In this document: in pieces, positions 1 to 64,000 of the stretch
Layout: each line of letters opens with the position of its first letter
How positions within the stretch are numbered: the stretch's first letter is position 1
Assembly: GCA_964023275.1 (NCBI GenBank)
Contig: OZ029927.1
Location: 20,512,762 to 20,576,761, forward strand
DNA from: Norana najaformis
Taxonomy: Eukaryota; Annelida; Clitellata; Crassiclitellata; Hormogastridae
Length of the DNA stretch: 64,000 nucleotides
Reading direction: 5' to 3'
Translations under genes and position numbers: made by a program
Notes under the pieces: generated by a model
What the model was told of the DNA's origin: nothing
Databases searched by the model: none
What the model saw: only the letters and a program-made list of their open reading frames with translations

Positions 1-962
1 TCCTCCCACTGAGTGTTGCCGTCCTTCAGTATGCAGGCGACACCCAGTTTATGCCCATGGTCCGGCGGAGGTGGCCCCAGCCTTTTCCTCGATGCCACTT
101 ATGTTCTTGACCTATGGATGTCCTCCAATCGCCTCCGTTTGAACTGTAATAAGACCCAGTTCACCTGGCTTGGCGGCTGCTTGCAGCATTGCAAGACTGA
201 TCTCTCCTACTTACGCCAGAGATTTCCGGATACCTTCTTCTCTACTACGGTCCGGGATCTCGGGGTTTATGTTGGACCAGGAGCTTAACCTGTCGGCTCA
301 TGCTAACAGCGTCTCTCGCTCTTGTTTTGACCATCTTCTTCAGCTCCGTACCATTCGCCGTACTCTTTCCTTCCACGCTATCTCCACTCTGGTCCATGCC
401 CTCATTTGCACTAGGGTTGACTTTGGTAACGCCAACTTTAACGGCCTACCGATAGCCAACATTGCAAAGCTGCAGTCTCTGCTTTACTCCTCTGCTCGTC
501 TCATTGGGGCATTCCAAAATATGGCCACATCTCGTCTTATATTCGTGACACTCTTCACTGGCTCCCCGTCCAGCAGCGTGTCCACTTTAAGATCCTCTCC
601 CTCATGCGCAGTTGTGTTGTTGGCTCTGCTCCCCTTTACCTCATTGACTTCTGCACTTTGGTCTCCTCGTTGCCGGGGCGTAGCACCCTTCACTCGGCCA
701 ATCAAGATCTCCTGTTTGTCCCGCGAATGCGCACCGCTACTGCCCAGTCCAGAAGCTTCGCCTACGTTGGTCCCACTTGCTGGAATCGTCTCCCTTGAGA
801 ATTGTGGCTTGAGCTCCTTTTTCTTCCCTCTCAGCGTTCCGCAGGCGCCTAAAGACTGTACTGTTTAACAGTGATTTTACTTGTTCCGGTCGGAAGCACC
901 TCTGTTGAGTTTGTCTTCTAACAGGCGCTATATAAACCTCGAATTACAATTGCAGTTACAGT
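1..962 (+). mobile_element. 3' part of a non-LTR retrotransposon (LINE), decayed
   Basis: Fragments of the C-terminal half of a reverse-transcriptase polyprotein appear in successive frames: 'LWMSSNRLRLNCNKTQFTWLG' type residues near 110-170, 'STLVHALICTRVDFGN' near 390-430, and the C-terminal 'RTATAQSRSFAYVGPTCWNRLP' type block near 730-798. The element ends near 900-962 with a 'GGCGCTATATAAA'-like 3' UTR end and a short TTACAG/TTACAA repeat tail, typical of L2/CR1-like LINEs. At least two frameshifts make it non-functional. It is cut by the window edge and lies directly upstream of the intron leading to the stalk exon of gene A. Confidence 0.8.
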
Positions 963-1330
963 TAGTATGTAGTATTTTCATACATTAATTTTTACAGTGA
1001 AAACGTGATAATTGTAATTGTAAAGGTAATTGTAAATGTAATTTGAGATTTATAAGTGGTCTTTATGTAAGACTATAATAAATTTTGACTGCAGCGCAAA
1101 CATAACTACCGCAGTCACGTGAATTTAGACTCAAGGCAATGCATTGTTTCTTTTACGGTGAGCCGCTCAGAACTCGTGTAAGATAATATGTTTTCTCATG
1201 AGAAAATATAAGTTTTCAAAAGGCGGCCGACAGGTCTTCTATGAATAGTTTCATGAGCATTTCTCATTTGAATATTCCGGTAAACTGTCCATGGATGGTA
1301 ATACTTGAAGTTTTAACTATTTTCCAGCAG
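963..1330. other. Intron 5 remnant of gene A, no gene
   Basis: This stretch matches the intron between the CTLD2 and stalk exons in B (about 16450-16762) and E. It ends in a good 3' splice site (TTTTCCAGCAG) at 1330. No coding sequence was seen in it. Confidence 0.6.
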
Positions 1331-3462
1331 ACGAAAAATCGGATACATCGACATCAGCAGCTGCCTCCCTTTCTGTTCAATCAACTACCACAACCCGTCG
1401 TTTATCGTCGTCATCATCTACTATGATTAATACTACTACAACCCCTACAACTACCAAGACTACTAAAACCTTTACAACTACCAAGACTGCTGTAACTCCT
1501 ATAACTGACAAGACTGCTTCAACCACTTTTACGACTTGCACATCACCAATAAATTCGTCTGAGGTTCAAAGAACTGGTATTGCGCAGGAGGCGTTATCCT
1601 CAAAAGGTATTGGATGAATATCAAAATTGCTACGCTTTTCTCGTCAGTTTTCTTATTATTTATGAACAGGGGAACTAATTCCCAATACCGAAAATTGTGG
1701 CATTATGATTATCAATATTATCGACAGCAGAGCCGCAGTATTGCTGGTCTCAGAAAAACTACAGTTCCACACACAACAGGATCACACTTCGGAAATGCTT
1801 CTATCGAGTCGTGTGAACAAGTGTTTCCGGTGCTTTTTGCCATTCTTCGTCGAGCTCTGCAAGTGGTCGGCCAAATCTATTTATGCCGTTGTTGCATTGC
1901 TTTTGTTAAGTTTATTCGTCGGTCAAATGATTCTCTATTCATTTGATTCGACTCCAAGGTGAATTAAAATAACAATTAACACTTTTCTGTAACAATAACA
2001 ATTAACACTTTTTAGTAACAAATTTCTTACTCTGCATTACTCTCCCTCACTGCTTAGAAGCAACCATCTCTGTGCATTATGATATCGGAACTATAAGAGT
2101 TTCCTGATTAGATTAGAATAGATTATCAGTCGTATTTGATCTGGAAAAGAGAAGATACTTAAGGACCTATAAAAATGCCATCACATTATGTCATTGTAAT
2201 GTATATTATTTTATTACATTGTAATGCATGGCACTGCATTGTATTGTTATATATTGTACTGTAGAACATCACAGCATGCCATATTAACACACCCGTTACA
2301 TTAAGCTACACGCGCTCTGCACTAGGCAACATGTGGTCGGCTACGTTGCCTTATAATTTCTGCTGCACTGCTCTGCACTGGTATAACAACGGACGTGTTT
2401 CAATTGTTTTTGTAGGACTGTTCGTCTCGTTCCCCATAAAAGAATTTCTCATCATCGTTTTGTTATTCTTTGCCGTTGTTTTCATTATCGTGGCCATAAC
2501 AGTTGTCCTGCGAAAGCGCAAATGGTAAGTAGTTACAATCGCTGGAATGCGTTTTTACGTATTCTTGTCTAGTATTCAAACAGTTAAAGAATTCAAAACA
2601 GTGATCCATGTTTCAGTATTTGCCGGGGCCAAAATCTTACATACTGAATTCTTAGTCCTTCGTGTTCCACTTTTCCACATCGACAACGTAGGTTCTCCGC
2701 TGTTCTATTGTAACTAATGTTAAGTTTTTCACCTGGATGGTTTGCAAACCACCCGCAGAATTCGCTTCCTTTATCAAATCTAAAAATATTCAGAAGCTCA
2801 CCTTTGAGGCCAGTAACTTGATTGAGAATGCGACCTATACAATAGATTCGTGTAGCAGGTAAATTTGTTTTGCTGTAGTTTTTGCCAATCTGATATATGC
2901 TATAAATTGTTACTGAACAGTCATTGAACGAGTGAAAAACCACTAAAAAAGTAGAGAATTATACTATTTACGTTTCTACAAATCTACAAATTGCCATTTC
3001 GCTAATTTGTCAAATCACATGCAGCGAAAGCGAATATCTAAACCCAAAACTAGTAGTAAAGCGATTCGAGTTGTATGTTGCACGAACCACATCATTAACC
3101 GCGGCTGAAGTGCAGTTGCTTTTCCCATGTAGGTCCACGTTAATGGGCCCAAAGTGGAAAAATTGTATTCTTTTCTCAGGAACTGCTGCCACTGTACTAT
3201 TCATGATTTATGTAGCGCTAGACGTAATGAAGAATCATACTTGAAGAAGACTAAGCAACAAAGTGAATCGCCCTCATCTGTTTACGAAACCCTGGTTCCT
3301 CACAATGGAGCGTCAGATGGTACTGTTCCGCCCGATAACACTATCTACGCCGAGTTGGAACTGAATCAATGGCCAACGCCTTCCAACAATGCCATCTACG
3401 CCAACGTTCAGCCCATAGGCGAGCCGGAGAAATGGGCAAAAACGTTGTCTACGCCGATCTAG
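1331..3462 (+). CDS. Gene A (3' part): lectin-like receptor stalk, TM and ITIM tail
   Basis: Three exons of the tandem receptor family are present: stalk 1331-1606, transmembrane 2416-2524 and cytoplasmic tail 3216-3462. The stalk is Thr/Ser-rich (repeats of TTTK/TTTP type) and ends ...LSSK. The TM exon encodes IKEFLIIVLLFFAVVFIIVA followed by RKRK, a stop-transfer signal giving type I topology. Splice sites are AG/GT, with phase 1 into the TM exon and phase 2 into the tail. The tail carries SVYETL (canonical ITIM), TIYAEL and AIYANV, then stops at 'STPI' like genes B and E. Signal-peptide and CTLD exons are not in the window; a LINE fills the DNA just upstream, so they are either further 5' or lost. 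Receptor function is inferred from architecture. Confidence 0.75.
1739..1958 (+). other. Possible alternative transmembrane exon of gene A
   Basis: This block lies between the stalk and TM exons and is conserved in all copies. Read from an AG at 1737-1738 to a GTGAAT donor after 1958, it enters in phase 1 and leaves in phase 2, exactly like the regular TM exon. It is open for about 73 codons and includes a hydrophobic stretch SIYAVVALLLLSLFVGQMIL. It could replace the normal TM exon. The polypyrimidine tract before the acceptor is poor, so use is unproven. Confidence 0.35.
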
Positions 3463-3888
3463 ACTTTCTGCAGAAAGTCCAGCAAAAGCCAAAGAATGTT
3501 GGCAAAGTAGCCGTCTGTCTCAATCCTATTTATTCCATGCCCTGCGAGCCACCCACTTGCGACATCAACACAGTGTATGCCGAACTCTTCAAAATCAGGT
3601 TAACCAACTATAACAACTGGACCTGTTTTCATCAAGAATGCAGTTGCTGATCAACAAGATATATACTCCTTGGCTTCACAAATCCCATTACACGATCCCA
3701 CTGTAGTTTATTCAGCATCTAATAAGCCAAGAAAAGCATCTACACAAACGAGCAAAGAAGTTCAGGATGCGGATCATAACAATCTAGAGGCGAATAAAGT
3801 GAAACATCCAACAACAACTAGAGGTACTAGTCCGCATGATAAAAATGGAATTTATGCAGAGCCATGCAAACTGAAAAAGTCACCTTAA
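3463..3888 (+). pseudogene. Frameshifted remainder of the gene A cytoplasmic tail
   Basis: Beyond the stop at 3462, other frames still encode the rest of the long tail seen intact in gene C. First comes ...GKNVVYADLDF...IYSMPCEPP...NTVYAELF (about 3430-3600), then after a +1 shift ASQIPLHDPTVVYSASNKPRK...GIYAEPCKLKKSP ending at 3888. The first shift is a net one-base loss relative to gene C just before GGCAAAAAC; a second lies near 3595. The tyrosine motifs are preserved but not translatable in one frame. Confidence 0.7.
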
Positions 3889-6273
3889 CCCTTGTATACA
3901 ACCCTGGCCTATCTTTGCTGCACCATCGCTTGACCAGAATCCATTGAAGAACATGCCTCGACCATTTGTCATGCGTGTATCCATGCACTTAATATAGCGC
4001 CTTTTAAGAGTCTTCCTAAAGCGCTGCATTTATGGCTACCTAACTGGTTTAAATATTTGTGTATCAAGGTTTTTTAAGAAAGTTTGCTTAACAGACTATA
4101 ATGCAAAAATACGTTTGTACAACAGAAGACATTAAAGTCCAACGCAGGAGACGGCAATATGATCCGGAATTGATGTACAGGAACGAGGCGCCTGCATTGC
4201 ACCAAACTTCCGCTTTTAGTACAAATATTTGTCATAGATGAATATCATATATCATGTTCTGGTACTTATATTCGGATGCAATATATAATAGCATGTAATG
4301 AGACTCCTGTTAGTCGATGACAGTAAACCACGTCATGTTATCCTAATATCATTAATCGAGAATTTTAAATATTCGACGAATTTGTGATTGCATGCACTTT
4401 TATCTTGTTACAATTAGGAAAGGAAAAACTGAAATTGTCTTTTTATCTAATGGTACAATTAACTTCTGTAAAATACTGAGGTGTTGCCTTAATTATAGAG
4501 CTTACTACTAAATTGACTTTGGGTTATATAAACTTACCGAAACCTGTGATATAAATGTAATTCCAAATCTCAGAAATTTCTCGGCGCCACGCGACAGCCG
4601 CGTTAGTAACACCAGATTAAATACCGGGCTATACCTAATCTAATCTAATGACTTCTATTGCGCCGTTATCATAATGCCCAAGGTATCAATCGATGTTCGC
4701 AGTCAAATATCATTTACCGTTGGAGAAGCCGGGTCTAATTCTTATAAAAGCCGGGATAGCCAAGTTTTTTGGTAAAATCTGTCTAGGGATCACAGAAGCC
4801 ACCTTACAAATAGCGTTTGTAAAAGATGAGTCACTGAAATCCGGCTCATTGTAGCGCAACCAGGATATGTTTTAGTCTGCTCTACTCGAGAGTGGTTTAT
4901 GGTGTAATTGCGGTTGACTGTAGAGCCGTGACGAATGCGCCTCTTTATATGATATCCGGACTCTAATATTCTTCATCGGAATTTACGTTGGGCCTGCGTG
5001 AAACCTCCATCTCATGTCACAAGACTGCTCGCCTCTGACATAATGTGCTGATTATGCATATATTCGTGCATCAATATGGGCCTATGAATGTGGATTAATT
5101 AATTAAGGAGTACCTTTAATCTAAGAAAATTTCACTGCCAACCTTCCTCCTCGACGGCTCAGATTCATGAAATATTATCCAAGTATTACGGTCTACATTG
5201 TTTGAGAGTTGTGATTCCTAATGTCATGTCATGACCCGGTTAACCAAATAGTAAGCAAACCATAAACTTGATTTTCGGAGGGCACCGGAATATACTACCT
5301 AACCTACACTTTTGGACCATACCCCCTACTTTTTCAAACTGATAATGAACAATGCCCATAAAATTTAGTTTGAGCCTGATGAACCCGAACTCCTAAAGGG
5401 GGTGATGTCGTGTACTGAATCTGCAGAGTGTGAAGATGAGTTTGATAGCAGTTACTCGTTTGAAACCTAACAGTTTTGATCGAAACAGTTCATCTTCATC
5501 ACTAGGCTGTATCTTTTAACCCTCGGTTCATGGCACTCACCATAATGTATATATATACGTTCGTCTCGATGCCCCAATGTCAGGTTCATCGTATTCATAT
5601 CTGCCAAGCCTAATAGCTATAATTTACGTGAGCAATCCAAAAGTACGAGCGTATCGTAATAATATTGGGATTGATTGCTTTGCATTGTCAGTTGCATTAT
5701 ACTACTCTACAATGAATTGCAGAAAATTCAGCTAAACGTCAGAAATAATACAGTACAAGTCTGAATATTCATAAGCTTTTGAATTAGGTCAAATATTAAG
5801 GAAAGAATTAAAAATAGCAACAACGACAACTCACTTGCGAGAACTAATAAAAATGCATTTTCACACGTCGACCCTAATTACTTCATTTTTAGGCCGAGAA
5901 ACCCCTCAATTTCAATTACTAATTACTATTTATTGCCTGGACTATTTAAGCGAGGACATCCAGTCCCTGCCTAGTCCTACACAGTTAAGAGCTCTACTTT
6001 CAAGCTAAGCAACAGTTTCACTAAAAGACAAATGACTCATCATATAATGCACCGATGCATCCATTAACTTCCTTTTTCAAAGCTAGCTGCGTACAGAAAT
6101 GCGCAGAGCGTAACGTTTAGTTAAGTTACGCAAGTTGACGAATCAAAGCGAATCTCATTATTCCGTGTTATAATATAGGTTTACCAAAAAAGAGAAAAGG
6201 CTCCTAAGCTAGCCCTGAGGCGTTGTCATTTGTTTGAAGTGCTACCGAATTTGTTTTTCTTAGACTCGACGTA
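3889..6273. other. 3' flank of gene A, no gene seen
   Basis: This stretch is homologous to the DNA after B (19444-21390), D (48850-51660) and E (61271-63236). It holds a possible ATTAAA poly(A) signal at 4131-4136, which also occurs in B, D and E, and short TA-rich runs. I see no coding potential. Confidence 0.6.
4131..4136 (+). other. Candidate poly(A) signal ATTAAA, gene A
   Basis: ATTAAA in the context GAAGACATTAAAG, about 240 bases after the end of the tail remnant. The same element sits at the matching place in B (19695), D (49081) and E (61521) but is altered in C. Confidence 0.3.
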
Positions 6274-7612
6274 TAATAATAATAACAGTAATAATAATAA
6301 GAAGAAGACAATTTACATAGCGCCGTAGCACGACCGAGGTCGAAAAAATGGCGCTGTACATTCACCAATGCATTCACCCGTCGAAAGATAGACTTTAAAG
6401 GAAAGTTTTTAGCCGTGTTTTAAATGTGTCCAGTGAAGGGGACGACTTGACATGCTCGTGAAGACTGTTCCACGCCGCCGGTCAGGGCAACCGCGAAGGA
6501 GTGTTCTCCGAATTTTGTTGCGGTTCTGCGGACGGTTCACAGACGATCGTAGTTGGTAAACCCGCCGCATATCCGCTCATCGAGTGTAGAAATTAGTTAC
6601 AGTTACAGTTACAGTTAATAGGCTAAGTAAGCTATATTGGCTTTTAGTGCCTATATCGATCCATTCAACACTCAAGCTCGATCGACTGTATCATCGGCTG
6701 TAACAACTGAGTGGAGTCCGGAGCATCGCCATTTAAGGCCTTGTATGTCATCAGACACTGCTTGCAAGTGATCCGCTGCGGGACACGCAACCAGTGAAGA
6801 TTGTCCCGCAGCAGAGCGGTGACATGGTCGGATGGTATCTTGTCGCGAAAGGAGACGGACAGCAGAGTGTAACACAGATTGAATTCGTGCAAGTTGGCAG
6901 GATGGCAGACCCGCCAGCAGGTTGTTGCAGTAGTCGATTCGGGAGACTATGAAGTTGTTGACTAGTTTAATTGCTGCCGAGGTTGGAATTAACCTGAATA
7001 TGGATTTTATTTGGCGCAGTTGATAGAAGCAGCCCTTAACGAGTTGACTGATCTGGGTCGTCATTGCCACGCGGCTGTCCAGATAGAAACCAAGGTTACG
7101 AATAGTGTGGCTCACGTCTCCATCCGGGAGAGCAAAGCAACCTCCGTCGATAAGAAGGTGACGCCGCGGAGTAGTGCACCACAGAAATTCTGACTTCGAC
7201 GGGTTAATTCTGAGACGGTTTGAGGACATCCAGTGGGAGATCCGTTCTATACACAGCAGCACTCGCTGCTTAAGATCGGTTGCCTGTGATGGGTCGCAGA
7301 AAAAGTACAGCTGTGTATCGTCCGCGTAGCAATGATGAAGAGGACCATGTGCGCGTACGATCTCCTCCACGTTAGCTGTATATAAGACGAAGAGAAGCGA
7401 ACCAAGCACAGTTCCCTACGGGACACCACCGGTAACCAATCGCGGCGATGTCTCTTCCTCAACAAGTTGAACCGACTGTGTTCGCCCCCGGAGCTATGAC
7501 TCTAGTCATGTAAGGGCCTGAGCCTTAACTCCGAACGAACAAGCTAGTCGCCTGATTAGAATGTCATAGTCTACAGTGTTGAATGCAATCGACATGTCCC
7601 GCAATGACAGAA
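6274..7612 (-). mobile_element. LINE insertion(s) in the gene A 3' flank
   Basis: The minus strand encodes RT pieces: a 'FNTVDYDILIRRL' region near 7590, then SLLFVLYTANVEEIVRAHG, HHCYADDTQLYFFCDPSQ (the RT YADD active site), SHWMSSNRLRINPSKSEFLW and a C-terminal region to about 6670. A TAACTG repeat near 6597-6620 looks like one LINE 3' end. A second 'GGCGCTATGTAAATT' 3' end with a TTA-rich tail lies at 6274-6360, so two nested LINEs are likely. B, D and E lack this insert: there the sequence left of 6274 joins directly to that right of 7612. It is 5'-truncated and dead. Confidence 0.75.
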
Positions 7613-7822
7613 GATACAAAGGACAAGTGGCAAGTCCTCTCACTCGCCGTCAGATCTTCCCATCGAGAGTGTGCACGATTAGTGTTTTCATATTCTAGCT
7701 GAGTTGGCTAGGGGGCACAAGTGGAACGAAATGCCGAAACAAATTTCTTTCTGGCGGGGATTTGAACCTGCGAGCTTACGATTAACAGCCCAGGACGCTA
7801 ACCACTAGACTATCGCGCACCA
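7613..7822 (-). repeat. tRNA-derived SINE, gene A flank
   Basis: On the minus strand the element begins with a tRNA-like head with A-box TAGTCTAGTGG, an anticodon-stem region GGGCTGTTAAT resembling tRNA-Asn(GTT), and B-box GGTTCAAATCC, followed by an unrelated body. Copies sit at the same place in the B, D and E flanks, so insertion predates the duplications. Confidence 0.6.
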
Positions 7823-8415
7823 GTTAAAAGTTGAATCTCTTGAATCCATGTTTCAGTGGTTCATCCCAAATGCCTTATAGATGACATACTTTTACAAAAA
7901 ATAAAGTATCATGGCCCTAAAAGATTTGCCCAGTTAGGCCTTCAACAGCGAGCGCTGAATAGTTAATATAGACTGCCGTACAAGCCCATCAAAACGGCCT
8001 AAACTTAAAAAATTTTATACAACGGCTAAAGTAAAACCCGACAATCGAAATGCGACCATTCCTGTCCATGACTTTTCACGAGGCTAAAAACCAATATGTA
8101 ACACATAATTTATGTTGCGCCCTTTCAGAGATCTGCACTCAGGAGTTTCCAACTCCTCCTTGGCGAAAAAGAAGCGTTTGACTTATGGCAGAAGGCGCCT
8201 TAAATAGCCGCCGGATCCATAAGTGAGGGAGCAACAGGAAGATCTTTTTGGATATATATATATATATGTGTGGAAGGATCTTCCTCTTGCTCTGGCATAT
8301 ATACATATACAACAGATAAGAGATCATGTTGCATAACAGTGGTGCATGGAAAGGGACAACCAGTTCACCCTCAGAATGGGTTCTACATGATTGCAGTGAC
8401 AGTCACCTTCCTCTT
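7823..8415. other. End of unit A, with imperfect palindrome and TA run
   Basis: Near 8230-8295 an AGGAAGATCTTTTTGG - (TA)n - GGAAGGATCTTCCTC imperfect inverted repeat marks the end of unit A. Related sequence lies at the ends of units B (about 22030), D (52284) and E (63860). No gene was seen. Confidence 0.5.
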
Positions 8416-9474
8416 GTTCCCTTCTTTTCTTGGTTCACCTCTTTCCTCCTCTCACCTTATGACACAGAGTTTTTATGTTTATTTCGCATATCTGTATAAC
8501 TTGTTAATAATGCCTTGGAAATAGGGACCGGATCCTGTATTAGCCAGTAGCTTACATTAGACTCATGTTGCACTGTATTCTAGTGCAACATGTAGTCTAG
8601 TGATATATTGATTGTAAAATTTTTAGTTTGATGCAGTAAACAGTTTTGATTGATTGAGATTGTAGGATCGCTTCACGATCGAAGTAATAAGCGTGAGTGT
8701 AAATGTAGATGGTTTTCTACGGCGACCGTATGGCCTCGATCCTGCTCATTTCAATGAATTTATCTGATGAGATCCTTCACCACCGCTGCCAGTTTGAATG
8801 GGCGCCACGCCATTTAATGTCCCATTGTACGGATCGTGTGTGTGGACGATTTCGTATGACAAACGTTTAGACTCGACCCTGCTCCTATGAATTTATCGGG
8901 TCAGATCGTTTACCACCGCTTCATTTTGAAACTCTGAATGCGTTCTGAGCAACCTTTAGGTCTCTGTGCACAGACCAAGATAAATGTAAATGTGCAACGG
9001 TTTCTATAGCGTCCTTATGGCCTCGATGCCGTTCATTTTTCAATAAACTCATTTAATGTCCCCGTGCACGGAACAATAGGCCTTTTAGGATTTTATCTAA
9101 CGCCAGCATTGTTCGTACATGGGCATGTAACTGAAGTGACGCAAGATGCTCCTAAGGACCGCGATGGTAAAGGGCCTCACAAGATAAAATTGTTGAAAAG
9201 AAGAGTTGAGGCTGTACGGTCGATAAAGTTGGCAAGTGATAGCCCAAAGGCCCAGAAGCTATGCACAATATGTTCATCGTAAACAGACTAATTATGGCGG
9301 GGTTTATATTAGTGCAGTTTGTTCAGTTTCATTACGTACGGCAAAGGATAAGGGTATAATTAAGACCCAATGAGATCAGATGACTGACATGGTAACCGAT
9401 CGTTTCAGCGCTCGCCTTACAACACGGGATGTGCGGGTAAGAGATTACTCTGAAAGGGTCAATGAGTATGTACC

Positions 9475-9624
9475 TTGATAATAATTTTAGTATTAATAAT
9501 AACAGTAATAATAATTAAAAACTACTTAATAGTAGTAATAATAATATGTATCATGTATGCCTCGGTTAAAGAAAAAGTAATAGTAGTAGTACTAGTAGTA
9601 GTAGTGGTAATGGTAGTAGTAGTA

Positions 9625-9672
<48 letters not shown>
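9475..9672. repeat. (TAA)n / (TAG)n trinucleotide microsatellite
   Basis: Runs of TAA, TAG and TGG-type triplets. Shorter versions occur at the same place in the other 5' flanks (about 11395, 25835, 53390). Confidence 0.85.
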
Positions 9673-9673
<1 letters not shown>

Positions 9674-10094
9674 ATTCTTACATACATACAATATAAGCAA
9701 AAAGCATTCATGCGAACACAAGAAACAAGCTCATCGAAGCATCCTTTAGTCATGAGTATCTCGTGTAACCGGAAGATGAGTGAGTGTTAATGTCAGGCAT
9801 TTTAAAAAACGATTGGCTTCTTGGGTGGGGAACATTTTCCGCAATGAAATGGACCTTGTTTACAAACTGAAATGGTATGCCGAAAGAAAATTCGGCACAT
9901 CAACAAATTTTTATGGGCTTGCCAAAAGAGTCAGCTTTAACTATGGACATGTGATGGAATATTCATAACTCGCCTCGTTCAATAATACAAGATGGATGCG
10001 GGTTCTTAGGTACAGGGATATGTTGGCTGAAGTGCAAACACGACTACAACATACCCATAACTCGAAAATCTTTCCTTACGAGTCTCTTGCTACG

Positions 10095-10123
10095 TATATA
10101 AGTTAACAATATCACATGACGTA
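10095..10123 (+). promoter_or_regulatory. Conserved TATATAAG / TGACGTA block (copy 1)
   Basis: TATATAAG at 10095-10102 and the CRE-like TGACGTA at 10117-10123. The pair recurs at 11955-11983 and 26370-26398, and partly at 53911. It lies about 0.8 kb upstream of signal-peptide exons in C and E. It could be a distal promoter or a non-coding first exon region; function is inferred. Confidence 0.3.
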
Positions 10124-10578
10124 TATGGATGCGAAGTCTTTGCACAGATTTCAAAGGTAAAATGCACATTAATCAATGTGCTGTCGTGCCATCCTTAGCT
10201 GAGCTCAACAAGGAAGTAACAGTGCTCACAACAGATCTATCTCTTTGTTACACAACTCCAAATTCTTGCAATAAATTAGAGTATATAAGTGATAATGACC
10301 CTCTTACATTGGCTCATTCGGAGGCGCATCGATTAGTGCAAATCCATACTATAGTTGCCCTACTCAAGTTCAGAATCCATCAGCTTCATTCTATCCTCAA
10401 CTGTTCCAATGAACGGTAAAACAGTGAACAGCTGTAACATAGTAAGTCCTGTGTACAGTGGAACTCAGCTGTGACCCAATGGATAAATGGTTTACGCATG
10501 TTAAAATCATGATGCTCCAGAATCAGATACAACACCCGCTTATGATAACAGCGAAAGGCATTCATCCTACATCCTGCT

Positions 10579-12440
10579 AATCTTGTTCCTTTCTTTCTTT
10601 GATTCACCTCTTTCCTCCTCCCACCTTACAGCACTGAGTTGTTTTGGCTTCTTTCACATATCAGGATAACTTTTTCATTATGCCTTGGAAATAGGGACTG
10701 ATCATCTATTAGCCAGTAGCTTACATCCGACTAATGTTGCACTGTATTCAGAATCTTGTTATCTTGATTTTAAAATGCCTATTTTGGTGCAGGAAACAGT
10801 TTTGATTGACTGCAACTGTCGGATCGCTTATCGACGGAAATATTAAGCGTGAATGTAAAAGTATACGGTTTTCTATAGCGACCGTATGGCCTCGACCCCG
10901 TTCACTTTTCAATAAATTCATGGGGTGAGATCCTTCACCACCGCTGCCCATTTAAATGAGCGCCACGACATTTGATGTCCCCGTGCACTAAACAAAAGGC
11001 CATTTAGGGTTTTATCTTAGGCAGGCATCGTTCGAACATGGGCACCTAAATTACGTGACGCTAGATTTTCATAAGGACCGCGACGGTAAACTTAGAAGAC
11101 AAAACCGTCGAAGAGTCGAGGATCCACGGCCGATAAAATCGGCAGGTCATAGCCCAAAGACCCAGAGGCTATGCATAACATATTCATCGTGAACAGATTA
11201 ATTACATCTGAGTTCATCTTAGTGCAGTTTGTACAGTTTCATTACGTTCGGCAGAGGATGACTGTCTGATTAGACCCAAAGAAGTCAGATGACTGACATG
11301 GTAACCGATCGTTTCAGCGCTCGCCCTACAACGCGGAGTGTGCGGGTAAGAGATTCCTCTGAAGGGGTCAACGGGTATAGACCTTGATAATTATTGTAAT
11401 AATAACAGTAATAATAATTTAATACTCCCTAATAACAGCAATAATAATATGTATCATGTATACTTCGTGTAAACTAATAATAATAAAAAAAAATAATAAT
11501 AATACATACATACATATATACGTACACACAAACAGGCATACATACATGCGTTAATACGTACGTACGTAAAATGTAAGTAAAAAGCATTCATGCAAACACA
11601 AGGAACATCGGCATCGAAACCTCCTTTAGTTATGACTATTTGATGTAACCCGAAGATAAGTGTTATAGTCAGGGATTTTTAAAAATGATTGGCTTCTTGG
11701 GTGGGGAACGGTTTTCGCATTTAAATTGACCTAGTTTACAAACTGAAATGGTATACAGAGAGAAATTTTTTTATAGGCTTGCCAAAAGAGCCAACTATGA
11801 CTAGGGACAGATATTGGACTATTCAGTACTCGCCTCGTTCAATATAACAAGATGGATTCGGGTTCTTACGTACAAGGATATGTTGGCTGGAATGTAAAGA
11901 CATCGACAGCAGACCCACAACTCGAAAATCTTTCCTTACGGGCATCTTGCTAGGTATATAAGTTAACAATATCACATGACGTATAGGGATTCGAATCCCT
12001 TGCACAGGTTTCAAAGGTAAAATGCACATTATTCAATGTGCTATAGTGCCACCCACAGCTAAGTTCGATAAGGAGATAACAGTGATCAATACGGATTTAC
12101 CTCTTTGTTGCACAACTCCAAATTTATGCAACACATTATACAATATAAGTGATAATTACCCTCTTACATTGGTTCATTCGTACGCACTTTGCCTACTGCA
12201 ACTCCATCTCATCGTAGCCCAACCCAAGTTCAGAATCCATCAGCTTCACTCTATCCTCAACTGTTCCAGAAACAGTGAAACAAGAAACAACTGTTACATA
12301 GGGCAACGCGCAGCAAGTCCTGCGTTCTGCGGAGCTTAACTGTGATAAATGGTTTAAGCGTGTTAAAATCACGATGCTCCATAATCAGATCCAACACCCG
12401 CATACGATAACAGCAAAAGGCATACATGCTACATCCTGCT
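10579..12440. repeat. 5' flank segment, second tandem copy (upstream of gene B)
   Basis: A second copy of the 8415-10578 segment. The junction near 10575-10582 joins '...CATCCTGCTAAT' to 'CTTGTTCC...', where C and E instead continue with CGACGCTTACC. A TATATAAG/TGACGTA block lies at 11955-11983. Confidence 0.6.
11955..11983 (+). promoter_or_regulatory. Conserved TATATAAG / TGACGTA block (copy 2)
   Basis: TATATAAG at 11955-11962 and TGACGTA at 11977-11983, about 0.8 kb upstream of the gene B start codon. Confidence 0.3.
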
Positions 12441-12465
12441 AATTGACGCTTACCAGATAGCCGTG

Positions 12466-12471
12466 TAGAAA
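12466..12471 (+). promoter_or_regulatory. Degenerate TATA position of gene B (TAGAAA)
   Basis: The context CCGTGTAGAAAGAGTGG aligns with CCGTGTATAAACAGTGG in C, D and E, so a one-base change has disrupted the TATAAA core. It is 295 bases upstream of the B start codon. Confidence 0.35.
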
Positions 12472-12760
12472 GAGTGGCGATATCAGTTGACTGGGTGATA
12501 TATAGGACGCAGAATCTACGTCAACTGCGCAAGGGATATTAAAGCAATTGTAATACTTTGCTTATCGCGTTTTAAATAGCCAGTATGGGCCTATTTGTTA
12601 AAATGGTGTTGCTTATTAGACCGAAGTGGAGATGTAACTAACCTAGAAATGTTCAAAGAACAGATAAAAGAATACGAACAGTTTATTAATTCTTCATTCT
12701 GCCAACAGTTCTCGCTTGTCCAGAGTCGTTCAGCTTCATTTAGCCTAGGAACATCCAAGA

Positions 12761-15700
12761 ATGGAGCAACTGTTGTTGCGGTTGCTACTTGTTGCCTTTC
12801 TTGCGGGTAAATGAATACGTTTCTCTGAAGTTCTTATTTGTAAAAAAAAATAATAAAAATCAATACTTATACTCTGCAAGTATTGAACTTCGCCATATAA
12901 TGTAGGCCTTCAGTAATGGTACATGTGGTATTTGAAGCCGCCGTCACTAAAAAACAGAAGATGTGTAAGTATTATAGATGGTTCATTCTGCCATTGGGCT
13001 GAAACACACCATTATCGTTTATATCCCTCCAAGCCTAGCACTGATATAACGAGGCTTACAGCAACTGAGTCATTTATGCGCATAGACTTCACATTGTGTG
13101 TGTGACTTTCAATCAAAGAAAGAAAATTTTATTCACGCCGAAAAAGTTAAATTTGATTGAAAATGCCAGTTTTTCATTCGACTTATTATCTAGGTCTTTT
13201 AGGGCTGAGTTTTGGAAATAGGGAAGTGCACAAAGAAGAGACCTAACGGTACGATAATTTGTGATTTAAATGTTAAATGATAATAGTTTTTGTTCTTGCA
13301 GGGTCATGGCTGTCATTGGATGAGGTGCAGTCGCAGAACATACCTAAAGGAACATATAACATATCTTTATGTTACAACAAAAGCTCTGGAAAGACTTGCT
13401 TAACAACATTTTTTGACAACAATTGTCACCCAGTGCGTAAGAATTTCACAGCTGCCAAGGACTGGTGTGAAACCAATGTTCCCAACTCCTCTTTAATCGT
13501 CATCAATAGCATAGAAGACCAACGAACTGTCGAGAGCTTTATCGGAAGACAAGCATTGGTGAATGAGACAATCCTTACGGACGCACGAAAGCTCTCGGCA
13601 AGACAGTGGTCATGGGCAAATGGCCACCAAAACATACCAAATGGTAATAATAGGGAATTTTTTTAGCTGAGCACATCGCTTACTTCATGTGGATTGCCAC
13701 AATTTGGCGTCATTAAAATTTACTTCTTGAATGCATTTATCCCGACGTGTGAGTATTTACTTATTTCTTTTTGAAAATACTGAGTATCTTTAGTTCCACT
13801 TGGCGGTCGATTTTGCAAAAATGTTGTGAAAATAAAACTTTGTTTAAATTCTCTCCATTCCTAATTTCACAGTTTAAATAGGCGATATGAACCACCGATG
13901 TCAAAAACTGCTTCTTCAATTATTGTCGGTCGGTCAACATACTTTGCTAACAGTCACTTAGTGTCTTTCAGGGTTCAACAAAGGACAAGCACTGAATCAT
14001 GATGCAGCTTGCGTGTTATTTGAGCCTGGACAACGAGCGGTGTACTATGTTGGTGACTTTGATCTCGTGCGCCATTATATTTGCGAATATTCAGGTAAAT
14101 GAATTTGAAGCCAAATATAACTTATTGTTTATCTTATTGTATGTATCACAACTGGTAGTCGCAGATATAAGCTAATATTATTAGTAGTAACTAACACTAA
14201 CTGCCCTATATGATTATGTTATAAATAAAATAGAAAAATCTATTTATATCGCGCGAGTATATTATAAATTCACAAGAAAAGCTTCGTTTGCAAATAGAGA
14301 AAAGAATAAGTGAAGAGTGCACACACATCATTAGGCGTAAGTCACTAGGTTACGTGCATGTGAAAGTAACTTCCGTTGAATCTTTCAATTATCTTAAAAT
14401 TGCTCAAACGTGTGTTGCAAAGTCTACGTACGATGCTTGTAAGATGAGCTATTATGCATTTCGGATGCGTACTCGTGATTTAAAGTCATGGGCCAAGTTA
14501 GGTTAAAGTGTGACAATGTGTTAGCCTGCACTTTGTTCCACCGAGTTTATGTTGCGTGCATATTCTGTGTAATCCTCGAAATCCATCCCTGCAAATGAAA
14601 GAATCAAAGCGAAAGATCTGCAAACGGAGGGCAGTTAATTTAATTGGATATTAATTTTCGTACAAGAACAGAGATTAGCTATAAGTTCTATTGTAGACTT
14701 GAAACGAAACTTCAGCTTCCAACAAAACAACAGGTATTACGCCTTAAGTCAAAGAACTGCCACTTGGTATGATGCCCGAAATGAATGCTTACGACTGGGA
14801 GGAGACTTGGCTTCTCATATAGATCTCCGAAGGATTAATGGAAGCTCATGGCTGAAAGATAGCAATTATTATTGGATAGGACTTTATCGAAATGAGTGGA
14901 TTTGGAGCAGCACTGGTAAGAAATATTTTCACTATCTATTGCTAGAGGATATATACGGTGGCGAGTAATAGACATACGTGGCTCTTATTTTGCTGTCTAA
15001 TGCATTTCTCTCTGCTTCAACAACTGGAATCTATTATCAGCCCTTATATCGGCTTAAGAAGGAAGTTGTAGACGTAGACCTACGCATTTCTAAACTTCCA
15101 ACTGTTAACACTTAGGCTAATATTCTGCCAAAATGTTTCCTCCTAACATTACATAATAATTTCAATGACAATCGAATAGAAAAATAATCAATTGTGAACA
15201 CACAGCCATACTTGTTGTGTTAACATTATGGTTTTCAGTAGAAAAACAAATCTCTACAATCACTCATAAGGTTGAGCCAGTGAGGTAATACAACTGTAAT
15301 CATATTATTTAATAATGCTTACCAAAATTCTCTCCATCTCACATTTAACGGCTTACAACTTCTAGCTTACTGTCAGTACCGCATGGAAGAGAAGACAACA
15401 AAATTGCGAACAGATTAAAACTATAAGCTCAGACAAAAACAAAACACATTATGAAAGAATAGATGATTGAAAACGATCTTCAAAGACCATTTTCTGATTG
15501 TTTTTGTTTAACTAGGCGCTGCAATCAATTATACAAATTGGGCAGATGGTTATCCCGATGATTCTGCCGACAAACAATGTATCTGCCTTAGCCGAAACTG
15601 CAGCAGAAGTAACAATGGACACGTGTTTGAAACACTGGATAAGAGCAAATGGTGGACTTGCAACTGCAGCATCAGTTACGCAATTGTCTGCCAAACAGGT

Positions 15701-18700
15701 TTGTTCTGCGGAATCACTGTATCTTACTGTTTACTTTTTCTGACTAAAACCAGTATTGGGTCTTCGGTGTGGTTCATGGAGTTCCAGTTTATCAAAGTTT
15801 CGCCCAGAGCCAAATTTCATGTGTCAAAAAGTATGTATGTAGAGAAACAATATAAAGTCTGTGTGTGCATCTATAGCGCGTCTGTAAGAATATATGTGTG
15901 TGTATGCACGCATATATGTATGTAAGTACGTATGTATGTATATACGCATGCATGCATGTATATTTGCATGTATGTATCTATGTATGTATGTACGTATGCA
16001 TGTATGTATGTATGTTTGTTTGTATGTATGTACGACTTGCGCGTTTGTATGTATGCATGTATGCATGCATCTACGTGAGTGTGTATATATACGCGCATGT
16101 AAGTAAGTATCTGCTTATTTGTATATCATTGTTTAAGAGCTTTACAAGTCGCCAAATTACTTAAGATATTAGGTCATCTGATGCGTTCATAGATGCCTTT
16201 TGATAAATATATCGAAACCTTCCCACCTCCAGCTGTATGTGTAAGTGTAATAGTCTGGAAATTTATGGTAGGACTATTTACGCTAGAGCAGTAGCAGACA
16301 GATACTGTGTTGTGTTGAAAAAACTTTCATTGTCACATGCCGCAAGTGAGTTTTGTCTAATTACTTTAAAAGTCCGTAATATTGTCTGGCTATAGGCTGC
16401 AACAACTGTGCTTTGCTACCACACAGTTGGTATCGAAGAACGATTCAGTTGCATTAGTATGTAGTATTTTCATGCATTAATTTTAACAGTGAAAGCGTGG
16501 TCTTTAAGTAAGACTGAATGAACTTTAGGCTGGAGCTCAAACACAACAACCGCAGTCATGTGACTGTAGTCTGAGTGAATTGTTTCTTTCACGATCAGCC
16601 GTTCAGCGCTCGTGTAAGATAATATAATTATTATATCACCATAAGTTTTCTCGTGGCAAAACTCGACCGACAGGTCTGCTATGAATAGTTTCATGGGCAT
16701 TTATCATTTCAATAATCCCATAAACCTTCCATGGATGGTTGCACTTTAACTGTTTCTTGCAGAAGAAAAATCGGATACATCGACTTTAGCAGTTGTCTCG
16801 CTTTCTGTTCATTCAACTACCACATCCTGTCGTTTATCGTCGCCATCATCTAATGTGACTAGTACTACTACAACCCGTACAACTACCAAGACTATCATAA
16901 CCCGTACAACTACCAAGACTTCTACAACTCCTACAACTTCAAAGACAACAATAAGCTCTATAATTGACAAGATTGCTTCAGCCACTTTTATGACTAGCAA
17001 ATCACCATTAAATTCGTCTGAGGTCCAAACAACTGTTATTGCGCAGGAATCGTCATCCTCAAAAGGTATTGGATGATTATCGAAATTGCCTACGCTTTTC
17101 TCGTCGCCTTTTTTATTATTTATAAACGGGGCTTCTAATTCTCAATATCGAAGATCGTGGCAATAAGACAATAAATATTATCGAAAGCAGAGCCGCAGTA
17201 TTGCTGGTCCCCGATAAAACTACAGTTGCACATACAAGAGGACCACACTTCGATAATATTTCTAACGAGGCGTATAAAGAAGCGTATGCGGTGCAATTTG
17301 CAATTCTTCGTCGAGCTGTGCAAGTCGTTGGCGAAGGCTTTTTATGCCGTTGTTGGTTTGCTTTCGTTAACTTTATGTGTAGGTCAAATGATCCTCCATT
17401 CATTTGATTCCACTCGAAGGTGAATTAAAATAACAATGAACACTCATCTGCTCCAACATTCTTCCTCTGCTTTACCCTATAATTACAGCCTTATTTTGAC
17501 CGTTCAAATAATAAAAGAAAACTTTTCTCTTACAACATTCTTCCTTTTCATTACTGTCTATGACTTTACCATAACTGCAAGGTACTGTCCAATAAATTGA
17601 ATTTTCAATGTGATTTTGCTTAGAGCAACCATCGTTGCGCATTGCGATAACGGATCTATAAAAGTTTCCGGATTAAATCAGAATAGAACAACAGTCGTAT
17701 TTTATCTGGTAATGAGAAAATACTTAAGGATCTATATAAATGCCAGCATAGTATGTTATTGTACGGTATATTATTTTATTACAGTGTAATGCATGGCGTT
17801 GCATTGTATTGTTCTATATAGCACTTTTGAACATCACATCATTCCATATTAACACACATTACATTAAGCTACACCTGCTGTGCTCTAAAGAACATGTGGT
17901 CGGCTACGTTGCATTATACTTTCTGTTGGAATGCTATGCGCTGCATTACAAAGGATGTGTTTCAATATTTTTCTAGGACTGTTCGACTTGTTCACCATAA
18001 AAGAAATTTTCATCATCGTTTTGTTATTCGTCGCAGTTGTTTTCATTGTCGTAGCTGTACTACTGGTCCTCCGAAAGCGCAAATGGTAAGTAGTTACAAT
18101 CGCTGAAATTCGTATTTTGCGTTACTTTTTCTAAGATTTAAACGGTTATTGAATTCAAAACAGTGGTCCTTGTTCAGTGTTTGCCGGGAACAAATATTAC
18201 TCACTTAATTTTTTGTCCTTCCTGTGCTGTTCTGAACATCGGCGACGCAGATTTTCCGCTGTGCTGTTCTTACTGTAGTAAAGCTTTTTTGCTTGCGTAG
18301 ATTTCAATCCAAACACAGAATTCGCCTCCTTTAACCTCGTTAGGTATAGGCTGAAGCTCTCCGTTGAAGCCTGTAACTTGATTCAGCATGCATCTTGTAA
18401 CGCAAATTAGCCTAGAAGCTAAAATTCTCTTGTTGCAATTTTTTACCAATCGGATAAATGCTCTAAATTCTTACTTATCAGTCATTGTTTAAACGTTGAA
18501 CGAGGGAAAAGACCACTGAAAGAATTAGAGTTTTATGTTTCTACAAATCAACGAAATTCCCTATTAGCTAACTTATCGAATCACATGCAGCGAAGGCGAA
18601 TGTCTACACACAAAACTAGTAATATAACGAGTTGTATGATTATGAACCACATCATTAACCGTAACTAGAATAAACTCGCTTCCCCCAGTGAGGATCCATG

Positions 18701-19026
18701 TTCTTTGGGCCACGGTGGAAAGAAATATTTATGCCCTTCTCACGACCTGCTGCCACTCTGCAATTCATATTTTATGTAGTGGTAGAGAGAATGAAGAATC
18801 GTCCTTGAAGAAGACTAATCAACAAACTGATCCGGCCTCATCTGTTTACGAAACCCTGGTTCCTCACAATGGACCGTCAGATGGTACTGTTCCGCCCGAT
18901 AACACTATTTACGCCAAGTTGGAAATGACTCCATGGTCCACGCCTTCCAACAATACCATCTACGCCAACGTTCAGCCCACAGGCGAGCCGGTGAACTGGG
19001 CAAAAGCGTCGTCTACGCCGATCTAG
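12761..19026 (+). CDS. Gene B: two-CTLD, mucin-stalk, single-pass receptor with ITIM tail (short form)
   Basis: Exons: 12761-12806, 13302-13643, 13972-14094, 14697-14915, 15516-15698, 16763-17065, 17977-18085, 18780-19026. Total 1572 nt, 523 aa. The start is MEQLLLRLLLVAFLAG, a clear signal peptide. CTLD1 (16-170) has DWC and YICEY at the C1/C4 positions. CTLD2 (171-304) has ATWYDARNEC, WIGL, W-W and a TCNC...IVC end; the Ca-site EPN/QPD position reads YPDD and no WND is present, so classical sugar binding is doubtful. The Thr/Ser stalk spans 305-405. The TM (about 413-436) is followed by RKRK. The tail has SVYETL (ITIM), TIYAKL and TIYANV (ITSM-like), then stops at STPI. CTLD1 has five N-glycosylation sequons. 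It is probably a surface inhibitory-type receptor; the ligand is unknown. CTLD2 carries Phe where C, D and E have Cys ('GHVFET'). Confidence 0.85.
14095..14696. other. Intron 3 of gene B
   Basis: It is strongly conserved with E (56035-56640) and C (28510-29113). A small open frame at 14288-14506 recurs in the copies, but it lacks domain features and flanking splice sites, so I treat it as intronic. Confidence 0.6.
15895..16105. repeat. (TGTA/TGCA)n microsatellite in intron 5 of gene B
   Basis: Degenerate TGTA, CATG and CGTA tetranucleotide repeats just after the CTLD2 exons. The same repeat lies at the same place in C, D and E. Reading frames across it (CMYVCMYV and HTYIHTYI types) are repeat artefacts. 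Confidence 0.9.
17191..17419 (+). other. Possible alternative transmembrane exon of gene B
   Basis: From an AG at 17189-17190 to a GTGAAT donor after 17419, the block is open for 75 codons, phase 1 in and phase 2 out, matching the regular TM exon. It encodes basic residues (TRRIKKRMR), then a hydrophobic AFYAVVGLLSLTLCVGQMIL. The acceptor is weak. In a second frame (acceptor 17198) it reads to a TGA at 17405-17407 and would give a tail-less protein. Confidence 0.35.
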
Positions 19027-19443
19027 ACTTTTCGCAAAAGTTCAGCAAAAGCCAAAGAATGTTGGCAAAATAGCCGCCTGCCTCAGTACTATTTATTCCA
19101 CACCCTGCGAGCCATCCACTTCAGTCATCAACACAGTGTATGCAGAACTCTTCAGTCGAGAGAAACCAACTATAGCAACTGGACCTGTCTTCACCAAGAA
19201 TGCTGTTGCTGATCAACAAGATCCTTGGCTTCAGAAATCCCATTACACGATCCCACTGTGGTTCATTCAGCATCTAACAAGCCAAGAAAAGCATCTACAC
19301 AAACGAGCAAAGTAGTTCAGGATGCGGGTCGTAACAATCTAAAAGCTAATAAAGTAAAACATCCAGCAGAAACTAGAGGCAGTGGTCCACAGGACGAAAA
19401 TGCAATTTATGCAGAGCCATGCAAACTGAAAAAGTCGATTTAA
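19027..19443 (+). pseudogene. Frameshifted remainder of the gene B tail
   Basis: After the stop, the -1 frame reads LGKSVVYADLDFSQK and then breaks again near 19040. A third frame ends ASEIPLHDPTVVHSASNKPRK...AIYAEPCKLKKS at 19443. More decayed than in A. Confidence 0.7.
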
Positions 19444-21392
19444 CTCTTGTATACAACTCATTATTTGCCGGCCTGTCTTTGGTGCACCATCGTTTGACCA
19501 AAATCCTTTCAAGAACATGTCTCGACCATTATACACATGTGTATCGATACACTTAATATAGCGCCTTTTTAGAGTCTCTCTAGAGCCCAGCATACATGGC
19601 TACCTAACTGATCTAAATACGTGCGTATCAGGGTTGTTTAAGAACGCTTGATGAGCGGAGTATAATGCAACAGTATTTATATACAACAGAAGACATTAAA
19701 GTACAACGCAGGAGACGGCAATATGATCTCGAATTGATGTACAGGAAAGAGGCGCCTGCTTGGCATCATACTTCCACTGTTAGCATTAATATTTGACCTA
19801 GATGAATATCGTATATCATGTACTGGTACTGTACTTATATTCTGATGCAATTTATAATATCATATAATGAGACTCCAGTTAGTCGATGACAGTAAACCAT
19901 TTCATGTTATCCTAATATCATTAATCGGGAATTTTAAATATTCGACGAATTTGTGATTGCATGCACTTTTATCTGGTTACAAATAGGAAAGAAAAAAAAA
20001 CTGAAGTTGTCTTTCTATCTAATGGTTCAATTAAAGTCTGTAAAATACTAAGGTGTTGCCTTAAGTATAGGGCTTACTACTATATAGACTTTGGGTTATA
20101 TAAACTTACAGAAACCTGTGATATAAATGTAATTCTAAATCTCAGAAATTTCTCCGCGCCACGCAACAGCGGCATCAGAGAGACCAGATTAAACACCGGC
20201 TCTATACCTAATCTAATCTAGTGACTTCTATAGCGCCGTTATCATAATGCTCAAGGTATCAATCGATGTTCGGTTCAAGTCAAAATCGCAGGAAAAATAT
20301 CATTTAACTTTGGAGAAGCCGGGTGGAATATCTTTATAAAAGCCGGAGTAGCCAGGTTATTTCGTAAAATATGTAACAAGGGGCTGGTGACTGTTCGCTT
20401 CTGAAATTAAGCGCTGAACATGTAATTATTCATGCATCAATATGAGCCTATAATTATGCATTAATATAGTTATGGAGTGCCTTTATTCTAAGCAAATTTG
20501 ACTCCTAACCTTTCTCCTCGACGTCTCAGATTCATGAAAGATAATCCAAATTTTTACGTTTACATTGTTGGAGAGTTGTGATTTCTAATGTCATGTTGTG
20601 ACACGGTTAATCAAATAGTAAGTCAATCATAGGCGTGATTTTCCAGGGCACCGGAGTACCCTACCTAACCCCACTTTTTTGGACCATACCCCCTACTTTT
20701 TCAAACTGATAATAAACAACGCTCTTAAACTTTATTTTGAGCCTGATGAACCTGAACTCCTAAAGCGTTGATGTCACTGAATCTCCAAGAATGTCAAGAC
20801 GAGTGTGATAGCAGTTACTCGTTTAAAACTTTACAGTTTTGATCGAAACAGCTCATCTTCATAACTTTGCCGGATCCTTCAACCCACAATAATCAAAGCT
20901 CTCACCATAGTGTATATATACACACGTCTGTCTCAATGCCCTAAAGTCAAGTTCATCGTGTTCAAGTTTAATGCCTATAGTTTACATGTGCAATACAAAA
21001 AAGATGAGCGTATCGTATCTAATATTGGTTTTGGTTGCTTTGCATTGTCAGTTGCATCATAATTCTCTACAATGAATCGCAGAAAAATCAACTAAATGTA
21101 AGAAACGAGAAATAATAATAAGTAAGAAACAATACTGTGCAAGTCTGAATATTCATCAGCTTTTGAATTATTTCAGATAATAAGGAAAAATTAAAGACAG
21201 CCACAACGAACAACTCTCCTGCGAGAACTAATAAAAATGCATATTCGCATGTCGATCCTAATAAATTCATTTTTAGTCCGAGAAAAGCCTCAGTTTCAAT
21301 TACTCAAAAAGCGAATAAGCTCCTAAGCTAACCCCGAGGGGGAGTCATTTGTCTGAAGCGTTACAGAATTAATTTTTCTTAGACTCGACATA
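19444..21392. other. 3' flank of gene B, no gene seen
   Basis: It is near-identical in layout to 61271-63236 after gene E. It holds a candidate poly(A) signal ATTAAA at 19695-19700. A deletion relative to A lies near 20370. No coding signal was seen. Confidence 0.6.
19695..19700 (+). other. Candidate poly(A) signal ATTAAA, gene B
   Basis: Same context (GAAGACATTAAAG) as in A and E. Confidence 0.3.
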
Positions 21393-21592
21393 TAAGGATA
21401 AGTGGCAAGTTCTCTTTCTCGCCGTCTGGTCTTCCCACTGAGACTGTGCACCATTAGCGTATTTATATTCTAGCTGGTTAGCGTCGCAAGTGGAGCTGAA
21501 ATGTCGAAACAAATTGCTGCTCTGGCATGGATTTGAACCTCCGAGCTCACGGTTAACAGGCCAGCACCCTAACCAGTAGACTATCGCGCACC
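21393..21592 (-). repeat. tRNA-derived SINE, gene B flank
   Basis: Orthologue of the SINE at 7613-7822, with A-box and B-box visible on the minus strand (GGTTCAAATCC). Confidence 0.6.
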
Positions 21593-22057
21593 ACTTAACA
21601 ATAGAATCTATTGATTCCATGTTTCAGTGGTTCATCCCAAATGCCTTATGAATGACATAATTTAATACCAACTTTAGTTGTCATGGACGTACACGACATG
21701 CCTAGGTATTTCAGCAATCGTTGAACATATCACATACACTGCTTAGAGACCCACAAATTTGGCTATACATTAATTAACATTATCACAAAACGGTCGAGGT
21801 ACATCCCGGCGATCGAAATGCGACGTTTCCTGTCTCTGACTTTTCACGAGTCTAAATACCAATATGTAACATACTGCAATGTAATACAAAATTTATGTAG
21901 CTCCCCTTTCAGAGATCTGCACTCGGGTGTTTCCATCTCTGCCTTGGCGAAACAGAAGTAATTGACTTATGGCAGAAGGCGCATTAAATAGCCGTAGGAC
22001 CTATAAGGCATATATATATACAATATATGGAAAGTTCCTCTTGCTCTGGAATATATA
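21593..22057. other. End of unit B
   Basis: It matches 63434-63890. It ends in TATATATATACAATATATGGAAAG and a short TA run where the LINE has inserted. No gene was seen. Confidence 0.5.
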
Positions 22058-25113
<3,056 letters not shown>

Positions 25114-26369
25114 CAGATAAGACATCATGTTGCGTAACAGTATTAGCCAATAGCTTACTGTACATCCGACTCATGTTGCACTGTATTCAGAAAATTGATA
25201 CCTTGATTGTAAAATGCTTAGTTTGGTGCAGTAAACAGTGTTGATATTCTGAGGTTGTCGGTAGTGAAAATAAATAAACGTGAATGAAAAAGTTAGACGG
25301 TATTCCATAGCGACCGCACGGCTCGACCCTCCTCATTTTTCAAAGAATTCATGGGTGTGACATCCTGTACCACTGGTGCCCGTTTGAATGGATGCCAAGC
25401 CATTTAATGTCCCCGTGCACGGAAGAAAAGGCCATTTAGGAATTTATCTTAGGTCACAATCGTTCGTACATGGCCACCTAAATGATGTGACGCTGGATAT
25501 TCATAAGGACCGCGACGGTAAATGGCCTTACAAGACAAAATCGTTGAAAAGAAGAGTTGAGGCTGTACGATCGATAAAATCGGCAGGGCATAGTCCACAG
25601 GCTATGCATATTATCTTCATAGTGAACAAATTAATTATAGCCGGGTTTATGTTAGTGCAGTTTGTACAGTTTCATTACATACGGCAGAGGATGAGGGTCT
25701 CATTAGACCCAATGAGATCAGATGACTGACATGGTGACCGATCGTTTCAGCGCTCGGCTTACAACGCGGAATGTGCGGGTAAGCGATTCCTCCTAAGGGG
25801 TCAATGCGTATGGGCCTTGAAAATAATTGTAATAATAATAACAACAGTAATAATAATTTAAACCTACCTACTAATAGTAATAATGCTATATATCATGTAT
25901 ACCTCGGGTAAACAAAAAAGAATAATAATAATAATACATACACACATACGTACATACATACGTGCAATATAAAAAAAAACATTCACGCAAACACAAGAAA
26001 CATCCGCATCGAATCCTCCTTTACTTATGAGTATCTCGTGTTACCGGAAGATCAGTGAGTGTTAATGCCAGGGATTTTTAAAAATGATTGGCTTCTTGGG
26101 TGGGGAACGTTTTTTGCATTTAAATGGACCTTGTTTACAAACTGAAATGGTATACAGAGAGAAAAGTCAGCACATCAACAAATATTTTATAGGCCTGCCA
26201 AAAGAGTCAGCTATGACTAGGGACAGATGATGGATTATTCTAAGTCATCTCGTTCAATAATACAAGATGGATGCGGGTTCTTAGGTACAAGGATATGTTT
26301 GCTGGGGTGCAAACAAGTCTACAGCAGACCCACAACTCGAAAATCTTTCGTTACGGGTATCTTGTTAGG

Positions 26370-26398
26370 TATATAAGTTATCAATTTCACATGACGTA
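26370..26398 (+). promoter_or_regulatory. Conserved TATATAAG / TGACGTA block, gene C
   Basis: TATATAAG 26370-26377 and TGACGTA 26392-26398. Confidence 0.3.
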
Positions 26399-26889
26399 TA
26401 GGGATTCGAAGCCTTTGCACAGATTTCAAAGGTAAAATGTACGTTATTCAATGTGCTACAGTGCCAACCCCAACTAAGCTCAATAAGGAAATAACAGTGC
26501 TCACTACAGGTCTATCTCTTTGTTGCATAACTGCAAATTCATGCAACACATTATAGTATATAAATGATAATGACCCTCTTACATTGGTTCAGTCGGACGC
26601 GCTTCGACTACTGCAACTCTATCCCAAAGCAGCCTTACCCAAGTTCAGAATCCATCAGCGTCATTCTATCCTCAACTGTTCCATAAACAGTGAAACAATG
26701 AACAGCTGTAACGTAGGCCTACACGCAGTAAGTCCTGCGTACTGTGGAGCTTAACTGTGACCCAGCGGACAAATGATTTACGCATGTTAAAATCACGATT
26801 CTCAGGAATCAGATTCAACACCCGCATATGATAGCAGCAAAAAGCATACATGCTACATCCTGCTAATCGACGCTTACCAGATAGCCGTG

Positions 26890-26895
26890 TATAAA
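26890..26895 (+). promoter_or_regulatory. Candidate TATA box of gene C
   Basis: TATAAA in CCGTGTATAAACAGTGG, 292 bases upstream of the start codon. It is conserved in position and sequence in D and E. A CRE-like TGACGTTA follows within about 10 bases. Confidence 0.4.
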
Positions 26896-27181
26896 CAGTG
26901 GTGACGTTAATTGACAGGGCAGTACAGGATGCAGAAAGTACGTCAAATGCGCAAGGGAAATGAAAGCTACTGTAATACTTTACTCATCGCGTAATTAATA
27001 GCCAGTGCTGGTCTATCTGCTATAACAGTGTTGCGTGTTAGACCGAAGTGGATATGTGACTAACCTAGTAATGTTCAAAGGACAGATAAAGAATTCAAAC
27101 AGTTTATGAATTCTTCATTCTGAAGAGAGTTCTCGCTTGTCCAGAGTCGTTCAGCTTCATTTACCTCAGTAACATCCAAGA

Positions 27182-30100
27182 ATGGAGCAATTGCTGTTGC
27201 GGTTGCTACTTGTTGCCTTTCTTGCGGGTAAATGAATACAATTCTTTGAAGTTCTTATTTGTAAAAACATTTAAGTAAATCAATACTTATACTATGCAAG
27301 TTTTGAACTTCTACTTAGGGTGTAGGCCTACAGTAATGCTACATGTGGCATTTAAAGCCGCCGTCAGTAGTAATCAAAAGATCTGCAAGTATTATAGATG
27401 GATCATTCTGCCATTCAACTGAAACATACCATATGGTTTATATCCCGCTAGGCCTAACACTGATATAAAGACGGTTACAGCGACTGAGATATTTATGCGC
27501 ATAGACTTTACATTGTGTGCATGAATTTCATTCAAGGAAGAAAAATTGTATCCCCGCGGAAAAAATTAACTTTAATGGAAAATAATAGTTTTGATTCGAC
27601 TTATTATTTAGGTTTCCTCTGGTTGAGTTTCGAAAATAGGGAAGTGCGCAAAAAGAGGCTAACGGGTACGATAATTTGTGATTTATATGTTATGTGATAT
27701 ATTTTTGTTCATGCAGGGTCATGGTTGTCATTGGATGAGGTGCAGTCGCAGAACATACCTAAAGGAACATATAACATATCTTTATGTTACAACGAAAGCT
27801 CTGGAAAGACTTGCTTTACGACATTTTTTGACAACAATACTCGCCCAGTGCGTAAGAATTTCACAGCTGCCAAGGACTGGTGTAAAACCAATGTCCCCAA
27901 CTCCTCTTTAATCATCATCAATAGCATAGAAGACCAACGAACTATCGAGAGCTTTATCGGAAGACAAGCATTGGTGAATGAGACAATCCTTACGGACGCA
28001 CGAAAGCTCTCGGCAAGACAGTGGTCATGGGCAAATGGCCACCAAAACATACCAAATGGTAATAATAGGGAATTTTTTTAGCTGAGCACATCGTTTACTT
28101 CATGCGGATTGCCACAATTCGGCGTCATTATAATTTACTTCTTGAATGCATTTATCCTGACGTATGAGTATTTACTTATTTCTTTTTGAAAATACTGAGT
28201 ATCTTTAGTTCCACTTGGCGGTCGATTTTGCAAAAATGTTGTGAAAATAAAACTTTGTTTAAATCCTTTCCATTCCTAATTTCACAGTTTAGATAGGCGA
28301 TATGAACCACCAACGTCAAAAACTGCTTCTTCAATTATTGTCGGTCGGTCAACATACTTTGCTAACAGTCACTTAGTGTCTTTCAGGGTTCAACAAAGGA
28401 CAAGCACTGAATCATGATGCAGCTTGCGTGTTATTTGAGCCTGGACAACGAGCGGTGTACTATGTTGGTGACTTTGATCTCGTGCGCCATTATATTTGCG
28501 AATATTCAGGTAAATGAATCTGAAGCCAAACATAACTTATTCTTTAGCTTATTGTATATATCACAACTGGGAGTCGCAGATATAAGCTAATATTATTAGT
28601 AGTAACTAACACTAACTGCCCTATATGATTATGTCATAAATAAAATAGATAAATCTATTTATATCGCGCCAGAATATTATAAATTCACAAGAAAAGCTTC
28701 GTTTGCGAAGTGAGAAAAGAATAAGTGGAAGGTGCACATACATCATTAGGCGTAAGTCACTAAGTATACGCGCATGTGAAAGTAACTTCCGTTGAATCTT
28801 TCAATTATCTTAAAATCGCTCAAAAGTGTTTTGCAAAGTCTATGTACAATGCTTGTAAGATGAGCTATTATGCATTTCGGATGCGTACTCGTGATTTAAA
28901 GTCATGGGCCAAGCTAGGATAAAGTGTGACAATGTGTTAGTCTGCACTTTATTCCGCCGAGTTTATGTTGCGTGCACGTTCTGTGATCCTCGAAATCCAT
29001 CCCTGCAAATGAAAGAATCAAAGCGAAAGATCTTAAATCGCGCGGACGGCGTTAATTTAATTGGATATTAATTTTCGTACAAGAATAGAGATTAGCTATA
29101 AGTTCTATTGTAGACTCGAAACGAAACTTCAGCTTCCAACAAAACAACAGGTATTACGTCTTAAGTCAAAGTACTGCCACTTGGTATGATGCCCGAAATG
29201 AATGCTTACGATTGGGAGGAGACTTGGCTTCTTTTACGGATCTCCGAAGGATTAATGGAAGCTCATGGCTGAAAGATAGCAATTATTTTTGGATAGGACT
29301 TTATCGAAATGAGTGGATTTGGAGCAGCAATGGTAAGATATATTCCCACAATCTATTGCTAGAAGATACATGGTGGAACGTAATAGACACACGTGCCCCT
29401 TAGTTTGCTGACTAATGCATATGTAAACATGCGATTGAATCATCTCGATCCAAAGTTTCTTTAATTTTTCGTCGTTTTAGCTTAAGTTTATCTCTCTTGC
29501 CTTTCTTTCACAGCTTCAACAACTGGAATCTATTATCAGCCCGTATATCGGCTTAAGATGGATGTTGTAGACGTAGACCTACGCCTTTCTAAACTTGGCG
29601 AACTGGTAACAGATAGGCTAATAATCTTTGAAAATGTTTTCTCCTAACATTACATAAAAATTTCATTGACAATCGAATAGGAAAATAATCAAGTGTGAAA
29701 ATGCAACCGTACTTGTTGTGTTAGCATTATGGTTTTCAGTAGAACAACAAATCTCTTCAATCACTCATAAGGTATAAGCCACTGAGGTAATGCAACTGTT
29801 ATCATATAATTTAATAATGTTTATCAGCAATCTCTTCATCTTACAGTTAATGGCTTACTACTTCTAGTTTACTGTCAGTACTGCATGGAAGAGAAGACAA
29901 CAAAATTGCGAACAGATTAAAACTATAAGCTCGGACAAAAAAAATCTTTATGAAAGAATAGATGACTGAAAACGATCTTCAAAGACCCTTTTCTGATTGC
30001 TTTTGTATAATTAGGCGCTGCAATCAATTATGCAAATTGGGCAGATGGTTATCCCGATGATTCTGCAGACAAACAATGTATCTGCCTTAGCCGAAACTGC

Positions 30101-33100
30101 AGCAGAAGTAACAATGGACACATGTGTACGCAGGATAACAGGAGATGGTGGGCTTGCAACTGCAACAACAATTACACGGTTGTCTGCCAAAAAGGTTTGT
30201 TCTAAGGAATCAATGTCTCTTATTATTTACATCATATGACTAAAACCAGTATTGAGCCTACAGTATGGTTTTGGGAGTTCCAATTTATCAAAGTTTCGCC
30301 ATTTTATCCAAATTTTATGTGCCAAAGGTATGCATGCACGGAAACAATGTAAAGTCTGTGTGTATGCATCTATAGAATATCTGTAAGTATATATTTAGGT
30401 GTGTATGCATGCATAGATACGTTTGTACGTACGTATGTATGAATGTAAGTAATTTGTACGTACGTTTTTATGTTCGTATGTATGTATGTATGTATGTATA
30501 TATGTATGTATATATTATGTATGTATTACGCATATATGTATGGATGTATGTATGTACGTATGTATGTACGTGTGTATGTGTGTATTTATGTACGACTTGT
30601 ACATATGTATGCATATATGTCTGTATGCATGTACGTATGTATGTACGTAAGTATCTGCTTATTTGTATAGCGTTGTTTAAGAGCCTTACAAGTCGCCTAA
30701 TTACTTAAGATACTGAGTCATCTGATGTGTTGACAAATTCCTTTCGAAAAATAGATCGAATCTTTCCACGTCCAGCTGTATGTGTAACTGTAACAATCTG
30801 GAAATTTATGGTAGGACTATTTATGCTAGAGCGGTAGCAGACAGAAACTGTGTGGTGTTGAAAAAATTTTCATTATCACATGCCGCAATATAGTTTTTTG
30901 TCTAATTACTTTTAAAGACCATAATATTGTCTGACTATAGGCTGCAACAACTGTGCTTTGCTACTACAAAATTGGTATCAAAGAACGATTAAGTTGCATT
31001 AGTAATTTTAACAGTGAAAGCGTGGTCTTTAAGTAAGACAGAATGAACTTTTGGATGCAGCGCAAACACAACAAACGCAAGGTCTGATATGAATAGTTTT
31101 ATGGGTATTTCTCATTCAAATAATCCGGTTATCTGTCCATGGATGGTAACACTTGAAGTCTTAACTATCTTCCAGCAGAAGAAAAATCGTATACATCGAC
31201 TTCACCAGCTGTCTCCCTTTCTGTTTGTTCTACTGCCACATCCCGTCGTTTATCGTCCAAATCATCTACTATGACTAGTACTACGACAACACCTACAACT
31301 ACCAAGACTACCATAACACGTACAACTAGTAAGACTACTAGAATCCCTATAACTACCAATATTATCACAACCCCTATAACTACCAAGACTATCACGACTC
31401 CTACAGCTACCATGACTACTACAACACCTACAACTACCAAGACTACTACAACCCCTATAACTGACAAGACGGCTTCAACCACTTTTACGACTCTCAAATC
31501 ACCAATGAATTCGTCTGAGGTTCAAAGAACTGGTTTCGCTCATGAGGCGTCATCCTCAAAAGGTATTGGATGAAAATCAAAATTGTCTACGCTTTTTTCG
31601 TCGCTTTTTTGAATATTTATAAGCAAGGAACTAATCGCCGTATCGAAGATCGTGGCAATAAGTTTATAAATATTTTCGAAAGCAGAGCCGCAGTATTGCT
31701 GGTCTCCGATAAAACTACATTTCCACATACAACAGGACCACACTTCGGAAATGTTTCTATTCAGGCTCGTGAACAAGTGTATCCTGTGCAATTATCTGGT
31801 GCTTTTTGCAATTCTTTTGTCGAGCTGTGCAAGAAGTTGGCTAAGGCCATTTTTTTGCCAATGCTGCATTGTTTTGTTAAGTTTATTCTTCTGTCAAATG
31901 ATTCTCCATTCATTTGATTCGACTCCAAGGTGAATTAAAATAACAATGAAAACTTTTCTGTTTCAATATTCTTCCTCTGCATTACGCTCCATTAGTTTAT
32001 TTTAACTGCATGCTTCTGTCCAATAAATAGTGAATTTTCATTTTGCTTAGAAGCAACCACCGTTGGGCATTATGTTAACGGAAGTATAAATGTTTCCGGA
32101 TGAGATAAGAATAGATTAACAGTCGTATTTTATCTGGTAATGTGAGAATACGTAAGGAGCCAAATAAGTGTTATAACACTATCTCATTGTACTGTATATT
32201 ATTTTGTAATATTATATTGCAAGGCATCGTATTGTATAGTTTTATATTCTCTTGTAGACCGTCACATTGTGCCATATTAACGCACACTACACTCAGCTGC
32301 AGTAAGCTACAGCAAGCCACTAAATGCACTACGCTACAATATTCTTTCTGCTGCATCGCACTGCGTTACAAAGGGACACATGGAGTGCTTCAATTGTTTT
32401 TGTAGGACTATTGGAATCGTTCACCACAAAAAATATTCTCGTCATAGTTTTGTTATTCGTCGCAGTTGTTTTCATTGTCCTAGCCGTAGGAGTGGTCCTC
32501 CGAAAGCGCAAATAGTGAGTAGTTACAATCGCTGGAATGCGTATTTTACGCTGAGTTTCCTAGGATTTAAACGGCTATTGAATTCAAAACAGTGGTTCTT
32601 GTTTGTATTACATAGTCCTTCTTCTGCTGTTCTGCACATTGACAACTCAGTTTCTCGCTGTTTTATTGTAACTGTTGCAAAGTTTTTCTACATGGGTGGG
32701 TTGCAAGTCCACTGAAGAATCCACCTCTTTTACTCTGACTTGGAACAGGCTGAAGCTCTCCGTTGAAACCAGTAACTTGATTCAGATTGCGACCTATAGA
32801 ACAGATTAGCGTAGCAGCTAAAATTAACTTGCTGCAATTTTTGGCCAATCTGATAAATGCTTCAAATTTTTACTGAAAAATCATTGTCTGTGTAAACGTT
32901 GAACGAAGAAAACGAAAAGAACAGCGAAAGAATTAGATTTATGTTTCTACAAATCAACACGATGGCGTTTTCGCTAATTCGTCAAATCACATGCAGCGAA
33001 AACGAACATGTAAAAGGAAAACTAAAACGATTCGAGTTGCACGATGTACGAACAACATCATTAAACGCAACTGAAGTACACTCCCTTCCCCAATGACAGT

Positions 33101-33845
33101 CCACGTTCTTTGGGCCCACAGTGGAAAGAAATGTTTTCTTTTCTCACTACGTTCTGCGACTTTACTTGTTATGGTTTTATGTAGCGCTAGGGAGAACAAA
33201 GAATCATCATTGAAGAAGACTAAGCAACAAAGTGAACCAGCCTCGTCTGCTTACGGAACCGTGGTTCCTCACAACGGACCGTCAGATGGTACAGTTCTGC
33301 CTAGTAGCCTCGTCTACGCCGAGGTGGAAATGACCCAACGACCAACGCCTTCCAACAATACCATCTACGCTAGCGTGCCACCCAGAGCCGAAACTGTTGA
33401 CTTGGGCAAAAACGTCGTCTACGCCGAATTTGACTTTCCGGAAAAAGTCTGGCAAAACTCAAAGAATGCCGTTTGTCTGAGTCCTATTTATTCCACGCCC
33501 TACGAACTACCCACTTCAGACAGCAACGCATTGTATGCCGAACCCTTCAAACCAGATAAACCATCCACGACAACTGGACCTTTCTTCGACAAGAACGCAG
33601 TTGATGATCAACAAAATATATACGCCTTAGCTAAAGAAATCCCATTGCTCGATCCCATTGTGGTTTATTCAGCATCTAATAAGCCAAGAAAGTCATATAC
33701 ATTAACGGGTAAAAGAATTCTGGATACGGGTCCTTTAAATCTAGAAGCGAATAAAATAAAATATCCAGCAGCAGCTGGAGGCGCTTGTTCACAGGATCAA
33801 AGTGCAGTTTATGCAGAGCCATGCAAACCGAAAAAGTCACCTTAA
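27182..33845 (+). CDS. Gene C: two-CTLD receptor with full-length, multi-tyrosine cytoplasmic tail
   Basis: Exons: 27182-27227, 27717-28058, 28387-28509, 29114-29332, 30015-30194, 31179-31562, 32406-32514, 33185-33845. Total 2064 nt, 687 aa. Signal peptide 1-16; CTLD1 16-170; CTLD2 171-303 (ATWYDARNEC, WIGL, YPDD, ACNC...VVC); longer Thr-rich stalk 304-431; TM about 438-462 followed by RKRK; tail 468-687. It is the only copy with an unbroken long tail. Motifs in order: SAYGTV and LVYAEV (ITIM consensus), TIYASV (ITSM consensus), VVYAEF, PIYSTPYEL, ALYAEP, NIYALA, VVYSAS, SYTL, AVYAEP. YxxP-type sites could bind Crk/Nck-type SH2 domains (family knowledge, inferred here). CTLD1b is identical in sequence to that of B, while the stalk onward is A/D-like, so the gene appears mosaic. 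Confidence 0.87.
30370..30652. repeat. (TGTA)n microsatellite in intron 5 of gene C
   Basis: Degenerate TGTA/CGTA/CATG repeats, at the same location as in B, D and E. Confidence 0.9.
31686..31929 (+). other. Possible alternative transmembrane exon of gene C
   Basis: Open for 80 codons from an AG at 31684-31685 to the donor GTGAAT after 31929, phase 1 in and phase 2 out. It is rich in hydrophobic and Cys residues (LVLFAILLSSC, CCIVLLSLFFCQMIL). The acceptor context is weak. Confidence 0.33.
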
Positions 33846-34394
33846 CTCATAAATACAACTCAATATTTCCACCTTTTCAAGAAATTCCACCCTGATCTAT
33901 AAAATCCGCTGCTTTCCCATTTCTCTCAGCTTAGACACAACCCACTCTAATAGCTCCTTTCCCCATCTCTCTCTTGCTTCTGGCAATCGGACGTGGTTCT
34001 TGACATGGCACTGTTGGAAAACCCCACTGACTTGACGCAGCGCTCGCGACTAAACTGGGGCCGTGCGCTTAGCTTTTAAGTAGAACTTTAGAAATTAGGA
34101 GTTTACGATTAGGATTACGTATATTTTTGTCCACCATAATTTGTCCACTTAAAGACATGCCTCGAATGTCATGTATGCATGACTCAATACACTTAAAATA
34201 GCCCCTTTGAGGTCCCCAACAAAAGCGCTGCACATATGGCTATCTAACTGATCTAAGTAATAAGTAAGTGAATGTTAAGGTAGTTTAAAAACGTTTGCTG
34301 AACAGAGCCAAATGCAAGTGTGCATGTATACAGTACAATAGAAAACATCAAAAAGGATGATTCAACGCAGGAGACGGCAATATGGTCTCTAATT
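33846..34394. other. Start of the gene C 3' flank, with a LINE/SINE-type insertion shared with D
   Basis: From about 33870 to 34120 there is an insert absent from A, B and E but present after D (48590-48845). It ends in a TTACGA-type repeat tail like the LINE 3' end at 36874. The rest is ordinary flank; the ATTAAA seen in other copies is altered here (ACATCAAAAAG). Confidence 0.5.
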
Positions 34395-35537
34395 CAGTGC
34401 TTCCCAAGCTTTTTTCAACCACGGCACCCTTCCTAAAAGCCATTCATCAGACGGCACACCGCATTTATGGTACTTATATATATATATATATATATGGTAT
34501 ATACACTTATTCGTTTTAGATAAATCAATGTTTATTCAGATAAATCAATGTTTAATATAACTCTATTTAGCTTCAATGTTTTGTGTCTGTAACTGTGTAT
34601 TAATGATAAAACAATGTCGTTATGTCGACGTCAGTACTGATAATCAGAAATTGTCAGCCGTTGTTTTAAAAACCAGATAACCAGGACAAATAAATTAAAA
34701 GCAGACTACAAACGAGAATGAGAAACCATGGCTAATGGGACGGGTTGACTTTGCAAAGAATGCGAAATTGTGTCAATACGAGCTTGAACGGCGGTTTACA
34801 AGCACACTCGTAAGTCGTTTTCGACTGACTGTAAACACCCTCTGTGTTTCGTTTTGATTTGTGTCATTCCTGAGAATACCTTCTCACACAGGTAAGTAGT
34901 GCAGAAGGGCAACAGTATGCCGACAGCTTTGACACCTAACAAGGCGTGTTCCTTCTCTATCATAATCCAGAAGTCTGTTAAATTCATTTCTGCGAACTTA
35001 AGTTGCAGCGATCTGTCAGCTGCAATGTCAGTCAGCTGTTCCTTTTCCACAGTCTGTAGACCAAACAAATCTAATTGGTGATGAAATGGGTTTTTGACCC
35101 AGTCTTTGTCAGAGACATTTAAACTTGGAAAATAATATTGCAACTTGTCTTCCAAATCTGATAAATGTTCAGTAACAATTTCATGTAACACAAATGCACC
35201 TGGATCAACTTCAACTGCGAGAGAAAACATAGAAATTGAATTTGTTGTTGGATTTGTTTCTATTTCATTTCTCCACATCAGAAGTTTACGACGAAAAGCT
35301 TGAAGCTTGTCAGTAACAGTTTGAATCGTTGCCGTGCATACTCGAATTCAGTGCATTCAACATTACACATACAGCTAAATCAGCATTATAAGAAATTGTA
35401 CTTGTCTAATTTATCATTCTGGGACAGCGCTTATAGTCTGATTGAGTGATATTATTGTCATTTAAAACTTTTGATTTCCGACATTCGGCCACGGCACACT
35501 TCTACCGCGCTCGCGGCACACAGGTTGGGAAGCACTG
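34395..35537 (-). mobile_element. hAT-family DNA transposon with partial transposase
   Basis: Terminal inverted repeats start CAGTGCTTCCCAA at 34395 and end with the complement at 35537. They are flanked by a perfect 8-bp target duplication, CTCTAATT (34387-34394 and 35538-35545), the hallmark of hAT elements. The minus-strand ORF 35278-34796 (160 aa) resembles the C-terminal dimerisation part of ZBED-like hAT transposases (LLPFCTTYLCEKVFSGMTQI...KTKHRG...VENDLRVCL). At 1143 bp the N-terminal and catalytic parts are missing, so it is non-autonomous. Other copies have the empty site. Confidence 0.93.
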
Positions 35538-35545
35538 CTCTAATT

Positions 35546-36586
35546 GGTGAACAGAAACGAGGCGCCTGCTTGGAATCAAACTTCCACTGTTTATATAAGT
35601 ATTTGTCATCGATGAATATCATATATAATGTTCTGGTACTTACATTTGGTTGCATGCAGTATATAATGTGAATCCTGTTAGCCGTTGACAGTAGACCACG
35701 TCAAATTATCCAAACATCATTAATCGAGAATTTTATATATTGAACGAATTTATGATTGCATGGACTTATACCTGGATACAATACAAACAGAAAAATGAGC
35801 TTGCTTTGTTATCTGGTGTTACAATCAACGTCTGTAAAAATACTGAGATGTTGCGTTAAATATAGAGCCTATCACTAAACAGACTTTAGGTTATATAATC
35901 TTACGGAAACCCTTTGATGTAAATGTAAAGCCAACCTCAAAAACTTCTCAGCGCCACACAACGCACTATATCAAATCAAATCTGTAATCGCCAGGTTTTT
36001 GATCAGATGTGTATAGGGATCACAGAAGACCAGGATAGCTTTTGTAAAATATAAGGGAAACCCAGTTCTCTTTAATGCAACCAGGTCACATTATAGCCTG
36101 CTCTACTCGGAAGTGGTTTATGGTGTAAATGCGGTTGACTTTAGAGCCGAGCCGTCTCTCTAAATGTTTACTGGAATCTAATACGCCTCATCGGAATTTA
36201 CGTCGGGTCTGCGTGAAACCCTTATCTCATGTCACAAGGGGCAGTTGACTGCTCGTCTCTGACATTAACTACTGAATATGCATATATTCACGCATCATTT
36301 TGGGCCTGTGGCTATGCATGAATGTAATTATGGAGAGTTTTTTCCAATGAAATTTCACTCCTAACTTTCATCCTAATCGGCTCAGATTCATGAAGGTTTA
36401 TGCCAAGGGTTAGAGTCTACATGGCTGAGAGTTGTGACTTCTAGTGCCATGTTATTATTAGGTTAGGCAAATGGTAAATCAATATTAAGCATAATTTCCG
36501 AAGAGTACAGGAGTGTCCTACTTAGTCCCCACTTTTGGACTGGGGCACCATACCCTCTACTTTTTTAACTTCTAATAAACAACGCC
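35546..36586. other. Gene C 3' flank continued, no gene
   Basis: It matches A and D flanks (for example 'CATCGGAATTTACG' near 36190 and in A near 4975). No coding signal was seen. Confidence 0.55.
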
Positions 36587-36874
36587 GCACAGTCCGACTG
36601 CTGCGATCAGCAGTCCAGGGAGACCTGGTAGTTCCTATGGCTCGCACTACTACTGCACAGCGTCGCAGCTTCGCCGTTGTTGGCCCTGCCTCATGGAACA
36701 ACCTGCCTGGTGACCTTAGGCGGGAATTCCTCTCTCTTCCTCCCTCTATTTTCCGCAAGCGTTTGAAGACCGTGTTATTCCCCATTAGTCATGGGAAATT
36801 GGGCCGGGAGCGCCTCTGATTAGTTTTATCTTGAAGTGGCGCTTTATAAGTTTTTGATTACGATTACGATTACG
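36587..36874 (+). mobile_element. 5'-truncated LINE end with 6-bp target duplication
   Basis: It encodes the last ~75 residues of a LINE polyprotein (AVQGDLVVPMARTTTAQRRS, SFAVVGPASWNNLPGDLRRE), followed by 'GGCGCTTTATAAG' and three TTACGA-type repeats. It is flanked by AACGCC at 36581-36586 and 36875-36880. The B and E flanks show the uninterrupted site. Confidence 0.85.
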
Positions 36875-36880
36875 AACGCC

Positions 36881-38780
36881 CATTGAGTTTAGTATGAGCC
36901 TGGTGAACAGTTTTAATCGAAACAGTCCATCTTCAACACTAAGCAGGACTTTTCAATCCTCAGTTCAAGACAGTCAACATAGCTTATATATACATTCTTC
37001 TCATGTCTTATTTGCGACTTCCTTCTTCTCACTTCACGCCTCTTTTCCTCGGTCACAGTTCAATGACCAAAAACACAAGTCAAGAGAGTGTTACGCTATA
37101 CAAACTCTGCTCACTGGAATTACTTAAGGTAAGATCACAGCAGAATAAGTTGTGGCAAACAGCGGTCCAAAGACAGAGCTGTGTAGGACAAGTATGTATG
37201 CAAATATGTATCAAGCTATTCGTATAACGCCTTTTAAGAACCTCACTATTTCGGTAAACGGGTGTCCACGGCGTGTTGTGGCTACCATCATTGTTCACTC
37301 ATCCAGGAACAACCAAATCATTCCAAAGACTTCACAAGAGGTGCTCAGTGCTTCTACATGAGAAAACTGCGGACTTCACAGCAGAGAACAGCAATTAACA
37401 ATACTAGTTTCAATAATTCTCAATAATGGGAGGATTTAGCGGATTTTAAACATGCACATGCAGTAATTATTCTTTCACTGGATGTATTATTATAAAGTAG
37501 TGGTGACGACAACGACTCAGGCATCCATATCAAGTGGTTAAAAGACTACCTAAAATACACGTTTTCATTTTGACACATTGAAGCAGAGAGAGATGGGTTG
37601 TGTGCGTTTCATCTTATTACAAGCTTACAACATATCCTGTGTTCGTCTAGTTCATACTGTATGCAGTCTATAGTTACGTAAATCGCAGAAATAAATCATG
37701 AAGAGCCAATCAAAACTGGCATCATCCTGGTCAGTTTATTAACCGGAACTTAATTAAAGCAAATGAGTAAAATTGCAAACACAACGTAATTATGTTGTTT
37801 GAGGTGCCATTAAAATCTGTCATTTTCACATTAAGTTTTTGATATATCATGGGTTGCGACTGGACACATACTGAGAGGTAATTGGATGGATTGGTGATGG
37901 ATAGGATACATACTGAGAGATATCATAGAGGGAAGAATGGAGGATAAGAAGAGAAGAGGAAGACCTAGACAAATGCTTTCAGACTGGATGATGATAGACG
38001 GATTGGGTAAACTGAATGAGGGGGACGTCTTCCGCTGCCCATATGTGCTGTTGCATTTGACTCAGTTCAGCAAACATTTTCATCCCGTATTAAAACGCAC
38101 TTCTTCAGATCTGCTAGTTAGCAATGTATGAAGCGCTTTGTGAGATACTAATATGCCCTATATTGTCTTCCCAAATATATAGGTCTACATACACACATGC
38201 ATACATGGATGAATACAAATATAATTATTTTAATATAGTGGATCATTTCACTTTATACTTTATTACATGTGTAATATTTACATTAAGTAAAAGGCAAATA
38301 TTTCGAAACGAGAGAAACCGCTGCATCGGTTCTACATAATAATTGCAACTGTTTGCATTTAGTTACTCAACAAAGCAAATATTTGAACGACTGCAATTTG
38401 ACAGTAATTGGAAATGAATGCAAAGTGGGCCGTGTTTCGCAATACCATCCAGTACGTTTTAACCTGCGATTCATAATGTGCCGTTTAAGAGGATCCCAAA
38501 AGCAAATCTACTAAGACTATTTCCAGTGCACAAAGAGCTTCGAAACAACGTTGCGCTTTACCTATAAGCAACTCACAAGGACGATTTATAAGTATTGGAT
38601 ATTTTCTTTAGCACTCTTTAAGCCGCTATATAAATGTCAAGCTACCAAAACGACTGACTTGGCTAGATATATTAGTATTACGTCTGACATTCAGCTCTGA
38701 AGTTTGAAGAGGGGAGCAGTGTATGCAGCTGCTACATATAACAGAATACACTGCAGTATTAGCTTTCACAGTGATGTCTC
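36881..38780. other. Junction between units C and D, divergent DNA
   Basis: The first ~110 bases still match the other 3' flanks, then similarity is lost. The only recognisable content is a LINE C-terminal fragment at 37900-38025. The usual 5' flank landmarks are missing before gene D until about 38780. Confidence 0.5.
37900..38025 (+). mobile_element. LINE C-terminal fragment
   Basis: The plus-strand frame reads YILRDIIEGRMEDKKRRGRP followed by RQMLSDWM. This resembles the C-terminal tail of many non-LTR retrotransposon polyproteins (LRDVIEGR...RRRGRP pattern). Confidence 0.6.
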
Positions 38781-39092
38781 GCATAGATATGAAATCAATT
38801 AACAATGTAACATAGACCTACACGACAGTAAGTCCTGCGTATACTGTGGTTCCTAACTCTGACCCAGCGGATAAATGGCTGTGTGTTTAAGTCACGATTC
38901 TCCATATCAGATCTAATGACCGCGTGCTGTCATCATTCAACACTTTTTGGGAACCTGTTGGTTGGGCTTTGCGTGTGTGCGTGAGCTTGTCACTGGTTAC
39001 TCTTCTAGTCATCTGAACAATATTTACAACATAATAACAGCGAAAGGCATATTGGCTACATCCTGCTAAACGATGCTTACCAGATAGCCGTG

Positions 39093-39098
39093 TATAAA
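39093..39098 (+). promoter_or_regulatory. Candidate TATA box of gene D
   Basis: TATAAA in CCGTGTATAAACAGTGG, 261 bases upstream of the start codon, equivalent to the C and E elements. Confidence 0.4.
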
Positions 39099-39353
39099 CA
39101 GTGGTTATGGGCAGCATAGGACGCGAATGAGGAAGTGTAGTTGTAGCTGACACTTTGCATATCACGGTTTTACTAGCCAGTGTGGACCTATCTCTTTAAA
39201 ACAGTGTTGCATGTTAGACCGAAGTGAATCTGTCTCTAAACCAGTGATTTTCAAAGCGCAGAAGATAAATATCAACTGTTTGTGGAATGTTAAGGTTTCC
39301 AAGTATTTTCCCTTGTCCAAAGACCTGCGTCATTAGCCAGTTAAGATCTAAAA

Positions 39354-42300
39354 ATGATACAACTGTTGTGGTTAATATGTGTAACCCTTCTTGCGGGTGA
39401 GTGAAATTATTCTATGAAGTTTTCATCTTTAAAGAAATATTAGATATTCTTTAAACTACGGAAGTACTGAACTTATCCTATTGAATGTACTACATTACTA
39501 AACTAAACCTTTGAAGCGGCCCAAAGAAATAAACTAAAGAGGAAACTCAAACAGTTCTTTGTGCGTTGCATGTTGTCTTTCCGACTAGTGGTTGCCTATA
39601 TACGAAACTGAATTTTACTAATTTCAATATAATATCGAAAATATAAATTAAAACGTCACTTAAAGGTCTACGCTATCTTAAACACCACGCTACCTTTTCA
39701 GAACATATCTACGGAGTCCCTCACGTGACCAAGTACTACCAATACAAACAATACTGTATAATTGTAATTGTAATTGTAATAGCAAATTTATAATACACCA
39801 CTTCAAGAGAAACTAATCCGAGGCTCTTCCTACCTGACAACACAAAGTAACATCGAATAGAATTGTTAAAAGCGCTTTCGGGAAAAGGCATAGATAGCCC
39901 AGAAAGCTCAACTCGTGTAAGTTTCTTATTGCAAGAAAGCTTATTCCAGAATGATGGGCCGATTATATCAAAGCTTCTATGCTGGGTCGCGGAAGTTCGG
40001 GTAGGCGGGACAACCATAGCACCTTGCGCAGCGGAATGAATAAATCTGCGGCCAGAAATTGAAGAGATCGAGAAGCATAGCTCCTTGAGATAGGATGGGA
40101 ACAGACTGCAAGACAACTACGCCTTAACATTAAGATCTTAAACTACATGCGATTTGCATAGGTAACCAGTACAGTTCCTCTAACGTGAAAGTGGATTATG
40201 CCAAATACTAGGTATATCAAAGATCAGTCAGTCGCAAAATATATTAAACGGATTGCAACTGATAAATGCAGGAAAAAGTAAGGCTTGTATAAATGACATT
40301 GTCATAGTCAACCCTCTGGTGGGCATGAATTCATCAGTTCGTGACAGCTTAAGTTGTAAGTGAGCGCCAACGTGTGCAAATCTGGCGTATGTGATAGAAG
40401 CACGTTCGACATTCTGAACAGGCTCTGAGGTCAATTCCTGGTCAAAGGTCACACCTAGCTCATGCACAGTAATGGAAAAAGAGAAATCTAAGAAGCAATG
40501 CTGCAGAGAAGGCAAATCAAGTTTAGAAATCTGTCAACTGCTGCAAAGCCAGATGAACTGGGTTTTCCTGGGATTCAGAGAGAAAGGGTTGGAGGACATC
40601 CAAGCGGCAAGCACCTCCGAAGTCCGAAACACTCCCTCAAATAAGCTGCACTATGGACAGATTTCCAAATTCTAACTTGCCTTCTCTGCGGCATTGCTTC
40701 CAAGACTAGACGACCTGAGTGTAATCTCGGCAATCCCAAAGAAAAATGGATTAGGTTTAAATCAGCGGTGTAGTGGAATAGAGTAGGAGAGCTCAAGGAT
40801 GGGACATGTGTAAGACCACGTGAGACTATGGACCAGTCTGACATTTATGAACCAAACATCGTTGTCTTGGTTGGCATAGAAAAGGAATAACTCAGCCATG
40901 GTAGAGAGCAACCCACTACACTGAACGGCCTTTAAAGGCGCTTCAAAAGAATGCTATGGTCAACAGTGTCGAAGGTGATAAGAGTTACATGCCCCTGATC
41001 AATAGCCCCAAAAACATTATATACTTAATATTTCATATAGAATCCAGGATGAATAATTGAACCCCCGAAAAAGTACATTTTGATGGAAGGTGTTAGTTTT
41101 TAGATTTGATTCTGTGCCAATGGCTGTGTTTTTCAATTCGGCTCATAACGGTATTGCATATATAGATATATATATATGTGCAGATGATCTGTGATTTATA
41201 TCTTATTTGATAATATTTTTCGTTCATGCAGGGTCGTGGCTGTCATTGGAAGTGGTGCAGTGTCAGAACACACCTAAAGAAACATATAGGTCTACAATAT
41301 CTGAATGTTACAACACGAGCTCTGGAACGACTTGCTTTACGACACCTTTTGCGGACAAAAATCGTCCAATGTCTCTGTCTTTCAGACATGCCAGTGACTG
41401 GTGCAAAGCCAATGTTCCTGGTTCCTATCTAATTGCCATCAAAAACATGGAAGATCAAAGAATCGTCGAGGGTTTCATAGGTAGACACTTAAGACAATTA
41501 GCAAATGAGACAATCATTACGGACGCACAAAAAATCTCGGCAAATAAAAACGAAGAATGGTTACTGGTTAATGGACACCAAACAATACCAACAGGTAATA
41601 ATACCTTACTTTCCTAAACAAATTTTTAATTCTGGGTTGCAAATCTTGTCATGCCTAAGTTATCAAGCGTTGGTACAGGTACTTGCGAAGTAAGGCTGAA
41701 AGGAGAAAAGAAATAGGCATATAAATGCTATTGTAATCGCAAATTTATAAAGCGCCATTTCCAGGAAAGTTCCTCAGATTTCCTGCCGACCTGATAAGAC
41801 AAATCAAGATCGAACAAAATTATTTTTGAAGCGCTTTAGGAAAACACGCAACGAAAGGCTAAGGTGTTATTGTTTAACAGTTCTGTTACTTTTTCGGGTG
41901 GGAAGCACCTCTGTTGAGGCGCTTTATGAATCTAAAATTACAGTTACATTTACAATTGTAGGTAGGTGGGCACCCTATTCCAAAACGATGGGCCACACAA
42001 AGCGAAGCTTCTGTGCTGCACTCTGGAAGTTCAGGCTGGCAGGAGAACCAGATAACCTTGTACAGCTGTTCGAATGAGTGCCAACCTTGAAATCTCCTAA
42101 TAGATACTGATGAGACTGAGAGCACAAGCTTTCTAAGATAAAATGTAGCACAGCCTCCAAGACAGTTTCGCAAAAGCTTTAAGATCATAATCTCATTTCA
42201 CTTTGGCACAGGTGACCAGGACAGTTCTTTCCACTTGAAACTGGATATATACCCTAAGCTAGGAATACCACCGTTCAGTCCAGCCATAGCATTTAAACAG

Positions 42301-45300
42301 ATTACAGCGTGTTCAGAAGAGAAGAAAAACAGTCCTTTAAGTTAATCCCAGGAGGCAGCTCTGGGTATGAAATGCTAGCGGCTTTATTTTCTAGCTTCGG
42401 CGCGGATGAGTGGCAATAAGCTAATATTGCGCCTCGCCGCCTGATCAACCCACTCACAGTGTGCGTCCAGTGTGCTTCCAGTGTATTCATTTAATGGCTT
42501 AATAGAACATAAGTCTCGATATACCTTTCTGGCTTGGTGGCGATTTGAACAGCCGACCTCAAATAAGGCATTGTTAAAAGATTTTCGGACTATCATCTTA
42601 GCTAACAGTAATCTAGTGTCTTTCAGGTGTCACAACGCCACGAAAACTGTCACAAAACTGTTGCTAACCGTCATTTTTGTCTTTCAGGGGTCAAACAGAG
42701 AATCACACGGTTTCACAATGGTGCTTGTGTGGAAATCAAGACTGGAAGATCACTGGGATACTGTGTAGATAAGGCCACGTCGCTGTTCCGTTACATATGC
42801 GAATATTCAGGTAACTGATATTGAAATTCAAATATTTTGTAAGCTTATTGTATGTATTATAATATGTAGTAACTGCTATGAGTTGTTGCTAATAGTATTA
42901 TTATTACTACTACCATCATCACCACCACCACTACTAATACTAGTAATTATAAGAATAATTATTCTAATAGTAATTATTATTTATTATTGTTATAAAAGCA
43001 TCTTCATCATCATTTTTTGTATTATTTTAGGACAATGTTATCTTGCACCAATAATGAGTCGTCTCAAAACCTCGGGCACCCGGAATGATCCAACCGTTAA
43101 TGATTGTTTGCGAAATGAGAAAAGAAAAAAACGTGCAGAATGCACACATATCATTAGGCCTAAGTCACTAATTGTAGGTCTACATGAAAGTTACTGCGAA
43201 TAAACGAATCAAAGCCTAAACTATTTAGGGCAGCTAGATGGACGTCACTTAATTTAATTGGATATGAACGTTCGTCCTTGAACTGAGATTAGCTATATGT
43301 TCTATTGTAGACTCAAAAAGAATCTTCAGATACCAACAAAATAACAGATATTACTTCGCAAATGACAGTACTGCCACTTGGTATGATGCACGAAATGAAT
43401 GCTTACGATTAGGAGGAGACTTGGCTTCTCTTAAGGATCTCGAGAGGATTAATGGAAGCTCATGGCTGAGACAAAATCAAAGATACTGGGTAGGATTTCA
43501 TCGAAATCGATGGATTTGGAACAGAACCGGTAAGCATATTTGATGGTTCCATACTCTAGAACTAGCTGATGCACGGTGGGACGTAGGCTATTGGATGTAA
43601 TTATAATTCTGCCCCTTTGGATTACATATGGCTAAATGATATTCTTGTTAGAATTTAACTTTAACGTTTTATCGTCGTAATCCATTTTTTATCGTACATC
43701 AGTTCTGATTACAGTCTCTTGTCTCTATTTACCAGCCAGAGCAGTTGGTCTCTATTCTCGGCCAGTTAGGAGAGAGGTTCAGTGGAAATAGGCCTATACG
43801 CCTTCCTAAATTGGCGAACCGTTCGCAGGATAATATTTTGCCTTATTGTTTCTTCTTATATTGCATCATTATTTCTTTGACAAGTCTAATAGAAAAACAT
43901 TCCAGCATAAACAACCATATATGTTGTGTTAGCGTTGTGTGTTTCAGTAGAACAACGGATCACAATATATGAAATCACTAAGTACAGTGTAAGTAAGTAA
44001 GTGAGTAAGTAAGTATATTCTCTATTAACCAATAGCTAATCGCACATCGATTTACAAGTATTTAAGAACACAAGAAAACTTAATATGCATACAGTATCCT
44101 AATAATAAAACATTTACGCGTTAAATTATCAGCAGGAGGAATAGCAAGAAGTCGACAGTGTGGTGCACTATAGCAATCAGATAATTTAATAATTCATACC
44201 TGCAATTTAGTCATCATAATGTTTACAGGTTCCAACCTTGTAATTTATCTTCAGACCTGAAAGAAAAGCCTACAAAATTACGAGCAAGTTAAGCCTACAG
44301 ACTCAATTTAAACAAAACAAAGAATATGTGTGTCATGGAATTTTAGTTGATGTTGCGTGGACATGGTCAGTTTAAGCGAAAGGAGAGGGGAGTGTTGACT
44401 CTCATCTGCCTCAAGAGATTGCTGGGCCTATGGTTGTTAATGGTAACTGATTTCCGTGGAAAAGCCTAAAAATGTTAAAAACGAGGCTTATTTAATGTCA
44501 ATACAATAAGAGTTTAATATTTCCTATGCAGAAAATTCAGAGAGTAGGCCTTGATTATGATAAATTGCTCTAGTGTCGTTTCTGTGAAATGTCAGTTTAA
44601 GAAACTGTGCACAGATGATTTCTAAAGCGACGATTTGAAAAAGGAGAACTTAATATAGAAAGAAAAGCAAGAATAAATGGAATAAGTCAGGCTTCTAAAA
44701 CAATTTAAGTACCGGCCACAGAATAGTTGAAAATAAATGTAGTGAGTTCAACTCCCATCCTTTAATGATTTTGTGTTATTAGGCGCTGAAGTCACTTATA
44801 CCAACTGGGAAAGGGGTCATCCTGATGACAATGATGACAAACAATGCATCTGCATTGGCCCGAAATGCAGCATAGAAAACCGTAGAGTCAAATGTAAAAC
44901 AGAAAATGACCGCAAATGGCGGACGTGCAACTGCAACAGAAGTTATGCCATTGTCTGCCAAGCAGGTGTTCATTACGGATTCAGCTTTCTATATACATTT
45001 GTGATTATATCCTACTATTTAAATTTCCAGATACAGCCTGTTGTCTGATTACGGAATGGTTGGGATTTCTAGTTGTCATACTTTCGCTCTTACCCAGATT
45101 TTAAATAATAAAATACTTGTATATATGTATATATATATATGTGTGTGTATGTATTTATGTATTTATGTATTCATGTATGTATATGTGTTTGCATGCATGT
45201 ATGTATGTATTATCTGGCTAATTAAATAGCCCAGTTAAAAATAGTGGGTCGGTTGATAAGCGATAATGCCATAGAAGCATCTTAACGAGTTACGTTTAGC

Positions 45301-46138
45301 TTTAGAGTTTAAATTTCTGAAGGCGAAGTAACATGTGATTTGATATGATACTGTATTGAAAGTGATCGTCAAACTCTCTTAAAAGTAATACCTGCCAGCC
45401 AATTCTGTTGGGCCCACATTGGATCCATCGCTTTCCATCATTTTCTATCAGTGGCACAATGCAAGCCTCCTATGGACCCAAGGTGTGTGACTGTCTAGGA
45501 ATATGTATGATCAGAACAAACACTAGTGTCGCTAGAACGCTCGCATACATGAACTGTTTGGTGTCAGAGCACGTTCACTATCACGTGAGGCAAGGCAGTT
45601 TTGTGTAATAACACTTGAACAGGCCACAATAATGTAGGGTTGTAGGCTACAGTGATTATGCTGTAACACCAGACAGATGGTTTCTAAGAACTTTCAAGCT
45701 ATATTCGTGTCTGTTCTTTCCAGACATTAATTTTGAGTGAAGCTGTGTTCTTTCAGTGACAAAAATGATCTTTCGACTGAAGCGCAAACACGACAACCAC
45801 AATCATGTGCATGTAGTCTTAAGGCTACAAATTGTTCACTTTACGCTGAGCCGCCCATTGCTGCTGTAAAATAATATCGCCTTACCTTTCCAAATGAAAA
45901 TAGGGCGACCTGTTGGGCTGCTATGATGTCGTAATCAATGTGCGCTTCATGATAATTTGCCCTAATTGAAAAATCAAGTAAATTACCCAGCTGATTATCA
46001 CGTTTGTACTATTTTGAAGAAGAAAAGTCTTATGCAGTTACAGAAAGAATCGTTGATCATGAAAAGAAGTCGCCGACAGCAGGTTTCATACACTCGGCCT
46101 CCCCCTCTGTCCATGCAATGACCTCGTCCCGCCATTTG

Positions 46139-46171
<33 letters not shown>

Positions 46172-48309
46172 CCATCATCATCATCACCAACAACATCACC
46201 TACTATTAAAACTACTATTAACTATACCACTCCGACCACCACTTCCACTTCCTCTACTACCACCACCGCTAGCACTACTACTATAACTCCCACTACTACA
46301 ACCACCACCATGACTACAACCATCACAACTGACAAGACGACTTCGATCACTTTTACGACTCCTAAATCACCAATAAATTCGTCTGAGGTTCAAACAACTG
46401 GTTTCGCCCAGGAGGCGTCATCTTCAAAAGGTATCTGGACGGATTTTAAAATTACTTACGATTTTATCGTCGCTTTTGTTATTACTTATAAACTGGAAAA
46501 AATTATTTCCAATATCTAAGATCGTGGCAATAAGTTTCTACATATCATTGAAAGCAAAGCCGCAGTATTGCTGGTCTCCGATAAAACTACAATTCCACAT
46601 AAAACAGGATCACACTTCGGAAATGTTCCTATCTATGCAAGTTAACAAGTGTACCCTGTGCAATTAGCAATTTTTCGTCGATCTGTGCAAATCATTGGCC
46701 AAGGCTATTTATGCCATTGTTGAATTGTTTTTGTAAAGTTTGTGCATAGCTCAAATGATCCTCCATCCATTTGAATCGGCTCCAAGATAAATCGACAGAA
46801 CAATAAACACTTCTGTTGGATAATTCTTCATTTGCATTGCTGTCCATTGCGAGTTTGCAATGTGCTTTTGCTTAGAAGCAACCAACGGTTGATGCTTTGG
46901 GATTTTGATAACGACGCTATAGAAGTTTCCAGATTAGCTTAGAATAGATTAGCAGTCATATTTTATGTGGTAACGAGAGAATGCTTAAGAAAATATAAAT
47001 AAATACTAATCCATTATGCCATTCAGCGTTGAGTTTTGCCCGCATTATATTTCTTTTCAAGATCACGTTACAATCAATCGTTAAGCCTATGGTTTGTAAG
47101 TGCATTATACTTACTGGTGCTATGAATTGAATTACAAAGGACGTGTTTCAATTGTTTTTGTAGGACTATTCGACTCGTTCACCATAAAAGAAATTCTGCT
47201 TATCGTTTCGTTATTCGTCGCGGTTGTTTTCATTGTCGTTGCCGTAACAGTGGTCCTTCGAAAGCGCAAATAGTGAGTAGTTACAATCGCTGAAATTCGT
47301 ATTTTGTGTATATTTTTCTAGAATTTAAACAGTTATTGAATTCTAAAGTTTTCCCTGTTTCACTATTTGCCGGAGCGAAATCTTACTTATTTAATACTTT
47401 ATTCTTCCTGTGCAGTTCTGAACATCGGCAACGCAGACTCTCCGCTGTTCTGTTATTACTGTTGCAAGTTTTTTACATGGGGGGATTGCCACCCCACCGC
47501 AGAATCCGCCTCTCTTTTCCTGGCTTGGGACAGGCTGAAGCCGTTGAAGCCAGCAACGTGATTCAGAATATGTCAGCAGTGATTTACCAATCTCATAGGT
47601 GCTCAAAATTGTAAATGTACAGTCATTAATCATTGGACGAGGGAAAAGAACAGAAGCAGTTTCTAGAAATTAACACAATTGGCCCTTCGCTGAATTTCGG
47701 GTCATAATGAAGCAAAAACGAATGTGTAAACACAAAACTAGCAGGATAACAATTCGAGTTGCATGATATACGAACAGAATTAATTGCCGTAACTGTAGAA
47801 AACTTTAATCTTTCCCCAATGTGAGTCTACTTTCAATGTACCAACAGCGGAAAGAAATTTATGACTTTCTCACGATCTGATGCCGCTCTACTATTTATGG
47901 TTTACGTAGCGCTAGACAAAATGAAGAATCACACTTGAAGAAGACTAGTCAACAAAGTGAACCGGTTTCATCTGCTTACGAAACCCTGGTTCCACACAAT
48001 GGAACCTCAGATTGTACTCTTCCCCCTGATAACACTATCTACGCGGAGTTGGAAATGACCCAACGGCCAACGCCTTCCAACAATGCCATCTACGCTAGCA
48101 TGCAACCAACGGTCGGAGCGGTTGACATGGGCAAAAACGTCGTCTACGTCGATCTAGACTTTCCGCAAAAAGTCCGGGAAAAGTCAAAGAGCTCTGACAA
48201 AATAGCCGCCTGTCTCAATTCCATTTATTACACGCCCTACGAGCCACCCACTTCAGACAGCAAACATCAACACAGTGTGTGCCGTACCCTCCATTGCAAT
48301 CCGGTTTAA
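39354..48309 (+). CDS. Gene D: divergent two-CTLD receptor with intermediate ITIM tail
   Basis: Exons: 39354-39396, 41232-41594, 42688-42810, 43311-43529, 44783-44965, 46020-46430, 47164-47272, 47910-48309. Total 1851 nt, 616 aa. The signal peptide MIQLLWLICVTLLAG is 14 codons plus the junction Gly. CTLD1 (15-176) is diverged from B/C/E, with a seven-residue longer first exon. CTLD2 (177-310) has ATWYDARNEC, WVGF, HPDD and TCNC...IVC. The stalk (311-447) starts with a poly-Ser run encoded by a TCA microsatellite. The TM is followed by RKRK. The tail has SAYETL (ITIM), TIYAEL, AIYASM, VVYVDL (ITIM) and IYYTPYEP before a frameshift caused by about 7 extra bases near 48260 leads to a stop. Introns 1 and 2 carry LINEs. 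It is the oldest-looking copy. Confidence 0.83.
39757..41010 (-). mobile_element. Decayed LINE in intron 1 of gene D
   Basis: On the minus strand RT-like pieces occur in changing frames: 'TFDTVDHSILL' near 40965, 'SITVHELGVTFDQELT' near 40450, and the C-terminal RRFIHSAAQGAMVVPPTRTS with HRSFDIIGPSFWNKL near 39950-40050. The 3' end has TTACAA repeats at 39757-39780. Confidence 0.75.
41727..42440 (-). mobile_element. Decayed LINE in intron 2 of gene D, interrupted by a second LINE
   Basis: A minus-strand 3' LINE end starts near 41727 and the same element resumes after about 41966 (the 'CCAAAACGATGGGCC' region, like 39950). Between them (about 41860-41966) lies a plus-strand LINE 3' end with 'GGCGCTTTATGAA' and a TTACA tail, like that at 870-962. 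This is a nested insertion. Confidence 0.6.
45115..45215. repeat. (TGTA)n microsatellite in intron 5 of gene D
   Basis: Short TATG/TGTA repeats in the same intron as in the other copies. Confidence 0.85.
46136..46190 (+). repeat. (TCA)n coding microsatellite in the gene D stalk exon
   Basis: TCA repeats encode a run of about 16 Ser with one Pro at the start of the mucin stalk. Unique to D. Confidence 0.85.
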
Positions 48310-48580
48310 CCACCTACAAAAGCTGGATCTGTCCTCGCAAAGAAGCGCAGTTGCTGGTCAGCAGAATACATTATACTTTTTGGCCAAACAAATCCCATTG
48401 CACGATCCCAATGTGGTTTATTCAGCATCTAATAACCCAAGAAAGACATAAAGAGTTCAAGATGCGGGTGCTATCAATGTAGAAGCAAATAAAGTAAAAC
48501 ATCCAGCAGCAACTAGAGGCACTGGTCCACAGGATCAAAGTGCAGTTTATGCAGAGCCAATCAAACCGAAAAAGTCATAA
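48310..48580 (+). pseudogene. Frameshifted remainder of the gene D tail
   Basis: Other frames still encode KQIPLHDPNVVYSASNNPRK and finish with AVYAEPIKPKKS at 48580, matching the end of the gene C tail. Confidence 0.65.
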
Positions 48581-50563
48581 GTAAGTCAATATTTGCACCT
48601 TTCCAAGAAATTCTATCTTGTTCCACCGAAACCGATGTCTTCCCATTTCTTTCAGCTTAAACACAACTCACCCTAACAGCTCCTCTCCCCTTCTCACTCT
48701 GGTCTTCTGGCAACCGGATTGGTTTTGATATGGCATCTTTGGACAAACCCAGTGACTTGACGCGGCCCTCGTGAATAAGCTGGTGCCCCGCGCTTAGCTT
48801 TTAAGCTGAGCTTTAGAAATTTGGAGTTTACGATTACGATTACGAATATTCGCATAATAAGACTTTGGTGGACCGTCGTTTGACCAGAATCCACTCAAGG
48901 ACATGCCTCGAATGTTATGTATGCATGTATCAATACACATAATACAGCGACTTTTAAGTATCTCTCAGAACCGATGCTCAAAAGGCTATCTAACTAAACT
49001 AAATAAGTGCGTGTTAAGGTAGTTTTAAAATGGTTGCTGAACAGAGTCAAATGCAAGAGTACGTATATACAATATAAGACATTAAAGAGGATGGCCCTAC
49101 ACACGAGACGGAAATATGGTCTCGAATCGATGTACAAGAACGAGGTGCCTGCATTGCACAAAACTTCCACTGTTTATATAAATATTTGTCATAGACGAAT
49201 ATCATATATCATGCTCACGTACTCATATTCGGGTGCAATATATAATACTATATAATGAGACTCCTGTTAGTAGTTAACAATAGACCACGTCACGTTATCC
49301 GAAGATAATTAATCGACAGTTATTGATGTTCCACAATCTTATGATTGCAAAGACTTATACATGGATACAATACGAACAGAAAAAAATGAATTTTTGTTAT
49401 CTTGTGGTAAAATCAACGTCTGTAAAATACTGAGGTATTGCGTTTAACACAGAGCCCATTATAAAACAGACTTTTGTTTATATGCATTTGCAGAAACCCT
49501 TTGATGTAAATGTAATGCAAACCTCCAAAATTTCTTAGCGTCACCCAACAGGCACGTCAGAGAAACCAGCTTAACCCAAGCATTGTATCAATTCAAATCC
49601 GCAATCGCCAGGTTGTTTGATCAGATGTGTCTACGAATCACAGAAGACCACCTTTCGAGTAGCTCTTGTAAAATATAAGTCACTGAGTCCCAGTTCATTG
49701 TAATACAACCAGGATATATTATAGTCTACTCTACTTAGAAGTGGTTTATGGTGTAATGGCGGTGGATGCTAGAGCGTCTCTCTAAATGATATCTGGAATC
49801 TAATATGCCTCATCGGAATTTACGTCCGGTCTACGTGAAACCCCTATCTCATGTTACAAGGGACTTGACTGTTCGCCTCTGACAATAACTATTGAATATG
49901 CAAATATTCATGCATCAATAAGGATCTATGAATATGCATGAAAGTAATTATGGAATGCCTTCATTCTAAGTAAATTTCACTCCTAACCTTCCTCCTAGTC
50001 GGCTCAGATTCATTATTATACAAGTATAACCGTTTACATTGTTGGAGAGTTGTGATTTCTAATGTCATGTTGTGATCCGGTTAATCAAGTAGTAAGCCCT
50101 CAAAGGCTTGATTTTCGGAGGGAACCGGAGAACCTTATCTAACCCACACTTTTGGACCATACCCCGTAATTTTTCATCACTAGGCTGTACCTTTCAACCC
50201 TCGGTTTAAGGCACTCACCATAGAGTATATATATGTATGTATATATATTTACACGTTGGTTTCGATGCCCCAATATCAAGTTCATCATGTTCATATCTGC
50301 CAATTTTAATGGCTAAGTTTACGTGAGCAATGCAAAAGTAGAGCCTATCGTATTAATATTGGGGTTGATTGCTTTGCTTTATCAGTTGCATTATAATACT
50401 CTACAATGAATTGCAGAGAAATCAACTAAACGTAAGAAAATAATTCAGTACAAGTCTGAATATTCATCAGATTTTGGATTAGGTCAGATACTAAGGAAAG
50501 AATTAAAAATACCAACAACGAGCAACTCACCTGCAAGATCTAATAAAAATGCATTTTCACATG
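48581..50563. other. Gene D 3' flank, first part
   Basis: It begins with the insertion shared with C (to about 48845, ending in TTACGA repeats), then ordinary flank with a candidate poly(A) signal ATTAAA at 49081-49086. No gene was seen. Confidence 0.55.
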
Positions 50564-50568
50564 TCGAC

Positions 50569-51259
50569 TGTACTGAAAGATGACTTTGCTTGTGAGTCCT
50601 GGACATCAAGGGTCGCTGGCGAACACAAGTCTCCTTTCAGGATATGGTGGCGAGCGGTGCTATTGATCAAAGGGTTTATCTTCGGGGGACTTTATTCCTT
50701 TAACAGCACGCGGGTTCGTGAATGGATCAGTCCGACCGTACAGAGACGTAACACCGAATCTCTCTTTCACACGTATATTACAACTAGGTACACCGTTAAA
50801 TACAGCAAAATCAGCAAACTCAGAGTCTTTGATTCGCATCGGCCTAATAGTCTAGCGAGGTCCGTTTAAGAGATACAGGTTTATTATTTTTCTTCTGTTC
50901 TCCGGAACCTAACGCCTCTTTCGACCGTTGTTTAGCGAATGCCTTCTTCTCTTCGCACCCTTCCTTAACTTTCCCCTTCATCTGTCAATCACCCAACTTC
51001 TCCCTTTCCCCATACGATCATCATCCCTCTGCTCCGCCTCTCTCTCTCTCTCTCTCTCTCTCTCATTCTCCCTCTCTGTCGTTTACTTCTACCTGTCAAC
51101 TACGGGCGTCCTATCCGCCTCTCGTTAATTACATCCAACTGTTCCCCAGTGTTCCGTAGGAATTAATTACACAAATACATTAGCTAAATTATCCGACATA
51201 ATACGATCCACAATATGCACAAAGTTAAACCCTCTTTCTTTTTATAACTTTTCACTACA
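50569..51259. mobile_element. Solo LTR of an LTR retrotransposon
   Basis: A 691-bp insert begins TGTACTG and ends CACTACA, with TGTA/TACA termini. It is flanked by the 5-bp duplication TCGAC at 50564-50568 and 51260-51264. The A, B and E flanks show the uninterrupted site. It includes a CT-rich tract (about 51030-51066) and no retroviral-type ORF. The orientation is not clear. Confidence 0.8.
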
Positions 51260-51264
51260 TCGAC

Positions 51265-52283
51265 CTTAATGGCTTCATATTTAGACCGAGAAAAGCCTCA
51301 ATTTCAATTACTAATTACGATCACCTGGATTGCGTAAGCCAGAAAATTCAGCCACTGCCTAGTCCTACATAGTTCACAGCTCTACTTTCAAGCTAAGCAA
51401 CAGCTTCAGTGAAAGAGAAGTGACTCTTCATATAATGCACCACTGCATTGATTAACTTCCTTTTTCGGCGCTAACTGTGTACTGAAATGCGCAGAGGCGT
51501 AACGTTTAGTAAGTTAAGCAAATTGAAGAATCAAACCGAATATCATTATTCCGTGTTATAATAGGTTTACCAAAAAAGAGAAGAAGCTCCTAAGCTAGTC
51601 CTGAGGGGCGGTCATTTGTTTGAGGTGCTACCGAATTTATTTTTCTTAGACTCGACATATAAGGACAAGTGACAAGTTCTCTCCCTCGCCGTCTGGTCTT
51701 CCCACTGAGAGTGAGCACGATTAATGTATTTATATTCTAGCTGAGTTGGCTAGGGTCACAAATGGAACCAAAATCCCGAAACAAATTTCTGACATGGCGG
51801 GGATTTGAACCTCCGAGCATACGATTAACAGCCCAGCAAGACAACCAACCACACCGGTTATCAAGAGAAACTATTAAATCCATGTTTCGTTGACTCGCCA
51901 CAAATGCCTTATGGATGACATATTTTAACACCAACTTAATCATCATGGTCGTACCCGATTTGCCTCGGCACAAGACTGAGCGCTGAATAGCTAATATAAC
52001 TGCTATAACTGCCGTAAAGGCCCCACCAAAACAGCCTACACATAAAAATTTTTATAGAATGGCGAAAGTAAACGCCGACAATCGAAATGCGATCTTTCCT
52101 GTCCATGACTTTTCATTATGCTAAATACCAATATGCAACAAACTGCAATGTAATACATTATTTATGTAGCCCCCTTCAGAGATCTGCACTCGGATGTTTC
52201 CAATTCTGCCCTGGTGAAACAGAAGTATATGACTTATGGCCGAAAGCTCCTTAAATAGCCGCCGGATCCACAAGGTAGGAAGC
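51265..52283. other. Gene D 3' flank, second part, with SINE relic
   Basis: It matches A and E flanks. A decayed tRNA-derived SINE (minus strand) lies at about 51664-51856, with its B-box intact (GGATTTGAACC on the plus strand) but its A-box damaged. No gene was seen. Confidence 0.5.
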
Positions 52284-52338
52284 AAGAGGAAGATCTTTCC
52301 ATATATATATTTGTATATATGGAAAGATCTTCCTCTTT
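52284..52338. repeat. Perfect palindrome at the unit D/E boundary
   Basis: The left arm AGAGGAAGATCTTTCC plus a TA run is mirrored by its complement GGAAAGATCTTCCTCT, about 23-bp arms with a short TA/TTTG centre. A third partial copy follows at 52352-52375. Confidence 0.85.
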
Positions 52339-54705
52339 CTCTGGAAAACATATGGAAAGATCTTCCTCTTGCTCTGGAATATATGTATATATATCTATAT
52401 ACATACAAGACATGGCGTTAACAGTGGTGCACCCAAAGGGACAACCAGTTCACCCTCAGCATGGGTTCTGTATGATTGAAGTGACAGTCACCCTTCCTCT
52501 TGCTCCCTTCTTTCTTTGTCGGATCGGTTCACGATCGAGGTAATAATCGTGAATGTAAATGTAGGTGGTTTTCTATAGCGACCGTATGGCCTCGACCCCA
52601 GTCATTTTCAATGAATTTGTCTGATGAGATCCTTCACCACCTTTTTGAATGGGCGTCACGTCATTTTAAGGTCCCGAGTACCGATACTGTATGTGGACGA
52701 TTTCGTATGGCAGCCGTTTAGACTCGACCCGGCTCCTATGAATAGATCGGCTCATATCGTTTACCACGCTTCAGTTTGAAACTCTGAATGGGTGCTGAGC
52801 AACTTTGAGGTCTCTGTGCACATACCATGGTAAATGTAAATGTACACTGTTTTCCACAGCTGCCGTGTGCCCCCACCCTGATCATTTTCATTGAATTCAT
52901 GGGGGTGAGATCCTTCACCACCGCTGCCTGTTTAAATGGGCACCACGCCATTAAATTTCCCCGTGCACGTAACAATAGGCCATCTTAGGCCAGGATCGTT
53001 CGTACATGGGCACCTAAATGATGTGACGCTAGATATTCAGAAGGACGGCGACGGTAAAGGGCCTTGAAAGATAAAATCGTTGAAGAGTTGAGGCTGTACT
53101 GTCGGTAAAATCGGCGTGTCAATGCCCAAAAGCCCAGAAGCTAGGCAAAACATATTCATCGTGAACAGATTAATTTTGGCTGACTTTATTTTAGTGCAGT
53201 TTGTACAGTTTCATTACGCACATCAGACGATGAGGGTCTAATGAAGTCAGATGTGTCAAACGGCAGCCAATCGTTTCAGCGCTCGCCTTACAACGGGGAA
53301 TGTGCAGGTTTGAGATTCCTCTGAAGGGGTCAATGAGTTTGGTCCTTGATAACAACCGTAATAATATTTTAATACCACCTAATAATAGTAATAATATGTA
53401 TTATGTATGCCTCGGGTAAACAAAGAATAATATTAATAAAAATTATAAATAATAATAATAATAGCAATAATAATAATATTTACATACATACATACATAAG
53501 TACACTATAAGCAAAAAGCATTCATGAAAACATAAGAAACATCCGCATCGAAGCCTCCTTTCGTTATGAGTGACTCGTGTAACCGGATGATGAATGACTG
53601 TTAATGTCAGGGATTTAAAAAAAATGATTAACTTCTTGGGTAGGGAACGCTTTCCCCATTTAAATGGACCTTGTTTACAAACTGAAATGGTATACCAAGA
53701 GAAAATTCAGTCCATCAACAAATTTTTTATAGGCCTGCCAAAAGAGTCAGCTATGACTAGGGACAGATGATGGATTATTCATAACTAGCCTTGTTCAATC
53801 ATACATGATGGATGCGGGTTCTTAGGTACAAGGATATGTTGGCTCGAGTGCATACACGACTACAGCAAACCCACAATTCGGAAATATTTCGTTACGGGTA
53901 TCTTTCTAGGTATATAAGTAAACAATTTCACATGACGAATACGGATTCGAAGCCTTTGCAAAGATTTCAAAGGTAAAATGCATATTATTCAATGTGCTAC
54001 AGTGCCATCCCCAACTAAGCTCAATAAGGAAGTAACAGTGCTCACTACAGGTCTATCTCTTTGTTGCATAACTCCAAATTCATGCAACACATTATAGTAT
54101 ATAAATGATAATGACCCTCTTACATTGGTTCATTCGTACGCGCTTCGACTACTGCAACTCCATCCCAAAGCAGCCTTACCCAAGTTCAGAATACATCAGC
54201 TTCATTCTATCCTCAACTGTTCCATAAACAGTGAAACAATGAACAGCTGTAACGTAGGCCTCAGTAAGTCCTGAGTACTGTGGAGCTTAACTGTGACCCA
54301 GCGGACAAATGATTTACGCATGTTAAAATCACGATGCTCAGGAATCAGATTCAACACCCGCATATGATAGCAGCAAAAAGCAAACGTGCTACATCCTGTT
54401 AATCGACGCTTACCAGATAGCCGTGTATAAACAGTGGTGACGTTAATTGACAGGGATAGGATATAGAAAGTACGTCAAATGCGCAAGGGAAATGAAAGCT
54501 ACTGTAATACTTTACTTATCGCGTAATTAATAGCCAGTGCTGGCCTATCTGCTATAACAGTGTTGCGTGTTAGACCGAAGTGGATATGTGACTAACCTAG
54601 TAATGTTCAAAGGACAGATACAGAATAAGAACAGCTTATGAATTCTTCATTCTGAAAAGAGTTCTCGCTTGTCCAGAGCTTCATTTACCTCAGTAACATC
54701 CAAGA
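52339..54705. other. 5' flank of gene E
   Basis: It is homologous to 25113-27181. It contains TAA-rich microsatellites near 53390-53475, TATATAAG at 53911-53918 (the TGACGTA partner is mutated to TGACGAA) and TATAAA at 54426. No gene of its own. Confidence 0.6.
54426..54431 (+). promoter_or_regulatory. Candidate TATA box of gene E
   Basis: TATAAA in CCGTGTATAAACAGTGG, 280 bases upstream of the start codon, followed by a CRE-like TGACGTTA. Confidence 0.4.
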
Positions 54706-57700
54706 ATGGAGCAATTGTTGTTGCGGTTGCTACTTGTTGCTTTTCTTGCGGGTAAATGAATACATTTCTTTGAAGTTCTTATTTGTAAAAACATTTTAGT
54801 AAATCAGTACTTATACTATGCAAGTTTTGAACTTCTACTTAGGATGTAGGCCTACAGTAATACTACATGTGGCATTTAAAACCACCGTCAGTAGTAAACA
54901 AAAGATCTGCAAGTATTATGGATGGATCATTCTGCCATTCAACTGAAACATACCATATGGTTTATATCCCTCTATGCCTAACACTGATATAAAGACGGTT
55001 ACAGCGACTGAGATATTTATGCGCATAGACTTTACATTGTGTGTATGATTTTCATTCCAGGAAGAAAAATTGTATCCCCGCCGAAAAAAATAACTTTAAT
55101 GGAAAATAATAGTTTTGATTCGACTTATTATTTAGGTTTTCTCTGGCTGAGTTTTCAAAATAAGGAAGTGCGCAAAAAGAGGCTAACGGGTACGATAATT
55201 TGTGATTTATATGTTATGTGATAATATTTTTTGTTCATGCAGGGTCATGGCTGTCATTGGATGAGGTGCAGTCGCAGAACATGCCTAAAGGAACATATAA
55301 CATATCTTTATGTTACAACGAAAGCTCTGGAAAGACTTGCTTTACGACATTTTTTGACAACAATACTCGCCCAGTGCGTAAGAATTTTACAGCTGCCAAG
55401 GACTGGTGTAAAACCAATGTCCCCAACTCCTCTTTAATCATCATCAATAGCATAGAAGACCAACGAACTGTCGAGAGCTTTATCGGAAGACAATCATTGG
55501 TGAATGAGACAATCCTTACGGACGCACGAAGGCTCTCGGCAAGACAATGGTCATGGGCAAATGGCCACCAAAACATACCAAGAGGTAATAATAGGGAAGT
55601 TTTTTAGTTGAGCACATCGCTTACTTCATGTGGATTGCCAAAATTTGGCGTCATTATAATTTACTTCTTGAATGCATTTATCCTAACGTATGAGTATTGA
55701 CTTATTTCTTTTTGAAAATACTGAGTATCTTTAGTTCCAATTGGCGGTCGATTTTGCAAAATGTTGTGAAAATAAAACTTTGTTTAAATCCTCTCCATTC
55801 CTAATTTCACAGTTTAAATAGGCGATATGAACCACCGATGTCAAAAACTGCTTCTTAAATTATTGTCGGTCGGCCAACATACTTTGCTAATACTCGCTTA
55901 GTGTCTTTCAGGGTTCAACAGAGGACAAGTACAGAATCATGATGCAGCTGCCGTGTTATTTGAGGCTGGACCAAAACTGGTCTACGGTGTTGGTGACTTT
56001 GACCTCGTGCGCCATTATATTTGCGAATATTCAGGTAAATGAATTTGAAGCCAAACATAACTCATTGTTCATCTTATTGTATGCATCACAACTGGTAGTC
56101 GCAGATATAAGATAATATTATTAGTAGTAACTAACACTAACTGCCCTATATGATTATGTTATAAATAAAATTGAAAAATCTATTTATATCTCGCCAGTAT
56201 ATTATAAATTCACAAGAAAAGCTTCGTTTGCAAATAGAGAAAAGAATAAGTGAAGGGTGCACAAACATCATTAGGCGTAAGTCACTAGGTATACGTGCAT
56301 GTGAAAGTAACTTCCGTTGAATCTTTCAATTATCTTAAAATCGCTCAAAATTTTGTTGCAAAGTCAACGTACAATGTTTGTAAGATGAGCTATGATGCAT
56401 TTCGGATGCGTACTCGTGATTTGAAGTCATGGGCAAAGCTAGGTTAAAGTGTGCCAATGTGTTAGTCTGCACGTTATTCCGCCGAGTTTATGTTGCGTGC
56501 ACGTTCTGTGTAATCCTCGAAATTCATCCATGCAAATGAAAGAAACAAAGCGAAAGATCTTTAATCGCGCGGACGGCATTAATTTAATTGGATATTAATT
56601 TTCGTACAAGAACAGAGATAAGCTATAAGTTCTATTGTAGACTCGAAACGAAACTTCAGCTTCCAACAAAACAACAGGTATTACGTCTTAAGTCAAAGTA
56701 CTGCCACTTGGTATGATGCCCGAAATGAATGCTTACAATTGGGAGGAGACTTGGCTTCTCTTACGGATCTCGGAAGGATTAATGCAAGCTCATGGCTGAG
56801 AGATGGCAATTATAATTGGATAGGACTTTATCGAAATGAGTGGATTTGGAGCAGCAATGGTAAGATATATTCCCACAATCTATTGCTAGAGGATACATGG
56901 TGGCACGTAATAGACATACGTGTCCCTTAGTTTGCTGACTAATGCATATGTAAACATGCGATTGAATCGTCTCGATTATCAGTTTCTCTAATTTTTCTTC
57001 GTTCTAGCTTAAGTTTACCTCTTTCGTCTTTCTTTCACAGCTTCAACAACTGGAATCTATTATCAGCCCGTATATCGGCTTAAGAAGAAAGTTGTAGACG
57101 TAGACCTACGCATTTCTAAACTTCCAACTGATAACACATAGGCTAATATTCTGCCAAAATGTTTACTCCTAACATTACATAAAAATTTCATTGACAATCG
57201 AATAGGAAAATAATCAAGTGTGAAAATGCAACCGTACTTGTTGTGTTAGCGTTATGGTTTTCAATAGAACAACAAATCTGTGCAATCACTCATAAGGTGT
57301 AAGCCACTAGGGTAACATCACTGTATCATATAATTTAATAATGCGTACCAAAATTCTCTCCATCTTACAGTTAGCGGCTTACTACTTCTAGTTTACTGTC
57401 AGTACTGCATGGAACAGAAGACAACAAAATTGCGAACAGATTAAAACTATAAGCTCAGACAAAAACAAAAAATCTTTATGAAAGAATAGATGACTGAAAA
57501 CGATCTTCAAAAACCCTTTTCTGATTGTTTTTGTAAAATTAGGCGCTGCAGTCAATTATACAAATTGGGCATATGGCTATCCCGATGATCCTGCCGAAAA
57601 ACAATGCATCTGCCTTAGCCCAATGTGCAGCAGAAGTAGCAATGGACACATATGTAAAAGACATGATGACCGCGAATGGTGGACTTGCAACTGCAGCATC

Positions 57701-60700
57701 AGTTACGCAATTGTCTGCCAAACAGGTTTGTTCTACGGAATAACTGTATCTTACTATTTACTTTTTCTGACTAAAACCAGTATTGAGTCTTCGGTGTGGT
57801 TCATGGAGTTCCAGTTTATCAAAGTTTCGCCCAGACCCGAATTTGATGTGTCAAAATGTATGTATGTAGAGAAACATTATAAAGTCTGTGTGTGCATCCA
57901 TAGCGCGTCTGTAAGAATATATGTGTGTATGCACGCATATATGTATGTACGTACGTATGTATATACGCATGCATGCATGTATATTTGCATGTATGTATCT
58001 ATGTATGTATGTACGTATGCATGTATGTATGTGTGTTTGTATGTATGTACGACTTGCGCGTTTGTATATAAGCATGTATGCATGCATGTACGTGAGTGTG
58101 TATATATACGCACATGTAAGTAAGTATCTGGTTATTTGTATATCATTGTTTAAGAGCTTTACAAGTCGCCAAATTACTTAAGATATTAGGTCATCTGATG
58201 AGTTTATAAATGCCTTTCGATAAATAGATCGAAACCTTCCCAAGTCCAGCTGTATGTGTAAGTCTAATAGTCTGGAAAATTATGTTATGACTATTTATGC
58301 TAGAAGGGTAGCAGACAGAAACTGCGTGGTGTTGAAAAAGCTTTCATTGTCACATACCGCAAGAGAATTTTGTCTAATTACTTTAAAAGTCCGTAATATT
58401 GTCTGGCTATAGGTTGCAACAACTGTGCTTTGCTACCCCACAATTGGTATCGAAGAAAGTTTAAGTTGCATTAGTATGTAGTATTTTCATACATTAATTT
58501 TAACAGGGCATTTATCATGTCAATAATCCCGGTAAACCTTCCATGGATGGTAGCACTTTAACTGTTTCTTGCAGAAGAAAAATCGGATACATCGACTTCA
58601 GCAGCTGCCTCCTTTTCTCTTCAATCAGCTACCACTTCCCGTCGTTTATCGTCGTCATCATTTAAAGTGACTAGTACTACTACAACCCGTACAACTACCA
58701 AGACTATCACAACCCCTACAACTACCAAGACTACTACAACTCCTACAACTTCAAAGACAACAATAAGCCCTATAACTGACAAGACTGGTTCAGCCACTTC
58801 AACGACTAGCAAATCACCATTAAATTCGTCTGAGGTCCAAACAACTGTTATTGCGCAGGAAGCGTCATCCTCAAAAGGTATTGGATGATTATCGAAATTG
58901 CCTACGCTTTTCTCGTCGCCTTTTTTATTATTTATAAACAGGGCTTCTAATTCCCAATATCGAAGATCGTGGCAATAAGACAATAAATATTATCGAAAGC
59001 AGAGCCGTAGTATTGCTGGTCCCCGATAAAACTACAGTTCCACATACAAGAGGACCACACTTCGGAAATGTTTCTAACGAGGCGTATAAAGAAGCGTATG
59101 CGGTGAAATTTGAAATTCTTCGTCGAGCTGTGCAAGTCGTTGGCGAAGGCTTTTTATGCCGTTGTTGGTTTGCTTTCGTTAAGTTTATGTGTAGGTCAAA
59201 TGATCCTCCATTCATTTGATTCCACTCCAAGGTGAATTAAAATAACAATGAACACTCATCTGTTCCAACATTCTTCCTCTGCTTTACCCTATAATTACAG
59301 CCTTATTTTGACCGTTCAAATAATAAAAAAAAACTTTTCTCTTAAAACATTCTTCCTTTTCATTACTGTCTATCACTTTACCATAACTGCAAGGTTCTGT
59401 CCAATAAATTGAATTTTCAATGTGATTTTGCTTAGAAGCAACCATCGTTGCGCATTGCGATAACGGATCTATAAAAGTTTCCGGATTAAATCAGAATAGA
59501 ACAACAGTCGTATTTTATCTGGTAATGAGAAAATACTTAAGGATCCATATAAATGCCAGCATAGTATGTTATTGTACGGTATATTATTTTATTACAGTGT
59601 AATGCATGGCGTTGCATTGTATTGTTCTATATTGCACTTTTGAACATCACATCATTCCATATTAACACACACACACATTACATTAAGCTACACCTGCTCT
59701 GCTCTAAAGAACATATGGTCGGCTACGTTGCATTTCACTTTCTGCTGTAATGCTATGCGCTGCATTACAAAGGATGTGTTTCAATATTTTTCTAGGACTG
59801 TTCGACTTGTTCACCATAAAAGAAATTTTCATCATCGTTTTGTTATTCGTCGCAGTTGTTTTCATTGTCGTAGCTGTATTGCTGGTCCTCCGAAAGCGCA
59901 AATAGTAAGTAGTTACAATCGCTGAAATTCGTATTTTGCGTAAATTTTTCTAAGTTTTAAACGGTTATTGAATTCAAAACAGTGGTCCTTGTTCAGTATT
60001 TGCCGAGGACAAATATTACTCACCTAATTCTTAGTCCTTCCTCTGCTGTTCTGAACATCGGCGACGCAGATTTTCCGCTGTGCTGTTCTTACTGTAGTAA
60101 AGCTTTTTTGCCTGCGTAGATTTCAATCCAAACACAGAATTCGCCTCCTTTAACCTCGTTAGGTATAGGGTGAAGCTCTCCGTTGAAACCTGTAACTTGT
60201 TTCAGCATGCAGCTTGTAACGCAGATTAGCCCAGAAGCTAAAATTCTCTTGTTGCAATTTTTTACCAATCGGATAAATGCTCTAAATTCTTACTTATCAG
60301 TCATTGTTTAAACGTTGGAAGAGGGAAAATACCACTGAAAGAATTAGAGTTTTATGTTTCTACAAATCAACAAAATTCCCTATTTGCTAACTTATCGAAT
60401 CACATGCAGCGAAGGCGAATGTCTACACACAAAACTAGTAATATAACGAGTTGTATGATTATGAACCACATCATTAACCGTAACAAGAATATACTCGCTT
60501 CCCCCAGTGAGGGTCCACGTTCTTTGGGCCACAGTGGAAAGAAATATTTATGCCCTTCTCACGACCTGCTGCCACTCTGCAATTCATATTTTATGTAGTG
60601 CTAGAGAGAATGAAGAATCGTCCTTGAACTTGAAGAAGACTAATCAACAAACTGATCCGGCCTCATCTGTTTACGAAACCCTGGTTCCTCACAATGGACC

Positions 60701-60851
60701 GTCAGATGGTACTGTTCCGCCCGATAACACTATCTACGCCAAGTTGGAAATGACTCCATGGTCCACGCCTTCCAACAATACCATCTACGCCAACGTTCAG
60801 CCCCCAGGCGAGCCGGTGAACTGGGCAAAAGCGTCGTCTACGCCGATCTAG
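54706..60851 (+). CDS. Gene E: two-CTLD, mucin-stalk, single-pass receptor with ITIM tail (short form)
   Basis: Exons: 54706-54751, 55243-55584, 55912-56034, 56641-56859, 57543-57725, 58575-58877, 59796-59904, 60599-60851. Total 1578 nt, 525 aa. Layout as in B: signal peptide MEQLLLRLLLVAFLAG, CTLD1 16-170, CTLD2 171-304 (WIGL, YPDD, TCNC...IVC), stalk 305-405, TM with RKRK, tail 442-525 with SVYETL, TIYAKL and TIYANV. It is the closest paralogue of B, yet both second CTLD exons differ at many residues. CTLD1b reads AAAVLFEAG where B, C and D have a Cys (AC-V). CTLD2b reads GHICKRHDDREWW where B has GHVFETLDKSKWW. An inhibitory-type surface receptor is inferred from architecture. Confidence 0.85.
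57905..58118. repeat. (TGTA)n microsatellite in intron 5 of gene E
   Basis: Degenerate TGTA/CATG repeats, nearly the same as in gene B. Confidence 0.9.
59003..59225 (+). pseudogene. Broken alternative transmembrane exon of gene E
   Basis: Equivalent to 17191-17419. The TM frame now holds a TAG at the start (AGCCGTAG) and a TGA in the middle (GCGGTGAAATTTG). The other frame is still open to a stop at 59217-59219. Confidence 0.4.
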
Positions 60852-61270
60852 ACTTTTCGCAAAAGTTGAGCAAAAGCCAAAGAATGTTGGCAAAATAGCT
60901 GCCTGCCTCAGCACAATTTATTCCACGCCCTGCGAGCCGTCCACTTCATACATCAACACAGTGTATGCAGAACCCTTCAGTCCAGAGAAACCAACTATAA
61001 CAACTGGACCTGTCTTCACCAAGAATGCAGTTGCTGATCAACAAGATCCTTGACTTCAGAAATCCCATTACACGATCCCACTGTGGTTCATTCAGCATCT
61101 ATAATAAGCCAAGAAAAGCATCTACACAAACGAGCAAAGGAGTTCAGGATGCGGGTCGTAATAATCTAAAAGCGAATACAGTAAAACATCCAGCAACAAC
61201 TAGAGGCAGTGGTCCACAGGACGAAAATGCAATTTATGCAGAGCCATGCAAACTGAAAAAGTCGCCTTAA
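60852..61270 (+). pseudogene. Frameshifted remainder of the gene E tail
   Basis: It parallels the B remnant: the -1 frame resumes SVVYADLDF, then breaks. The last frame ends NKPRKASTQTSK...AIYAEPCKLKKSP at 61270. Confidence 0.7.
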
Positions 61271-63236
61271 CTCTTGTATACAACTCATTATTTGCCGGCC
61301 TGTCTTTGGTGCACCATCGTTTGACCAAAATCCTTTCAAGAACATGTCTCGACCATTATGCATGTGTGCATCGATACACTTAATATAGCGCCTTTTAGAG
61401 TCTCTCTAGAGCCCTGCATACATGGCTACCTAACTGATCTAAATACGTGCGTATCAGGGTTGTTTAAGCACGCTTGATGAGCGGAGTATAATGCAACAGT
61501 ATTTATGTACAACAGAAGACATTAAAGTACAACGCAGGAGACGGCAATATGATCTCGAATTGATGTACAGGAACGAGGCGCCTGCATTCACCAAACTTCC
61601 ACTGTTAGCATAAATATTTGTCATAGATGAATATCGTATATCATGTACTGGTTCTTATATTCTGATGCAATTTATAATATCATATAATGAGACTCCTTTT
61701 AGTCGATGACAGTAAACCACTTCATGTTATCCTAATATCATTAATCGGGAATTTTAAATATTCGACGAATTTGTGATTGCATGCACTTTTATCTGGTTAC
61801 AATTAGGAAAGAAAAAACTGAAGTTGTCTTTCTATCTAATGCTTCAATTAACGTCTGTAAAATACTGAGGTGTTGCCTTAAATATAGAGCTTACTACAAA
61901 ATAGACTTTGGGTTATATGCAATTACAGAAACCTATGATATAAATGTAATTCTAAATCTCAGAAATTTCTCCGCGCCACGCAACAGCGGCATCAGAGAGA
62001 CCAGATTAAATACAGACGCTATACCTAATCTAATCTAGTGACTTCTATAGCGCCGTTATCATAATGCTCAAGGTATCAATCGATGTTCGGTTCAAGTCAA
62101 AATCGCAGGAAAAATATCATTTAATTTTGGAGAAGCCGGATCGAATATCTTTAAAAAAGCCGGAGAATAGCCAGGTTATTTCGTAAAATATGTAACAAGG
62201 GGCAGGTGACTGTTCACTTCTGACATTAAGCGCTGAACATGTAATTATTCATGCATCAATATGGGCCTATAATTATGCATGAATATAGTTATGGAGTGCC
62301 TTTATTCTAAGCAAATTTCACTCCTAACCTTCCTCCTCGACGTCTCAGATTCATGAAAGGTTATCCAAGTATTACCGTTTACATTGTTGGAGAGTTGTGA
62401 TTTCTAATGTCATGTTGTGACACAGTTAATCAAATAGTAAGTCAATCATAGGCGTGATTTTCCAGGGCACCGGAGTACCCTACCTAACCCTACTTTTAGA
62501 CCATACCCCGTACTTTTTCAAACTGATAATAAACAACGCTCTTAAACTTTATTCTGAGCCTGATGAACCTGAACTCCTAAAGCGCTGATGTCACTGAATC
62601 TCCAAGACTGCCAAGACGAGTTTTATAGCAGTTACTCGTTTAAAACTTTAATGGTCGAGACATGTTCTTGAAAGGATTTTGGTCGAAACAGCTCATCTTC
62701 ATAACTTTGCCGGATCCTTCAACCCACAATAATCAAAGCTCTCACCATAGTGTATATATACACACGTTCGTCTCATTGCCCTAATGTCAAGTTTATCGTG
62801 TTCAAGTTTAATGCCTATATAGTTTACATGTGCAATACAAAAAAGATGAGCGTATCGTATCTAATATTGGGGTTGGTTGCTTTGTATTGTCAGTTGCATC
62901 ATAATTCTCTACAATGAATCGCAGAAAAATCAACTAAACGTAAGAAACGATAAATAATAATAAGTAAGAAACAACACTGTGCAAGTCTGAATATTCATCA
63001 GCTTTTGAATTATTTCAGATATTAAGGAAAAATTAAAAACAGCCACAACGAACAACTCTCCTGAGAGAACTAATAAAAATGCATTTTCACATATCGATCC
63101 ACATAAATTCATTTTTAGGCCGAGAAAAGCCTCAATTTCAATTATTCAAAAAGCGAATAAGCTCCTAAGCTAACCCTGAGGTGGAGTCATTTGTCTGAAG
63201 AGTTACAGCATTAATTTTTCTTAGACTCGACATATA
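61271..63236. other. 3' flank of gene E, no gene
   Basis: Near-duplicate of 19444-21392, with ATTAAA at 61521-61526. A short segment near 62650-62680 repeats, in reverse complement, part of the sequence near 61335-61357 (TGGTCGAGACATGTTCTTG). Confidence 0.6.
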
Positions 63237-63433
63237 AGGATAAGTGGCAAGTTCTCTTTCTCGCCGTCTGGTCTTCCGACTGAGACTGTGCACGATTACC
63301 GTATTTATATTCTAGCTGGTTAGCGTCGCAAGTGGAGCTGAAATGTCGAAACAAATTGCTGCTCTGGCATGGATTTGAACCTCCGAGCTCACGATTAACA
63401 GTCCAGCACCCTAAATAGACTATCGCGCACCAC
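63237..63433 (-). repeat. tRNA-derived SINE, gene E flank
   Basis: Copy of the SINE at 21393-21592 with a small deletion in the tRNA-like head (CCCTAAATAGACTATCGCG). Confidence 0.55.
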
Positions 63434-64000
63434 TTAACAATAGAATCTATTGATTCCATGTTTCAGTGGTTCATCCCAAATACCTTATGAATGACATAAT
63501 TTAATACCAACTTTAGTTGTCATGGACGTACACGACATGCCTAGGTACTTCAGCAATCGTTGAACATATCACATACACTGCTTAGAGTCCCAAAAATTTG
63601 GCTACACATTAATTAACATTATCACAAAAAGGTCGAGGTAAATCCCGACGATCGAAATGCGACGTTTCCTGTCTCTGACTTTTCACGAGTCTAAATACCA
63701 ATATGTAACATGCTGCAATGTAATATAAAATTTATGTAGCTCCCCTTTCAGAGATCTGCACTCGGGTGTTTCCATCTCTGCCTTGGCGAAACAGAAGTAA
63801 TTGACTTATGGCAGAAGGCGCATTAATTAGCCGTAGGACCTATAAGGCATATATATATACAATATATGGAAAGTTCCTCTTACTCTGGAATATATATATA
63901 ACAGATAAGACATCATGTTGCGTAACAGTATTAGCCAATAGCTTACATCCGACTCATGTTGCACTGCATTCAGAAAATTGATACCTTGATTGTAAAATGC
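63434..64000. other. End of unit E and start of a further unit
   Basis: It matches 21593-22057, and after a short TA run at about 63885-63900 it matches 25113-25220. This is the intact version of the site where the large LINE sits after gene B. The final bases are the beginning of another 5' flank, so the array probably continues. Confidence 0.6.

Follow-up and report, generated by a model that had tools for sequence, protein, structure and literature searches.

The window, the whole 64-kb stretch of DNA analysed, carries a head-to-tail gene array on the plus strand, as seen by comparison of the window with itself. The earlier note had described a tandem array of at least five lectin-like, ITIM-bearing receptor genes, and we found genes A to E to be intact, with eight exons each. 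Gene models were built from splice sites and from comparison between the copies. Gene B (12761-19026; 523 aa, short tail) consists of exons 12761-12806, 13302-13643, 13972-14094, 14697-14915, 15516-15698, 16763-17065, 17977-18085 and 18780-19026, and gene C (27182-33845; 687 aa, full-length tail) of exons 27182-27227, 27717-28058, 28387-28509, 29114-29332, 30015-30194, 31179-31562, 32406-32514 and 33185-33845. Gene D (39354-48309; 616 aa, intermediate tail) is made up of exons 39354-39396, 41232-41594, 42688-42810, 43311-43529, 44783-44965, 46020-46430, 47164-47272 and 47910-48309, and gene E (54706-60851; 525 aa, short tail), which ends with its stop codon at 60851, of exons 54706-54751, 55243-55584, 55912-56034, 56641-56859, 57543-57725, 58575-58877, 59796-59904 and 60599-60851. 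Exons 6 to 8 of gene A lie at 1331-3462 and exons 1 to 5 upstream of the window, at C15:20508628-20511440; gene A, previously described as partial, is so only in the window, whose edge cuts it, and is complete (515 aa) once flanking DNA is included. In each of B to E all seven introns are GT-AG and there are no internal stops; the domain order, the intron phases (1,1,1,1,1,1,2) and a spliced length that is a multiple of three were common to all four, as had been claimed. The invertebrate origin proposed earlier was borne out, the host being an annelid, most likely an earthworm, with erythrocruorin linker genes in its genome.

The exon-4 acceptor was taken as TTGTAG/AC because P0001, an apparently spliced relative, reads YICEYS/DWKSDK. 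The site AG/CTATA, 18 nt upstream, was rejected, as it yields six extra residues that P0001 lacks and as L023 has lost it; the intron phases are the same with either site. The Pfam Lectin_C scans of B to E, the PDB search with CTLD2 and the search for and comparison with P0001 were run on models carrying these six residues. P0001 is 46% identical to C over 95% of the latter, covers six of the seven exon joins and retains the same architecture; it was the one relative obtained in each of three protein searches, two of which were confined to the 7985 and 7987 candidates sharing most words. An AlphaFold model of P0001 was discarded (mean pLDDT 41).

All five genes share one layout, in which a signal peptide is followed by two lectin-like domains (CTLDs), a Thr-rich stalk, a transmembrane segment with RKRK and a Tyr-rich tail. 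The order of signal peptide and transmembrane segment predicts a type I membrane orientation. The stalk exon (A 1331-1606, B 16763-17065, C 31179-31562, D 46020-46430, E 58575-58877) contains 27-nt tandem repeats in A, B, C and E, and is followed by the transmembrane exon (A 2416-2524, B 17977-18085, C 32406-32514, D 47164-47272, E 59796-59904), which in B ends in LRKRK.

Exons 2 and 3 encode CTLD1 (B 13302-14094, C 27717-28509, D 41232-42810, E 55243-56034) and exons 4 and 5 encode CTLD2 (B 14697-15698, C 29114-30194, D 43311-44965, E 56641-57725). The reading of both as CTLDs (PF00059) was upheld by HMM search for CTLD2 of B to E, while CTLD1 of C or D, scanned alone, gave no Lectin_C match, this domain being highly divergent. 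In whole-protein scans CTLD2 exceeded the Pfam Lectin_C cut-off in C (1.1e-11), D (3.2e-13) and E (1.2e-9); that of B was not listed in the whole-protein scan and matched at 4e-8 when scanned alone. Lectin_C was the only family to exceed its cut-off when C, D, E and the CTLD2 of B were scanned. Among eight CTLD1 members, three matched Lectin_C at E≤1 (best 3.8e-4), and a CTLD1 profile searched against the PDB (best E 3.3e-4) matched almost exclusively CTLD chains, 33 of the 34 matches at E≤1 being ones that we take from their names to be CTLD proteins. The CTLD1 and CTLD2 profiles could not be significantly aligned with each other (hhalign probability 0.3%). The canonical Ca2+/sugar motifs EPN/QPD and WND were found in none of the CTLD2 sequences of A to E in an alignment in which their positions, placed by eye, are occupied by YPDD/HPDD and by WTCNC, WACNC or RTCNC. 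As these sugar-binding motifs are missing, the ligands are probably protein or otherwise Ca2+-independent.

Beyond the window, the array extends to a row of 20 tail exons of this first type (type 1; 19 from the tail-exon listing, plus E) on the plus strand of C15 at 20.43-20.68 Mb, which encloses the window. The full-length tail exon of C (33185-33845) has 13 tyrosines, the highest number, and carries the motifs SAYGTV, LVYAEV, TIYASV, NVVYAEF, YSTPYELP, YAEPFKP and a terminal YAEPCK; that of A, a shorter one, lies at 3216-3462. With the consensus [SIVL]xYxx[LVI] for ITIM and TxYxx[VI] for ITSM, inhibitory motifs familiar from immune receptors of vertebrates, the multi-tyrosine ITIM/ITSM tails reported earlier were recovered, ITIM in 19 of the 20 tails read (all but L052, which a stop cuts at residue 8) and ITSM in its exact form in 14, including B, C and E and excluding A and D within the window; L020 and L024 were omitted from these counts, since they are C and D. 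ITIM and ITSM together outnumbered those in 2000 composition shuffles (p<0.05, uncorrected) in 14 of the 20 tails, B, C, D and E included, the motifs being short and the tails paralogues that are not independent; no enrichment was seen in A (0.21), L018 (0.08), L019 (0.12), L021 (0.13), L027 (0.06) and L052 (1.0). The tyrosine of the first motif is retained in 17/19 type-1 tails, that of the second in 18/19 and that of the third in 19/19. Six of the 20 tails are full-length, with three to four YxxP sites (four in C, three in L013), and 13 are shortened; a common ending, WAKxxSTPI (A, B, E, L050 and L051), drops the distal tyrosines and spares the first three motifs. Perhaps ten independent events, judged by eye, are suggestive, and only suggestive, of selection placing the stops after the ITIM/ITSM block.

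A second (type-2) array, of about 15 tail exons at 21.24-21.38 Mb, has the same architecture and a different tail. None of the six type-2 tails tested contains the ITIM/ITSM consensus, and four have a Yxx[LI]-x6-12-Yxx[LI] pair, the first motif being without L/I in the other two; L056 and L060, read by eye, show a YxxL-type pair too. The first two motif tyrosines are 14 residues apart in all six, a spacer of 10 that lies outside the 6-8 of the classical ITAM. The pairs are ITAM-like, and these tails may be activating. L023+L033, a type-2 gene, has eight intact exons (452 aa; 353 bases of intron 4 lie outside the sequence covered) and joins type-1-like CTLDs to a type-2 stalk, transmembrane segment and tail.

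We consider it reasonably probable that the two arrays form a paired-receptor-like multigene family of inhibitory and probably activating members, the signalling, ligands and immune role being predicted from sequence. It is unlikely that they are instead endocytic or scavenger lectin receptors, clearing soluble ligands or microbes, whose tail motifs are YxxPhi clathrin-adaptor sorting signals. YETL, YAEL and YANV are compatible with the YxxPhi consensus too, but the S, T or V at position -2 and the several spaced motifs in each tail fit ITIM/ITSM, and YxxPhi needs neither. The best PDB matches of CTLD2 are chains of the yolk-sac IgY receptor, the mannose receptor family and PLA2R, and the mannose receptor family (MRC1, MRC2, PLA2R, LY75) shares with the earthworm genes a type I protein with more than one CTLD. 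Its members have N-terminal ricin-type and FNII domains and 8-10 CTLDs, whereas the earthworm genes have two CTLDs only, which in CTLD2 are devoid of EPN/QPD/WND, and a long multi-tyrosine tail of one of two distinct types; the families that Pfam listed for B to E included neither FNII nor ricin-type domains. Somewhat less likely still is that both arrays are activating or adaptor-binding, their tyrosines recruiting Crk/Nck/Grb2-type SH2 adaptors or Syk-like kinases, with none inhibitory. While the YxxP sites of full-length tails and the ITAM-like pairs of type-2 tails would suit such a role, it is the YxxP part that is reduced or lost in the 13 shortened tails, and the first three motif positions are retained in 19. 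SH2-domain exons are abundant in the genome (131 matches), which in itself proves nothing specific.

The ectodomain and tail halves of these genes have separate histories, and similar CTLD ectodomains are carried on two tail types. In a CTLD1 tree the exons of both arrays are interleaved; one group (95/95) unites L028, from the first array, with the second-array members L023 and L030, and the starred branches require at least three changes of array label. The second-array label (five rows) was no more clustered than chance, 187 of 500 shuffles being as low, which would fit, weakly, with exchange between arrays. Within the window, introns 1-3 of C match those of E at 93-95% and introns 6-7 at 77-78%, whereas B and E are 96-97% alike in introns 6-7 and 83% in intron 1. 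The exons of D are only 55-86% identical to those of the other genes.

The two halves also differ in their rates of change. The nonsynonymous/synonymous ratio was 0.77 (0.59-1.01) for CTLD1 versus 0.47 (0.36-0.61) for the proximal tail, an order reversed in 0.4% of bootstrap draws, these ratios assuming an independence that gene conversion breaks. For CTLD2 it was 1.19 (0.73-2.50), an interval spanning 1; with ratios near 1 and wide intervals, positive selection on the CTLDs was set aside. The six-residue motif windows changed no more slowly than the remaining proximal tail (0.61 versus 0.43). Exon 2 is broken by stops in L025, L041 and L046, the acceptor is lost in L032, and L040 was not delimited, its splice sites not being found; the tree and CTLD1 rates were calculated without these, and the tail rates without L052. 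These losses, the early stop of L052 and the shortened tails would suit a mostly decaying duplicate array of little function whose open frames reflect youth, which is highly improbable given that A to E, all the type-1 genes tested end to end, are open over eight exons despite the divergence of D, that the proximal-tail ratio has an upper bound of 0.61 and that P0001 conserves the architecture.

As paired inhibitory and activating receptors, the two arrays might work as follows. The two CTLDs would form a fast-changing recognition module, held away from the membrane by the mucin-like stalk. Ligand binding would prompt Src-type kinases to phosphorylate the proximal tyrosines (ITIM SxYxx[VL], ITSM TxYxxV, ITIM VxYxxL), and SH2 phosphatases recruited to the phosphorylated motifs would dampen the cell; the YxxP sites of long-tail members may bind Crk-type adaptors. 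The second array would present related CTLD ectodomains on a tail usually with YxxL-x10-YxxL, and exchange among duplicated copies could give a recognition module another output.

The likeness in logic to Alr and NK-lectin clusters, drawn in the earlier note, holds for the ITIM/ITSM tails, the second array with other tails and the ectodomain-tail mosaic. The NK complex (Ly49, NKR-P1, DCIR/DCAR) likewise comprises clustered CTLD receptor genes, with ITIM beside activating forms, and its CTLDs often lack the canonical Ca2+ site. Its receptors, of CTLD group V, are type II with a single CTLD; the earthworm genes differ in having a hydrophobic start exon, two CTLDs, a Thr-rich stalk, a transmembrane segment and a C-terminal tail, a type I layout, and homology was traced no further than the CTLD. 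Siglec/PECAM/KIR-type receptors have Ig ectodomains and a membrane-proximal ITIM then an ITSM, an order that the earthworm tails share, with homology not claimed. The ectodomains of Hydractinia Alr are Ig-like, whereas those found here are CTLDs in an annelid host. Joining of tails to different receptors via nonhomologous recombination is described for the NK complex in PMC1193534. As invertebrate recognition families of the ITIM type, PMC12065747 describes Alr, candidate allorecognition genes with ITIM/ITAM-like tails, and Botryllus FcoR, clustered type I receptors whose tails carry ITIM, hemITAM or core Yxx[ILV] motifs and in which the coupling of binding to signalling is plastic. As described there, FcoR differs in its Ig and sushi ectodomains, chordate host and motif swap via splicing, as against exchange between duplicated genes in the earthworm; neither Ig nor sushi families were among those listed by Pfam for B, C, D and E.

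Rejection of foreign grafts is described for annelids, earthworms among them, with reports of a faster response to a second graft, and foreign cells are killed by earthworm coelomocytes (PMC2248247, with reference titles going back to 1969); the text of that source available to us names no receptor for either. A literature search, with most subscription journals outside its scope and its results judged partly by title, listed no paper on a CTLD family with ITIMs in an earthworm, annelid or protostome. The receptors are candidate molecules for earthworm foreign-cell recognition. We tentatively suggest that they are a protostome analogue of the NK complex, in which neighbouring inhibitory and wide-spacer ITAM-like activating CTLD arrays swap recognition domains between tails, which could underlie allograft rejection and coelomocyte killing and would be convergent on the lectin fold. 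If so, an inhibitory/activating logic in which recognition and tail halves are swapped would also have arisen beyond the chordates, on the lectin fold, and inhibition and activation would have shared specificities; the arrays supply testable genes for how earthworms recognise foreign cells.

Self-comparison of the window placed its receptor genes, A to E, head to tail on the + strand, and gene models based on splice sites and comparison gave B (523 aa), C (687 aa), D (616 aa) and E (525 aa) as intact eight-exon genes, bearing out the tandem receptor array proposed in the earlier note. The shared order and intron phases it had described were also recovered, with GT-AG borders in 28/28 introns of B-E and phases of 1,1,1,1,1,1,2: exon 1 holds the signal peptide start, exons 2 and 3 the first C-type-lectin-like domain (CTLD1), exons 4 and 5 CTLD2, exon 6 the Thr-rich stalk, exon 7 the transmembrane (TM) segment with RKRK and exon 8 the tail. 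Gene A, described as partial, is so within the window but not in the genome, where exons 1-5 lie just upstream and the whole encodes 515 aa without an internal stop. Read-through of the stalk-exon donors at window positions 1606, 17065, 31562 and 58877 ends all of A, B, C and E, but not D, in the same few residues, SSKGIG*; a secreted isoform by intron retention is possible. LINE-type reverse transcriptase remnants (PF00078; 6.7e-24, 7.3e-6 and 6.9e-9) lie between array units at 22335-24784 and 6672-7415, both on the - strand, and 111 perfect copies of TA (24891-25112) adjoin a remnant.

A search of 5.8 billion protein sequences, in which the 7985 candidates that had the most words in common with the query were scored, returned a single match among those candidates, P0001, which was again the sole match when an alignment or a protein of the second (type-2) array was used as query. 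This relative (618 aa; contig of 2278 nt) is 46% identical to C across 95% of C, and set the exon-4 acceptor of the gene models. It begins within exon 2 and continues across the six remaining exon joins, and was therefore taken to be a spliced transcript, presumably of another species. As P0001 stays in the frame of C through the whole long tail, this tail form is probably ancestral.

The genome (17 contigs, 608 Mb) was searched with P0001, and as 71 of 229 candidates were scored the counts are lower bounds. At least 77 matches were found, all on the + strand of C15, the contig carrying the window. Distinct tail exons of the window array (type-1) numbered at least 19, or at least 20 with E from the window model, at 20.43-20.68 Mb with a median spacing of 12.4 kb, and CTLD1 exons at least 18 in this interval and at least 7 at 21.17-21.39 Mb. 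Both splice sites were present in 23 of the 25 CTLD1 exons read, 20 of these 23 being open and L025, L041 and L046 carrying stops; in L032 the acceptor is gone, and the boundaries of L040 could not be set. Further dense groups of exons matching Lectin_C, the Pfam family, occur at C5 31.7-31.9 Mb, C10 0.38-0.94 Mb and C2 16.40-16.50 Mb, and are probably other CTLD families, because none of the P0001 matches, from the 71 of 229 candidates scored, falls in these regions. L009-L012, at 0.41 and 0.57 Mb of C15, are mitochondrial COX1 copies in the nuclear genome that have TGA where tryptophan is expected, and we take a nuclear COX1 fragment on this contig to have an annelid-like reading. The genome also encodes erythrocruorin linkers (PF16915, 29 matches), the best being nearest linker L1 of PDB 2gtl (E 1.7e-56), presumably that of Lumbricus terrestris, and the genome is most likely that of an earthworm. 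Fifteen of the 29 matches fall within C5 34.4-36.9 Mb, mostly on one strand with open frames of about 130-170 aa, which suggests a tandem group of linker-like genes, in contrast to the small number of linker genes known from earthworms.

On profile checking, the lectin-like assignment stood for CTLD2, which lies above the Lectin_C cut-off and has PDB matches to chains of the mannose receptor family, the IgE Fc receptor (CD23) and dectin-1, whereas the highly divergent CTLD1 of C or D, scanned alone, gave no Lectin_C match. No significant alignment was obtained between CTLD1 and CTLD2. A CTLD1 profile reached CTLD chains in PDB (best 3.3e-4), with 33 of 34 matches at E<=1 being CTLDs by name, and 3/8 CTLD1 members matched Lectin_C at E<=1. 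The EPN/QPD and WND motifs were absent from the aligned CTLD2 of A-E. A predicted structure model was unusable and was set aside. The inner Cys pair (AC...YC) of CTLD1 is found in D, P0001 and the second-array exon L023, is half gone in B and C and wholly gone in A and E; this disulfide seems to be eroding in recent copies.

An ITIM was matched at least once in 19 of the 20 type-1 tails (the exception being L052) and an exact ITSM in 14/20. The combined count exceeded that of 2000 shuffles at p<0.05 in 14/20, and did not in A, L018, L019, L021, L027 and L052. Six of the 20 tails read are full-length (L013, L014, L018, L019, L021 and C), with 3-4 YxxP sites each; in 13 the stop comes just past the third motif or further on, and L052 is cut short at residue 8. 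The ending WAKxxSTPI is common to A, B, E, L050 and L051; in A, B and E, whose DNA was read by eye, it arises because one base fewer is present than in C and D. Tyrosines were retained at Y1 in 17/19, Y2 in 18/19 and Y3 in 19/19 tails, and the motif windows as a whole showed no greater conservation than the rest of the proximal tail.

The type-2 array, at 21.24-21.38 Mb, comprises by eye about 15 tail exons, some of them weak, and differs from type-1 in TM and tail. A lone type-2 TM/tail pair lies on the - strand at C15:20327084-20328006; separated by about 95 kb from the type-1 array downstream, it is possibly a relic of the arrays' common origin. ITIM or ITSM was found in none of the six type-2 tails tested; four of the six carry Yxx[LI]-x6-12-Yxx[LI], none with a strict 6-8 spacer, and the first two motif tyrosines are spaced by 14 in all six. 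Outside these six, L056 and L060 have a YxxL-type pair too. The type-2 pair resembles the ITAM of FcgammaRIIA, which has a long spacer. Two type-2 genes looked at, L061 and L062, have their own divergent CTLD pair, and other type-2 genes have type-1-like CTLDs: L023 with L033 forms an intact gene of 452 aa joining such CTLDs to a type-2 stalk, TM and tail (353 bases inside intron 4 being unread), while L034 has kept a type-1-like stalk.

A CTLD1 tree built from the 20 open exons placed L023 and L030, both from the second array, with L028 of the first (95/95), and the starred branches force at least three label changes; the five-row second-array label clustered no more than in shuffles. In introns 1-3 the long-tailed C and the short-tailed E are 93-95% identical, but the figure falls to 77-78% for introns 6-7 and to 69% for the 3' flank. 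For B and E it is 83% in intron 1 and rises to 96-97% in introns 6-7. It follows that the two halves, recognition and signalling, do not share one history, the switch falling around introns 4-5, and the mosaic halves stand beside the gene structures, arrays and tail types as observed features. In NK receptor families, according to PMC1193534, tails join other receptors by recombination. Nonsynonymous/synonymous ratios were 0.77 (0.59-1.01) for CTLD1 exon 2 (15 type-1 exons), 0.47 (0.36-0.61) for the proximal tail (19 tails) and 1.19 (0.73-2.50) for CTLD2 of A, B, C and E, from counts assuming an independence that gene conversion violates; they do not demonstrate positive selection. The order of CTLD1 above proximal tail was reversed in 0.4% of bootstrap draws, and the ectodomain changes faster than the tail.

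The ectodomain of Hydractinia Alr is Ig. Alr and Botryllus FcoR, the latter with Ig and sushi domains, are invertebrate families with ITIM-type tails described in PMC12065747, and the earthworm arrays differ from both in carrying CTLDs. A CTLD two-tail family of this kind is not described in the available parts of PMC9505182 and PMC3533184; annelid graft rejection and coelomocyte killing are reviewed in PMC2248247. Type-1 genes would encode inhibitory receptors and type-2 genes probably activating ones, with related or swapped recognition modules; the signalling, the ligand type and a place in immune cells we infer. The best reading is that, in this protostome, a lectin fold serves a paired-receptor logic.
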